Source: Fundidesulfovibrio putealis DSM 16056
Lineage (GTDB): Bacteria; Desulfobacterota; Desulfovibrionia; Desulfovibrionales; Desulfovibrionaceae
Reading direction: 5' to 3'
Assembly: GCF_000429325.1 (NCBI RefSeq)
Contig: NZ_KE386885.1
Span: 95,100-150,179 of the forward strand
DNA: 55,080 nt
Under the pieces are notes generated by a model, which was given only the letters and a program-made list of their open reading frames with translations, was not told the origin of the DNA and did not search any database. The translations under genes were made by a program, and so were the position numbers. This document shows positions 1-55,080 of the stretch, piece by piece. Within the stretch, counting starts at the first letter, position 1. Every line of letters starts with the position of its first letter.

Positions 1-47
1 GGTTAGCTTCGCGTAATAACCTGTTACGCTTCAAAAATCTTGTTCTA

Positions 48-83
48 AAGCCCAGAAACGCGCAAAGCCGCGTTTCTGGGCTT
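48..83 (-). terminator. Terminator-like hairpin, copy 1 of a repeated pair
   Basis: Perfect 15-bp inverted repeat (48-62 with 69-83) around a 6-nt loop. Read on the minus strand it lies 3' of the glycosyltransferase gene and of the long hairpin at 117-226. Its central CGCGGCTTTGCGCG matches the hairpin at 29286-29321 exactly and the one at 28132-28167 with one change, while the outer stem differs. No long T-run follows, so a pure terminator role is not certain. Confidence 0.6.
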
Positions 84-116
84 CCTAATTCTTGAAATCA
101 TCGTGCCCGGCTACGG

Positions 117-226
117 CTGTGGGTGGGTGCTGTCACGGTCGGGTTCTGGCGGGCGGGCGACGAATCGTCTTCAAATCGGTTCTAGCCCGCCCGCCAGGAC
201 ACGAACGGGACAGCACCCACCCACAG
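117..226 (-). repeat. Long two-tier hairpin element, copy 1 (inverted)
   Basis: Lower stem 117-129 pairs perfectly with 214-226. Upper stem (about 147-158 with 185-196) pairs perfectly. The 26-nt apical loop at 159-184 contains, on the minus strand, GAACCGATTTGAAG followed by the self-complementary GACGATTCGTC. The loop matches copies 2 and 3 except for one base, but both stems have different sequences here. The asymmetric middle section keeps CTGTCCCGT. Orientation follows the glycosyltransferase gene that ends at 360. No open frame fits it. It is best described as a structured intergenic repeat of unknown function. Confidence 0.85.
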
Positions 227-249
227 CTCGCCGCAAATCTCCCGCCCAC

Positions 250-358
250 GACGCGAAGCGAATAGCCGGGTGCAGGGGAGGCTTCTCCCCTGGCGGGTGC
301 AGGGCGGAGCCCGCCGGGGTGCAGGGGCAGCGCCCCTGCCGGGTTCGGGCAGAGCCCG
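250..358 (-). repeat. Row of short GC-rich hairpins at a gene 3' end
   Basis: Directly after the glycosyltransferase stop there are four short inverted repeats in a row: TCGGGCTCTGCCCGA, CAGGGGCGCTGCCCCTG, GGCGGGCTCCGCC and AGGGGAGAAGCCTCCCCT (minus-strand sense), joined by CCTGCACCCG-like spacers. The same order (CGGGCTC-GCCCG hairpin, CAGGG hairpin, then CACCCGGCT and TTCGCTTCGCGTCGTG) follows tsaB at 27784-27888, also 3' of a gene and in its direction. Together with the two hairpins further downstream this makes one composite 3'-end module. Confidence 0.65.
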
Positions 359-359
359 A

Positions 360-1529
360 TTACCTCCTCGCGGCCTCGTAAATCCGTTCCAGCTTCGCCG
401 CCACGGCGTCCCAGTTCAGTTCATCCCGCACCAAACGCGCGGCGTTGGCCTGAATGGCCTCACGGCGGGTGGCGTCGGTGAGCGCCTCCACGATGCGGTC
501 CCCGAAGGCCGCCGCGTCGGTGACGGGCGCCACGTAGCCGCAGTCGTACTCGCGCAGATAGCGCTCGATCTCCCCCACGGCGTTGGACACGATGGGCACG
601 CCCGAGGCCAGGTAGTCGCCGAAGCGGATGGGGAAGCGCGCCTTCTCGATGGGGTCGTCGTCCATGGGCAAAAGCAGCGCGTCGGACGCGGCCAAGTAGG
701 CGGGCACGTCAGTGGGCGGCTTCTCGCCAAGGCGCAGAATGCTGTTGCCAGCACGCTCAAGGTAGGGCTGCAAGCGGCGTTCGAACTCGTCGGGAATGTG
801 CATCTTGCCCAGGAAGGCGAGCTTCAGGTCCGGCACGGCGACGCGGGCGCGCTCGAAGGCGTCCAGCAGCAGGAAGAGCGACTCGGTGTAGGTGTGGCCC
901 ATGGACAGCACCAGCGGCACGCCGGAAGGCAGGCCCACGTGCGCGCGGGCCTCGTCGCGGGTGAGCGGCGAGCGAGTCATCGTCGGGCAGTTGGGAATGG
1001 CGTGGATGCGGCTGTCCGGCACGCCAGCGGCCCGGAAGGAGTCCATGAGCATGGCGCTGGCCGCAGTGCACTGCTGTGCCATCAGGGGCATGTTGTCGTT
1101 GAACCAGCCGACCACTCGCTGATAGGGGCCAGGATGCTGGTTGGCGAAGCCGCCCTTCCAGAGGTCGTCGTGATCCAGCACCAGCTTGAGGCCGGGGCGC
1201 AGGTAGCGCGCGGCCAGGGTGGGCACGGCCATGGGGTGCAGCGGGAAGGCGAAGGTGTGCAGCACGTCGTAGCGCGAAAAGAGCGCGTAGGCCGTATTGT
1301 AGAGCATGCGCAGGGTGTGCAGCGTGTGGAAGCCGCGCAGCTTGTACTTGGGCAACAGCACCGTGGTCAGGCCGCCATCCACGCGTTTGGTGGTGGCCAG
1401 GGTGTCCTCGCGGTTGGCGCACAGGAGCGTCACCGTGTGGCCGCGCCGGGTCAGGCCTTTGGCCAGATGGTAGCAGCGGAAATAGGTGCCGTAGTTCTCG
1501 ACGTTGTGATTCAGAAAGAGGATGTGCAT
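360..1529 (-). CDS. Glycosyltransferase, family 4 (GT-B)
   Basis: A 389-aa protein that begins MHILFLNHNVENYG and has the two-lobed layout of GT-B enzymes. The N-terminal half carries the GLTRRGHTVTLLCAN pattern of GT4 acceptor domains; near residues 290-312 is EKARFPIRFGDYLASGVPIV, the E-x7-E-like nucleotide-sugar binding segment. It should transfer a sugar from a nucleotide donor to a lipid or polysaccharide at the cytoplasmic face. The ATG overlaps the TGA of the upstream radical SAM-SDR gene (TGATG), so the two are probably translationally coupled and act in one pathway. An upstream in-frame extension to 1634 exists but lies inside the neighbour and looks like a shadow. Donor and acceptor cannot be read from sequence. 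Confidence 0.88.
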   Translation of the reverse strand: MHILFLNHNVENYGTYFRCYHLAKGLTRRGHTVTLLCANREDTLATTKRVDGGLTTVLLPKYKLRGFHTLHTLRMLYNTAYALFSRYDVLHTFAFPLHPMAVPTLAARYLRPGLKLVLDHDDLWKGGFANQHPGPYQRVVGWFNDNMPLMAQQCTAASAMLMDSFRAAGVPDSRIHAIPNCPTMTRSPLTRDEARAHVGLPSGVPLVLSMGHTYTESLFLLLDAFERARVAVPDLKLAFLGKMHIPDEFERRLQPYLERAGNSILRLGEKPPTDVPAYLAASDALLLPMDDDPIEKARFPIRFGDYLASGVPIVSNAVGEIERYLREYDCGYVAPVTDAAAFGDRIVEALTDATRREAIQANAARLVRDELNWDAVAAKLERIYEAARR

Positions 1530-3721
1530 CAGAGATTGGTCCGTTTGAAGAGGCATTCCGGCAGGTTGCGGATGATGAACATGATGGGCCGCCAGATGGC
1601 CTTGGTATAGATGGAATCCTTGCCGGAGCGCCATGCGGCGTGGATGTCTCGGGCCACGCGCTCGGGCGTGGCCGTGAGCGATGCGGGCAGGTCCAGGTGG
1701 GCGGTCATCTTGGAGCGCACGAAACCGGGCGTGACCGTGAGCACGTTGACGCCCGAGGCGAACAGGCGGTGGCGCAGACCCGAGAGATAGGCCGTCAGCC
1801 CGGCCTTGGCCGCGCCGTAGGCGTAGTTGGACTTGCGCCCGCGCTCGCCCGCCACCGAGGACAGGCCGATGAGGAACCCCTCGCGGCGCTCTTCGAAGTC
1901 CTTGGCGATGATTTCCAGGACGCTGGCCGCGCCGGTGAGGTTCACTGCCAAAAGGCGCAGCGGGTCGGAGGCTTCCAGCAGGCCGAAGGCCAGCACCGCG
2001 CCGTCCGGCTTGTGGGGCAGGGACTGGTAAAACGCGGCGTGGGAGGCTGTGTCCGTGGCGTCGAAGGAGACGACGTCCACCTCCACGCCGAAGTCGCGCC
2101 GGAGTTCGACGGCCTTGGAATCCAGAGACGCGGTGTCGCGCGATGCCAGGATCAGGTTGGAACTCTCGCGAGCGGCGAACTCACGCGCGATGGCCAGCCC
2201 GATGTCCGAGTTGGCCCCCAGCACCAGCACGCGCTCGGCCTTGGGGGCCTTCTTCGGCGCGCCGGACAGGGTGTTTTTCAGCAGGCGGAAGCCGAAGCGG
2301 AAGTAGTTGGCCAGGATGCGCCGGTCGGTTCCGGCCTGGAGGAGCTTTCGCCCGATGTAGCTCGGCCGCAGGTGGAACTTCAGCAGCACGTCGCGCCGGA
2401 ACTTCTCGATTTCCGGCATGGTGAGGGTCATTGTGCCTACGGTAGGGGCGTTGAAGTAGTCCTTGCCCAGCACGGATTCCTGGATCAGGCCGCAGCTGAC
2501 GGCCTCGGCGTGCAGCTCGGTGCCGGGATAGGGCACGGCGATGTGCAGCTCCAGGAAATCCGGGTCCAACTCGAAGATGTGGCGGCGGGTGGCTTCCAGG
2601 TGCTCGCGGCCCTCCCAGGGCATGCCGATCAGGAAGAACCCGAAGGTGAGGAGCCCCGCTTCTTTGGCCCACTTGGCGGCCTGGATGTTCTCCTCCGCCG
2701 TGGTGCCCTTCTTGGAGCGGGCCAGCGTCTCCGGGTGGCCGGATTCGTAGCCGAAGGCAACCAGCCAGCACCCGGCGGCCTTCATGGCCTTGAGCGTCTC
2801 CAGGGTCAGGGGCTTCACCTTGGAGTTGGCCACCCAGCGAACCTTGCCCGCCAGGTCGGAATCCAGGATGGCCTGGCAGACTTTTAACGTCCACTTCTGG
2901 TCGATGGTGAAGGTGTCGGACTTGAAGAAGAAGTCCCGGATGCCGTGCTTGTGGTAGCACTCGCGCATCTCTTCCAGGATGTTCTCGGGCGAACGCAGGC
3001 GCAGCTTGGTGCCCGAAATGGTGGGCGTGACGCAGAAGACGCAGCGCGAGGGGCAGCCGCGCGAGGTGGCGATGGTGGCCTGGGGTTCGCCGGTGTCCGG
3101 GCGCACGTAGAGATGATTCTCCATGAGCGAGCGGTCCGGGAAGGGCAGGCTGTCCAGGTCCGTCTCCCAGGAGTCGAAGAAGGTGCGCTGCCACGTATCA
3201 TTCTGCTTGTACAGGATTCCGCGTATTGCCGGGACTTCCTCGGGCGCGTCGAAGTGCGCGGCGGCCAGCTTGCCCACGATGAAGTCGCTCTCCAGGCCGA
3301 TCAGGTAGTCCACGCTGGCGAGGTCCAGCTGATCCAGCAGCCCCTGCTCGGGATTGAAGAAGATGGCCCCCTTGAGCATGACCATCAGGTTCGGGCGGCG
3401 CTTCTTGAGGTCCGCCACCAGCGTCAGGTCCCGGAAGATGGTGGCGTTGGTGATGGACATGAAGACGGCGTCCGGGGCGAAGCGGTCGAAGTCGGCCAGG
3501 AGGTCGTCGAGCGAACGCAGGCTGGTCTGGTAGTCGCGCAGGAAGACCTCGAAACCGTGGGCCTTGAGGGTGGCCGCGCCGTAGCCCAGGTCGTTGGGGG
3601 CGCGCATGGTGGTGGCCGTGGAGTTCTCCACGTTGCCCTGGGACCGGTCCTCGCCGCGCTGGTAGAATCTGCCGGGCGGGTAGAAGAGCATCACCCGCCG
3701 AGGTGCTTGTGTAGTGTGCAT
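1529..3721 (-). CDS. B12-binding radical SAM enzyme fused to a DprE2-like short-chain reductase
   Basis: About 730 aa, one uninterrupted frame. Residues 9-115 form a cobalamin-binding-type fold; residues 215-430 a radical SAM core with the cluster motif GCPSRCVFC (Cys223, 227, 230). From about residue 495 a complete NAD(P)-dependent SDR follows: LGANSDIG nucleotide motif, Ser621/622, YGAAK (Tyr635, Lys639), and a C-terminal WRPIMFIIRNLPECLFK, a tail I associate with DprE2-type decaprenyl-phosphoryl-2-keto-pentose reductases. There is no stop or start between the halves. Start at 3721 is chosen because MHTTQ precedes the conserved VMLFYPPG; an ATG at 3691 is the alternative. The open frame continues upstream to 4246 but that part covers the divergent gene at 3782. 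Coupled by TGATG to the downstream glycosyltransferase. Substrate unknown. Confidence 0.85.
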   Translation of the reverse strand: MHTTQAPRRVMLFYPPGRFYQRGEDRSQGNVENSTATTMRAPNDLGYGAATLKAHGFEVFLRDYQTSLRSLDDLLADFDRFAPDAVFMSITNATIFRDLTLVADLKKRRPNLMVMLKGAIFFNPEQGLLDQLDLASVDYLIGLESDFIVGKLAAAHFDAPEEVPAIRGILYKQNDTWQRTFFDSWETDLDSLPFPDRSLMENHLYVRPDTGEPQATIATSRGCPSRCVFCVTPTISGTKLRLRSPENILEEMRECYHKHGIRDFFFKSDTFTIDQKWTLKVCQAILDSDLAGKVRWVANSKVKPLTLETLKAMKAAGCWLVAFGYESGHPETLARSKKGTTAEENIQAAKWAKEAGLLTFGFFLIGMPWEGREHLEATRRHIFELDPDFLELHIAVPYPGTELHAEAVSCGLIQESVLGKDYFNAPTVGTMTLTMPEIEKFRRDVLLKFHLRPSYIGRKLLQAGTDRRILANYFRFGFRLLKNTLSGAPKKAPKAERVLVLGANSDIGLAIAREFAARESSNLILASRDTASLDSKAVELRRDFGVEVDVVSFDATDTASHAAFYQSLPHKPDGAVLAFGLLEASDPLRLLAVNLTGAASVLEIIAKDFEERREGFLIGLSSVAGERGRKSNYAYGAAKAGLTAYLSGLRHRLFASGVNVLTVTPGFVRSKMTAHLDLPASLTATPERVARDIHAAWRSGKDSIYTKAIWRPIMFIIRNLPECLFKRTNL

Positions 3722-3781
3722 GCGCCGGGGAAGTTGGCCGGATTGCGGCTTTCCGTCAAGGGGTTCGTGGGGGGAGGGGGT

Positions 3782-4186
3782 ATGCAGCGAAGCTATCATG
3801 CCTCGCTTGCGGCCCTGAAACAGAACGACCCGCTTTTCGAGCGCACCATGCACGTCATGGAGCACTACCTCGGCAAACTTCCTCAGGTAATCAAGAACAT
3901 GTTCATGCCCGTCCTGGCGAGGGATTTCAGGCAATTCGTGTGGCTTTATGAGCACCTGCGCGAGGCTGCGGCCTTGGTGGAGAATCACGCGCATCACAAG
4001 CGTCGCAAGGAAAAGCGCAAGCAAGAGGGTGGTGCTGGAATACGCGCACCAGAAACCGGAAGGACTGCGGCGGACGTCTCGGCGCGCGATGCGGAACGCC
4101 GCGCCCTGGTCTCGCGGGTGAAGGCCGGTGGGGCCAAAGAGGGCGACCTGCTCAGGTATCTGGAACTGGTGGGCGCGGGCGAATAG
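3782..4186 (+). CDS. Hypothetical protein, 134 aa
   Basis: Starts MQRSYHASLAALKQ after a strong GGGGGAGGGGG ribosome binding site ending three bases before the ATG region, which decides this start against the longer frame reaching back over the opposite gene. The first 75 residues look helical (LFERTMHVMEHYLGKLPQVI, VWLYEHLREAAALVENH); then comes a basic patch HHKRRKEKRKQ and a second helical C-terminus. No signal peptide or membrane segment. I do not recognise the family. It is divergent from the radical SAM-SDR gene and 49 bp ahead of the next gene in the same direction, so the two could be co-transcribed. Confidence 0.65.
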   Translation: MQRSYHASLAALKQNDPLFERTMHVMEHYLGKLPQVIKNMFMPVLARDFRQFVWLYEHLREAAALVENHAHHKRRKEKRKQEGGAGIRAPETGRTAADVSARDAERRALVSRVKAGGAKEGDLLRYLELVGAGE

Positions 4187-4235
4187 CCCGGCCAACGACG
4201 AGCGTGCAAATAATACAAACAAAGGAGAAGAACTC

Positions 4236-5078
4236 ATGGGCTTCAAAGCGATCGCCCTGGATTACATGATGGATAACGGCATGGCGGATGCGTCGCCGAA
4301 GACGGCTCTGGCGTGGTTTTCGCCGGAGGAGGCGAAAAAACAAGGTGATTTTCTTCAGCCGCTATCGGCTCAAGCAGGAACGGAACCTCAGTCGGATATG
4401 ACCACCCCGCAAGACGGAGGCAATGGGATGACTTCTTTTGAGAGGGAGTCCCGAGGCAGCGCTGGGAGCGCTACGCCCGAAAGCCAACCGCCCGGGAACC
4501 GTAACACAGCTCAAGCAAACTCTAATCCCAGCATTACATCCTATAATGGGGTGATGGTTGACGTCAGGGATAATGGAGGTCGCCATTATGAACAAAATGG
4601 CAAAATTTTCTATAAGAAAGGCGAAACGTTTTACGGCGTCGAAAAAATACCCGGAGGCAACTACTCTGTTGCGGAAGTGCCAGAATCAGAAGCAAAAGGC
4701 ATCATCGCCAAGGAAATCATGGACAATGGCAAGAGCCTTTACGCCAGAAACAGGATCTATTATTTGCACGACGGCACCGCATATGACATTGGGCAGAAGG
4801 CCGACGGCTCCACCGAAGCCTATGCCGTGTCGCCACATGAGGACGCGGACATCTACACCGTCGCTCACTCAAAAGGGCGATCCATGCCCACTGCCGAGGA
4901 TCCGCTGATTGACCCTGTAGAGGTAGCAACCGCAGGTCTGATTGGTGGAGTTTCTGCTGCCGCAAAAACAGGAGGAACATTGATGGCACGCATAGGGGCT
5001 GGGGCTAAGTCCGCAGGCAGGGACATGGCCCAGGAAGCAGCCACACAAGTTATTCAAAACACTCTAAAGCGATGGTAA
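4236..5078 (+). CDS. Hypothetical repeat protein with glycine-zipper tail, 280 aa
   Basis: ATG at 4236 follows AAAGGAGAAG. The N-terminal 100 residues are polar and low-complexity (PESQPPGNRNTAQANS). Residues 112-147 and 163-199 are two copies of a motif of the form DNG-x3-Y-x2-N-x2-(F/Y)-Y-x3-G-x2-(F/A)-Y, seen as DNGGRHYEQNGKIFYKKG and DNGKSLYARNRIYYLHDG. Residues 228-262 are Ala/Gly-rich and hydrophobic (VATAGLIGGVSAAAKTGG, IGAGAKSAG), like a glycine-zipper or pore segment. No signal peptide. Codon and base use become AT-richer through the gene and into the region after it, which suggests acquisition. An effector or toxin-like role is only a guess from the architecture; I recognise no family. 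Confidence 0.7.
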   Translation: MGFKAIALDYMMDNGMADASPKTALAWFSPEEAKKQGDFLQPLSAQAGTEPQSDMTTPQDGGNGMTSFERESRGSAGSATPESQPPGNRNTAQANSNPSITSYNGVMVDVRDNGGRHYEQNGKIFYKKGETFYGVEKIPGGNYSVAEVPESEAKGIIAKEIMDNGKSLYARNRIYYLHDGTAYDIGQKADGSTEAYAVSPHEDADIYTVAHSKGRSMPTAEDPLIDPVEVATAGLIGGVSAAAKTGGTLMARIGAGAKSAGRDMAQEAATQVIQNTLKRW

Positions 5079-5096
5079 CATTTTAATACAACACCG

Positions 5097-5300
5097 ATGC
5101 CAGCCAGCCAAGAGCTGGCTGGCACCAGTATTGCTTGTGCACTTTGTTTTTTTACAAATGCATACATAGAATTCACGAACACAGAGGACAATGTCTTGGA
5201 CCAGAACAAGCGCGACCGCCTGATAAAGACGCTCATTAACATTGCATACATAGTTGCATTCTCAACCACAATAAACTTGCTAAAGGAGTGCACGAAATGA
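5097..5300 (+). CDS. Possible small membrane protein, 67 aa
   Basis: Low-GC open frame with two hydrophobic stretches (AGTSIACALCFFTNAYI and LINIAYIVAFSTTINLL) around a charged centre (DQNKRDRLIK). Its first ATG lies in the left arm of the hairpin at 5099-5123, and no ribosome binding site is evident, so the start or the gene itself is doubtful. Its position just after the 280-aa protein would suit an immunity-type partner, but that is speculation. Confidence 0.3.
   Translation: MPASQELAGTSIACALCFFTNAYIEFTNTEDNVLDQNKRDRLIKTLINIAYIVAFSTTINLLKECTK
5099..5123. other. Perfect 10-bp hairpin after the 280-aa gene
   Basis: GCCAGCCAGC (5099-5108), loop CAAGA, GCTGGCTGGC (5114-5123). It starts 20 bp after the stop at 5078, but no T-run follows, so it may be an attenuator or RNA-stability hairpin rather than a terminator. 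It also occludes the ATG of the small frame at 5097. Confidence 0.5.
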
Positions 5301-5383
5301 AGTCTCAAACAACTACATGTTTCACGTCCCACGCCATTACAATTCAACATGACTGCACTTCTTACATGGCCGACACGGCATAA
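5297..5383 (+). CDS. Possible 28-aa peptide overlapping the preceding small ORF
   Basis: ATG at 5297 overlaps the TGA of the 67-aa frame (ATGA) and has a near-ideal AAAGGAG seven bases upstream. It encodes MKSQTTTCFTSHAITIQHD and nine further residues. The good ribosome binding site is the only support; the peptide resembles nothing I know. Confidence 0.25.
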   Translation: MKSQTTTCFTSHAITIQHDCTSYMADTA

Positions 5384-5864
5384 AATCCAACAACAGCGCA
5401 CAAACAGGCAATCTACCAGAAATCATTTCCCACGCAACTGCCATGCCAACCCCTCTCCCTAGTCGACGAAATCGCTTTCCCGAATCATAAACGCCAAGCG
5501 CATGGCAATGGCAACCTGCGGGATGTGGCAGATCTCAAGCCCCACACGAAGCGCACGGGGGGGGGCGGGCCAAAAGGCGGCGGCTAACCTCCGCCATGCA
5601 AGTGGGCGAAGTCGCCCCCTTCGTTATTTGAAATGAAAAGTTCGGCAAAAGTTGAAATATGGCTCTATTTGAAAATAGTACAATATTACAAACAGCACAG
5701 TCTGCCCAACGACCCGCGAGATGGTTAGGTGTATGATGAACTTCATTTTGGGCACATGTCAAAGTATTCTGCGAACGCGTAATAAGTGAACACGAGCACA
5801 TACGTATACCCATGCACCATGGACAGAACAAAATCTACGTAGTCTCCGCCTTTGTATACAAGCA
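5384..5864. other. AT-richer gap with no convincing gene
   Basis: Frames here are short and lack ribosome binding sites; a 98-aa minus-strand frame at 5535-5831 has Cys/His-rich random-looking composition. Small inverted repeats occur (GGGCGAAGTCGCCC near 5605, and a GGCGG/CCGCC pair just before it). Base composition differs clearly from the flanking GC-rich genes, consistent with acquired or decaying DNA. Confidence 0.5.
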
Positions 5865-6131
5865 TCACCACCACCTCACAAACCTATTTATAAGGTAAAT
5901 AGCAAGCACACTGAGGGGGATGGAGATGGCAAGCGGGACCACTGAGAGAAGAACCTTCTTCCAAATTGGCATTTTGTAGTATTTATGCATGCGTACATTC
6001 CTCTTCAAGACATTGCTGTAGTACTGGGCACAAGACCGTACTTTATGCGTTTGACTTGGGCAGCTTGATGCCAAATGGGCAAGCCCCTGGCCGAGCGCCC
6101 AACCGCACCGAATCATCATAAGCTTCTTCAC
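5865..6131 (-). CDS. Possible small protein with C-terminal membrane helix
   Basis: 88 aa from a GTG start; ATG codons shortly downstream are alternatives. The last 40 residues contain a clean transmembrane helix (VLLSVVPLAISIPLSVLAIYLI) after a basic segment (YYKMPIWKK), followed by NRFVRWW. The N-terminal half is Cys-containing and unconvincing, so the true protein may be only the 41 residues from MHKYYK. No clear ribosome binding site. Same strand and same AT-richer patch as the next gene. Confidence 0.3.
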   Translation of the reverse strand: MKKLMMIRCGWALGQGLAHLASSCPSQTHKVRSCAQYYSNVLKRNVRMHKYYKMPIWKKVLLSVVPLAISIPLSVLAIYLINRFVRWW

Positions 6132-6246
6132 TTAGGGCAGCTGGCAAAACAAGGCATTATTTTCCCATCTATAAGGGAATAGCAAAGCACTGCAACTATC
6201 AAAAAATGCAAAATTGTCATTGCAACAGCTTTGTTATAGCGCATCA

Positions 6247-6597
6247 CTATCTTCCAAGAATTTTGCACAGGTTCATTGAATTTGCTATCTCTTCAAAATA
6301 ATTACTCAACACAAGCCACACAAGAAACAGCATAGAAGAAATATTATTAACCCAGACGGTCCAGGCCGGGGGAGGTGATTCACCGGACGTGTCATACAGC
6401 CGAAGGTCCGACGTTATCGTCCCTTGGCCTGCCAGTTCCTCAGGCGACAGCGCCTCCCGCATGGCCGACGGCTCTATATTCTTTGACGGCTGGAACGGCC
6501 TGGGCTTGAACATCAGCAGGAGAAAGAGAATCGGAATAAGCGCGAGGGACACAAGCCAGACCATCGCCCAGAATTCATTCGCTACTCCACTGACCAC
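6247..6597 (-). CDS. Hypothetical membrane protein, 116 aa
   Basis: GTG start preceded by AGAGAGGG at a good distance. Two transmembrane helices (about residues 9-29, MVWLVSLALIPILFLLLMF, and 82-101, ISSMLFLVWLVLSNYF) flank a soluble stretch containing EALSPEELAGQGTI. I do not recognise the family. Divergent from the histidine kinase at 6774. Confidence 0.55.
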   Translation of the reverse strand: MVSGVANEFWAMVWLVSLALIPILFLLLMFKPRPFQPSKNIEPSAMREALSPEELAGQGTITSDLRLYDTSGESPPPAWTVWVNNISSMLFLVWLVLSNYFEEIANSMNLCKILGR

Positions 6598-6773
6598 ATG
6601 GCCCTCTCTTTGATTCTTGATGAAAATCGCCTTCTCGAAAATACTACGCCAAGCACGTACTCAAATCAACGCCGCGCCAGCCCTCCCCCCTCTTGTAACC
6701 ATCCCCCCGCCGTACCCCTCTTGCCTACAGGTGGCCGCGAGGCCTGCCCAATCAGCGAAACGCGCGAGGTCTC

Positions 6774-7769
6774 ATGCCCCCGTTCTGGAAAAATCCGCTC
6801 ATCCTCGACCCTGCCCTAGGCTGGCTCCTCGGCACGGTCCTTCTGGCCCCCATCTCGTTCTCCATCGGCAACGCCGAGCTGTTCCCGAAGGAGCACGTAA
6901 TGGGCATCGCCTTCAGCCCCGTGGCCGTCTACCTGGACTGCGTCTGCCTGTTCGCGGGCATGGCCTGCGGCTGGTTGCGGCGCAGGGCGCAGCTTCACGC
7001 GGCCCGCCAGCAGGAGTTGCTGCTGGAAAAAGAGACGCTCCTGCGCATTCTGTCTCACGATGTGGCGGGCAGCGTGGACGCCGCCAGGACGCTGGCCGAG
7101 TCCGCCGCGCGCGACGGCGAGAGCCACCTCGGCCCCCGCGCCGGGGAGAGCCTGATGGCCGCGCGCCGCACCCTGGAGAACTCCTCGCGCCTGATAGATT
7201 TTACGAAGCGGCTGATGGCCATGGAGAACGGCAGGTGGGTGGTGTGCCTGGTCCCCGGCGACATGGCCGGGCTGACGGACGAGTGCGTGTCGCTTCACGA
7301 GCTTCAGGCGCGCGAGAAGGACCTGCTCCTGACCCGGACCTTTGCTCCCGGCCCTTGCGAGGCCCTGGTGGAGCCGGTGGGATTCCTCAACTGCGTGCTG
7401 GGCAATCTGGTGGGCAACGCGGTGAAGTACTCGATACCGGGCGGCGAGGTGCGCATCGAGGGCAAGCCCCACCCGCGCGGCTACCAGCTGGAGGTAGTCA
7501 ACCGTGGGCCGGATATTTCCGCCGAGGCAGCCCGGAGCCTGCAAAACCTGTCCGGGCAACGCGACCCTGGCTTGGGCCTTGGCTTGTCACTTGCGGCCCG
7601 CTTCACGCGCCTCATGGGCGGGGAGCTCAGCGTGCGCTCCTGGCCGCTTGGCGGCGGGGCCTACGACACCATCTTCCGGGTGGTGCTGCCCGCGCCGCAG
7701 GCCCGCAAGGCCCTGACTCCGGCAGCAACCCACGGTGAGGCGCCCCGGCTGGATCTGGCCCGGGCCTGA
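6774..7769 (+). CDS. Membrane sensor histidine kinase
   Basis: 331 aa. Two N-terminal transmembrane segments (about 14-31 and 47-67) with hardly any periplasmic part, a short coiled stretch (LHAARQQELLLEKETLL), then a dimerisation helix with LLRILSHDVAGSV, phospho-acceptor His95. The ATPase domain has the N-box NLVGNAVKYS (about 220-229) and a G2 region GLGLGLSLAARF (about 285). No receiver domain and no response-regulator gene next to it, so this is an orphan kinase; the signal may be sensed in the membrane. ATG at 6774 is preceded by GCGAGGT. Terminator at 7806 follows. Confidence 0.85.
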   Translation: MPPFWKNPLILDPALGWLLGTVLLAPISFSIGNAELFPKEHVMGIAFSPVAVYLDCVCLFAGMACGWLRRRAQLHAARQQELLLEKETLLRILSHDVAGSVDAARTLAESAARDGESHLGPRAGESLMAARRTLENSSRLIDFTKRLMAMENGRWVVCLVPGDMAGLTDECVSLHELQAREKDLLLTRTFAPGPCEALVEPVGFLNCVLGNLVGNAVKYSIPGGEVRIEGKPHPRGYQLEVVNRGPDISAEAARSLQNLSGQRDPGLGLGLSLAARFTRLMGGELSVRSWPLGGGAYDTIFRVVLPAPQARKALTPAATHGEAPRLDLARA

Positions 7770-7805
7770 GCCCATACGCTGAGATCCTTATCGTACATAT
7801 TTGAG

Positions 7806-7838
7806 GCCCCGTCCCGGCGTCACGCGCCTGGGCGGGGC
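7806..7838 (+). terminator. Rho-independent terminator after the histidine kinase
   Basis: GCCCCGTCC (7806-7814) pairs with GGGCGGGGC (7830-7838), one G-T wobble, with inner GGCG/CGCC pairing; followed by TTTTGCCG. Confidence 0.7.
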
Positions 7839-7886
7839 TTTTGCCGTTCCGCCCTGACCTGCGTGTGCCGGAAAACAAATGCGGCC

Positions 7887-7915
7887 TTGGCTGATACGAT
7901 CCATGGTGCTATGAA
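7887..7915 (+). promoter_or_regulatory. Candidate sigma70-type promoter for guanine deaminase
   Basis: TTGGCT (7887-7892), 17-bp spacer, TATGAA (7910-7915), about 115 bp before the guaD start. Only a consensus match; no purine riboswitch fold is evident in the leader. Confidence 0.35.
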
Positions 7916-8030
7916 TACGTCCTTGAGTTGCAGGCTCGCGACGCCCCGGTCCGGCTCCAGGCTCCGACTCTGGCCCGGCCCTGCAGCCTGCCGACAGCTT
8001 TACGACGTACATCTCCACGGAGGACTCACC

Positions 8031-9440
8031 ATGAAAGGCGGCACCCGCGCGATCCGAGGCACTTTTTTCGACCTGATCGACGACCCCTGGAAACATATCG
8101 GCAAGGAACAGGAGGCAGCGCGCTTCGTGCGCGACGGGCTGCTGGTGGTCAAGGACGGCGTCATCGCGGATTTCGGCCCCTTCGACGAGGTCTCGCCGCG
8201 CCATCCGGGTCTTGAGGTCACGCATCTGCGTGACCGCATCATCCTGCCCGGCTTCATCGACGGCCACGTGCACTTCCCCCAGGTGCGCGTGCTGGGGGCC
8301 TACGGCAACCAGCTGCTGGACTGGCTCCAGACCTGGATCTTCCCCGAGGAGCTCAAGTACCGCGACCGCGACTACGCCCGCGAGGCCGCCGGGAAGTTCT
8401 TCGACGCCCTGCTGGCGGGCGGCACCACCACCTGCCAGGCCTTCACCACCTCGAGCCCGGTGTCCTCAGAGGAGTTCTTCGAGGAGGCCACTAGGCGCAA
8501 CATGCGCGTGCTGGCCGGCCTCACCGGCATTGACCGCTTCGCTCCGGCGGACTTTCTGAACACCCCCGAGGACTTCTACCGCGAGTCCAAGCGGCTGATC
8601 GAGCAGTACCACCGCAAGGGCCGCAACCTCTACGCCATCACCCCGCGCTTCGCCGTGGGCTGCACGGACGAGCTGATGCGGGCCTGCCGCCGCCTGAAGG
8701 AAGAGTACCCGGACTGCTGGATCAACACCCACATCTCGGAGAACCCCTCGGAGATCCGCACGGCCAAGGTCCATTACCCGGATTGCGAGGACTACACCCA
8801 GGTGCACGAGAAGCACGGCCTGCTGGGGCCGAAGTTCACCGCAGGCCATGGGGTGTGGCTCTCCAACGACGAGATGCGCCGCTTCTCCAAGGCTGGCGCG
8901 GCCATATCCTTCTGCCCGCTTTCCAACATGTTTTTGGGCAGCGGCCTGTTCCGCCTGGGCCGCGCCAAGGACCCCGAGCACCCGGTGCGCCTGTCCGTGG
9001 GCAGCGACGTGGGCGGCGGCAACGCCTTCAGCCTGATCCGGGTGCTGGAGGAAGCCTACAAGGTGGGCATGTGCAACAACACCATGCTGGACGGCTCGGT
9101 GAACCCGCGCGAGCAGGACATGGCCGAGGCCGAGCGCAACAAGCTCTCCCCCTACCGGGCCTTCTACCTGGCCACGCTTGGCGGGGCGCACTCGCTGTAC
9201 CTGGACGATACCCTGGGCAACTTCGACGCGGGCAAGGAGGCCGACTTCGTGGCCCTGGACTGGAACGCGGGCCAGCTGGCCATGCGGTGGCACCAGTCCC
9301 TGGCCGTGGGAGGCGAAGGACCGCAGACCATCGACCAGGCCGCGCAGCTGCTGTTCGGCGTCATGACCTGCGGCGACGACCGCAACATCGACGAGACCTG
9401 GATCGCCGGGGAGCGCGCCTACAAGAAGGGCGAGAAATAG
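8031..9440 (+). CDS. guaD: Guanine deaminase
   Basis: 469-aa amidohydrolase that hydrolyses guanine to xanthine and ammonia, a purine salvage/catabolism step in the cytoplasm. Zinc-site features are visible: GFIDGHVHFPQ (His79, His81), the HISENPSE strand, GHGVW, and SVGSDVGGG with the metal-binding Asp. Length and the GHVHFPQ motif fit GuaD well. ATG at 8031 is chosen because CGGAGGACTC sits just upstream; the frame stays open to 7863 but that part crosses the leader and terminator region. Followed two bases later by a small membrane protein gene. Confidence 0.92.
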   Translation: MKGGTRAIRGTFFDLIDDPWKHIGKEQEAARFVRDGLLVVKDGVIADFGPFDEVSPRHPGLEVTHLRDRIILPGFIDGHVHFPQVRVLGAYGNQLLDWLQTWIFPEELKYRDRDYAREAAGKFFDALLAGGTTTCQAFTTSSPVSSEEFFEEATRRNMRVLAGLTGIDRFAPADFLNTPEDFYRESKRLIEQYHRKGRNLYAITPRFAVGCTDELMRACRRLKEEYPDCWINTHISENPSEIRTAKVHYPDCEDYTQVHEKHGLLGPKFTAGHGVWLSNDEMRRFSKAGAAISFCPLSNMFLGSGLFRLGRAKDPEHPVRLSVGSDVGGGNAFSLIRVLEEAYKVGMCNNTMLDGSVNPREQDMAEAERNKLSPYRAFYLATLGGAHSLYLDDTLGNFDAGKEADFVALDWNAGQLAMRWHQSLAVGGEGPQTIDQAAQLLFGVMTCGDDRNIDETWIAGERAYKKGEK

Positions 9441-9442
9441 CC

Positions 9443-10090
9443 GTGGACATGCGCGTATCCCGTGCAACAGCAGTCGTGGTGCAACGGGTCCCCGCCGAGA
9501 GCGCCGAATGGTTCATGGAGTGGCAGCGGGGCGTCAGCGCCGCGTCCGAGGCCTTCAGCGGGCACCTGGGCACGGACGTCTACCCTCCGCCGGGCGGCAG
9601 GGGCGGCGACTGGGTGGCGGTGGTCAATTTCGAGGACGAAACATCCCTGAGGGCCTGGCTGGATTCGCCGGTTCGCAGGCAGTGGGTGGACAAGCTCCAG
9701 GCGCATATCGGGTCGTTCGACCTGAAGGTGACGCCGGGCGGGCTGGGGCCGTGGTTCGCGGGGTGCATGCAGGGATCGGGCGCAGCGGCCGTGCCGGGCT
9801 GGAAAATGGTGCTGGTGGTGCTTTTGGGGCTCTACCCCACGGTGATGCTGCTGACGCTCTTTCCTGGGCCGTACACCCAGCACCTGGGGCTGGCCGTGTC
9901 CATGCTGATCGGCAACGCGCTGAGCGTTTCGGCCTTGCAGTGGGTGGTGATGCCGGTTCTGAACGTGCTGTCCAAGCCGTGGCTCGCGGCCAACGGCGAG
10001 GAGCGAAAGACCTACTCGCGCGTGGGGCTTGTCGTGATCGTGACGCTGCTCTTTGGCCTGACCGTGTTCTTCCACGGGCTAACGGGGTGA
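9443..10090 (+). CDS. Membrane protein with an antibiotic-biosynthesis-monooxygenase-like domain
   Basis: About 215 aa. Residues 5-95 resemble the ABM/dimeric alpha-beta barrel fold (VVVQRVPAESAEWFMEW, GDWVAVVNFEDETSLRAWLDSPVRRQW). After it come about three transmembrane helices (KMVLVVLLGLYPTVMLLTLF, LAVSMLIGNALSVSALQWVVM, VGLVVIVTLLFGLTVFF). GTG at 9443 has GGCGAG at good spacing; ATG at 9449 is the alternative. Two bases after guaD, so probably co-transcribed. No catalytic chemistry can be assigned; similar two-part proteins are usually annotated only as ABM-domain membrane proteins. Confidence 0.7.
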   Translation: MDMRVSRATAVVVQRVPAESAEWFMEWQRGVSAASEAFSGHLGTDVYPPPGGRGGDWVAVVNFEDETSLRAWLDSPVRRQWVDKLQAHIGSFDLKVTPGGLGPWFAGCMQGSGAAAVPGWKMVLVVLLGLYPTVMLLTLFPGPYTQHLGLAVSMLIGNALSVSALQWVVMPVLNVLSKPWLAANGEERKTYSRVGLVVIVTLLFGLTVFFHGLTG

Positions 10091-10141
10091 TGACGGGCTG
10101 ACGCCCCGCACTGTGAGGGCGGGAGCTTGCAGTGGGGGAAC

Positions 10142-10178
10142 GCCTCCGGCGGCCAAAGGGCTGCGCCCTTTGGAATCC
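10142..10178 (+). repeat. Short 3'-end hairpin repeat, copy B1
   Basis: GCCTCCGGCGGCCAAAGGG followed by CTGCG and CCCTTTGGAATCC. The AAAGGG/CCCTTT arms make a hairpin. Same element at 39223-39260 and, inverted, at 40594-40631. Lies between convergent genes and reads in the direction of the upstream plus-strand gene. Confidence 0.7.
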
Positions 10179-10273
10179 GCAACCATCCCAGGTTGTTGCC
10201 CTGTCGTGCTTCTGTCTGGACGATGGACAGCGAAGAGTTTGGCACGTCCTGGTGCTCCATCCGGCGCTGCAAG

Positions 10274-11443
10274 CTAGCGCATGGACCCGCCGAAGGACCG
10301 CACCGCATCGATGACGCCCTGGACCTGGTCCTGGGACAGGTCCGGGCGGATGGGCAGCGACAACGTGCGCAACGCGAACTCCTCCGCAGCCGGGAAATCC
10401 CCGCGCGCGAAGCCCAGCACGCGAAACCTGGGGTGCAGGTGCAGCGGCACGGGATAATGAAGCCCCGTGCCGACCCCCATTTCGTCCAGGTAGACGCGCA
10501 TGTCGTCGCGGTCGGGGATGGTCAGGGCGTAGATGTGGCGGTTGGGCAGGTTTCCGGGCAGCACGGCAAGCGGCTCGGTGTAGCCGGTGCCCACGAAGGC
10601 CTTGTCGTAGGCGGCGGCCACGGCGCGGCGTGCCTCGTTGGCGGCGTCGAGTCCCTTGAGCCTCACCCGCAGCACGGCGGCCTGGACGCAGTCCATCTGG
10701 GAGTCAGCCATCTCCACTTTGCCGCCGGAGCCGAGCCCGAGCCCCCTGGCGCGAACCGCGCGCACGGCCTTGGCCAGCTGCGCGTCGCCCGTGGTCACGG
10801 CCCCGCCCTGGCCCAGCGCGCCCAGGTTCTTTTCGGGCGAGAAGCTGAACACGGCGGGGAAGCCGAAGCCGCCAGCCTTGCGCGCCTCGCCCCCGACCCG
10901 CTCCGAGCGGGCCTTGTCCGCCGGGGCGAGCGCCCCATGAGCCTGGCGTGCGTCCTCGATGAGCACGAACCCGTAGCGGGCCGACAGGGACTCGAGCCCT
11001 GCGATGTCCGCGCACTGGCCGAACAGGTCCACGGCGATCACCGCGTTGGCACGCGGTTTGGACTCGTCGCGCAGGCGGTCCTCAAGGCGGTTCAGGTCGA
11101 TAAGGCCGGTAGCGGGGTTCACGTCCACGAAGTCCAGGCGCGGCCCGGCCTGGAGCACGGCGTCTGCCACCACGCTGGAGGCGTTGGGCACGCAGAGCAC
11201 CACGTCCGGCCTGGAAAGCCCCAGGGCGGTCAGCAGCAGCCGGAAGCTGTCCGCGCCGCTGCCCGTGGCCACGCAGTTGCCCGCGCCGAGGTAGGCCGAG
11301 AACTCGTCCTCGAAGGCTCCGATTTCCTCTTCCGCCATGAACGAGCCCGCATCCAGGACGCGGGCCATGGCGGCCAGAAGCTCGTCGCGGCGAGCCTTAT
11401 CGGCAACGGCCAGATCATGATAAGGGACTATGGGCTTGGGCAT
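10274..11443 (-). CDS. DegT/DnrJ/EryC1/StrS-family PLP aminotransferase
   Basis: 389 aa. Fold type I aminotransferase that normally aminates a keto-sugar on a nucleotide carrier. GSGADSFRLLL (around 61-71) is the phosphate-binding turn, LIEDARQAHGA (161-171) holds the pyridine-nitrogen Asp, and FSFSPEKNLGALGQGG has the Schiff-base Lys205. Start at 11443 (MPKPIVPYHDLAV) rather than the in-frame ATG at 11473, because conserved sequence begins there. Immediately downstream of the UbiA-like gene on the same strand, so likely part of the same surface-glycan set. Product sugar unknown. Confidence 0.88.
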   Translation of the reverse strand: MPKPIVPYHDLAVADKARRDELLAAMARVLDAGSFMAEEEIGAFEDEFSAYLGAGNCVATGSGADSFRLLLTALGLSRPDVVLCVPNASSVVADAVLQAGPRLDFVDVNPATGLIDLNRLEDRLRDESKPRANAVIAVDLFGQCADIAGLESLSARYGFVLIEDARQAHGALAPADKARSERVGGEARKAGGFGFPAVFSFSPEKNLGALGQGGAVTTGDAQLAKAVRAVRARGLGLGSGGKVEMADSQMDCVQAAVLRVRLKGLDAANEARRAVAAAYDKAFVGTGYTEPLAVLPGNLPNRHIYALTIPDRDDMRVYLDEMGVGTGLHYPVPLHLHPRFRVLGFARGDFPAAEEFALRTLSLPIRPDLSQDQVQGVIDAVRSFGGSMR

Positions 11444-11483
11444 GGCCCTATTGTTAGCCGATACTGCCCGCAAAAGCCAGACG

Positions 11484-12380
11484 CTACTTGAACACGTAGA
11501 GAATCAGATAGCAGGAGGCAACCCACAGCCCGATCACCACTTGGATGAAGGGGTCGCGCAGCAGCACCTGGGTGGGCGAACCGGAGCGGCTCTCCACGAA
11601 GGTGATCTGCATGTAGCGCAGCATGCCCGCCACCACCCACAGGGAGGTGAGGTACAACTGGTCGGTGCCATGTTTGGCCATCACGTCCGGGGAGAGCGTG
11701 TAGAGAATGTAGCTGACTATCACCACCCCGGCCATCACCGCCATGCACAGGCTGACGTACTCCAGGGAGTACCCGTCCAGGCATTTGCGCGTGCGCGACC
11801 CGCAGGCGGCCAGGAGCAGGTCGTCGCGGCGCTTGGCCAGCCCCAGGAACAACGCCAAGAGGAAGGTCATGATGACGATCCAGTGGCTGGGCGTTATGCC
11901 GGAAGCCGCACCGCCCGCGAAGATGCGCAGCACGAAGCCGATGGCGATGCACATGAGGTCCACGATGGCCGCGTGCTTCACCCCCAGCGAATAGGCCACG
12001 TTGATGCCCATGTAGGCCAGCACGATGCCCGGAAAGGCCCGCCCTGGCACAAGCGGGGTCAGGGCCAGGGCCGTGCCGGCCAGCGCGGCCAGGAATACCC
12101 AGGCCTGGGCGGTGGAAACCGCGCCGGATGCGATGGGGCGGTTCTTCTTGGTGGGATGTTTGCGGTCATCTGCGGCGTCGCGCAGGTCGTTGAACACGTA
12201 CACGGCGCTGGCGGTCAGACAGAACACGCCGAAAGCCATGAGCGAGCCCCACACCGAGGCCGCGTCTCCGAGCTTCCAGCCGAAGAACAGCGGCAGGAGC
12301 ACGAAGAGGTTCTTGAGGTATTGGTGGGGCCGGGCCAGCTTGATCAGGCCCCGGATCAGTTCCATGGTGGAGGTGTTCAT
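11484..12380 (-). CDS. UbiA-family prenyltransferase, decaprenyl-phosphate phosphoribosyltransferase-like
   Basis: 298 aa, about eight membrane helices. The first Asp-rich motif NDLRDAADDRKHPTKKNRP (residues 64-82) is the form typical of polyprenyl-phosphate 5-phosphoribosyl transferases, which attach ribose-5-P from PRPP to a polyprenyl phosphate. In actinobacteria this is the first step to decaprenyl-phosphoryl arabinose, completed by DprE1 and DprE2. The DprE2-like domain in the 1529-3721 fusion makes that link attractive here. The ATG overlaps the end of the large membrane protein gene (four bases), indicating coupling. Other UbiA substrates cannot be excluded. Confidence 0.82.
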   Translation of the reverse strand: MNTSTMELIRGLIKLARPHQYLKNLFVLLPLFFGWKLGDAASVWGSLMAFGVFCLTASAVYVFNDLRDAADDRKHPTKKNRPIASGAVSTAQAWVFLAALAGTALALTPLVPGRAFPGIVLAYMGINVAYSLGVKHAAIVDLMCIAIGFVLRIFAGGAASGITPSHWIVIMTFLLALFLGLAKRRDDLLLAACGSRTRKCLDGYSLEYVSLCMAVMAGVVIVSYILYTLSPDVMAKHGTDQLYLTSLWVVAGMLRYMQITFVESRSGSPTQVLLRDPFIQVVIGLWVASCYLILYVFK

Positions 12381-15300
12381 GGCGTGGGCGTATCCCTACC
12401 CTGTTTGCCGCCCGATGAAAACCGACCAGGAGAGAAGGCGGCATAAGCCGCGCAACAAAGACACGCCAGGAGCCCCAGCCCCCCGACGGCCAGGGTAACG
12501 CGGTTGCCCACGTCGCGCAGGCGCTGGGGCGAGAAGACCAGTTCCAGATTTTCCTGCGGGGCCTTCGGCAACACGTAGGCGTTCATGAAGCCGTAGGCCT
12601 TGAGGGGCGGTTGCGCGCCCGCCAGCCACCTGGGGTTGTAGCCCTCCGAAAACAGCATGAGCCCCCCAGGCGGCATCGCGCCGGACACCTCGTAGCGCGC
12701 CTGGTTCACGCGCCGCACCTCCAGCTTGGCGTCCTGATCCCCGGCGGGAGGCGCGATGCTTCCGAGACCTGCAGGCGCATCCGGTACCTGGCTCTCCAGC
12801 ACGAACATGTCGCAGGCCGTTCCCGGAGGACCGCCGGAGAGGTCCATCACGCCCTGCGCGTCGGTCTCACGCAGGCCCATGTCGAACCAGCGGGGGCCGT
12901 CCTGGGTGAGAAGCCGGGCCTTCACCCCATAGCGCCCCGGCCTGAAGGCCGTGGCCGTGAACCGCGCCGGGAGCAGCACCGCCTGCCCCATGGAGGCCGC
13001 GCCCGGATAGGGCTGCGCGGGCTCCAGCAGCAGGCGCATGGGCTGGTTGGGGGGCGTGGAAAGCGAGTTGAGCTGGGCCTGGCGCATGGCGAAGCGCAGG
13101 TGCACGGTTCTGGTTCGGGCCGTGACCGAGATGCGCGCGCGGCGCACGTACACGTCCTCCCATTTGCCGTCGGTCGCGCCCGGAGTATCGAAGAGGGGCT
13201 GCCAGTTCTCTCCGTCCGGCGACCACTGCGCGCGCACAAAAGCCAGCCCGCCCGGATCGCCGAACAGGCGCGGCGAGCACTCCAGGGTGAACCCGGACAC
13301 CTCCAGGGGCAGCTCCAGCCGGAACAGGACCTGGCCCACGTGTTCGCCCTCCGCTGCCAGGGTGCCGGACCCCACGCCGTCCGCGCCTTCAAGGCGCACG
13401 CCCTCGCGCGATGTTTCCAGGCCGGGATGCCCGCCCAAAAGCGGCACGGCCATGGTCCGCGCGTAGGGCCACGCGCCCGGACCGGCCACGGCCTCGGCCT
13501 GCACCGCTATGGTGGTCGCGCCGGAGTCGGGAAACGCCGCGTCCAGCGACGCCCTGGCCGATTCGAATTCACGCGCAGGGACAACGAGCATCCCCGACAC
13601 AATCGCGCCGGGGCCATGGGCTTCGACGATCAGGGGGTCTCCCGAATAATCCAGAACGCCGAGATCCAGCCAGTTCCAGCCCCGGTCCATGGGCGAGGGC
13701 GGCTCCTGCGCCACAAGAACCGCACCCTTGTGCCGGATGGACACGCCAGACTGCCCCGGCAGGCTCATGACCCGCACCAGCACCCGGTGCGGCCCGGAAC
13801 TCCCGACGCTAAGAGGCAACTCCAGGCGCGCCGGTCCCTGGCTCCAGAGGCAGGCCCCATTGAGCGGGGAGCCTTCCAGCCACAGGCTCTGGTGCCATCG
13901 GTCGCCCGGAACCATCCAGCCAGCAGGCGCGGGGGAGGAACCGGCCAGGGCAGGCTTCCAGCATTCCGGCGAAAGCCACGGGAGCAGCAGCTCCGGCCAA
14001 CTCCCGCCCAATACGGTCACGCCGCGCCTTGTCGCGCCCAGCCTGTCCAGGCCCGCCGGGTCGATGTCCGTGGCGAAAAAAAGCGCCCGGCTCCTGAAAC
14101 CGTCGCCGGGAATCTCGGCCAGCGAGGCCAACAGCGGCAGGCCGCCGCTGGCCAGCCCCGCCGACGCGGCCACGCGCACGCGTGGCAGATAGTCACTGTT
14201 GTCGAGACCAAGTATCGGCCCGAAGCTCCAGTCCGGATCCGGACGCAGATCGCGCTGTGCGGCCAGGAAGCGCTCCAGCACGTCGCCGGGGTCGCTCAGG
14301 GTCTCGGAACCGCGCTTGGTCTGGGGCATCCAGCCGTAGTCATAGTAGGACAAATAACTCGAGCCCCGGTCGAAGAACACGCGCTTGACCGCGCCAAGCC
14401 CCAGAAGCCGCCCGAAGGCGTCCGTGGCGGGATTTCCCCGATGGGCCAGCGACAGCAGGAAGCGGCCGTAAATCTGGCCCACGAAGGCGGGACCCACCAG
14501 GTTGTCCTTGCCCAAAAGCGCATAGTTGCGGGTGATGGACGTTGACGGGGGCTCGGGGATGTCCCCGGTGGGGCTTGAAATGGTGGGGAACACGCTGACG
14601 CGGTACAGGCCGGGATCGCGGTTCAGGGCCTCCACCAGCTGGCGCTCCTCGGGGACAAGCTGCTGCGCCATGAGCGACATGGTCTGGGTGGTCTCGTTCT
14701 TGGGGCGCGTCAGGTCCCCATGCCACCAGGGCAGCAGGTACACGGCCAGCGCGGGCAGGGCCAGCGCGGCCATGGCGGCCTCCGGCCAGCGTCGCCCCCT
14801 CCAGATTCCCCTGTCCGCCACGGCCTGGAGTCCCAGCCCCACCAGCAGGGCAAGCCCCGCCTGATAGAGCGACAGCCAGCGCATGGGCCGGGCCATCAGG
14901 TAGAAGACCATCTGCACCCGTGCCAGGACCCCCTCGTAGAGGATGCGTCCAGGCGTTGTGTTGATTCCGGCCAGCATCCAGAATCCGGCCAGCAGGCAGG
15001 CGGCGGCGAAGGCCTTCAGGGCAGGGCTGGCCGTGCGCGCAAGCAACCCCAGGAGCGCGATCCCCAGGAGCGCGTAGGCCGACACCCACCACCAGCGCCC
15101 GAAAGCGCCCTCCACCGGGTAGGCCTGTTCGGTGCCCATGCCCAGGTTCTCGGTGTGGCCGATCATGGCCTGGCGCGGGGGGGCGGAAAAGTCCTTGTAC
15201 ACGTGCAGGTAGTGCGCGCGCAGGTCTTCCAGGCGCAGATTGTACTTGGCCCCGTCCACGCCGGTTGCTCCCGCCGGGATGATCCAGTGGGCCTGCATGC

Positions 15301-16006
15301 CGAGCGCCAGGGTCATGGCCACGGCCAGCACAGCCGCCGGTCGAGCGCTGCGCGACGCCACAGCCGCCCCCACGGCCCACAGGCCCAGGAAACACCCTGT
15401 GAGCACAAGCCCGATGGGCATGGTGGAGAACCCGAGCCCGGCCAGGAGCCCGGCGGCCAGAGCGCGGGACCAGAACCCCGCCCCGCGCGAACGTCTGGCC
15501 CCTTCTGCCGCGTCCACCATCCAGGGGCAGAGCATGAGCGCAAACCCCACCTCGAAGGCGTGCCCGGAAACGACCATGCTGTAGGTACGCGGGTTGAACT
15601 GGCTGAGCAGGCACGCGGCCAGCCCAGGCCAGAGCCCCAGCCCGAGCCGCCTCCCCAGCCGCCAGAATCCCGCTGCGCCGATCAGCGCATAGAAGAGATA
15701 ATGCCAGTGCCCAAGGGCGGGCGCTCCAATCCAGGCCATGCCCTGGCGCATGATGAGGTCGAAAGCGCGCCCTATGCCGGTAAAGGTTGCTGGTGAACCC
15801 ATCTCGAAGATGGAGGACCATGCGTCGCGCGAGATCCTGCCGTACACGTCCAGCTGCGACGGGTACGGCGGGATGGTCTGGTCCCAGTTCTGGTAGATGT
15901 GTCCCGGTTCGAACAGGATGCCGCGATAGGACAGCAGGTAGAAGGCCGTCACCAGCGCGAGCACGGCGGAAAGCCCCAGGAGGGCGCGGGGGCGGTGCTG
16001 CGTCAC
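12377..16006 (-). CDS. Large polytopic membrane protein, probable GT-C-type glycosyltransferase
   Basis: About 1209 aa. Residues 1-530 hold roughly a dozen transmembrane helices; an early extracytoplasmic loop contains NWDQTIPPYPSQLD, and FNPRTYSMVVSGHAFEVGF lies in a later one. Residues 530-1160 are a long soluble, beta-rich, probably periplasmic part with a carbohydrate-binding-like section (SPDGENWQPLFDTPG), and a last helix lies near the C-terminus. This resembles YfhO- or AftD-like polyprenyl-sugar-dependent transferases. GTG at 16006 is the chosen start (VTQHRPRALLG); the open frame further upstream only mirrors cobS. Overlaps the UbiA-like gene by four bases. Identity as an arabinofuranosyltransferase is inference from the neighbour. 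Confidence 0.7.
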   Translation of the reverse strand: MTQHRPRALLGLSAVLALVTAFYLLSYRGILFEPGHIYQNWDQTIPPYPSQLDVYGRISRDAWSSIFEMGSPATFTGIGRAFDLIMRQGMAWIGAPALGHWHYLFYALIGAAGFWRLGRRLGLGLWPGLAACLLSQFNPRTYSMVVSGHAFEVGFALMLCPWMVDAAEGARRSRGAGFWSRALAAGLLAGLGFSTMPIGLVLTGCFLGLWAVGAAVASRSARPAAVLAVAMTLALGMQAHWIIPAGATGVDGAKYNLRLEDLRAHYLHVYKDFSAPPRQAMIGHTENLGMGTEQAYPVEGAFGRWWWVSAYALLGIALLGLLARTASPALKAFAAACLLAGFWMLAGINTTPGRILYEGVLARVQMVFYLMARPMRWLSLYQAGLALLVGLGLQAVADRGIWRGRRWPEAAMAALALPALAVYLLPWWHGDLTRPKNETTQTMSLMAQQLVPEERQLVEALNRDPGLYRVSVFPTISSPTGDIPEPPSTSITRNYALLGKDNLVGPAFVGQIYGRFLLSLAHRGNPATDAFGRLLGLGAVKRVFFDRGSSYLSYYDYGWMPQTKRGSETLSDPGDVLERFLAAQRDLRPDPDWSFGPILGLDNSDYLPRVRVAASAGLASGGLPLLASLAEIPGDGFRSRALFFATDIDPAGLDRLGATRRGVTVLGGSWPELLLPWLSPECWKPALAGSSPAPAGWMVPGDRWHQSLWLEGSPLNGACLWSQGPARLELPLSVGSSGPHRVLVRVMSLPGQSGVSIRHKGAVLVAQEPPSPMDRGWNWLDLGVLDYSGDPLIVEAHGPGAIVSGMLVVPAREFESARASLDAAFPDSGATTIAVQAEAVAGPGAWPYARTMAVPLLGGHPGLETSREGVRLEGADGVGSGTLAAEGEHVGQVLFRLELPLEVSGFTLECSPRLFGDPGGLAFVRAQWSPDGENWQPLFDTPGATDGKWEDVYVRRARISVTARTRTVHLRFAMRQAQLNSLSTPPNQPMRLLLEPAQPYPGAASMGQAVLLPARFTATAFRPGRYGVKARLLTQDGPRWFDMGLRETDAQGVMDLSGGPPGTACDMFVLESQVPDAPAGLGSIAPPAGDQDAKLEVRRVNQARYEVSGAMPPGGLMLFSEGYNPRWLAGAQPPLKAYGFMNAYVLPKAPQENLELVFSPQRLRDVGNRVTLAVGGLGLLACLCCAAYAAFSPGRFSSGGKQGRDTPTP

Positions 16007-16058
16007 GCCTGCTGAAGTGCCACGACGGGCGAAGTTTGAAAAGGGGCGCGCACCGGCA

Positions 16059-16787
16059 TCAGGCCAAAAGCGCCAGCGCGCAGACAAGCTCGCCAAGCAC
16101 GATGGCCGCGCCCATGAAGTCGCCGTTGAAGCCGTTCTGCCGGATGGACAGGCGCGCAAGAAACGCCAGCACCAGCCCCGACCCGAAAAGCCCCAGGCAC
16201 ACGGAGGACACCGGCGCTGCGGCCAGCCCCAGGACCACGGCCTGGGCCAGCGCGAACGCCGCAACTCCCAAAGTCGCGCCCGGCGCGAACAGGGAGGACA
16301 GCCCCGGCCTGACCCGGATGCGGCACAGGGCCAAGGCGGCGACGCTTACGGCGCGTCCCATGACGAAGCACCAGCATACGGCCAGGAACTGCCCTGTCGC
16401 GGCCAGGGCTCCAAAGGCCAGGGCTTGGCCCAGGATGACCATCACCAGCCAGAGGACCCCGAACGGCCCGGCGCGGCTGTCCTTCATGATGGCCCAGAAT
16501 CTATCTCCGGTGGCGGCGCTGCCCCAGGCGTCGGCCACGTCGGCCAGTCCGTCCGCGTGCAGCCCCCGCGTTACCCAGAGGCTAAGTCCCGTGATGAGCC
16601 AGCCTTGCAGCAAGGGGTGGTCGGTGAACAATCCGAGCCAGGCGGGCAGCACGGCGGCAAGGCCGACAGCAAGGCCGACAGCCGGGAACCAGTTCAGGGT
16701 TTTGGGGAAATCGGCATCGTCCACCACGCGCGGCGGCACAAGGCGCGTCAGAAAGGACAGCGCGGAAATAAAAAGACCAGGATGCAT
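16059..16787 (-). CDS. cobS: Cobalamin synthase (adenosylcobinamide-GDP ribazoletransferase)
   Basis: 242-aa integral membrane enzyme that joins adenosylcobinamide-GDP and alpha-ribazole, the last assembly step of cobalamin. The signature GLHADGLADVADAWGS is present at about residues 75-90 and DSRAGPFGVLWLV at about 103-115; five or more helices follow. ATG at 16787. No other cobalamin gene is adjacent and no B12 riboswitch is seen in the short space before it. The host's B12-binding radical SAM enzyme at 1529-3721 is one possible consumer. Confidence 0.9.
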   Translation of the reverse strand: MHPGLFISALSFLTRLVPPRVVDDADFPKTLNWFPAVGLAVGLAAVLPAWLGLFTDHPLLQGWLITGLSLWVTRGLHADGLADVADAWGSAATGDRFWAIMKDSRAGPFGVLWLVMVILGQALAFGALAATGQFLAVCWCFVMGRAVSVAALALCRIRVRPGLSSLFAPGATLGVAAFALAQAVVLGLAAAPVSSVCLGLFGSGLVLAFLARLSIRQNGFNGDFMGAAIVLGELVCALALLA

Positions 16788-16820
16788 GCTCGGTATACGT
16801 CCTTGAAATCCTGACTACGA

Positions 16821-17621
16821 CTAATCGCGTTTATCCAGGCTGATGGCAACGACCGCTCCGCTGGAAAGGCCCAGGATCGCTGCCGCCGACTGCTGGTTGG
16901 CTGCCAGTTCCAGATAGCCCTGGCTGCCCCTGATGAGCCCCAGCTCTCCCGGCGCGAGCTTCTCGTAGGTTACCACCGGGAAAAGCTCCCGGACGGACGG
17001 GACGACGAGCGAGGGTGTCTTGGACTTGAACAGCACCGGCGTCCAACTGGCCACGTCCAGGTTGGTGATGCAGTTGCCGAAGCGGTCCACATGCAGGATC
17101 GTGGCCTCGATCACTTCGCCGTTGCGCACCGGCTCCGCACCGGGCAATCGCGCCAGGGAGTGCGGGTTGACCTCGTCGCCCAGGTCGGCGGTGGGCGCGT
17201 CGTTGGCCAATCGTGCCGCCAGGGGGGCGAAGACGTCGCGGCCATGAAACGTGGCGCTGGCGTCCCTGCGCCAGGCAGGGGTGACGTCGCGCACCCGGCT
17301 GGCCCCGCCGCGCTGCATCACAAAGGACACGAGCCCGTTGTCCGGGGCCAGGAAATACTGCTGGTGCTTCTCCACCAGGATGATGCGCCTGTCGCCGCCC
17401 ACGCCCGGGTCCACCACGGACACGAACACCGAGCCCTCCGGGAACCACTGGCGGCTCACCCCCAGGAAGAAGGCCGCCTGGAGGATGTTGAAGGGTTCCA
17501 CCTGATGGCACAGGTCCAGGATGCGCGCCTGTGGGGCGTGTCGCAGCAACGCGCCTTTCAGCTGACCCACGTAGGGATCGGCCAGGCCGAAATCGGTCAA
17601 AAGGACGATATCTCGCGGCAT
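16821..17621 (-). CDS. SAM hydrolase / SAM hydroxide adenosyltransferase family protein (DUF62)
   Basis: 266 aa. Family members cleave S-adenosylmethionine to adenosine and methionine, or are halogenase relatives. Seen here: IVLLTDFGLADPYVGQLKG at the N-terminus with the conserved Asp, FVSVVDPGVGG (around 75-85), FLAPDNGLVS, and FGNCITNLD in the C-terminal half. The halogenase-specific extra loop is not apparent, so the hydrolase type is more likely. Start at 17621 (MPRDIV) is favoured by GGGAG just upstream over the in-frame ATG at 17687. Confidence 0.87.
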   Translation of the reverse strand: MPRDIVLLTDFGLADPYVGQLKGALLRHAPQARILDLCHQVEPFNILQAAFFLGVSRQWFPEGSVFVSVVDPGVGGDRRIILVEKHQQYFLAPDNGLVSFVMQRGGASRVRDVTPAWRRDASATFHGRDVFAPLAARLANDAPTADLGDEVNPHSLARLPGAEPVRNGEVIEATILHVDRFGNCITNLDVASWTPVLFKSKTPSLVVPSVRELFPVVTYEKLAPGELGLIRGSQGYLELAANQQSAAAILGLSSGAVVAISLDKRD

Positions 17622-17771
17622 AGGGGCTCCCGGCTTATGGGGCGCGAACACCCGACCCAGACGTGGGAACGCGCGAAGCGCGTGCATGGTCCGGATTTAT
17701 GGCCGGGGAGGGCGAATGTAAAGCATTGGCGCAACAGCCCTGGCGGAGGCGCAGGCTGGCCGAAGGCCTGC

Positions 17772-18410
17772 CTACTTCTGCTGGCTGTCCAGGGTCAGGC
17801 TGAAGGCCACGGCGTAGAGGTGGTGGAAAAAGTCCACGTACTCGATGGACACCGTGTCCGGCACGCTGATGCGCGAGGGAGCGAAGGTGATGATGCCGCG
17901 CACGCCTGCGTCCACCAGGTAGTTGGCGGCGCGCTGGGCGCGTTCCGGCGGGGTGGTGATGATGCCGATCTCGATGCCGAGCTCCTCGCACTTCTCCTTC
18001 AGGCGGCGCGAACAGATGACCTCCAGCCCGGAGACCTCCTCGCCGATCTTGAAGGGGTCGCAGTCGAAAGCGCCCACGATGTGGAAGCCCCGGCGCTGGA
18101 AATCCTGGTGGCGCAAAAGCGCCTTGCCCAGGTTGCCCACGCCGACCAGCGCGGCCTTCCAGACGCGGTCCACGCCCAGGGCCTGCTTGATGGAGGAGAT
18201 GAGGTCCTGGACGAAGTAGCCGACGCCGCGAACGCCGAACTCGCCAAAATAGGCCAGATCCTTGCGGATCTGAGAGGGGTTCACGTTGCAGGCCTTGGCC
18301 AGCACCTCGGAAGAGAGCACCTCGGAACCTTCGCGGCGGAAGGTTTCCAGTACCTGGATGTACAGCGCCAGCCGCTGGATGGTGGCGCGGGGGATGTGCT
18401 CGCTTTTCAC
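17772..18410 (-). CDS. rex: Redox-sensing transcriptional repressor Rex
   Basis: 212 aa from a GTG start. N-terminal winged helix with SQIRKDLAYFGEFGVRGVGY (about 46-66), then a Rossmann domain with VGVGNLGKALL (90-99) for NAD(H), and the C-terminal swapped helix with EYVDFFHHLYAVAF. Rex represses fermentation and energy genes until NADH rises. It lies about 80 bp after atpE on the same strand beyond a terminator, so it is transcribed through partial read-through or its own promoter. A candidate Rex operator lies in front of this F0 operon at 20516-20533. Confidence 0.95.
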   Translation of the reverse strand: MKSEHIPRATIQRLALYIQVLETFRREGSEVLSSEVLAKACNVNPSQIRKDLAYFGEFGVRGVGYFVQDLISSIKQALGVDRVWKAALVGVGNLGKALLRHQDFQRRGFHIVGAFDCDPFKIGEEVSGLEVICSRRLKEKCEELGIEIGIITTPPERAQRAANYLVDAGVRGIITFAPSRISVPDTVSIEYVDFFHHLYAVAFSLTLDSQQK

Positions 18411-18451
18411 GGATATGGTTTTCGCATGTGGGTGATGTGTGAAGAAAAAAC

Positions 18452-18473
18452 GGGAGGCCCGTGTGGGCCTCCC
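18452..18473 (-). terminator. Rho-independent terminator of the F0 operon
   Basis: GGGAGGCCC/GGGCCTCCC nine-bp stem with a 4-nt loop, 16 bp after the atpE stop, followed on the minus strand by CGTTTTTTC. It separates atpE from rex. Confidence 0.85.
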
Positions 18474-18488
18474 GCGAGGAACCGATGC

Positions 18489-19552
<1,064 letters not shown>

Positions 19553-19556
19553 GTTC

Positions 19557-19976
19557 CTAGGCCTCCTTCACGCTGTTAGCCCCGGACCTTCGAAAGGCCC
19601 CCCACACCAGAATAGTCACCATTACCGTGGACATGCCGGCCAGGATCGCCCAAACGGGCCATGCTGCCGCCACGATCATCGCGTATAAACCGGCGCCTGT
19701 TACGGAAAGGCGCACAAAAAACCTGAAGAACGTCCCGCCCACTGCTCCAGCCGCGCTGGCGAGCAATCCCTGGGCGAAACGGATCAGCCACCAGAAATTC
19801 ACCGTGATCAGAAGCGCACCACAAGCGTAGGCCACTCCCCATTCACCAAGTTCCGACACGGACAGCGCCATGAGGCTCGTGAAAAGAGCCATGATGATCT
19901 GGTCGCGCATCAGGGTTCGCCCTTCGGGGTGGGTGAAGCCTATCCGCAGGAGCATCCGGTCAAGAAAGCTACGCAT
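19557..19976 (-). CDS. atpI: ATP synthase subunit I-like protein
   Basis: 139 aa with four membrane helices in the ATP synthase I chain pattern (ELGEWGVAYACGALLITVNF, FRFFVRLSVTGAGLYAM). Family members act in c-ring assembly. Start at 19976 (MRSFLDRML) has GGGAGGTT upstream and overlaps the atpZ stop; the frame further upstream is only a mirror of atpZ. Four bases before the atpB start region. Confidence 0.85.
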   Translation of the reverse strand: MRSFLDRMLLRIGFTHPEGRTLMRDQIIMALFTSLMALSVSELGEWGVAYACGALLITVNFWWLIRFAQGLLASAAGAVGGTFFRFFVRLSVTGAGLYAMIVAAAWPVWAILAGMSTVMVTILVWGAFRRSGANSVKEA

Positions 19977-20364
19977 CGCCAGAACCTCCCGCGCCGGGTT
20001 TTTGGCCCTGCGTGCGTTCCGGCGCGTCCTGCCCGGGTTGCGCCGCCTTCTCTTCCGTGGCGTTACCTTCCGTGGCCTTCGCATCCGTGGCTGCCGGAGA
20101 ATCCCCGGCGGCCTTGGAGCTGGCGGCGGCGCCCACCGTCTGGGACCGCTCCATCTTCATGGCGTCGCGGTACATGTGGCGGAAACCCGCCACGATGCCC
20201 ATGAGCAGCCAGAAGATCAGGCCCCAGGGCTCGGTGTGGAACCACTTGTCGCAGTAGTATCCCATCACCAGCCCCACCACCGTGTGGGCCACGAAGTTGG
20301 TGCCCATGGTGGCGGCCTTCTCGATGCCGTCCCAGGTGTCTTTATTCCTGTTCTTAAAGATCAT
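19969..20364 (-). CDS. atpZ: AtpZ-like F0 accessory protein
   Basis: 131 aa. Two transmembrane helices (FVAHTVVGLVMGYYCDKWF and GLIFWLLMGIVAGFRHMY) in the AtpZ/ATPase gene 1 pattern, then an unusually long Ala/Glu/Lys-rich tail of about 55 residues (SSKAAGDSPAATDAKATEGN). GGAGGA lies six bases before the ATG at 20364; the ATG at 20370 is too close to it. First gene of the operon, overlapping atpI by eight bases. Confidence 0.82.
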   Translation of the reverse strand: MIFKNRNKDTWDGIEKAATMGTNFVAHTVVGLVMGYYCDKWFHTEPWGLIFWLLMGIVAGFRHMYRDAMKMERSQTVGAAASSKAAGDSPAATDAKATEGNATEEKAAQPGQDAPERTQGQKPGAGGSGDA

Positions 20365-20515
20365 CCGCATTCCTCCGGCCGGCAGCCGGTCAGCCGCGGT
20401 ACTCGTGCATTGCTTCACAAGTGCGGCTGGCCTAGCACAGGCGCGATGATTTCGTCAACGCATCTGACCCCTACGGCCGGGATTTTTCACGAGTTTTTTT
20501 CATGTTCGGGGGACT

Positions 20516-20533
20516 ATGTTCCAAAAAGAACAA
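20516..20533. promoter_or_regulatory. Candidate Rex operator upstream of atpZ
   Basis: On the minus strand the site reads TTGTTCTTTTTGGAACAT, i.e. TTGTT-N8-AACAT with the dyad TGTTC/GAACA, one base off the TTGTT-N8-AACAA Rex consensus form. It is about 150 bp before atpZ, in an AT-rich patch of an otherwise GC-rich region that would suit a promoter. The rest of the gap 20365-20699 shows no gene. Pattern match only. Confidence 0.45.
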
Positions 20534-20699
20534 ATCAACAGAGCAACTTGTGCCGTTTGCAACAAGGTCCGGCCCATGAACCCGCGCGCGTTTCCGGCTG
20601 GGGCCACCCCTACGTCAGGCCAGCGCAAAAGGAAATCCCCCCTGCCGGCCGCGCCCGAGGGATCCGCATGCGCGCGCCGTTGGTGCGCGTCCTGGCCCC

Positions 20700-22271
20700 T
20701 CAGCCCGTGGCCCGGACCACCACCAGGGTGGCGTCGTCCTCCAGGCTGATGCCCGCAAACTCGTGCAGGCGGGCGAACACCTCGTCCAGCACCGCCCGTG
20801 CCCCCTGGTGCGCCCTGGCGCGCACGGCGTCCATCAGGCGGGCCTTGCCGAACATTTCGCCTGCGGCGCTTCGCGCCTCCCAGATGCCGTCCGTGCCGAT
20901 AACGAGAACCTGCCCCGTCCGAAGCGCCACGGCCCGGACCTCCTCGAACGGCGCGTCCTGGATGATTCCCAGGGCCATGCCCCGCCCGCCCAGCTCCTGG
21001 AAGCCGTCCGTATCCGGATCGTAGAGCAGGGCCGGGTCATGTCCGGCGCGCACCCAGCCCAGGCCCCCGTCCGGGCAGATCTCCATGAGCATGAGCGTCA
21101 TGAACCGGCCCGTCTGGCCGGTGTCGCGGCAGAGGTGGGCGTTCAGGTCGCGCACCACGTCCAGGAGGCTCCCCGGCTGGGCGGCCCGCATGCGCAGGAA
21201 GCCGCGCGCCGTGGTCATGAGCAGGGCCGCGTCCAGGCCATGGCCGGTCACGTCGCCCACCGCCGCCCGGAAGCAGCCCGCGCGGGACAAGTCGTCCTCC
21301 AGGTAGTCGAAATAGTCGCCCCCGGCGTACTGGCTGGGTTCGCTGGAACCGGCCACGTCCAGCGCGTGCACGCGGGGCGGGCCGGAAGGCATGAGGCTTC
21401 GCTGCACCTCGGAGGCCAGGGCCAGGGCCTTCTTGCTCTCGGTCATGTCCGAGATGAAGGCCACGTTGCCTACGGCCGTCCCGTCCTGGCAGCGCAGGAC
21501 GTTGCCGTGGATCAGCACCGGGACGGCGTGCCCGTCCGCGTGCAGCAGCGTGCCCTCGAAGGTGCGGTAGTCCCTGGACAGCAGGTGCTCCAGGTTGCGC
21601 TCCAGATATTCGCGGAAATCGGGCGTGCCGAGGTCTGCCGGGGTGCGCCCCAGGATTTCCTCGCGCGACCTGCCGACCATCCGGCAGGAGGCCTCGTTCA
21701 CCTCAAGGATCACCAGATTCTTGTCCATGTAGACGAAGCCCTCGCCAGCGGTCTCCAGGATGCGACGGTGGCGGACTTCGCTTGCGGACAGGGCCTCCTC
21801 CGCCAGCTTGCGCGCGGTGATGTCCACGGTGACGCCGTCGATGAGCTGCCGCCCGCCGGAATCCCTGTACAGGCGGATGTTGGCCAGTCCCCATACCGGA
21901 GTCCCGTCCGCGCGCTTCAGGTGCACCTCGCGGTTGGTCACGGAGCCGTGTTCGAGCAATTCCGCCACCATGGCGTCGCGCAGCCCCGGCTCCATGTAGT
22001 GTTGCAAGGCAAAATTTTCGATGGGCAGCATGTCCTCAACGGACGCGTAGCCGAGCATGGCCGCAAAAGCGGGGTTGGCCGTCACGATGCGCCCGTCCAG
22101 CGTCCCCTCGTACATGCCCTGCACGGCGTTCTCGAACATGGAGTTCATGTGCGCGGCGGCTTCCGCAAGCCCGCCAAGCACCGCCCTGGCCGGATCGTCC
22201 GGGGACATACCGCGCAGGATCGTCCCTGCCTGTTCGATCAGGCGGGAGGCGTCGGAGATGAAGGCGCACAT
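20700..22271 (-). CDS. PAS-PAS-PP2C (SpoIIE/RsbU-type) protein serine phosphatase
   Basis: 523 aa. Two PAS domains (about 45-165 and 165-290: ENAVQGMYEGTLDGRIVTANPAF and LETAGEGFVYMDKNLVILEVN), then a PP2C phosphatase domain from about 310 with metal-ligand motifs AGGDYFDYL and VGDVTGHGLDAALLMTTARG and a C-terminal EDDATLVVVR. Such proteins dephosphorylate anti-sigma-factor antagonists in response to sensed signals. Start at 22271 (MCAFISDASR) has AGGAAA upstream; the in-frame ATG at 22343 is less likely. Divergent from the lipoprotein gene. No partner STAS or kinase gene is in the window. Confidence 0.88.
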   Translation of the reverse strand: MCAFISDASRLIEQAGTILRGMSPDDPARAVLGGLAEAAAHMNSMFENAVQGMYEGTLDGRIVTANPAFAAMLGYASVEDMLPIENFALQHYMEPGLRDAMVAELLEHGSVTNREVHLKRADGTPVWGLANIRLYRDSGGRQLIDGVTVDITARKLAEEALSASEVRHRRILETAGEGFVYMDKNLVILEVNEASCRMVGRSREEILGRTPADLGTPDFREYLERNLEHLLSRDYRTFEGTLLHADGHAVPVLIHGNVLRCQDGTAVGNVAFISDMTESKKALALASEVQRSLMPSGPPRVHALDVAGSSEPSQYAGGDYFDYLEDDLSRAGCFRAAVGDVTGHGLDAALLMTTARGFLRMRAAQPGSLLDVVRDLNAHLCRDTGQTGRFMTLMLMEICPDGGLGWVRAGHDPALLYDPDTDGFQELGGRGMALGIIQDAPFEEVRAVALRTGQVLVIGTDGIWEARSAAGEMFGKARLMDAVRARAHQGARAVLDEVFARLHEFAGISLEDDATLVVVRATG

Positions 22272-22382
22272 GTTTCCTGCTATGCCCTTTTCGGACCGGA
22301 CGCGCAACGGCGCTCCTGCGTTCTTGCCCCCCGGGGGCTTCAAGGCTATGAACCCCGGAACATCCCGCTTTCAGGAATATTC

Positions 22383-23534
22383 ATGCCCACCAGCCAGCTG
22401 CCCCGCACGCTTGTATCGTCCACGACCCCCATGGCGTTCGCGCTGCTGGCCGTCGTCCTGCTCGGCGGTTGCTCGCTCGGCCCGGCCAAGCTCCCGGCCA
22501 CGCGCATGGACTACAACCTGGCCGTGCAGCGCTCCGCCAACGAGGAGATGCTCCTGAACCTTGTGCGCATGAAATATTTCGAGCAGCCCCTGTTTCTGCA
22601 GGTGGGCTCCATCGCCTCCAGCTTCAACTACAACGTGACCGGGACCGCCACCGGCACCTTCCCCGACCAGCGCGATTTCCTGCGCAGCATCTACTACAAC
22701 TATACTCCCAGCATCTCCGCCACCTACTCGGACTCCCCCACCGTGACCTACACGCCCTACCAGGGCCAGACCTACGCCCAGCAATTCCTGGCCGAAGTGG
22801 ACTTCGACCGCTTCGTGGTGCTCTACAAGTCCGGGTGGGACATCGAATACCTGCTGCGCGTGCTGGTGACCCGCCTGGGCCGCCTGGACCACTCCTTCGA
22901 CCCGCGCGTGGGCTATTTCGACCTGGAGGCCCACCGCCGCTTCCTGGAGCTGACGAAAATCATCGCGGACATGGACGACCGGGGCAACCTGGACATCGTG
23001 ACCGCCTCGCCCGGCAAGGACAAGGCCAACGTCACCCTAATGACGCTGCGCTTCGCAAGCGAAGCCGAGGCCGCGCGCGTGGCCGAGCTTACGGGCGAGG
23101 ACCTCAACCCCAAGCGCACGCCCCAGGGGCATCTGGTGGCCAAGGTGCGCCTCGTTCCGGTCAAGGAGCGCGAGCTGGCCCTGGAGCAGCAGGACGCGGG
23201 CGGCTTCCCCACGCTGGCCCTGGGCCTTCGCAACTGCCTGCGGGCCATGGACCTCCTGTCGCAGGGCATCGAGGCCCCCAAGGAGCTGGTGGCCAAAAAA
23301 GCCGCCTTCGACCTGCGCGAGCACTTCTCCGACGTCATGGACATCCGCTCCTCGCGCACCCGCCCGGAAGGCAGCTTCGTGGCCGTGAACCACGACGGCT
23401 GGTGGTACTCCATCCGGCGCGAGGACACCCGCTCCAAGGAAGTCTTCCAGCTGATGCTGAACCTCTTCGCCCTGCAATCCGCCGACCCGCCCAAGAACAC
23501 CCCGGTCTTGACCCTGCCCGTGGGCGGCAATTAG
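22383..23534 (+). CDS. Hypothetical lipoprotein, 383 aa
   Basis: Signal peptide with lipobox LLGGC (Cys30), so it is probably membrane-anchored. The body begins MDYNLAVQRSANEEMLLNLVRMKYFEQPLFLQVGSI and includes a Tyr/Thr-rich stretch (YYNYTPSISATYSDSPTVTY) and a C-terminal WWYSIRREDTRSKEVFQLMLNLFAL. I recognise no named family. ATG at 22383 follows TCAGGAAT. It ends 35 bp before hisI on the same strand; a functional link to hisI is unlikely. Confidence 0.82.
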   Translation: MPTSQLPRTLVSSTTPMAFALLAVVLLGGCSLGPAKLPATRMDYNLAVQRSANEEMLLNLVRMKYFEQPLFLQVGSIASSFNYNVTGTATGTFPDQRDFLRSIYYNYTPSISATYSDSPTVTYTPYQGQTYAQQFLAEVDFDRFVVLYKSGWDIEYLLRVLVTRLGRLDHSFDPRVGYFDLEAHRRFLELTKIIADMDDRGNLDIVTASPGKDKANVTLMTLRFASEAEAARVAELTGEDLNPKRTPQGHLVAKVRLVPVKERELALEQQDAGGFPTLALGLRNCLRAMDLLSQGIEAPKELVAKKAAFDLREHFSDVMDIRSSRTRPEGSFVAVNHDGWWYSIRREDTRSKEVFQLMLNLFALQSADPPKNTPVLTLPVGGN

Positions 23535-23569
23535 GGTGGCTTCTTCATACCACGCTTCAAGGATGACAC

Positions 23570-23956
23570 ATGTTCAAACCTGATTTCGAAAAGGGCGGCG
23601 GCCTGATCCCGGCCATCGCCCAGGACGCCGCCACCGGCGAAGTGCTGATGCTGGCCTACATGAACGAACTGGCCTGGGAAAAGACCCTGGAAACCGGCGA
23701 GGTTCACTACTGGAGCCGCAGCCGCAGCAAACTCTGGCACAAGGGCGGCACCTCCGGCCACACCCAGAAGGTCAAGTCCATCCGCCTGGACTGCGACCGC
23801 GACGCCGTCGTCGTGCTGATCGAGCAGATCGGCGGCGCGGCCTGCCACACCGGCTACCGCTCCTGCTTCTTCAGCGAGCTCGGCCCGGACGGCGAGGCGC
23901 GCGAGTGCTCGCCCAAGGTGTTCGACCCCGAAAAAGTCTACGGGCCGGGGGCCTGA
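23570..23956 (+). CDS. hisI: Phosphoribosyl-AMP cyclohydrolase
   Basis: 128 aa, the usual size of the stand-alone cyclohydrolase without a HisE domain. It opens the purine ring of PR-AMP in histidine synthesis. Metal ligands are seen in LDCDRDAVV (the Asp/Cys cluster) and [13 protein letters not shown]. Preceded by AAGGATGACAC. Its TGA overlaps the cdsA ATG (TGATG). Confidence 0.95.
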
Positions 23957-24747
23957 TGGCGGCAAGCGCGCACCGCTCCCGCCTGTTGACCGCAGCCGTT
24001 GGCCTGCCCCTCTTGGCCGTGTGCGTCTGGCAGGGCGGCGGGTACATGTTCGCCGTGGTGCTGGCCGCATCCCTGGCCGGGCTCTGGGAGTGCCTGGGGC
24101 TCTTCCCTGGCGCGGGCATGTGTCTGCGCGGCTTGACCCTGGCGCTCGGCGCGGCCATGGTCTGGCTGGGCTGGCGCTTCGGCCCGGCAGCCGCCCTGGC
24201 CGTGCCCCTGGCCGCGTTCTGGCTGGAGGAGTTGGCCCGGCTGGCCCACGCCCCGTTGGGCGGTCCAAATGGCCCTCCCCGCTGGCTGCTGGCGGCCTCG
24301 CTCTTGTACGTTCCGGGCAGCCTCCAGTTCCTGACCTCCTTCACCCCCGGCGAGACCGCCCTGGTGATGGCCGTGGTCATGGCCACGGACACCGGCGCCT
24401 ACTACGCGGGCCACGCCATCGGCGGACCCAAGATCTGGCCGTCCGTGTCGCCCAAGAAGACCTGGGCCGGAAGCTTCGGCGGCCTCGCGGCAACGCTTGT
24501 CGTGTGTCTGGCCGTGGGCGCGCTCTGGGGACAGGCCTCCTTGTGGGCCTTCGCGGCGCTTGGCCTCTGCATGTCCGTGGCCTCCCAGATGGGCGACTTC
24601 ATGGAGTCTTCTTTGAAGCGCTCCGCCGACATCAAGGACTCCGGCGCCCTGCTGCCCGGCCACGGCGGCATCCTGGACCGCATCGACGGCCTCCTCCCCG
24701 CAATTCTCGTGTACGCCCTGGCGCGCACCATGGCCCACTACCTATGA
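23956..24747 (+). CDS. cdsA: Phosphatidate cytidylyltransferase (CDP-diacylglycerol synthase)
   Basis: 263-aa membrane protein with about seven helices. It makes CDP-diacylglycerol for phospholipids. The C-terminal signature is intact: SPKKTWAGSFGG, GDFMESSLKR, IKDSGALLPGHGGILDRIDGLL. ATG overlaps the hisI stop, and its TGA overlaps the dxr ATG (ATGA). An undecaprenyl diphosphate synthase gene often precedes cdsA in other bacteria; hisI takes that place here. Confidence 0.94.
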   Translation: MAASAHRSRLLTAAVGLPLLAVCVWQGGGYMFAVVLAASLAGLWECLGLFPGAGMCLRGLTLALGAAMVWLGWRFGPAAALAVPLAAFWLEELARLAHAPLGGPNGPPRWLLAASLLYVPGSLQFLTSFTPGETALVMAVVMATDTGAYYAGHAIGGPKIWPSVSPKKTWAGSFGGLAATLVVCLAVGALWGQASLWAFAALGLCMSVASQMGDFMESSLKRSADIKDSGALLPGHGGILDRIDGLLPAILVYALARTMAHYL

Positions 24748-25955
24748 TCGACTACATCTCCGCCCTCCCCGGGGCCACCGGCCTGCCCCCCTTCCCCCGG
24801 CGTCTGTGCGTCTTGGGGTCCACCGGTTCCATCGGCGAGTCCGCCCTGGCCGTGGTGGACGACCATCCCGGCCAGTTCGAAGTGCTCGCCCTGGCTGGCG
24901 CTCGCAACGTCATGCGTCTGGCCGAACAGGCCGCGCGGTTTCGTCCCCGCTATCTGGCCGTACTGGACGAGGCCGGAGCCGCATCGCTCAAGAGCATGCT
25001 CCCCTCCGGCTACAGCCCGGAGATTCTCTGCGGCCCCGACGCCTATGTCACCCTGGCCTCCCTGCCTGACGTGCAGGTGGTGCTCTCGGCCATCGTGGGC
25101 GCGGCAGGTCTTCCGCCGACGCTGGCCGCCGCCAAGTCCGGAAAAATCATCGCCCTGGCCAACAAGGAATCACTGGTGCTGGCCGGGCATCTGATCCGCC
25201 GGGCCTGCCGCGAGTCCGGGGCAGTGGTACTGCCCGTGGACTCCGAGCACAACGCGCTCTTTCAATCCTTGGCCGGGCACAACGGCGACGACGTGGACCA
25301 CCTGATCCTCACGGCTTCCGGCGGCCCCTTCCGCGACTGGCCCAGCGCCGATCTGGCCAACGCCACCGCAGCCCAGGCCCTCAAGCACCCCAACTGGTCC
25401 ATGGGCGCGAAAATCAGCATCGACTCGGCCACGCTCATGAACAAGGGGCTGGAGGTCATCGAGGCCTGCTGGCTCTACGGCCTGCCCGAGGACCGCGTGA
25501 AGGTGCTGGTGCACCCGCAGTCCATCGTGCACTCCCTGGCCGCCTACCGCGACGGCTCCCTCCTGGCCCAGATGGGCCAGCCCGACATGCGCATCGCCAT
25601 CGCCTACTGTCTGTGCTATCCGTTGCGCCTGCCGCTGAAGATTGCGCCCCTGGACCTTGCGGCTCTGGGCACGCTGACCTTCCGCGAGCCGCGCACCGAC
25701 GACTTTCCCTGCCTTGATCTCGCGCGGCGCGCCGTGGCCGCGAGCCCGGCACATTGCGTGGCCCTGAACGCCGCCAACGAGGTGGCCGTGGAGCTGTTCC
25801 TGGCCGGGCGCATCGGCTTTTCAGACATCGCGCGCGCCGTGGAATGGGCGCTTGCGCGGCAAGAATCACTGGACGATCCCGATTTCATGACCATAATGGA
25901 GGTTGACCTGGCCGTCCGAAGTACGGTGGCCACATACCTCACAGGAACCACATGA
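24744..25955 (+). CDS. dxr: 1-deoxy-D-xylulose-5-phosphate reductoisomerase
   Basis: 403 aa. MEP-pathway enzyme converting DXP to MEP with NADPH. N-terminal LGSTGSIGESALAV binds NADPH; ANKESLVLAG, PVDSEHNALFQ (metal Asp/Glu), SASGGPFRD-like LTASGGPFRD, and HPNWSMGAKISIDSATLMNKGLEVIEA are the catalytic segments. ATGA overlaps at both ends tie it to cdsA and rseP. Confidence 0.96.
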   Translation: MIDYISALPGATGLPPFPRRLCVLGSTGSIGESALAVVDDHPGQFEVLALAGARNVMRLAEQAARFRPRYLAVLDEAGAASLKSMLPSGYSPEILCGPDAYVTLASLPDVQVVLSAIVGAAGLPPTLAAAKSGKIIALANKESLVLAGHLIRRACRESGAVVLPVDSEHNALFQSLAGHNGDDVDHLILTASGGPFRDWPSADLANATAAQALKHPNWSMGAKISIDSATLMNKGLEVIEACWLYGLPEDRVKVLVHPQSIVHSLAAYRDGSLLAQMGQPDMRIAIAYCLCYPLRLPLKIAPLDLAALGTLTFREPRTDDFPCLDLARRAVAASPAHCVALNAANEVAVELFLAGRIGFSDIARAVEWALARQESLDDPDFMTIMEVDLAVRSTVATYLTGTT

Positions 25956-27043
25956 TCGACTTTCTGGGCAAGGCCCTCTCCTTCGTCGTCGTCATCGGCG
26001 TGCTCATCTTCATCCACGAACTCGGGCACTTCCTGGTGGCCCGCTTCTTCGGAATGGGCGTGCGCGTGTTCTCACTGGGCTTCGGCCCCAAACTGCTGTC
26101 CTTCACTTCAGGCCCCACCGAGTACCGCGTCAGCCTAATCCCCCTGGGCGGCTACGTGCAGCTGGTGGCCCAGGACTCCGAGGACGACGAGACAGTCGTC
26201 GGATTCCACCCCAGCACATGGTTCATCCGCCGCCCCTCCTGGCAGCGCATGCTGGTGGTGGCCGCCGGGCCACTGTTCAACCTGGCGCTGGCCTGGGCGC
26301 TCTACGCATCCATGTTCTACACCAGCGGACGCTTCGAGACGCCCGCCGCCGTGGGACAGGTCAACGCCGCCAGCGCCGCCGAACGCGCGGGCATGCAGGC
26401 CGGGGACGCCATCCTCACCGTGGACGGCCAGTCCGTACAATACTTCCGCGAGCTCCAGGCCCGCGTGGAGGCCAGCAAGGGCGCGCCCCTCAAGCTGACC
26501 CTCAAGCGCGGGACCGAAACCCTGGACGTCACCGTCACGCCGGACATCATCGCCCAGAAGAACCTCTTCGGCGAGGACATCAAGAAACCCATCCTGGGCA
26601 TCCGGTCCACCCAGGAGTCCGTCAACATCCCCCTGGGTTTCGTCGCTTCGGTCTCTGAAGGCCTCAAGCAGACCTGGGAAGTCACCGCCCTCACCGGGCA
26701 GGTGTTCTGGAAGCTGGTGCAGGGGATCGTGCCCATGTCCTCCATCGGCGGCCCCATCATGATCGCGGAGCTTGTGGGCAAGCAGTCCGAGCAGGGACTC
26801 GCGCATCTGGCGGCGCTGACAGCCATGATCAGCGTGAACCTGGCCATTCTGAACCTGTTGCCCATCCCGGTGCTGGACGGCGGGCATATCCTGTTTTTTG
26901 CCCTGGAGACCCTGCTGCGCCGCCCCGTGCCGGAACGAATCCGCGCCGTGACCACCAAGATCGGCTTCGTGCTGCTCATGGCGCTCATGCTCACGGCCAC
27001 CGCCAACGATATCATCCGGCTGGTGACGGGCGTCGGCAAGTGA
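25952..27043 (+). CDS. rseP: Site-2 intramembrane zinc metalloprotease RseP
   Basis: 363 aa. HELGH (His22-Glu23-His26) in the first helix, one PDZ domain (about 130-215: AAERAGMQAGDAILTVDGQSVQ), and the third ligand in IPVLDGGHILFF near residue 310. It cleaves anti-sigma factors or signal-peptide remnants within the membrane. Single PDZ rather than the two of E. coli, as in many bacteria. Overlaps dxr and tsaB by four bases. Confidence 0.95.
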   Translation: MIDFLGKALSFVVVIGVLIFIHELGHFLVARFFGMGVRVFSLGFGPKLLSFTSGPTEYRVSLIPLGGYVQLVAQDSEDDETVVGFHPSTWFIRRPSWQRMLVVAAGPLFNLALAWALYASMFYTSGRFETPAAVGQVNAASAAERAGMQAGDAILTVDGQSVQYFRELQARVEASKGAPLKLTLKRGTETLDVTVTPDIIAQKNLFGEDIKKPILGIRSTQESVNIPLGFVASVSEGLKQTWEVTALTGQVFWKLVQGIVPMSSIGGPIMIAELVGKQSEQGLAHLAALTAMISVNLAILNLLPIPVLDGGHILFFALETLLRRPVPERIRAVTTKIGFVLLMALMLTATANDIIRLVTGVGK

Positions 27044-27780
27044 TCCTGATCGTCAACACCGCCGAGGAGACCCTCCAGGCGCTCCTGGTCCAGGACGGCC
27101 GCGTCCTGGACAGCTTCCAGGAGCCCTGCTCCGGGCGCATGAACGAGGTGATGGGGCCAGCCGTGGAGCGCCTGCTCTCCGGCCCCGGCCTTTCATCTCT
27201 CACTGCCCTGGCCTGCGTACGCGGCCCCGGCAGCTTCACCGGCCTGCGCCTTGGCCTGGCCTACTGCCACGGCCTGAGCCTCGCGCGGGAACTCCCCATG
27301 GCCGGGCTGGACCATCTGCCGCTTTTGGCCGACTCCGCTTTCGAAGCGGGCCAGACCTTCGACGAAGTGCACGTGCTCACGCACTCGCGCACAGCGCGCG
27401 TCTATCATCAGGCCTTCGCCCCAGGCCCCGAGGCGCTCTCGCCGCCGCGCGATCTGACCGCGCAGGCCGCCTGCGACCTGATCGCCGCACGCGCCGACGC
27501 CCCCGCCCGCAAGATCGCCCTGCTCGGCACAGGGCTGCGCCGCAACGCAGCCGCGTTCGCGCCCCTGGCCGACCTCGGCCACGTGACGCTTATGGACCTG
27601 GAAGTGCCGTCGCAGCAGGCGCTTGTGCGCGCCGCCCAGGTCGCGAGCTATGACGGCCCGCCCGTGGAAGCCTGCTATCTGCGCGGCTCCGACGCCGAGG
27701 AGAACCTCGCCGCCATCGCCGCAGGGCGGGGACTGAGCGAAGCCGAGGCTCTGGCGCGCATGGAAGAGGCGATGAAGTAG
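27040..27780 (+). CDS. tsaB: tRNA threonylcarbamoyladenosine synthesis protein TsaB
   Basis: 246 aa, inactive paralogue of TsaD that holds the t6A complex together. Starts MILIVNTAEETLQALLV from GTG, overlapping the rseP TGA (GTGA). The signature ACVRGPGSFTGLRLGLAYCHGLS is intact. Last gene of the hisI-cdsA-dxr-rseP-tsaB run; a composite repeat module begins immediately after it. Confidence 0.93.
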   Translation: MILIVNTAEETLQALLVQDGRVLDSFQEPCSGRMNEVMGPAVERLLSGPGLSSLTALACVRGPGSFTGLRLGLAYCHGLSLARELPMAGLDHLPLLADSAFEAGQTFDEVHVLTHSRTARVYHQAFAPGPEALSPPRDLTAQAACDLIAARADAPARKIALLGTGLRRNAAAFAPLADLGHVTLMDLEVPSQQALVRAAQVASYDGPPVEACYLRGSDAEENLAAIAAGRGLSEAEALARMEEAMK

Positions 27781-27783
27781 GAG

Positions 27784-27845
27784 TGTCGGGCTCCGCCCGA
27801 ACCCGCCAGGGCTCTGCCCTGGACCCGGCAGGGGAGAGTCAAACG
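27784..27845 (+). repeat. Row of short hairpins 3' of tsaB
   Basis: TCGGGCTCCGCCCGA-like and CCAGGGCTCTGCCCTGG hairpins separated by ACCCG spacers begin four bases after the tsaB stop, then GCACCCGGCT and TTCGCTTCGCGTCGTG lead to the long hairpin. Same order and orientation relative to the gene as after the glycosyltransferase (250-358). Confidence 0.65.
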
Positions 27846-27916
27846 CACTCTTGGCCCTGCACCCGGCTCTTCGCTTCGCGTCGTGTACGGGAGGCTTGAG
27901 GCGGGACGGGCCTGAT

Positions 27917-28030
27917 GGCCGGAGCTGGGAGTTGTCCCGTCCGCGCCATGGACGGCGGGCTCGAACCGATTTGAAGACGATTCGTCGCCCGCCGTCCATG
28001 GCGCGTCCGTTACACCTCCCACCCCCGGCC
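27917..28030 (+). repeat. Long two-tier hairpin element, copy 2
   Basis: Upper stem 27945-27960 pairs perfectly with 27987-28002; 26-nt apical loop 27961-27986 identical to copy 3. Lower stem 27917-27931 pairs with 28016-28030 with one or two mismatches. The internal loop keeps TGTCCCGTCC on the left and GCGTCCGTTACAC on the right, as in copy 3. Relative to copy 3 the upper stem has a compensated change (GGACGG/CCGTCC against GGGCGG/CCGCCC). It lies within a direct duplication of about 310 bp (about 27866-28178). Confidence 0.9.
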
Positions 28031-28131
28031 TGCGTAAACTGCGTTTTATCCTGAGGAAATCCGATTCAAATCAGGATCTTTTGACACAGTACATTCCGGC
28101 TGGCATCGTCGGGAGAGTCAATTTCAAGAAC

Positions 28132-28167
28132 AAGCCCTGAAGCGCGGTTTTGCGCGCTTCAGGGCTT
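28132..28167 (+). terminator. Terminator-like hairpin, copy 2
   Basis: AAGCCCTGAAGCGCG (28132-28146) pairs perfectly with 28153-28167 across a GTTTTG loop; TCTTGCG follows. It is 101 bp after the long hairpin, the same distance as in copy 3. Confidence 0.65.
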
Positions 28168-28449
28168 TCTTGCGAGATATCGAAACACATCGATTTGTTG
28201 CGGGAAGCGAGCTGAAGCCCCCGAAACCACAGGGCCGAGACCACCCATGAAATAAATCGAAAAAACAGACCACTTTCCTCTGGACAACCATCGAAGCCGA
28301 GCATATCTGGAAGACGTGTTCAGGCGACTGTTGATTCAACCTCGAACGGAGGGATGCCATTGAATCATGCTGAAACTGAAAAGTACATTCTCGGATTGGG
28401 CAAGTTAAGCTAAGAACACAAACTGTATTTTTACGGCTACGATGTCTTT

Positions 28450-28925
28450 TGTTGATGATGATTGGAATGTCTCTGGCAACAGCTACAGTTGACGACGACT
28501 TGATTGCCTTGAGTTACCGCTACGAAAGACCGAAATGCCTCAGACTATGTGCATGGCTACAGATGATTTGAACGCTTTCTGATCAGGCTACAGCTACTGA
28601 CGAGTTACGTTGCTTCTGGCTACAGTTACGAGCGATTGGAATGTCTCTGGCTACGGTTACTGCTACGAGTGACTTGAGTGCCTTTTGTTCAGTTTGCAGC
28701 TACTGACGATTTGAGTTGCCTCTGACCACAGTTACGAGCGATTGGAATGTCTCTGGCTACAGTTACTGCTACGAATGACTTGAGTGCCTTTTGTTCAGTT
28801 TGCAGCTACTGACGATTTGAGTTGCCTCTGGCTACAGTTACGAACGATTGGAATGTCTCTGGCTACGGTTACGGCTACAGATGATTTGACGTCTTTGGTT
28901 TGTGTTATGGCTGAGGACACTGCTA
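28450..28925. repeat. Degenerate minisatellite array
   Basis: About a dozen units of 30-40 bp. On the minus strand each starts GTAGC or GTAAC and ends near TCAAATCGTC, with CCAGAGGCA in the middle. A higher-order unit of exactly 106 bp repeats from 28630, 28736 and 28842; the first two full copies differ at about four positions. Units become more divergent towards 28450. Stops occur in all frames on the plus strand, so it is not a protein repeat. Confidence 0.85.
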
Positions 28926-28957
28926 CTTGAACTGTGACGATAGCCCGCATCGATACT

Positions 28958-28987
28958 GAGGCCCTCTCCGCCAACGGAGGGGGCCTC
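28958..28987 (+). terminator. Terminator-like hairpin after the minisatellite
   Basis: GAGGCCCTCTCCG pairs with CGGAGGGGGCCTC (one T-G wobble), CCAA loop, followed by TTCATTTGT. Confidence 0.6.
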
Positions 28988-29069
28988 TTCATTTGTACTG
29001 TTTCCCCCTGAGGACGGCGAATCCAAATACCGGCTGCTTGCTTCGCGTGGTATGCGGGAGGCTTGTGGT

Positions 29070-29183
29070 GGCCGGGGGTGGGAGCTGTCCCGTCCACGCC
29101 ATGGGCGGCGGGCTCGAACCGATTTGAAGACGATTCGTCGCCCGCCGCCCATGGCGCGTCCGTTACACCTCCCACCCCCGGCC
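29070..29183 (+). repeat. Long two-tier hairpin element, copy 3
   Basis: Lower stem 29070-29084 and 29169-29183 is a perfect 15-bp pair; upper stem 29098-29113 and 29140-29155 a perfect 16-bp pair; apical loop 29114-29139. Near-identical to copy 2 over about 310 bp (about 29031-29332), including the downstream AGGAAATCCGAT and CTTTTGACACAGT stretches. Confidence 0.9.
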
Positions 29184-29285
29184 CGCGTGAACTGCGCTTT
29201 ATCCTGAGGAAATCCGATCCAGATCAGGGTCTTTTGACACAGTGCATTCTGGCAGCCATCGCCGATAGCGTCGCAATCAAAAAAC

Positions 29286-29321
29286 AAGCTCTGAAGCGCG
29301 GCTTTGCGCGCTTCAGGGCTT
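29286..29321 (+). terminator. Terminator-like hairpin, copy 3
   Basis: AAGCTCTGAAGCGCG (29286-29300) with 29307-29321 across GCTTTG; the one base that differs from copy 2 in the arm still forms a T-G (U-G) pair. TCTTGCG follows. Confidence 0.65.
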
Positions 29322-29365
29322 TCTTGCGAGATATCTGAAACGTAACGGTGCTGCCCGCGAAGCGG

Positions 29366-29440
29366 ATGCAGGGTCCAGGGGGATCATCCCCCTGGCGGGA
29401 GAGTGCAGAGAGGGCGGAGCCCTCTTTGCCCGCCGGAGGC
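29366..29440 (-). repeat. Short hairpins 3' of metW
   Basis: Minus-strand sense after the metW stop: GAGCCTCCGGCGGGC, then GAGGGCTCCGCCCTC, then CCAGGGGGATGATCCCCCTGG written as arms CCAGGGGG/CCCCCTGG around ATGAT, then CCGCTTCGCGG. Same style as the modules after the glycosyltransferase and tsaB genes, reading in the direction of metW. Confidence 0.55.
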
Positions 29441-29442
29441 TC

Positions 29443-30042
29443 TTACTCTTTACTCAACAAAAAAATCCCATACGTGGCCCGCAGGTTGGGCAGCCAGCGC
29501 AGCACGAGACCTGATCGCGAGGCCGGATCGGTCTTGACGCCCACGGCTTCCAGGATGGTGATGCCGTAGCGGTTGCAGAAGCGTGTGAAGTCCTTGAAGG
29601 CGATGACGCGGATGTTGGGCGTGTCGTGCCAGTCGTAGGGGAGTTCCGGCGTGACGGGTGCCTGGCCCTGGAAGAACAGCTGGCAGCGGTTTCGCCAGTG
29701 GGCGAAGTTGGGGAAGCTGACCACGGCTTTTTTGCCCACGCGCAGGATCTGCTCCAGCACGGGCAGCGGTTCAGGCACCTGCTGGAGCGTCTGGGAGAGC
29801 ACCACGAAGTCGAAGGTCTTGTCGGGGTAGTCGCGCACTTCGCGGCTGAAGTCGCCTTGCAGCACGGATACGCCCCGGCTGATGGCGGACGCGGCCTTGG
29901 CCTCGTCCTGCTCCACGCCGAAGCCGCGCACCTGCTTGGCCTCGTGCAGGAACTCCAAAAGCTCCCCCTGGCCGCAGCCCAGGTCCAGCACGCGCGAGCC
30001 GGGGGTGATCCAGGAGGCGATGAGGTCCAGGTCGTAGCGCAT
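29443..30042 (-). CDS. metW: MetW-like methyltransferase-fold protein
   Basis: 199 aa. Rossmann methyltransferase motif RVLDLGCGQGELLEFL (about 18-33) and the MetW-typical FPNFAHWRNRCQLFFQGQAP and YGIFLLSKE end. MetW partners MetX in methionine synthesis, needed for full acyltransferase activity in some bacteria. ATG overlaps the metX TGA (TGATG). Confidence 0.93.
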   Translation of the reverse strand: MRYDLDLIASWITPGSRVLDLGCGQGELLEFLHEAKQVRGFGVEQDEAKAASAISRGVSVLQGDFSREVRDYPDKTFDFVVLSQTLQQVPEPLPVLEQILRVGKKAVVSFPNFAHWRNRCQLFFQGQAPVTPELPYDWHDTPNIRVIAFKDFTRFCNRYGITILEAVGVKTDPASRSGLVLRWLPNLRATYGIFLLSKE

Positions 30043-31223
30043 CAGAGGAGCCCTTTTTCCAGGTCGTGCCGGGTGCGTTCCAGATGCCCGGAGATGAGCC
30101 CGGCGAGGCGCGGGTTGTCCAGCAGGAAGGCGTCGTGCCCCCACTGGGCCTCGATCTCGCAGAAGCTGACGTCGCGGCCTGCGCGCTTGAGGCCCTGGAC
30201 CAGCTCGCGCGACTGGTAGGTGGGGTAGAGCCAGTCCGAGCTGAAGGAGACCACCAGAAAGCGTGTGCGCCCGTTGGAAAAGGTCTTGGCCAGGGAGCCG
30301 CCCCCGTGGGTGGCGGCAAGGTCGAAGTAGTCGGCGGCGCGGGTGATGTACAGAAACGAGTTGGCGTCGAAGCGCTCCACGAACTTTCGGCCCTGGTAGC
30401 GCAGGTAGGACTCCACCTGGAAGTCGGCCTCGAAGCTGAAGGAGAAGTCCGCGCGGTCCTGGAGGCCGCGCCCGAATTTGTGGCGCATGGCCTCGTCGGA
30501 GAGGTAGGTGATATGGCCGATCATGCGGGCCACGGCCAGGCCGTGCTCGGGTTTGTTCCCGGTGTAGTAGCTGCCCGCGTTGAAGTCGGGGTCGGCCAGG
30601 ATGGCCTGGCGGGCGACCTCGTGGAAGGCGATGTGCTGGGCGGAGTGCTTGGCGGCGGTGGCCAGGGCGATGGCGGAGACCACCATGTCCGGGAAGCGCG
30701 CGGCCCAGTCCAGCACCTGCATGCCGCCCATGGAGCCGCCGATCACCGCCAGGAGGCGCGTTATGCCCAGGTGCTCCAGCAGGGCCTTCTGGGCGCGCAC
30801 CATGTCGCCTATGGTGATCACCGGGAAATCCAGGCCGTAGGGCTGTCCGGTGGCCGGATCGGCGCAGGCCGGGCCGGTGGACCCCATGCAGCCGCCCAGC
30901 ACGTTGGAGCAGATGACGAAGTGCTTGTCGGTGTCGATGCCTTTGCCGGGTCCGATCATCACCTCCCACCAGCCGGGCTTTGGGTCGGCGTGGGAGGACA
31001 GGCCTGCCGCGTGGGCGTCGCCGGTGAGGGCGTGGCAGACCAGCACTGCGTTGGAGCCGTCTGGGGCCAGGGTGCCGTAGGTCTCGTAGGCCAGGGTCAC
31101 GGGGCCGATGGACGCGCCGGATTCCAGAGGGAAGGGTTCGTCCTGGGCGAAGGTGAACAACCTGGTGTGGGAGAGCCCCACACTGGTGGAATCAGGGGAG
31201 ATTTTAGCAGCGTATTCGCTCAT
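30042..31223 (-). CDS. metX: Homoserine O-acyltransferase (acetyltransferase type)
   Basis: 393 aa alpha/beta hydrolase-fold enzyme. CHALTGDAHA near residue 63, nucleophile in VIGGSMGGMQVL (about 160), and the Asp/His of the triad in FSSDWLYPTYQSREL and WGHDAFLL. MetX-fold proteins use acetyl- or succinyl-CoA; sequence alone does not settle which, acetyl is the default. Only three bases after the hybrid kinase stop, with AAAGG inside that gene's end, so expression appears coupled to the sensory genes upstream. No SAM riboswitch can fit there. Confidence 0.93.
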   Translation of the reverse strand: MSEYAAKISPDSTSVGLSHTRLFTFAQDEPFPLESGASIGPVTLAYETYGTLAPDGSNAVLVCHALTGDAHAAGLSSHADPKPGWWEVMIGPGKGIDTDKHFVICSNVLGGCMGSTGPACADPATGQPYGLDFPVITIGDMVRAQKALLEHLGITRLLAVIGGSMGGMQVLDWAARFPDMVVSAIALATAAKHSAQHIAFHEVARQAILADPDFNAGSYYTGNKPEHGLAVARMIGHITYLSDEAMRHKFGRGLQDRADFSFSFEADFQVESYLRYQGRKFVERFDANSFLYITRAADYFDLAATHGGGSLAKTFSNGRTRFLVVSFSSDWLYPTYQSRELVQGLKRAGRDVSFCEIEAQWGHDAFLLDNPRLAGLISGHLERTRHDLEKGLL

Positions 31224-31226
31224 GCG

Positions 31227-33767
<2,541 letters not shown>

Positions 33768-33793
33768 GAAACCGTCTCCTTACACGCCTTTGG

Positions 33794-36700
33794 TCACTTG
33801 ACCAGGGAACCGATCAGCATGACGCCGCTCAGCAGTCCAGCGTCGTCATAAAGCGCCTTTTCCGTCCACTCCAGCGCCACGGCGCGGCCTTTTTTGGCCA
33901 GAACCGCCCCGGCGCGAGGCCCGCTGGCCACGCCGCCCCTGGCGAGCAGTTCCAGGAAGCGGGCGCGTTCCTGCTCCCGCTGCTCCTTGGGAACGAAGGT
34001 GTCGAACCAGTTCCTGCCTTCCACGGACTTGCGCTCGCGCCCGAGCTCCTGGCAGGCCTTGTTGTTGGCAAAGCCCACGGTCTGGTCCGCCTCGATGGTC
34101 ACGATGACGTCCTCGCGCGCGTCCAGCGAGGTGCAGGCCTTGGCCACCTCCGCCGTGCGGGTGCGCACCAGCTCTTCCAGGCGGTTGCGGTGTTCCAGCA
34201 ACTCGCGCTCGTCGTTTATGCGCCGGGTGATGTCCTCGGAGAGCTTCAGCAGGTTCGCGACGACGCCCGAGTCGTCGGTGACGGGGACTATGGACGCCTG
34301 TTCCACGTAGATGGAACCGTCCTTCTTGCGGCTGGTCAGCTGGCCGCTCCAGGTCTTGCCGCCGCCCACCATCTTCCACATGCGCTTGAATTCGGCCTCG
34401 GACATGTCCCCGGAGCTGAGCGCCGAGAGGTTCTGCCCGGCGATCTCGTCCGGGGAGTAGCCCGTGTGCTGCGCGAAGCTGCGGTTCACGTACTCCACGC
34501 GGCCCTTGGCGTCGGTGAGAGCCACCATGGACGGGCTTACCTCCACCGCCTTGGAGAGCTTGCGCACCCTGGCCTCAGTCTTCTTGATCTCGGTGACGTC
34601 CACGAAGGTGATCACCACGCCCTTCACCACATTGTCCACGGTGACGTAGGGCAGCATGCGCATGAGCAGTACGCAGCCCGTGTTGGAGACCACCTCCCGC
34701 TGGAGTGGGGCCAGATGATCGAGGACATGCCTGGCGTCGTCCACCAGGTGCTCGTATTTTATGTTGAGCGAGATGTGGGCGATGGGCCTGCCGATGTCGA
34801 AATCCATGAGGTTGATCTCTTCGCGGATGGCCGGGGTGAACTTGCGCACGCAGAGGTCGCGGTCCAGGAAGATCACCCCGATGTTCGTCGAGGAGAGCAG
34901 GTTGTTCATGTCGTTGTTTAAGTCGGTCAGCTCGGAAATCTTGGACTGGTACTCGGCGTTGACCGTGATGAGCTCCTCGTTGACGGACTGGAGCTCCTCA
35001 TTGGTGGACTGGAGCTCCTCGTTGGCCGAGAGCATCTCCTCGTTGGTGGCCTGGAGCTCCTCGTTGGTGGTCTCCACCTCTTCGATGGTGGCATGGAGGT
35101 TCTCACGGGTGTATTGCAACTCGTTTTCCAGGTCTCCGATGCGCTGGCGGGCCTTGACGTCCAGGTCAAACGGCTCGCCCGGGCGCACGCCCGCGCACTC
35201 TTCCTGCACCTCCTTGAAGACGGCCGCCGCCAGCTTTTCGCCGGAGCGGTCGTCGTGGTAGGGCAGGATGCACAGGTCGATGCGGAAGCCCTCGCTGCCG
35301 TCCTTGAGGTGGATGTCCTTGTAGATGGTCTGCTTGTTGTCGCGAAGCGCCTTGTTGATGCCGGTCTCCAGGGCGATGGCCAGGTCCTTTCGGACAAGAC
35401 TCGAGACGTTCAGGCTGGTCTTGCCGGTGCGCAGCCCCACGAAGCGGGATACGTCTCCCCGGATGTGCATCACCTCGTAGTCCTGGTTGATGATGAGCGT
35501 GGGCGGCACGTAGCGGTCCAGCAGATCTTCCAGGATGCCCGAGATGGCACGCTCGAACGGGGACTCCACGCTTGCCGCCCCGGCGCGCCCCAGCATCTTC
35601 AGGGGGGACTTCTTGCGCACGGTGGTGATGCTGAAGCCTTCGGCAGGCAGGGGCAGGTGCTTGCCCCGGCAGCGGTAGAGCTTCCACTTGGTGTCGAAGG
35701 GCGAGAACAGGTTCGTGAAGGAGCCCACCGTCTCCGAGGAGCCCAGCAGCATGAACCCGCCCTCGTTCAGGGCGAAGTTGAAGAAAGCCATCGCCTTCTG
35801 CTGCAACACCGGCTGGAGGTAGATCAGCATATTGCGGCAGGAGAGCAGGTCGATCTTGTTGAACGGGGGGTCCTTGACGATGTTCTGCAGGGCGAAGATG
35901 ACCATCTCCCGGATGGCCTTGACCACCCGGTACTTGTCGCCGGATTTTATGAAGTAGTTGCGGAAACGCTCCTGGGTGAGGTCCGCGACGATGTTCTCCG
36001 GGTACATGCCGTTGGAGGCGAACTCCAGGGCGTCCTTGTCGATGTCCGTGGCGAAGATCTTCACGTCGCGGAAGTCGCCCGTCTCGTCCATGTACTCCCG
36101 GAAGAGCATGGCCATGGTGTAGGCCTCCTCGCCCGTGGAGCAGCCGCACACCCAGGCCCGTATCGGCCCGGGCCTGCTCTTGAAGATCTCCGGGAGCGCC
36201 TTGCGCTTGATGAGCTCGAAGGCCTCGGGGTCGCGGAAAAAACGGGTGACGCCGATCAACAGGTCCTTGTACAGGACGCTGGTCTCGTCGGGGTTGGCGT
36301 AGAGATATTTGACGTAGTCTTCCAGGCTCTCCAGCTGATTGATGGACAGCCTGCGCTCGATGCGCCTGAGCACCGTGGACTGCTTGTAAAAGGTGAAGTC
36401 CACGCCGGAATGGCTTTTGAGCAACGTGTAGATGCGCGAAAGCCTGCCTTCCTCGCCCGGTTCCTTGGCCTTGGCTTCGCGCTCGCCCCGGGCGAAGGGG
36501 TGGCGTGCGTACTTGAGCAGCTCGCCCGGCATCTGCTCCGGGGGCAGGATGTAGTCGGCCAGGCCCGTGCCGATGGCGTTTCGCGGCATGCCGTCGAACT
36601 TGGAGGACGACGGGTCCTGCACCATGATCACGCCGCCCTCTTCCTTGATGGCCCGAAGCCCCCGGCTTCCGTCGGAGCCCGTGCCCGAAAGGATGACGCC

Positions 36701-37147
36701 TATGGCCCGCTCCGCGTTGTCCTCCGCGAGCGAGTTGAAGAAAATGTCGATGGGAAAGGTCGGCACAGGCCGGTCGGCCTTGTCCGCCAGATGCAGCCGC
36801 CCCTGGTGGACGGTCATGATCTTCTTGGGAGGGATCAGGTAGACGTTGTCGGCCTCCAGGGCCATGCCCTCCTCGGCCTGATGCACGATCATCTTGGTGT
36901 GGCGAGACAGCAGCTCCACCATGAGCGACTTATGATCCGGGGAAAGATGCTGCACGATGACCAGCGCCATGCCGGAATCCGACGGCATGGCATTGAAGAA
37001 GCGCTCGAGGGCCTCGAACCCCCCGGCGGACGCCCCGATGCCCACGACGTATGCCGGCCTGGACGCCTCCGGCTGAAACGGAGCGTCCCCGGCCGTCTCC
37101 TGAACCGCCGCTTTCTCGCCCTCGCCTTTCTTTTGCGACTTGGCCAT
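33794..37147 (-). CDS. CheB-CheR-PAS fusion protein
   Basis: 1117 aa. Residues 30-215: CheB methylesterase with the catalytic Ser40 (GIGASAGG), His67 (VQHLSPDH) and Asp159 (GTGSDGSRG), without its receiver domain. Residues 220-500: CheR methyltransferase with CGCSTGEEAYTMAMLF and LLSCRNMLIYL. Residues about 665-740 are a heptad coiled coil (NEELQATNEEMLSANEEL). Then three PAS-like segments to the end (around 745-860, 865-990, 995-1115). There is no kinase transmitter; the gene 26 bp downstream supplies one. Fusions of this type are associated with non-chemotactic or alternative sensory circuits. Confidence 0.92.
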   Translation of the reverse strand: MAKSQKKGEGEKAAVQETAGDAPFQPEASRPAYVVGIGASAGGFEALERFFNAMPSDSGMALVIVQHLSPDHKSLMVELLSRHTKMIVHQAEEGMALEADNVYLIPPKKIMTVHQGRLHLADKADRPVPTFPIDIFFNSLAEDNAERAIGVILSGTGSDGSRGLRAIKEEGGVIMVQDPSSSKFDGMPRNAIGTGLADYILPPEQMPGELLKYARHPFARGEREAKAKEPGEEGRLSRIYTLLKSHSGVDFTFYKQSTVLRRIERRLSINQLESLEDYVKYLYANPDETSVLYKDLLIGVTRFFRDPEAFELIKRKALPEIFKSRPGPIRAWVCGCSTGEEAYTMAMLFREYMDETGDFRDVKIFATDIDKDALEFASNGMYPENIVADLTQERFRNYFIKSGDKYRVVKAIREMVIFALQNIVKDPPFNKIDLLSCRNMLIYLQPVLQQKAMAFFNFALNEGGFMLLGSSETVGSFTNLFSPFDTKWKLYRCRGKHLPLPAEGFSITTVRKKSPLKMLGRAGAASVESPFERAISGILEDLLDRYVPPTLIINQDYEVMHIRGDVSRFVGLRTGKTSLNVSSLVRKDLAIALETGINKALRDNKQTIYKDIHLKDGSEGFRIDLCILPYHDDRSGEKLAAAVFKEVQEECAGVRPGEPFDLDVKARQRIGDLENELQYTRENLHATIEEVETTNEELQATNEEMLSANEELQSTNEELQSVNEELITVNAEYQSKISELTDLNNDMNNLLSSTNIGVIFLDRDLCVRKFTPAIREEINLMDFDIGRPIAHISLNIKYEHLVDDARHVLDHLAPLQREVVSNTGCVLLMRMLPYVTVDNVVKGVVITFVDVTEIKKTEARVRKLSKAVEVSPSMVALTDAKGRVEYVNRSFAQHTGYSPDEIAGQNLSALSSGDMSEAEFKRMWKMVGGGKTWSGQLTSRKKDGSIYVEQASIVPVTDDSGVVANLLKLSEDITRRINDERELLEHRNRLEELVRTRTAEVAKACTSLDAREDVIVTIEADQTVGFANNKACQELGRERKSVEGRNWFDTFVPKEQREQERARFLELLARGGVASGPRAGAVLAKKGRAVALEWTEKALYDDAGLLSGVMLIGSLVK

Positions 37148-37411
37148 GCGTCTTCATGCTCCTGCCGGGCTCCATGCAACCGGAGCCCCCCACCTAAGAT
37201 ATTGCACGCAACAAGGAATACATCTTCTTTTCATTTTTCGTAATAAACCTCAAGCCGCAATCCCTACCGATTTCATCGGCATAGCGGCGCCACAGCTGAA
37301 CGGCATACCATCCCCACGGTTTTCTGTCATGGCGTTTTCCGGGATGACATCAGCGCCCGGAGCGGCTATCCACCCTGCATCCCACCCAAGCACCGCTTCC
37401 AAGGAGCAACC

Positions 37412-39073
<1,662 letters not shown>

Positions 39074-39096
39074 CGCGGGATTCGGCAAGAGAACGC

Positions 39097-39120
39097 AAAG
39101 GGGAGCGCGAGCTCCCCTTT
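39097..39120 (+). terminator. Terminator of ilvD
   Basis: AAAGGGGAGC, GCGA loop, GCTCCCCTTT, followed by TTTTCG. Confidence 0.88.
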
Positions 39121-39222
39121 TTCGTTTGGGGAGCCTGGGGAATTTTGGAGCGATCACGCCGGAGAGTTGTTCAGAGGGGGCGGGAGAGCGGCAAGGGGTG
39201 GGGGAAAGTTGCGCTGGGAAAA

Positions 39223-39260
39223 GCCTCCGGCGGCCAAAGGGACAAGTCCCTTTGGAATCC
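39223..39260 (+). repeat. Short 3'-end hairpin repeat, copy B2
   Basis: Same GCCTCCGGCGGCCAAAGGG ... CCCTTTGGAATCC as B1, with a different loop (ACAAGT). Lies between ilvD and the convergent DUF488 gene, in the ilvD direction. Confidence 0.7.
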
Positions 39261-39356
39261 CCTATAATTATAGCGGATTTTGCACATTCTGACGAATTTT
39301 CCCGATCACGTCCGGGAGCGGAGGAAAGAACATATGAGGCCGCGAAAGCGGTCCCC

Positions 39357-39707
39357 TCACGCGCCTGCTATGAAGTCACGCAGCACCAGCGCATGATTAT
39401 GCTCCAGGTCTTTCGCGGCGAACAGAAGCGTGACGTTTCCGGCTGCGGCCTCGTCGCGCAGCCTCTCAAGCAGGTGGCCGACCTGCCGCGAGGCGAGTTC
39501 GTCCGCGTAGCGGCGTTTGAACTCGTCCCACTTGGCCGGCTCGTGCCCGAACCACTGGCGAAGCTCCGTGCTGGGGGACAGGTGCTTGTGCCAGCCGTCC
39601 AGGTTCAGCTCCAGCTTGCTCAGGCCGCGGGGCCAGAGCCGGTCCACCAGATAGCGCTTCCCGTCGTCCGGCGCGGGCGCGTCATAGACTCTTTTGATTC
39701 GCAGCAT
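39357..39707 (-). CDS. DUF488-family protein
   Basis: 116 aa. MLRIKRVYDAPAPDDGKRYLVDRLWPRGLSK is the family hallmark (shown in parts: RIKRVYD, GKRYLVDRLWPRG), followed by LSPSTELRQWFGH and a C-terminal VTLLFAAKDLEHNHALVL. Function unknown across the family. ATG at 39707 rather than 39746, because the conserved start matches. Confidence 0.88.
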   Translation of the reverse strand: MLRIKRVYDAPAPDDGKRYLVDRLWPRGLSKLELNLDGWHKHLSPSTELRQWFGHEPAKWDEFKRRYADELASRQVGHLLERLRDEAAAGNVTLLFAAKDLEHNHALVLRDFIAGA

Positions 39708-39823
39708 GGCTGCCCCTGCTGTGGAGTTCTCAAGGTATACGCCCATACACTGTATGAACTTAACCAGAGAAAATCATTGCTTTTGTTATTGAAAAACATT
39801 TCATGTTTTTCAATAACGCGCCG

Positions 39824-40414
39824 CTACCGGAACTTGAGCAGCAAGGACACCTTGGTGCCGCCATCGACGAAGGCCAGGTCCATCTGGAGCTTGGTCTTCT
39901 CGATGGAGTAGGTCTCCAGGGACTTCACCTTGATCTCGGTGAGTTCCTTCTTCTGTATCTTGAATTCCTTGCGGGCGTTGCCCAGCTTGAAGACGATCCG
40001 GTTGCCGCCGTTGTACCAGAAGTAATAGCTGCGCTGCTGGGTGAAGAAGTATTCGGGGGCCAGATCGATGACGTCGCGCTGGAGTTTCTTCTTGAAGGTC
40101 AGGTCCAGCCTGTAGATGTCCTGGGCCACGGCGGCGATGTTCTGCGCGGCCATGAAATAGCGGCCCGAGGATTCGGGCGTCTCGGTCTGGATGTCGGCGT
40201 AGCCGCCGTCCACCACAAAATCCAGGGACTTGGGCGAGGGGGCGGTCTCACCCTTGAAGAATTCCTGAAGGCTCTGGGCGTTCTGGTCGGGAGTCGTCGC
40301 GGCCTTGGGCGCGGCCTTCTGGGCGGCCAACGCCGTGCCGGACGCGGCCAGCGACAGAACAAGGCTCAAAGACACCATCGCGGCTAGGGAGAAAACGCGT
40401 AAGACGTATTTCAT
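39824..40414 (-). CDS. Hypothetical exported protein, 196 aa
   Basis: Starts MKYVLRVFSLAAMVSLSLVL, a clear Sec signal peptide with a cleavage site near TALAAQ (about residue 30). The mature part is beta-rich (SYYFWYNGGNRIVFKLGNARKEF, LQMDLAFVDGGTKVSLLLKFR). GTGAGG precedes the ATG. No family recognised. The in-frame sequence upstream to 40654 contains a repeat and is not coding. Confidence 0.8.
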   Translation of the reverse strand: MKYVLRVFSLAAMVSLSLVLSLAASGTALAAQKAAPKAATTPDQNAQSLQEFFKGETAPSPKSLDFVVDGGYADIQTETPESSGRYFMAAQNIAAVAQDIYRLDLTFKKKLQRDVIDLAPEYFFTQQRSYYFWYNGGNRIVFKLGNARKEFKIQKKELTEIKVKSLETYSIEKTKLQMDLAFVDGGTKVSLLLKFR

Positions 40415-40729
40415 GACGGGCCTCACGGGGACGCATTGGCCGTTTAGATAGGCCGATTCTGCCGGGGTGGCAATGCGGCTTGGCTCTTTGCACAACATGG
40501 GCCAGGACCATTGCGGCCTGCCTCCGGCAACGGCGTCACTGCCAGCCTTCACCGGCCATCGTCGAACGAACCGGGACATCCCGGCCCCATATGGGATTCC
40601 ACAAGGGCGAAGCCCTTTGGCCGCCGGAGGCTGTCTTTTACCATACGACAACAACCATCCCCAACATACCCCAACAACTCCGTCCCCTCCCGCGCCATCC
40701 TCCCTCCAAGCATTACTCCTGCTATCCGG
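40415..40729. other. Gap between exported protein and ABC transporter
   Basis: 315 bp with one inverted hairpin repeat (40594-40631) and otherwise nothing I can identify. Confidence 0.5.
40594..40631 (-). repeat. Short 3'-end hairpin repeat, copy B3 (inverted)
   Basis: Reverse complement of B1/B2 with a CTTCG loop and one arm change. It sits 3' of the ABC ATPase gene and reads in that gene's direction, as B1 and B2 do for their genes. Confidence 0.68.
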
Positions 40730-42043
40730 CTAGGCCGCGCGTCCCGCCGCCTGCTCCGGCTCCAGGCTCATGACGCCGGTGTCGTCCTCGTAGGCCAGCA
40801 CTGTCGCGTAACGCCCCCAGGTGACGGCGGTTTCCAGCTGCTTTTCGGCCTCGCGCGGCGGGAATTCCAGCTCCAGGGCCATCTGCACCACGTCCCACTT
40901 CAGCTGGTGCCGGTCGGACTTGCGAAGAAGCGTCAGGAGCCACTGGAAGAAGGGGAGCCTGCGGATGCGGCTGGCGAAGATCTCCTTGCGCGCGCTGATG
41001 GAGGCTTCCGCGAAGGTCTCGCCAAGGACGGTCAGGGAAATGTCGCCTTTGCTGACCACGGCCAGACCCAGAAGCTCTGCGGCCTCCACCAGGGGGAGCA
41101 CCTCGTCCACCTCCATCTGGAACTCGTCGGCCATGCGGTAGATGTCGGCGGTGTTGCCGGGGATGGAATCGATGTGCTCCACCAGGCCGAACAGGTCGCC
41201 CAGTTCGATGTGCGGAAGCGCGCGGGTCTTGCCGGGCGCGCCAGGGGCGGAGCCGTGCTCGTCGGCCTCGGGCAGGGTCTGCCCGGCCAGAATGGCGAAC
41301 ACTCTGTCCACTATTTCCAAGAACTGCCTGGACTTGCGGTCGCGCGGGTGCGGCATGTCAACGGCCAGCTCGGCCACGATGCGTCCGGGCTCCTTGTCCA
41401 TGAGCACGATGCGGTCGCTTATCAGGGCGGCCTCCTCGATGTTGTGGGAGACCATGACCAGACACTTGGTGGGGATGGCCCCGGTGGTCCACAACTCCAG
41501 AAGCTCGCCGCGAAGCGACTCGGCGGAGAGGGGGTCCAGCGAGGAGAACGGCTCGTCCAGGCAGAGGATCTCCGGCTCGATGGACAGAGCGCGCGCAAAG
41601 CCCACCTTCTGGCGCATGCCCGCCGAGAGCTCGCGCGGGTAGGCGGTCTCGAAGCCTTCCAGGCCCACGCGGTGCAGCATGTCCAGGGCGCGGCGCGTGC
41701 GCAGCTTGGAAGACACACCGCGCGCCTTGAGAGCCACTTCCACGTTCTCCTGCACCGTGAGCCAGGGAAACAGCGCGAAGGTCTGGAAGATGATGGCCGC
41801 CCTGGGGTTGACCCCGGCCAGGGGGGTGTCGCGGTAGACCACCTGCCCGGCGGTAGGCTTCTGCAGGCCGGTGATGATGCGTAGAAGCGTCGACTTGCCG
41901 CAGCCGGAAGGGCCGAGCAGGGAGACGATCTCGCCTTCCAGGAAGGACATGTTGATATCCTTCACGGCGTGGAACTGGCGGAAGCCCGTGCCGTAGACCT
42001 GGCTTACACCCACCAGGCGCTCAAGTTCGGTGCGGTTCTGCAT
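40730..42043 (-). CDS. ABC transporter ATPase with AAA-associated C-terminal domain
   Basis: 437 aa. Nitrate/sulfonate/taurine-type ATPase: Walker A GPSGCGKST (44-52), Q-loop IFQTFALFPWLTV, signature LSAGMRQK, Walker B ILCLDEPFSSLDP, switch His in VMVSHNIEEA. Beyond about residue 260 an extra domain of about 175 residues (LFGLVEHIDSIPGN and later LEFPPREAEKQLETAVTWGRY) matches the AAA-associated C-terminal extension found in a subset of this family. Three bases after the permease gene. Confidence 0.9.
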   Translation of the reverse strand: MQNRTELERLVGVSQVYGTGFRQFHAVKDINMSFLEGEIVSLLGPSGCGKSTLLRIITGLQKPTAGQVVYRDTPLAGVNPRAAIIFQTFALFPWLTVQENVEVALKARGVSSKLRTRRALDMLHRVGLEGFETAYPRELSAGMRQKVGFARALSIEPEILCLDEPFSSLDPLSAESLRGELLELWTTGAIPTKCLVMVSHNIEEAALISDRIVLMDKEPGRIVAELAVDMPHPRDRKSRQFLEIVDRVFAILAGQTLPEADEHGSAPGAPGKTRALPHIELGDLFGLVEHIDSIPGNTADIYRMADEFQMEVDEVLPLVEAAELLGLAVVSKGDISLTVLGETFAEASISARKEIFASRIRRLPFFQWLLTLLRKSDRHQLKWDVVQMALELEFPPREAEKQLETAVTWGRYATVLAYEDDTGVMSLEPEQAAGRAA

Positions 42044-42046
42044 GGC

Positions 42047-43756
42047 TCACTCCATGACGTAGCGTTCGGCGGCCAGATTGTAGAGCCTGCGCCAGAAATA
42101 ACGGTTGAAGCCCACCACCGTAAGCACCATGACCAGGGTGGAGGCCAAAAGCAACGGATAGTCCCCGGCGGCGGTGGCTTGGGCGATCACCGCGCCCAGG
42201 CCCGTGGTGGCCACGTGCCCGCCGCCCACCAGGGCGTACTCGGCCACGATGGAGGCGTTCCAGGCCCCCCCCGTGGCGTTGATGCCGCCTGTGACCAGAA
42301 ACGGAAACAGCGCGGGCAGGTATAAGGTCTTCAGGCGCTCGAACCCCCGGATGCCCACGGTGTCGCTCATGCTGATGAGCTCGCGCGGGATGGCCGAGGC
42401 ACCGGCCATCACGTTGAAAAGCATATACCAGACCGAGCCCATGAACATCAGGAACACCGAGGCCACGGCCAGCCCGCCCGGAAGCTGCATGAGCGCCATG
42501 AGCACCACCGGGAAGAGCGCCGTGGAGGGGATGGAGGCCATCACCTGCACCAGGGGCAGGCCCACCCGGGCCACGCGGGGGTTCAGCCCGATGGAGAGCC
42601 CCAGGGGCAGGGTGACGGCCAGGGCCAGGGCCAGCGAGGTCCAGACCCGCAAAAGCGTGGCCAGCAGACCCACCATGATTTCGTACCACTGGTCTCCGGG
42701 AACCTGCACCAGGAGGAGCGAGGCCTGGAACGCGCCGTAGGCGCACACAAGCCCCAGCGCGCCGAGAGGAACCCAGAGCAGCCAGGAGGCGCGCCCGGCG
42801 CGCACGCGGAAGCCCCCCTCGGGAAGCAGCCGGGACATCAGGGCGTCCATGCGCTCCAGCAGGCCGTCGATCACCACGTCGGTAAACCAGCCGATCAGCC
42901 GCGAGGACCGGGCCGACTCCAGCACCCAGGAGGTGGGCGGGTGCTCGGACTCCAACATCTCCAGCTTGAAGCGCTCAGACCAGGCCATGAGAGGCCGCCA
43001 CACGAAGATGTCCAGGATGACAATGACCGCCACCAGGGTGCCCACGCCCCAGGCAATGGCCTCCATGTCGCCCTTGGCCGAGGCCTCCTGCAGGAAGGCC
43101 CCAAGTCCGGGCAGGCGAAAGTCCTTCTGCCCCACGGTGAACATCTCCGAGGCCATGAGGAAGAACCAGCCCCCGGCCCAGCTCATCATGGAGTTCCACA
43201 GCAGGCTGATGGCCGCGAAGGGCAGCTGCACCACCCGGAACCGCAGCCAGGGGTTCATGCGGAAGATGCGCGCCGCCTCGGTTATCTCGCCGGGGATGGT
43301 GGTCAGGGATTGATACCAGCAGTAGGTCATGTTCCAGGCCTGGCTGGTGAAGATGAGCACGATAGCCGAGAGCTCCACGGCCAGTTGCGTGGGCATGATG
43401 GCGGTGAGGCTCAGGATGACCACGGGCAGGAACGAGAGCAGGGGTACGCTCTGGAGGATGTCCAGAACAGGCAGCAGCACCGGCCTGGCCCGCAGGCTGG
43501 ACGCGGCCATGGTGCCGTAGGTGAAGGTGAAGATAAGCGAGAGGAAGTAGGCCGCAGCCATGCGCCCCACCGAAAGCAGCGCATACCAGGGCAGCTCGGA
43601 GGGGTCCGTGGAGATGGCCGGGCCGTCCACGATCTCCGGGGACTGGCCCGCCAGGCGGATTCCGGCGTACAACAACACGAAAATGCCCAGCAGCACCAGG
43701 CCGTCGGCAACCGCAACCCCTCTGCGGGCAGGCATGGATGAGACAAAGCGCGGCAT
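42047..43756 (-). CDS. ABC transporter permease, double-length
   Basis: 569 aa, about twelve helices, two BPD-type permease domains in one chain. First domain about 70-270 with the EAA loop EITEAARIFRMNPWLRF; second about 340-560 with ELISMSDTVGIRGFERLK. This fused pair would form the whole membrane channel. No substrate-binding protein gene lies next to it, so the imported compound and its receptor are unknown. Same operon as the ATPase. Confidence 0.9.
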   Translation of the reverse strand: MPRFVSSMPARRGVAVADGLVLLGIFVLLYAGIRLAGQSPEIVDGPAISTDPSELPWYALLSVGRMAAAYFLSLIFTFTYGTMAASSLRARPVLLPVLDILQSVPLLSFLPVVILSLTAIMPTQLAVELSAIVLIFTSQAWNMTYCWYQSLTTIPGEITEAARIFRMNPWLRFRVVQLPFAAISLLWNSMMSWAGGWFFLMASEMFTVGQKDFRLPGLGAFLQEASAKGDMEAIAWGVGTLVAVIVILDIFVWRPLMAWSERFKLEMLESEHPPTSWVLESARSSRLIGWFTDVVIDGLLERMDALMSRLLPEGGFRVRAGRASWLLWVPLGALGLVCAYGAFQASLLLVQVPGDQWYEIMVGLLATLLRVWTSLALALAVTLPLGLSIGLNPRVARVGLPLVQVMASIPSTALFPVVLMALMQLPGGLAVASVFLMFMGSVWYMLFNVMAGASAIPRELISMSDTVGIRGFERLKTLYLPALFPFLVTGGINATGGAWNASIVAEYALVGGGHVATTGLGAVIAQATAAGDYPLLLASTLVMVLTVVGFNRYFWRRLYNLAAERYVME

Positions 43757-43838
43757 CAGCCCCCCTTATCAAGTCCAGCCTGGGCTACTCGGGCAGGGGG
43801 CAAAAATCAAGGCCAGCGCCCACGTCGTTACATAAACG

Positions 43839-45386
43839 TCATCCACGGCGCTCCGGCAGGCGGCATTGCCCCGGCACGGCGGGCGTGAAGCGCGTCGGTT
43901 CCGACACTATCGCCGCCCCGCAAGCCTTGGCCAGTCCCCGGATCATGCCCCGAAACAGCACCAGATGCGGGAGGAACAGCCCGTACCAGTACACCAGCCC
44001 GACCAGTCCGCGCGGCTGGAACCGGGCCAGCAGGGTGAACTCCGTAGCTCCGCCCTGGGCTGGCTCAAGCGACAGCTCCAGCGCAGCCTCGCCCGGCGAC
44101 TTCATGGCAGCCAGCAGCACGAGGCGCCGGGGCGGCTCCGAGGCGTGCACGCGCCAGCAGTCCAGGCTGTCGCCCACCAGCAGGCACTGGGGATTCTTCC
44201 GGCCAGGGCCAAGCCCCACGCCGCCCATCATACGGTCCACCAGACCGCGCAGCTTCCACAGGATGTCCGCGAAGTACCAGCCCCGCTCCCCGCCGATGGA
44301 CTCGACGGCGGTCCAGACCTTTTCCGGCGGGGCCGAAAGCACGGCCTTGTAGCCTATCTCGTAGACCTTGCCGCCAGCGTAGGGCACGTCGCCGCACACC
44401 AGCCACTCCGGCGCGCGCACCTGCCCCGCATCGGACCAGCAGGTGGGAACCAGCCGGTCCTTCAGTTCGCGCCGTGCGGCCTGGAAGGTCTCGCGCACGC
44501 TTTGCAGCGGCACGGGGATCACCTCGCGGATGCGGTTGTCGGCGCAGACCACCTCGTTTCGCAGCCCCTCCACCAGGGGCGCGAACACCGAGGGCGGCAC
44601 TGGCGTTATGAAACGCAGCCAGTATTTGGACAGCTTCGGGCTCAGAAACGGCACCGGAATGATGATGCGCCTGGGGAGCCCGGCTACATCGGAATAGATG
44701 TGAAACAGCTCCTCGTAGTCCAGGATGTCCGGCCCGCCGATATCGTAGGTCTGCCCGGCGGTCTCGGGGTGCTCCAGGCACCCGGCCAGGTAGTCCAGCA
44801 CGTTGCGGATGGAGATGGGCTGGCAGCGGGTGCGCACCCAGCGCGGGGTGATCATCACCGGAAGACGCTCCACCAGGGAGCGCAAGATTTCATAAGAGGC
44901 GCTGCCCGCCCCAAGGATGGCAGCGGCGCGCAGGAACGTGACGGGAACCGGCCCCGAGGCCAGGATCCTGCCGGTCTCCAGGCGCGAGCGCAGGTGATGC
45001 GACAGGTCTGCCCCCTCGTCCCCGAGCCCGCCCAGGTAGATGATGCACGCAACGCCCGTCTCAGCGCAGGCCTGGGCGAAGAGGCGGGCGGACTCGTGGT
45101 CGGCCTCGGCGAAGTTCTTGCCAGCCGAGCCCATGGAGTGCACCAGGTAGTAGGCGGCACGGCATCCGGCCAGGGCTTTTCGCAGGCTGTCCAGGTCCAG
45201 CACGTCGGCGCGGGCCAGCTCGCAGCGCGGGTCCGAAGCCCAGGGCCGGCAGGAGAGCTTGTCCAGGGAGCGGGCCACGGCGCGGATGCGGTATCCCCGT
45301 TCCAGAAGCAGCGGAGCCAGCCGCCCGCCTACGTAGCCGGTGGCCCCGGTGACCAGTATGGGGGCGTTGTCAGGATGATTGGTCAT
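43839..45386 (-). CDS. NAD(P)-binding epimerase-like protein with DUF2867-like C-terminus
   Basis: 515 aa. N-terminal extended-SDR Rossmann fold with VTGATGYVGGRLAP (11-24), an atypical active site (YLVHSMGSAGKNFAEAD), and DIGGPDILDYEELF typical of NmrA/YwnB-like proteins. From about 325 on, a domain of the DUF2867/SRPBCC-like type (EIGYKAVLSAPPEKVWTAVESIGGERGWY in parts) and a hydrophobic stretch GLVGLVYWYGLFLPHLVLF. Substrate unknown. Confidence 0.82.
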   Translation of the reverse strand: MTNHPDNAPILVTGATGYVGGRLAPLLLERGYRIRAVARSLDKLSCRPWASDPRCELARADVLDLDSLRKALAGCRAAYYLVHSMGSAGKNFAEADHESARLFAQACAETGVACIIYLGGLGDEGADLSHHLRSRLETGRILASGPVPVTFLRAAAILGAGSASYEILRSLVERLPVMITPRWVRTRCQPISIRNVLDYLAGCLEHPETAGQTYDIGGPDILDYEELFHIYSDVAGLPRRIIIPVPFLSPKLSKYWLRFITPVPPSVFAPLVEGLRNEVVCADNRIREVIPVPLQSVRETFQAARRELKDRLVPTCWSDAGQVRAPEWLVCGDVPYAGGKVYEIGYKAVLSAPPEKVWTAVESIGGERGWYFADILWKLRGLVDRMMGGVGLGPGRKNPQCLLVGDSLDCWRVHASEPPRRLVLLAAMKSPGEAALELSLEPAQGGATEFTLLARFQPRGLVGLVYWYGLFLPHLVLFRGMIRGLAKACGAAIVSEPTRFTPAVPGQCRLPERRG

Positions 45387-45549
45387 AGGCCTTCCAGGTC
45401 AGCGCCGGTTGACCGGCGGCTGGAGTTGTAAACATGATGATCGGTCGGACGCCTCAGGGTCGAGGCTCTGCCCTTGGCCTTTCAATACCCTTGCGGCATG
45501 GCCGAGGCAAAGAATTTCGAAAAAAATGCGCACCAGACGGAATTGCGCA

Positions 45550-45578
45550 TTGACAGGTCCGCGCCCCGAGAGTAGATG
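45550..45578 (+). promoter_or_regulatory. Promoter of tRNA-Pro
   Basis: TTGACA (45550-45555), 17-bp spacer, TAGATG (45573-45578), 16 bp before the mature tRNA start. Confidence 0.6.
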
Positions 45579-45594
45579 AACACTCCTTCAGCGT

Positions 45595-45671
45595 CGGGAT
45601 GTAGCGCAGCCTGGTAGCGCACCTGAATGGGGTTCAGGGGGTCGGAGGTTCAACTCCTCTCATCCCGACCA
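45595..45671 (+). tRNA. tRNA-Pro(GGG)
   Basis: 77 nt with encoded CCA. Acceptor CGGGATG (45595-45601) pairs with CATCCCG (45661-45667), discriminator A. Anticodon stem CCTGA/TCAGG with loop ATGGGGT, anticodon GGG, decoding CCC. T arm GGAGGTTCAACTCC. D arm GCGCAGCCTGGTAGCGC. Confidence 0.97.
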
Positions 45672-45680
45672 CGCTAGATC

Positions 45681-45711
45681 AAGGGCTTACGGTTAATCGC
45701 CGTAAGCCCTT
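45681..45711 (+). terminator. Terminator of tRNA-Pro
   Basis: AAGGGCTTACGG (45681-45692) pairs perfectly with CCGTAAGCCCTT (45700-45711), followed by TTTCG. Confidence 0.9.
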
Positions 45712-46347
45712 TTTCGTTGGTGTTGGATTTGGGTCCGCCCTGGGTCCGCTTTTTCTTGTGGTGGGTTGTGTTTGCCCAGGAAATTTCGTGAGGGGAAAGC
45801 CTAAGATAAGCCGAGTGAGGAGGCGTCCCGATTAGAATTGAGACAAAGCATAGTTCACCAGTAGACCTCTCTCGACCCCACCCTAAAACTAAAGACATCT
45901 TCTGTTCTTATACCCCCCATATTTTCATGGCCGAATCTCAATAGGATCTGCCATGCCTCTCCTGCCACATATCTGCCGTCAAAATTCTGGATAGCACTCT
46001 CTCTTCCAGTTTCCCTACCTTGTTCATCGCCTTGAGTTCAGACCATAAGAAATAATCTTTCCGGGGACCTGACTGTATACTCAGCCCATCCCACGGCAGG
46101 CCAAACCAGCCAGAGACCGCCTGGACAGCGCGCCCAGGCGATGTGGACGCTTACCCAGTTCTGTTCTGCAAAAGGTGGATGAAAGGGGCGAAGTGAGGCG
46201 GCGGGGCGCCAGTTAAAGAGAATCGATAGCGGCGAGATAACACTGTTGTGGTTGCTGTGCCGGAAAGGGCTGCCCGCTGGTTATCAACAATTGAACTCGA
46301 AGCATCTTCCCCAAAATCTACTTAGCCTGACAAGGTCAAAGGCTTAC
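45712..46347. other. Gap between tRNA-Pro and cas3; possible attachment-site remnant
   Basis: No credible gene. GGGTCCGC occurs twice as a direct repeat at 45731-45738 and 45742-45749, 11 bp apart, just after the tRNA terminator. Helically spaced direct repeats like this are typical of integrase arm sites next to tRNA attachment sites. GC is lower than in the core genes. The cas3 promoter must lie here but I cannot place it. Confidence 0.45.
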
Positions 46348-49008
46348 ATGCCTGCCAACTCATCTCCTCCCAAGACTGTCCGCGGGTACCCTTTGTGGGG
46401 GAAGCTCCACACTACGGCCCAGAATCAACAGGTCATTCATCCCCTTGAGGCCCATTTGGCAGACGTTGCAGCCACTTTCGAAGCCCTGATCACCTTGCCG
46501 TGTATAGCCAATCGCATCGACTCATGTTTGGGCCGTCCTCTGGGACCAAGCTTGCGGGCTGCCCTGACCGTGCTTGTGGTATTGCATGATCTGGGTAAAT
46601 ACGCTCCCGTTTTTCAAAGAAAGCGTACGGGTGAAGCTGGAACCATGGGGCATGTTGCAGTCCTGCCCGGGCTTTTCTCCGAGGCGGTCGGTCCCCGTCT
46701 CTGCCAAGCTCTGCCTTTCCTGGTGTTGTGGCAAGAGCAGGCAGCAGATGTCCTTTGCCAACTGCTGGGAGCCAGCTGGTCGCACCATGGCCGCCCGACG
46801 GCTCCCTGGGAAGTATCGCCCTGGGACCGTGAGAATCTTGCCCAGGCTTGGGACAATGCTGACGGACGCGAACCGCTGGCCGACATCGCCGCCCTGGAGC
46901 CAAAGTTGAAGGACTGGTTCCCCGAGGCTTTTGACCGGTCTATCACTTGGCCCGAGCAGAGCGCATTCAGCCATCTTTTCGCCGGTCTCGTGGTTTTGGC
47001 CGATTGGATTGCTTCTGATGAGCGTTTTTTCCCTTTTTGCGGTGAGGCTGGCCGCCCCATTAACGGCGATCCAATGCTTTTCGCACGTCAGGCCGCAGCA
47101 CGGGCCGTTTCAAGCCTCGGCCTGATGGCCGATCCCTGGAGGCAGGGCAGCGAACCTGAATTCGCCTCGCTATTTGACGGCCACACTCCCAATGCCGTGC
47201 AGCAGGTGTTGGAAACAATGTCTCTGCCCAAAGGGGGTAGCCTTACTATCGTAGAGGCGGAAACAGGCAACGGCAAAACAGAGGCCGCCCTGGTTCTTTT
47301 CCGGCGGCTGTTCTGGGCCGGGTTGGTGGACGGCCTGTACTTCGCAAACCCTCTGCGTTTGGCCGCAACCCAACTCCATCAACGCGTGACGACTTTTGCC
47401 CGCAAGGCCTTCGGCACTGAAAGCCCCCCGGTCATTCTGGCCATCCCCGGCTATCTGCGTGCCGACGAGCACCAGGGCCTGCGACTACCTGACTACAAGG
47501 TGCTGTGGCCGGACGCTCCAGAACCGACCCGCTTCTGGGCTTGCGAAAGCCCCAAGCGATTCCTGGCGGCCCCTTTGGCCGTGGGGACCATCGACCAGGT
47601 CTTGATGGCCGGGATGCGCCTGCCCCACGCTCATTTGCGGGCTGCATCGTTGAGCCGTAGTCTGCTGGTGGTAGATGAAGTCCATGCGAGCGACCGCTAC
47701 ATGACCCAACTTGGCCTGAATCTGGTGCGCTTCGCTGCACGGACGGGCGGCCATGTGCTGCTCATGTCGGCCACTTTGGGCGGCGAGGCGCGCCAACTCT
47801 ACTTGGACGAGGCCCAGCGGACCAAGGCGCACTGCCGAGTGAAACCGACACTCTCAACCTGCCGGGACGCTCCCTATCCCCTTGTGACCACCCTCTCAGG
47901 GGCGCACCTGCCCGGAGCAGGCCATGGGCGATCAAAAGCCGTGACCGTGAGGCCGATGACCCTCATGACTCGTCCTGAAGCGGTGGCCGCTTTTGCCGTG
48001 AAATGGGCAGAACAGGGGGCCAGCGTTCTCGTGCTGCGCAATAGCGTGGCCCAGGCCGTGGCCACGGCCCAGGCTTTGGAGAACTTCGCCGGAGAATCCT
48101 CGTCCATCCTCTTCCGGGTGGAAGGAGTGCCTACCCTGCATCATGGTCGCTTCGCCCGCGAAGACCGCCTGCTGCTCGACACGGCTGTTGTGAGCCGCGT
48201 CGGAAAGCACGCCCCTCGCCTGCCTGGAGTTGTGGTGGCCACCCAGACCCTTGAACAATCCCTGGACGTGGATTTCGACATCCTCATTACCGACCTGGCC
48301 CCGATGGACGTCCTCTTGCAGCGAATCGGGCGCCTGCATCGCCATGAACACCCTCGGCCCGCCTGCGCTAGGGAGCCCCTCTGCCAAGTCCTGACGCCTG
48401 AAGGGGACCCGGAGTCCTGGCTGCTCTCCTATACAGCCAAGAAATACGGTTTCGGTAAGGATAGGGCCTATGACAATCTGGTCAGCGTGGAGGCCACGAG
48501 GAGGCTTGTATCCGGTCCAGACGGTGAAGGCACGGCCATCAACATCCCTGCGGACAACCGACGATTGGTCGAGGAAGCCACGCACTCCCAAGCCTTGGGG
48601 GACCTGGCTGAATCGTTGGGCGGAAAGTGGCCGGAGGAGCTGCAAACGTATCAGGGAACCTGCTACGCGGCGAGAGGAGCGGCAAACGCGGCCCTCGTCG
48701 ACTGGGACCAGCCCTATGGTCCGAAAAGCGCCGGGGTGGGGAGCGACCAGAAGAAGCAGTCAGCTACACGTCTGGGATTAGACGACGCGGACGTACCCTT
48801 TGATCCCAGACTCCCCGGACCGTTCGGGCAGTCGGTGTCAAGACTGCGCATTCCGGGCTGGCTGGCTGGCAGCACTCCACGGGACGCCCGCCCAACTGCC
48901 GTAACAGCCGAAGCAGGCGTGATAAGATTCCACTTCGGCACAGCATCACTCATCTATGACCGTTTCGGCCTGCGCCGCGCGGATGCGCAACCAAAGGAGA
49001 GTGCATGA
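46348..49008 (+). CDS. cas3: CRISPR-associated helicase/nuclease Cas3 (type I-E)
   Basis: 886 aa. HD nuclease domain first (LHDLGKYAPVFQRK, His80-Asp81), then a superfamily 2 helicase with Walker A EAETGNGKTEAALV (about 302-315), DEVHASD box (about 441), SATLGG, and QRIGRLHRH (motif VI). It degrades target DNA once Cascade has bound. ATG at 46348 fits the family N-terminus (YPLWGKLHTTAQ); an in-frame ATG at 46246 adds 34 unlikely residues. First gene of the operon; TGA overlaps the cse1 ATG. Confidence 0.94.
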   Translation: MPANSSPPKTVRGYPLWGKLHTTAQNQQVIHPLEAHLADVAATFEALITLPCIANRIDSCLGRPLGPSLRAALTVLVVLHDLGKYAPVFQRKRTGEAGTMGHVAVLPGLFSEAVGPRLCQALPFLVLWQEQAADVLCQLLGASWSHHGRPTAPWEVSPWDRENLAQAWDNADGREPLADIAALEPKLKDWFPEAFDRSITWPEQSAFSHLFAGLVVLADWIASDERFFPFCGEAGRPINGDPMLFARQAAARAVSSLGLMADPWRQGSEPEFASLFDGHTPNAVQQVLETMSLPKGGSLTIVEAETGNGKTEAALVLFRRLFWAGLVDGLYFANPLRLAATQLHQRVTTFARKAFGTESPPVILAIPGYLRADEHQGLRLPDYKVLWPDAPEPTRFWACESPKRFLAAPLAVGTIDQVLMAGMRLPHAHLRAASLSRSLLVVDEVHASDRYMTQLGLNLVRFAARTGGHVLLMSATLGGEARQLYLDEAQRTKAHCRVKPTLSTCRDAPYPLVTTLSGAHLPGAGHGRSKAVTVRPMTLMTRPEAVAAFAVKWAEQGASVLVLRNSVAQAVATAQALENFAGESSSILFRVEGVPTLHHGRFAREDRLLLDTAVVSRVGKHAPRLPGVVVATQTLEQSLDVDFDILITDLAPMDVLLQRIGRLHRHEHPRPACAREPLCQVLTPEGDPESWLLSYTAKKYGFGKDRAYDNLVSVEATRRLVSGPDGEGTAINIPADNRRLVEEATHSQALGDLAESLGGKWPEELQTYQGTCYAARGAANAALVDWDQPYGPKSAGVGSDQKKQSATRLGLDDADVPFDPRLPGPFGQSVSRLRIPGWLAGSTPRDARPTAVTAEAGVIRFHFGTASLIYDRFGLRRADAQPKESA

Positions 49009-50603
49009 CCCGTGAAAACCTGCTTGTCGATCCTTTGCTGACCATCGACACGCCCGATGGCGGACAGCGTCAGGTGAGCCTGCCCGGCCTGTTCGCGGCC
49101 ATGGAGCGCGGCGAGGTGTTTGCTTTCCCCAAACTGCGCCCCCATCAGGACCACCCCTGGCATGCCTTTCTGTGCCAGCTGGCCGCACTTGCCCTTCGAG
49201 ACAGCCACCTGCCACAGGCTAGGCCCGGCCACCCTGAAACATGGCTGGGCCAGCATGACGAGGAGGGCTGGCGCGTCTTGCTTCGCACCCTGACCTCGGA
49301 TTTTCGCGACGATGAACCCTGGCGGCTGGTGGTGGAGGACCCGGCCAAGCCCGCGTTCATGCAGCCTCCGGTGGAAGGTTCCGCCCTGGCCAAACAGAAG
49401 CCTGAAGATTTTTGGGCCACCCCCGACGACATGGACGTTCTGGAGACTGCCAAGCGTCACGGCATCAAAAACGCGCTGATAGACCCCGGAAGCCTGGAGC
49501 ACTGGGTCTACGCCTTGGTCTCGGTCCAGACCCAGGCACCGTTCGGAGGGAGCGGGCATCAAGCCAGCTCACGGCAAAATGGAGCATACGGTGCCCGATC
49601 TGGCGTCGGCATCAGACTGTCCCAACGGGTGGACATGTGCTGGGCCAGAGACACCCGCATTCTGCTCGACCATCCTGACCACTGGGCCGCTTGCGGCATA
49701 GACTACGACTTCCGGCACGGACTGGCTCTAGTATGGTTGGTTCCCTGGAACGGCGAGACCAGCCTTGCCCCAACCCGGCTGCACCCCTGGTACATCGAGA
49801 TCTCCCGCCTGACCCGGTTGAAGAGGACTCCAGCCGGGCTTCTCCATGCCACGTATATCACTGCTTCCAGCACCAGAGTCGAAGCGAAAGAAACACATGG
49901 GAACGTTGGGGATCCTTGGGTGCCTATCCTCAAGGAGACTACCCCGAAATCCTACAATTCAGTCCCCCGGTACCACAAAGTGTGCGAGGTACTTTTCGAC
50001 GACGAAAAGTACGTCCCCTCTTTGATGCAAATGCCAGCCAAAATTGATGGAACTGGCCCGATGACGGTCTGCTTTCGATTCCTCTCCAGGGGACAAAGCA
50101 AAACCGAAGGGTATCACGAACGCCATGTGCCTTTCGGTCACGCACAGTCAAGATTCCTGGGAGCCAGAAAGAATCTGGCGCTGGAAATGTCCAGAAGCAT
50201 GATCGAGCTGGCCAGCCGGGTCGAGCAGGCCCTTTATCTTGCCGCCCTCAAGCGCATGCAGGCAGGCCGCCCGGTCCCGGACGCCAAGCAACCTGAGACC
50301 AGCCGCTGGGCCAACCGGATCCGCCGAGACATGGACGACGAGGTCAACGAGCATTTCTTCCCCCGGTTATGGGACTGCTTGGAACGGCATGAAGACGGGG
50401 CGACCCTCGTGGACAGCGTGCGCCCCTGGCTGGATTGGCTGGCCTCATGCGCCCGGACTCGGTTTGCGCTGGCCGGACAGTCCCTGCCGTCCTCATGCAC
50501 CCTGGGAATGTTCGCTCAGGCCCAGGCCGAGATACTGCTGGAACGAAAGCTTTCCGGGATATTCAACCCCCAGCCCCTGAGAAGGAACGCTCATGGAAAA
50601 TGA
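49005..50603 (+). CDS. cse1: Cascade large subunit Cse1 (Cas8e)
   Basis: 532 aa. Recognises the PAM and recruits Cas3. Typical N-terminus NLLVDPLLTIDTPDGGQRQVSLPGLFA, then HAFLCQLAALALR and a C-terminal four-helix region (FFPRLWDCLERHEDG). Overlaps cas3 by four bases and cse2 by eleven. Confidence 0.93.
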   Translation: MTRENLLVDPLLTIDTPDGGQRQVSLPGLFAAMERGEVFAFPKLRPHQDHPWHAFLCQLAALALRDSHLPQARPGHPETWLGQHDEEGWRVLLRTLTSDFRDDEPWRLVVEDPAKPAFMQPPVEGSALAKQKPEDFWATPDDMDVLETAKRHGIKNALIDPGSLEHWVYALVSVQTQAPFGGSGHQASSRQNGAYGARSGVGIRLSQRVDMCWARDTRILLDHPDHWAACGIDYDFRHGLALVWLVPWNGETSLAPTRLHPWYIEISRLTRLKRTPAGLLHATYITASSTRVEAKETHGNVGDPWVPILKETTPKSYNSVPRYHKVCEVLFDDEKYVPSLMQMPAKIDGTGPMTVCFRFLSRGQSKTEGYHERHVPFGHAQSRFLGARKNLALEMSRSMIELASRVEQALYLAALKRMQAGRPVPDAKQPETSRWANRIRRDMDDEVNEHFFPRLWDCLERHEDGATLVDSVRPWLDWLASCARTRFALAGQSLPSSCTLGMFAQAQAEILLERKLSGIFNPQPLRRNAHGK

Positions 50604-51159
50604 ACGAACCGACATCCCGTCTGGACCTGGTTCGTCTGCGCTGACTGATGTAGCCAGAAATCTGGCGCGCATCATCAACCGGGAATCCTTCCCGTCTGGA
50701 ATGCGGGCCGCCCTGCGCCGCCTGCGGCCTGGGCAGGTGTGGCCCATGGCCTTCTGGGATCTGGCCCTGGCCCACATCCCAGAAGACCTGCTCCGTAGCG
50801 AGACCCAGGAGAGGCAGTGGGCAGTGGTCATGCAGGCCATGGCCCTTATGGCTCCGGTCGGACAGGCGGGCATCGGCTTGGGAACCGCCCTTGCCCGCGT
50901 GGGCGGCGACACCATGCGCCACCGCTTGATGCGACTGGTGCAAAGCCGCGACCAGGGCCTGGAAGATCAAATTCGCCTGACCGCCCGGCTGCTGGCAAGC
51001 CACGATCAAGCCGTGGACCAGACCGATTTCGCCCGGCTGCTGCTGTATCCGGGAGAGACCGCCGTGCGTGTGCGCCGTGAGCTGGTGCGATCTTTCCTGT
51101 CCGCTTGCTCAAAAGCGGCTGCATGCCCGAAACCGGACGCCCCTGTTAAAGCCGAATAG
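50593..51159 (+). CDS. cse2: Cascade small subunit Cse2 (Cas11e)
   Basis: 188 aa, all-helical. MRAALRRLRPGQVWPMAFWDL and RLMRLVQSRDQGLEDQIRL in parts match the family (RRLRPG, RLVQSRD). Two copies line the R-loop. Starts inside the end of cse1. Confidence 0.9.
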   Translation: MENERTDIPSGPGSSALTDVARNLARIINRESFPSGMRAALRRLRPGQVWPMAFWDLALAHIPEDLLRSETQERQWAVVMQAMALMAPVGQAGIGLGTALARVGGDTMRHRLMRLVQSRDQGLEDQIRLTARLLASHDQAVDQTDFARLLLYPGETAVRVRRELVRSFLSACSKAAACPKPDAPVKAE

Positions 51160-51190
51160 AGCATTCCAACTACCATTCCAGGAGATTGCC

Positions 51191-52402
51191 ATGTCCCTGC
51201 CCACCTTCCTGCAGTTGTCCACCCTGACCAGCTACCCATCTGTCCTGCTCAACCGGGACGACTCCGGCCTAGCCAAGCGGATGCCTTTCGGGGGCGCCGT
51301 ACGTACGCGCATCAGCTCGCAGTGTCTCAAGCGCCACTGGCGTCTCGCGCAAGACCCCCATTCCCTGACCAAGGCGGGCGAAGACCTGTCTCTGGCCGTC
51401 CGTTCCCGTGAGGTCATCAGCCGGAGGCTGGCCGCCCCCCTCATGGCCGAGGGATTTCCCATGGATGTTGTCAACGCCGTCCTGGCTTCCTTCCAGGCCG
51501 ATCTTTTCGGGAAAAAAAGCGGCAGTGGGGAGGAAGAAGAGTCCGCGAAGACAAAAGGCGGGAAGAAGGCCGATGCCGACCCCAACAAGCGCGGCGAAGT
51601 GGTTGTTCTAGGCGAGGCGGAACTGGCCTTCCTGCTGAGCCTGGCCCGAGATGTTTGCACCCAGGCGAAGGGCGATCCAAAGAAGGCCAAGGCGGACAAG
51701 CTGCTCAAGTCCCGGATGAAGGAGTTCGTTCAGCAGGGGGCCGGTGTGGACGCCGCCATGTTCGGCCGATTCTTGAGCGGCGAGCCCACCGCGAGGGTGA
51801 CCTCCGCCGTCCATGTGGCCCACGCCCTTACAGTGCATGCCGAGGCCGCCGAGACAGACTATTTTACAGCCGTGGACGACCTCACCCGCGAAGAGCACTC
51901 TGGCAGCGGGCATCTGGGCGCAACGGAACTCACCAGCGGCTTGTTCTACACCTATGTGGTGGTGGACGTGCCAGGACTGGTGGAGAACCTTGGCGGCGGA
52001 CCGCGCGAAAAATGGCTGTCGGCGGACCGCACCGTGGCCGCCCGCCTTGCGCGCCACCTCATCCATCTGGTGTGCACGGTCACGCCTGGCGCCAAGCTGG
52101 GCTCCACCGCGCCTTATGCCCGTGCTGGTTTCGTGCTGGCCGAGCTGGGCGAGTCCCAGCCGCGCACACTGGCCAACGCTTTCCTCGACCCGCTGCGCCT
52201 GGACCAGGAGGATATCCTCTTGCGGGCAAGCCAGGCTTTGTCCACCCACCTGACCTCCCTGGACGCCATGTACGGTTGCAAGGAGTCCCGTCTGGTGGCC
52301 AGCCTGGACTCGGCCATGACCGCCCCCGCCGCCAGCCGCATGTCCCTGCCCGAACTGGCACAGGCTGTGGAGCGGGCCATTCTCACGGCTGGGCAGTCCT
52401 GA
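51191..52402 (+). CDS. cas7: Cascade backbone subunit Cas7e (CasC/Cse4)
   Basis: 403 aa. FLQLSTLTSYPSVLLNRDDSG and RTRISSQCLKRHWR at the N-terminus are hallmarks of Cas7e, which coats the crRNA in six copies. A Lys/Glu-rich insertion around 113-135 (GSGEEEESAKTKGGKKADAD) is longer than I expect for the family. CAGGAGATTGCC sets the ATG at 51191. Confidence 0.93.
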   Translation: MSLPTFLQLSTLTSYPSVLLNRDDSGLAKRMPFGGAVRTRISSQCLKRHWRLAQDPHSLTKAGEDLSLAVRSREVISRRLAAPLMAEGFPMDVVNAVLASFQADLFGKKSGSGEEEESAKTKGGKKADADPNKRGEVVVLGEAELAFLLSLARDVCTQAKGDPKKAKADKLLKSRMKEFVQQGAGVDAAMFGRFLSGEPTARVTSAVHVAHALTVHAEAAETDYFTAVDDLTREEHSGSGHLGATELTSGLFYTYVVVDVPGLVENLGGGPREKWLSADRTVAARLARHLIHLVCTVTPGAKLGSTAPYARAGFVLAELGESQPRTLANAFLDPLRLDQEDILLRASQALSTHLTSLDAMYGCKESRLVASLDSAMTAPAASRMSLPELAQAVERAILTAGQS

Positions 52403-53142
52403 TGGAGACCTACCTCATCCTTCGGCTCGACGCCCCGCTGATGGCCTTCGGGGACGTAGCCATCGACGAGATCAGGCCCACTGATGTATTTCCCGGAGCT
52501 TCACTGCTCGCCGGACTTTTGGGCAATGCGCTGGGCCTTCGCTATCCGGACCAGCCTGCTCTGGATCGGCTGCAAAGCCGCCTGGTTTTCGCATCGCGCC
52601 TGGACCGCCGGGGCCAGGATCTGCGCGACTACCAAACCGCGCAGATCAACAAGAAAGACATCCTCTGGCGGACCAATGCGGAGATTGGCTCGGAAAAGGA
52701 ACGTAAGGGAGGAATTGAAAGCTACAAGGGGCCCGTGCAGCGTTACCGCCACTACCGGGCTGACTGCCTTGTCACCGTGGCCCTGACTTTGAATCCGTTC
52801 AACGAAGACCCTGTGCTGGACCGGATTGCCCAGGCCTTGGCCAGGCCCGCCCGCCCCTTGTTCCTTGGGCGCTGTTGCTGCCCGCCCTCCCGTCCCATCC
52901 ACGCAGGCGAACTGGTGATGGCTGCTTCACCCAGGCAGGCCCTGGAGCAAACCGCTTCTGTCGGCCATGCCGACCCTGGCCCCTGGCTTGCCGAATGGCC
53001 TGTCGCCGATTTGGATGCCCCACAGCCGCAGCCCTGCCACCTGCTGCTGCGCCGGGACCGCCGCGACTGGCATAACGACGTCCACAGCGGCGTTCGCCCG
53101 GTGACACGCGGCATGCTTCATCTCCAGGAGGATCCCTCATGA
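52402..53142 (+). CDS. cas5: Cascade subunit Cas5e (CasD)
   Basis: 246 aa. METYLILRLDAPLMAFGDVAIDE in parts (LILRLDAPLMAFG) and RPTDVFPGASLLAGLLGNALG are diagnostic; GRCCCPPSRPI and VRPVTRGMLHL follow. It caps the crRNA 5' handle. ATG overlaps the cas7 TGA (TGATG). Confidence 0.92.
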   Translation: METYLILRLDAPLMAFGDVAIDEIRPTDVFPGASLLAGLLGNALGLRYPDQPALDRLQSRLVFASRLDRRGQDLRDYQTAQINKKDILWRTNAEIGSEKERKGGIESYKGPVQRYRHYRADCLVTVALTLNPFNEDPVLDRIAQALARPARPLFLGRCCCPPSRPIHAGELVMAASPRQALEQTASVGHADPGPWLAEWPVADLDAPQPQPCHLLLRRDRRDWHNDVHSGVRPVTRGMLHLQEDPS

Positions 53143-53861
53143 GCCTTTACATGCTCCAACTCACGCTCGCGCCGAGACCCCTGCTGGCCTGGGCGCATCA
53201 GGTTCGGGTGCCGACGCAGGACACCGGTTATCTGATCCATGCGGGGCTGCGCGCCCTGTTCGCGGAGGCGGCCCCCCAGCCCTTCGCCGTACTGGGGGAC
53301 GCAGCTGGCGGAATGAGCGGCTCCGTGTTCACCGTGCTGGGCTATGGCCCCCACCCCAAGGACATGCTGGCTGCCAATGCTCAGATCCTGGCGGAACCGC
53401 TGCTCCATTCCGCCCTGGTTGGTCCGATCCTTGACAAGCCGATGCCTTTGGACTGGCCGACAGGGCGGCTGTTCAATTTCCGAACCAGGGTCTGTCCCGT
53501 GCGCCGTCGCAGCACCACGCCCAGGCGCATGGTCGAGCGCGATGCCTTCCTGGCGGCCTGCGAGCAATATCCTGACCGCCAGCATGACCGGGGGGAGACT
53601 TACAGCGCGTGGCTTGGCGAGCAGCTTGAGCGGGATCAGGCCGCAACCTTGCTGGACTGCCGCATGACCGCCTTCTGCCTGACGCCTTTGAGGCGCAAGA
53701 CGCGTTCCAGCCGCTCCCAGCGGCTGGGAGATCGACCTGACGTTCGTATGGAGGGTACGCTTCGGGTGAATGATCCAAAAGCCTTCGGGACCCTGATGGC
53801 GCGAGGCGTAGGTCGACATCGGGCCTTCGGGTTTGGGATGCTTCTGCTGCGCCCCGCATGA
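53139..53861 (+). CDS. cas6e: CRISPR RNA endonuclease Cas6e (CasE)
   Basis: 240 aa. Cuts pre-crRNA at the repeat hairpin and stays bound. His20 is the likely general acid position; DTGYLIHAGLRALF and a C-terminal Gly-rich loop GVGRHRAFGFGMLLL are family features. ATGA overlaps with cas5 and cas1. Confidence 0.93.
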   Translation: MSLYMLQLTLAPRPLLAWAHQVRVPTQDTGYLIHAGLRALFAEAAPQPFAVLGDAAGGMSGSVFTVLGYGPHPKDMLAANAQILAEPLLHSALVGPILDKPMPLDWPTGRLFNFRTRVCPVRRRSTTPRRMVERDAFLAACEQYPDRQHDRGETYSAWLGEQLERDQAATLLDCRMTAFCLTPLRRKTRSSRSQRLGDRPDVRMEGTLRVNDPKAFGTLMARGVGRHRAFGFGMLLLRPA

Positions 53862-54745
53862 GCCGCCCATTCACTCGTTTGGGGCTGGCGAGCGCACGCA
53901 TCCCTCAGGCCGATCGGCATGGCCTGCTGTGGCTATACCGGGGTAACCTGACCGTTGAGGCAGGCACGCTGCGATTCACCACGGCGGGCATAGAAGGCTT
54001 GGCAGCAGGAAGCTATGACATCCCTTATCAAACGGTCTCGGTACTTCTTCTTGGCCCTGGCACTACCGTCAGCCACGATGTCTTCAGGCTGGCGGCCAGC
54101 CACGGCACAAGCCTCGTGGCCGTCGGACAGGATGGCGTGCGCCTGTACACGGCGCATCCTGCCGGGCCGGACCACAGCCGCCTGGCCCGGCTGCACGCCA
54201 GTTTGTGGAGCGACCCAATCAAGCGCCTGGACGTGGCCCGACGACTGTACGCCTGGCGCCTGAACGAGGTGTTGCCAACGAAGGATATCAGTGCCTTGCG
54301 GGGTATCGAAGGGGCTCGGATGCGTGAAACGTACAAACTGGCCGCCCGTCGTTTTCAGGTGGAATGGCACGGTCGGCGCTTTGACCGCGAAGCCCCGGAG
54401 TCCACAGACATTCCGAACCAAGCCATCAACCATGCTGCGGTCGCGGTGGGAGCTGCTGCAGATATCGCGGTGGCGGCCACTGCGACAATCCCCCAATTGG
54501 GCTTCATCCACGAGGGCTCTTCAAGGGCTTTTGCGTTGGATATCGCAGATTTGTATCGGGACGACTTTACCTTGCCCATTGCGTTTGAGTCCGTTCACAT
54601 CTTCAACAAACAAGACCAAGACAACATTGAGCGTGTCGTGCGGCGTAGAGCTGGTGAAGTCATGCGCAAGAAGGAACTCGTTGCCTCAATGATTGATCGA
54701 ATCAAGGCGCTTATAGATGAGCATGACGGTCATAATCACGCGTAA
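53858..54745 (+). CDS. cas1: CRISPR adaptation integrase Cas1 (type I-E)
   Basis: 295 aa. The metal-binding catalytic set is intact: Glu151 (GIEGARMRE), His218 (FIHEGSSRAF), Asp228 and Asp231 (ALDIADLYR). Inserts new spacers with Cas2. Overlaps cas6e by four bases and cas2 by 29. Confidence 0.96.
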   Translation: MSRPFTRLGLASARIPQADRHGLLWLYRGNLTVEAGTLRFTTAGIEGLAAGSYDIPYQTVSVLLLGPGTTVSHDVFRLAASHGTSLVAVGQDGVRLYTAHPAGPDHSRLARLHASLWSDPIKRLDVARRLYAWRLNEVLPTKDISALRGIEGARMRETYKLAARRFQVEWHGRRFDREAPESTDIPNQAINHAAVAVGAAADIAVAATATIPQLGFIHEGSSRAFALDIADLYRDDFTLPIAFESVHIFNKQDQDNIERVVRRRAGEVMRKKELVASMIDRIKALIDEHDGHNHA

Positions 54746-55010
54746 CGTGGCCCAGCGCTTTCGAGGTTTTCTGGCATCGTGCATGCTGGAGGTGGCCAGC
54801 GGCGTGTACACCAATCCTGGGATGTCCGTGGCCGTGCGCGAGCGAGTCTGGTCCGTGATGGAGGACTGGCACTCCCAGCGACCGGAGGGGTCGTTGGTCT
54901 TGATCTGGGCCGACTCCAAACAGCCAGCCGGGCAGGGCTTGCTTATCCTCGGCGAGCCTCCCCGGAAGGTAATTGAATACGATGGCGTGTACCTCAGTCA
55001 CTTGACATAA
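54717..55010 (+). CDS. cas2: CRISPR adaptation protein Cas2 (type I-E)
   Basis: 97 aa, the I-E form: MTVIITRNVAQRFRGFLASC in parts (VIITRNV, RFRGFL), LEVASGVYTNPGMSV, VLIWADSKQPAGQG. Structural dimer in the Cas1-Cas2 integrase. ATG at 54717 or 54723. Ends 37 bp before the CRISPR repeat. Confidence 0.94.
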   Translation: MSMTVIITRNVAQRFRGFLASCMLEVASGVYTNPGMSVAVRERVWSVMEDWHSQRPEGSLVLIWADSKQPAGQGLLILGEPPRKVIEYDGVYLSHLT

Positions 55011-55047
55011 CCATATTTCATACGCTCTTTGACAACTGAAGTTAAGA
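55011..55047 (+). promoter_or_regulatory. CRISPR leader
   Basis: AT-rich stretch between cas2 and the first repeat, containing TTTGACAACTGAAG. Very short (37 bp) compared with usual leaders, so leader function must extend into cas2. Confidence 0.55.
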
Positions 55048-55080
55048 GTCTCCCCCGCGTGTGCGGGGATCGACCCTGCC
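55048..55080 (+). CRISPR. First CRISPR repeat of a type I-E array, cut by the window end
   Basis: A 29-bp unit (55048-55076) starting GTCTC with hairpin core CCCCGCGTGTGCGGGG and ending GATCGACCC, the form of type I-E repeats. Bases 55077-55080 would be the start of the first spacer. Only one repeat is visible, so identification depends on sequence form and the adjacent cas2. Confidence 0.85.

Follow-up and report, generated by a model that had tools for sequence, protein, structure and literature searches.

Among the scattered palindromes described from bacteria, the REPs (GTAG and CGTC types) and the BIMEs are intergenic, lie by gene 3′ ends in convergent or tandem regions, occur in combination and show complementary stem changes, at least in the sections of PMC3733652 devoted to them, which also give REPs a length of 20-40 bp, GTAG stems of 6-13 bp and mostly short loops. 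ERIC is presented in part of PMC2267715 as a single long stem-loop. The target hairpins or cruciforms of DGRs, as outlined in passages of PMC3240598, have GC-rich stems of free sequence (7-10 bp) and a conserved and required 4-nt GRNA loop, and occur once per target alongside a reverse transcriptase. For the reading of a loop, the nearest model is TnpA-REP, which acts on the folded single-stranded DNA of a REP, the hairpin being known by its cognate protein (abstract of PMC8266576).

Here, we have analysed a hairpin family found in a window of 55,080 nucleotides from Fundidesulfovibrio putealis DSM 16056 (contig NZ_KE386885.1, positions 95,100 to 150,179), whose genome we call G000, the other genus genomes being G001-G006. 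Its members appear related to the scattered palindromes already known from bacteria, though their design is unusual. They share with REPs and BIMEs the place by gene 3′ ends, the combination of units and the complementary stem changes, and with BIMEs a mosaic build in which palindromic units are joined with other intergenic repeat modules. In contrast to REPs, they are about 90-114 nt long, with arms of 41 bp in G001 and G003 and about 46 bp in G000, a recurring 9-nt loop, no invariant foot tag and no RAYT match. As with ERIC, each copy is one long intergenic stem-loop, and there are tens of copies. ERIC copies share sequence over the whole element, whereas the arms here are free between species and the loop alone is shared; the likeness was judged by size, place and Rfam scans. 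DGR target hairpins resemble the family in their free, GC-rich stem and conserved loop, but differ from its 41-46 bp arms, 9-nt loop and tens of copies. The reverse transcriptase domain RVT_1 (PF00078) was matched in three of the seven genus genomes and unmatched in the other four, including G000, and a DGR target hairpin was rejected since the window's own genome has no such match.

The hairpins carry no invariant GTAG or CGTC tag and the genus yields no RAYT match. Membership of the GTAG REP/RAYT group was rejected on the grounds that no Y1 transposase was found, that the arms are 41-46 bp long in place of a 20-40 bp palindrome and that there is no invariant foot tetranucleotide; CGTC REPs, which have stems of 8-9 bp, loops of 4-5 nt and a terminal CGTC, differ both in the length of the arms and in the profile of the foot. 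PF01797 (Y1/HUH transposase) matched none of the seven genus genomes, with 5 of 14 control genomes positive, and PF04986 (Y2 transposase, IS91-like) matched neither the seven nor the controls. A phage or plasmid origin was set aside, as blastn against phages and plasmids found nothing and viral contigs gave no exact match. When the window was scanned with Rfam, only a tRNA passed the gathering threshold; a scan of six loci with E up to 1 returned one tRNA elsewhere in L218, and the L200 and L218 hairpins themselves drew nothing but microRNA-type matches below the threshold. No description of the family appears among the matches listed from open-licence PMC papers. The view in a preliminary description of this DNA that the hairpin belongs to no named family is thus upheld as far as Rfam goes, but the likeness to REP-type repeats against which it had set its reading does exist in kind, as interspersed palindromes of BIME/ERIC type, though not in name. 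With moderate confidence, we read the family as genus-wide interspersed palindromic elements at gene ends, BIME/ERIC-like, which are kept as hairpins and whose loop is read by a putative factor.

Hairpin copies in the window

The copies and their neighbours, in window coordinates, are as follows.

51..80, no strand: terminator-like inverted repeat CCCAGAAACGCG..CGCGTTTCTGGG, lying past copy 1 on its 3′ side, found by eye
114..227, minus strand: hairpin copy 1 (L025:1882-1995, minus strand), MFE -86.3 kcal/mol; R1 match G000:C28:95213-95326 (minus strand), E 1.3e-26
168..176, minus strand: terminal loop of copy 1, 9 nt, ATTTGAAGA, which reads TCTTCAAAT on the plus strand
360..1529, minus strand: glycosyltransferase gene (PF00534, PF13439), its stop codon facing copy 1
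27040..27780, plus strand: gene with TsaD-family match (PF00814), its stop codon facing copy 2
27918..28031, plus strand: hairpin copy 2 (L027:1456-1569), MFE -77.3
27969..27977, plus strand: loop of copy 2, 9 nt
28133..28166, no strand: terminator-like inverted repeat AGCCCTGAAGCGCG..CGCGCTTCAGGGCTTT, 3′ of copy 2, found by eye and also recovered in the palindrome scan
29071..29184, plus strand: hairpin copy 3 (L027:2609-2722), MFE -87.6
29122..29130, plus strand: loop of copy 3, 9 nt
29288..29321, no strand: terminator-like inverted repeat, 3′ of copy 3, found by eye
29443..30042, minus strand: MetW gene (PF07021), convergent and facing copy 3

All three copies first reported for the window are present, but the notion of a three-copy family does not extend to the whole genome, which holds about 50; a fourth copy lies just outside the window, 436 bases from copy 1. 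The loop segment is, as had been stated, identical in copies 2 and 3 and one base off in copy 1, and TGTCCCGT is conserved across the window copies. What had been taken for a 26-nt apical loop is instead the 9-nt loop ATTTGAAGA closed by an inner 6-bp stem, GAAYCG/CGATTC, in which one pair is usually a C.A mismatch, and GACGATTCGTC, formerly counted as a loop feature, is mostly the 3′ half of this inner stem. Nor are the stems of copy 1 unrelated to the others, as had been thought: copy 1 belongs to another subfamily, and both subfamilies carry GGCGGGC/GCCCGCC. By eye, copies 2 and 3 belong to a duplication of about 300 bp to which the terminator-like repeat next to each also belongs, and they are therefore not independent of each other.

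Distribution and genomic setting

A 14-base loop word has 50 matches in the 4.7 Mb of G000 (34 exact, 16 with one mismatch), and 49 of them form a hairpin of about 110 nt, the remaining one being a truncated copy; a 16-base loop word has 34 matches in G001 and 50 in G003. Reversed controls gave no match in either search, and a chance origin of the matches was rejected on this basis. One loop word gave 48 matches in G000, 11 in G002, 2 in G004, 4 in G005 and 18 in the incomplete G006, its reversed control giving a single match, in G013. The loop on paired arms was matched neither in 158 kb of other G000 sequence nor in 20 shuffles of it. The 9-nt loop most commonly reads ATTTGAAGA, with variation mainly at positions 3 and 4, and the arm ends sharply in G001 and G003, where pairing is 0.69-0.75 at position 41 and only 0.25-0.34 at position 42. 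In these two genomes, the 5′ foot of some copies is TGTAG or GGAG, an uncounted observation made by eye.

The model search of relatives proposed in the preliminary description matched all seven genus genomes and, marginally, 2 of 240 other relatives. One of these two, L222 from another genus of the same family, has the exact loop and 33 arm pairs (E 0.006) and is possibly a chance occurrence; the other, L221 (E 0.003), lacks the loop. Loop-word matches outside the genus (four with one word, five with the 16-mer) were rejected as family members as they form no such hairpins, the five 16-mer matches having only 3-12 arm pairs.

The copies are intergenic, with at least one gene tail alongside, and are nested among other palindromic gene-end modules. 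Like GTAG REPs, they lie mostly in convergent or tandem regions: 1 of 135 copies is flanked by divergent genes, compared with 16 of 53 intergenic regions in the background (p 3e-9), by gene calls from a codon model trained on G000 and applied also to the sister species. Within tandem regions, the UCUUCAAAU strand is sense to the gene with the adjacent tail by 47:15 (p 6e-5), or 51:21 when G006 is added (p 5e-4; G006 alone 4:6), and orientation relative to the neighbouring gene is not obligatory. A search of G000 with two 5-kb stretches surrounding G006 copies found 85 and 88 matches, mostly gene-tail modules plus hairpin, and some module matches (90-98%) fall at places without a listed hairpin match. 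One site is occupied in G006 and empty in G000; inverted GCTTCGCG..CGCGAAGC modules stand on both sides of its spacer, which differs throughout, with no clean insertion.

This occupied and empty site, together with the unequal copy numbers among sister species, would fit non-autonomous mobile DNA, in which a transposase recognises the loop of the single-stranded hairpin and has moved it between gene-end modules, any host function being secondary or absent. TnpA-REP is thought to move REPs in this way. The mean column identity of 81% among the G000 copies, by which they have multiplied within that lineage, is also in keeping with this, and a convergent or tandem preference is typical of REPs (sections of PMC3733652). 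We nevertheless regard mobile DNA as unlikely, given that no Y1 transposase was matched in the genus with controls working, that no protein is common to the neighbours of the sampled sister-species loci, that the empty site shows a wholly different spacer in place of a clean insertion, and that the strongly paired, arm-diverged hairpins of G003 mostly retain the exact loop (see below), which is unexpected for dead copies. On our preferred reading of gene-end elements kept as hairpins, earlier spread would have taken some DNA copying route, with copies now probably inherited mostly in place.

Stem pairing and loop conservation

That the stems change and yet remain paired is confirmed both within the window's genome and beyond it. 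Among the 49 copies of G000, 94.6% of cells pair, compared with 82.8% when shuffled and 35-47% with the 3′ partners slid along; for 43 copies from three sister species, selected for at least 24 arm pairs and with stems far more diverged than in G000, the values are 84.2%, 55.3% and 38-46%. About half of the letters in the 41-bp arms of the sister species are common between copies, with pairing retained. Where copies were chosen by the 16-mer alone, so that pairing was not a selection criterion, and those with both 42-nt arms in hand were counted, all 23 in G001 have 33-38 arm pairs and all 29 in G003 have 23-40.

Stems diverging without compensation, which had been named as evidence against the original proposal, are mainly not seen, but single changes do break pairs between orthologues: 15 orthologous pairs of G006 and G000 copies show 63 pairs broken against 17 compensated. 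At four orthologous loci of G001 and G003 (L331/L240, L282/L326, L311/L314, L247/L279), 5-15 paired positions differ on both sides within flanks that are 89-96% identical; hairpin identity at these loci is 0.60-0.69, against 0.86-0.92 in the next 120 nt at three of the four. The proposal of selection on structure, with the loop as recognition surface, thus stands insofar as the loop is kept and the stems are paired, but a simple selection account is weakened because single changes break pairs and arms change in blocks.

Such block changes could arise by templated palindrome repair, one arm being copied from the other in replication so that paired changes need no selection on structure, with only the unpaired loop selected or else not templatable, and repair therefore stays a rival, albeit one that we consider rather improbable. 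Gene conversion was rejected as their source, the best match of the block-changed hairpins among other copies reaching 0.64-0.87 without a clear donor, which would also suit repair, and hairpins that halt sequencing may stall polymerases too. Three of the four block cases touch assembly runs of G or N, however (L331, locus L261; L279; L314), leaving only L282/L326 clean. Repair should also have erased conserved mismatches, such as the C.A that 7 copies have at columns 30/85 of A1, and it leaves the recurring loop and the sharp arm end unexplained.

We examined the loop further in a loop-blind palindrome scan covering 400 kb of one sister genome, G003, in stretches picked for containing known copies. 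Nine palindromes had at least 30 of 41 gapless pairs; the loop is exact in eight of these and reads ATCGGAAGA in the remaining one. With the threshold lowered to 27 pairs there are 16 palindromes, of which 10 have the exact loop and four of the other six lie inside called genes. At the loosest threshold (24/41 pairs), the exact loop occurs in 10 of the 128 palindromes returned, and the others are mostly within genes and near chance. The loop recurs far above chance on strong hairpins found in this loop-blind manner. It is less strict in the window's lineage, where 16 of 47 G000 copies (a looser set with some doubtful hairpins) have a one-base variant; between G006 and G000, 6 of 135 loop bases changed compared with 8.7% of arm sites, both sets having been chosen with loop-containing queries. 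The absence of loop differences (0/99) across 11 G001/G003 ortholog pairs is circular and uninformative because copies on both sides were selected by the exact loop, and the measure of loop invariance in the sister-species alignment leaves only positions 3 and 4 free to vary.

Possible role of the hairpin

A near-constant nine-base tip on variable paired stems suggests that the tip is read by a factor. If the family is indeed composed of gene-end palindromes kept as hairpins, then the hairpin itself would be the working part, and a putative trans-acting factor, protein or RNA, would read the loop and ignore the stem sequence. Its site of action may be transcript ends, in 3′-end protection or processing or in separating neighbouring convergent transcripts. 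We tentatively propose a stem-blind loop-reading system, in which one factor would recognise the 9-nt loop (UCUUCAAAU as RNA or ATTTGAAGA/TCTTCAAAT as DNA) at the tip of a hairpin limited in size, whose roughly 41-bp stem could have almost any sequence; a genome would have as many as about 50 gene ends marked in this way. The histone-mRNA hairpin and DGR hairpins follow a comparable recognition logic, which here would serve instead as a genome-wide gene-end code.

It is very unlikely that the hairpins are bidirectional terminators, or that they belong to hairpin clusters able to terminate with no U-tract. In favour of this reading, a gene tail adjoins nearly every copy, and by one proposal hairpin clusters at gene ends depend less on a U-tract for termination (part of PMC8355165), but no U-tract follows the hairpin on the UCUUCAAAU strand, to which the measurement refers (U over 20 nt 0.09-0.11 in G000, where these 20 nt still contain some stem, G001+G003 and G002, and 0.20 in G004+G005), a separate terminator-like repeat already stands beside each window copy, and a terminator does not require a fixed loop.

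The function of interspersed palindromes is a long-standing question, as is whether they stay palindromic through selection or through repair. This family lets the two be separated, with about half of the stem letters differing, pairing kept and the loop nearly constant, and seven related genomes with orthologous copies are available for the comparison. The fixed 9-nt loop could serve directly as bait in a search for the factor; should there be none, the family offers a clean experiment of nature on how palindromes are repaired from their own template.

The acting form would more likely be RNA with the loop UCUUCAAAU than extruded DNA. Fold energy is better on the UCUUCAAAU strand in 108 of 120 copies (106 to 13 with the loop masked), and A.C exceeds G.T on the ATTTGAAGA strand by 102:42 in A3 and 39:22 in A1. 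Mismatches seen singly are unbiased (A.C to G.T 17:19 in A3 and 12:7 in A1), the strand signal being carried by those common to several copies, and in sign tests by column p is 0.21 and 0.05. The fold-strand bias persists (18 to 3) among copies whose two neighbours both run antisense to the UCUUCAAAU strand, and so it does not demonstrate transcription by the neighbouring genes. Because singly seen states are unbiased and the bias is independent of the neighbours, the A.C/G.T excess may be taken only as a hint of RNA over DNA. A kissing-loop between convergent transcripts was dropped, as any hairpin has that property on its two strands. The hairpin DNA folds strongly enough to break assemblies, 18 of the 50 loop-word matches in G003 lying within 30 nt of a contig end.

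Structure and distribution of the hairpin family

The hairpins form a family of long palindromic gene-end elements, set in BIME-like mosaics and restricted to one genus within the genomes searched, and what is new in their design is a recurring 9-nt loop carried on arms whose sequence is free and whose length is bounded. The three copies claimed in the preliminary description are present in the window (G000:C28:95100-150179, in a genome of 4.7 Mb):

114-227, minus strand: hairpin copy 1
27918-28031, plus strand: hairpin copy 2
29071-29184, plus strand: hairpin copy 3

Allowing at most one mismatch, the 14-base word GAACCGATTTGAAG occurs 50 times in this genome (G000), 34 times exactly, and the reversed pattern not at all. 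The same ~110-nt hairpin is folded by 49 of the 50 matches (MFE -45.3 to -96.5 kcal/mol), the other being a truncated copy next to a full one. At the apex, a GAAYCG/CGATTC stem encloses the loop ATTTGAAGA and is followed by a 2x3 internal loop, below which lie an upper stem of several subfamilies, a conserved interior in which TGTCCCGT faces ACCGTnACA, and an outer stem that is different in most copies.

The covariation first proposed from three copies is borne out by these 49, whose RNAalifold consensus comprises 34 base pairs, with double compensatory changes at 19. Paired cells reach 94.6%, compared with 82.8% after shuffling (0/500 shuffles as high) and 35-47% when the arms are slid, and double-change cells number 157 against 41 in the control. 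Among 43 copies from three sister-species genomes (G001, G002 and G003), 84.2% of cells over 41 pairs are paired, a value biased upward by preselection at >=24 arm pairs, compared with 55.3% shuffled and 38-46% slid; double-change cells number 487 against 165. These 43 were kept from 48, the rest having runs of G or N (L261, L279, L278) or other loops (one copy each at L272 and L234). The case for stem pairing is therefore made by the shuffle comparison, together with a set picked by the 16-mer RTATTTGAAGAAYATC, in which arm pairing played no part in the choice of copies, and not by the 84.2% itself. This word occurs 34 times in G001 and 50 times in G003 (control 0), and the retrieved copies collapse to 29 and 36 on their inner 33 bases, or to 25 and 31 when counted by the whole 93 bases. 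Both 42-nt arms are present in 23 and 29 copies, with 33-38 and 23-40 arm pairs respectively, the other matches mostly being cut off at contig ends or outside the retrieved set; the five matches outside the genus have 3-12 arm pairs each. Within each of the three sister genomes, the 5' arms of different copies have a mean identity of 0.51-0.52, and gapless pairing falls between positions 41 and 42 from 0.75 to 0.25 in G001 and from 0.69 to 0.34 in G003, so the arms end sharply.

Assemblies break within the hairpins, as seen at contig ends of G003 and G001: 18 of the 50 G003 matches lie <=30 nt from a contig end, several contigs begin in the loop, G or N runs flank other copies (L261, L279, L278, L314, L319) and an N gap lies beside copy 1 in L115. 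This makes the copy counts uncertain, as a single copy may have been counted on two contigs.

R1, a covariance model built from the G000 copies, found matches in 6 of 119 genomes, every one in the same genus. R2, built from ten sister-species copies, did so in 7/7 genomes of the genus and in 2 of 240 outside it (E 0.003 and 0.006), its counts being underestimates since no more than 15 candidates per genome were scored. A lone long hairpin in another genus of the family (L222, G169), with the exact loop ATTTGAAGA and 33 arm pairs, may be a chance occurrence or a distant relative. That no named family with this loop was known agrees with our searches, in which the hairpin matched no Rfam family and none of the open PMC papers listed described it. 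The element likewise had no match among phage, plasmid and viral-contig sequences; a Y1 transposase found no match in the genus, nor a reverse transcriptase in the window's genome.

The loop and the maintenance of the stems

Loop counts among copies retrieved via the loop are circular, including the 0/99 differences between G001/G003 ortholog pairs. We therefore rely on a loop-blind scan of G003 for palindromes with any 7-11-base loop, covering 400 kb in stretches selected for their known copies. At >=30 of 41 gapless pairs it returned nine palindromes, eight with exactly ATTTGAAGA, which upholds the claim of a conserved apical loop, though the loop is looser in G000 (31/47 exact, varying mostly at positions 3 and 4). 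The ninth, intergenic at L352:10405 with 36 pairs, carries ATCGGAAGA, which differs at positions 3 and 4 only; loop-based searches had overlooked it, and further variants may exist. At 27 pairs the scan gave 16 palindromes, ten with the exact loop and four of the remaining six in called genes. Across 213 kb of G000, no palindromes other than the three window copies reach 28 pairs. One G006/G000 ortholog pair found by its flanks (L196/L289) differs at loop position 3.

Most sampled sites are common to G006 and G000, with flank identity of ~85-95%. Across 15 ortholog pairs and 686 paired positions, 584 were unchanged and 17 were compensated doubles, compared with 5.2 expected under independence; there was one other double, and single changes comprised 63 pair-breaking and 21 pair-keeping cases, with 6 of 135 loop bases changed. 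Compensation is thus above chance, yet pairs are frequently broken at this time scale. For 11 G001/G003 pairs (451 paired positions, hand-summed), we counted 48 compensated and 12 other doubles, with 67 single changes that gained or lost a pair and 18 others, all inflated by N runs (L319, L314) and small indels. Four of these loci show block differences in the arms whilst their flanks are still 89-96% identical; assembly artefacts touch three, leaving L282/L326 (11 compensated, 4 single) as the clean case. Such changes are faster than point mutation plus compensation, which suggests that an arm is at least sometimes rewritten by templated copying or by exchange.

The fixed loop is most likely accounted for by a putative loop-reading factor, with RNA or folded DNA as its target. 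Selection on structure with the loop as recognition surface, as originally proposed, is favoured by stems that change whilst staying paired and by the recurring loop; against it stand the block changes and the pairs often broken between orthologs. Stem pairing may be maintained mostly by selection or mostly by templated repair.

Folded as RNA, 108 of 120 copies are more stable on the strand with the UCUUCAAAU loop, and masking the loop leaves the split at 106 to 13 (two of 122 copies were dropped for N or G runs). This difference arises from mismatches, perfect stems being identical on both strands. In all seven genomes most copies favour the same strand (among them G004, 4/6, and G003, 13/17), independently of neighbouring-gene arrangement, and this strand bears no U-tract. 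Mismatches seen once show no strand bias, so the asymmetry may reflect a few ancestral conserved wobbles, and the independent cases amount to a handful of lineages.

Genomic setting

With sampled genomes pooled, and counting copies with both neighbours called, 1 of 135 copies lies between divergent genes and 62 between convergent genes, compared with 16 and 8 of 53 background intergenic regions of >=150 bp. No G000 copy lies within a called gene (0/51; 2/47 in a looser set), and one copy each in G001 and G003 overlaps one. Of 62 copies between tandem genes, 47 have the UCUUCAAAU strand in sense with the tail-adjacent gene; this sum excludes G006, where 4/10 do so (51/72 with it included). Distant sister species share some loci, L208/L117 and L215/L161 in the same arrangement, and L202/L109 and L217/L103 at the same gene tail, which there lies on the opposite side of the element.

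The likeness to BIMEs lies in the mosaic of gene-tail modules and hairpin. Modules such as GCCTCCGGCGGCCAGAGAGG..CCTCTCTGG terminate in GCTTCGCG and repeat genome-wide, hairpin present or absent; at one G006 site, inverted GCTTCGCG and CGCGAAGC modules enclose a spacer that carries the hairpin, the G000 counterpart of this spacer being just ~35 nt. Other gene-tail modules of ~85-90 bp (G000 matches to L191:2274-2362 and L196:2221-2310) have many copies, several of which are 90-98% identical; these modules are more uniform than the hairpin family and look recently copied or homogenised. The L185 intergenic region of G006 is unlike its G000 ortholog but 82% identical over 575 nt to the intergenic region of another G000 locus (L185 vs L100, L161); loci may exchange entire gene-end cassettes.

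By eye, copies 2 and 3 each sit inside a duplicated ~300-bp unit (window 27860-28200 and 29030-29330) comprising an upstream CTTCGCGT module, the hairpin and a downstream terminator-like repeat. The spacer between them holds a tandem array of 106-bp units (28591-28889; 2.8 copies, 91% matches) in a region without a clear gene, and similar degenerate units seemingly extend upstream from ~28440 (by eye). Further along, tandem repeats of 21/42/63 bp (34942-35098) lie within a long minus-strand gene (33794-37147).
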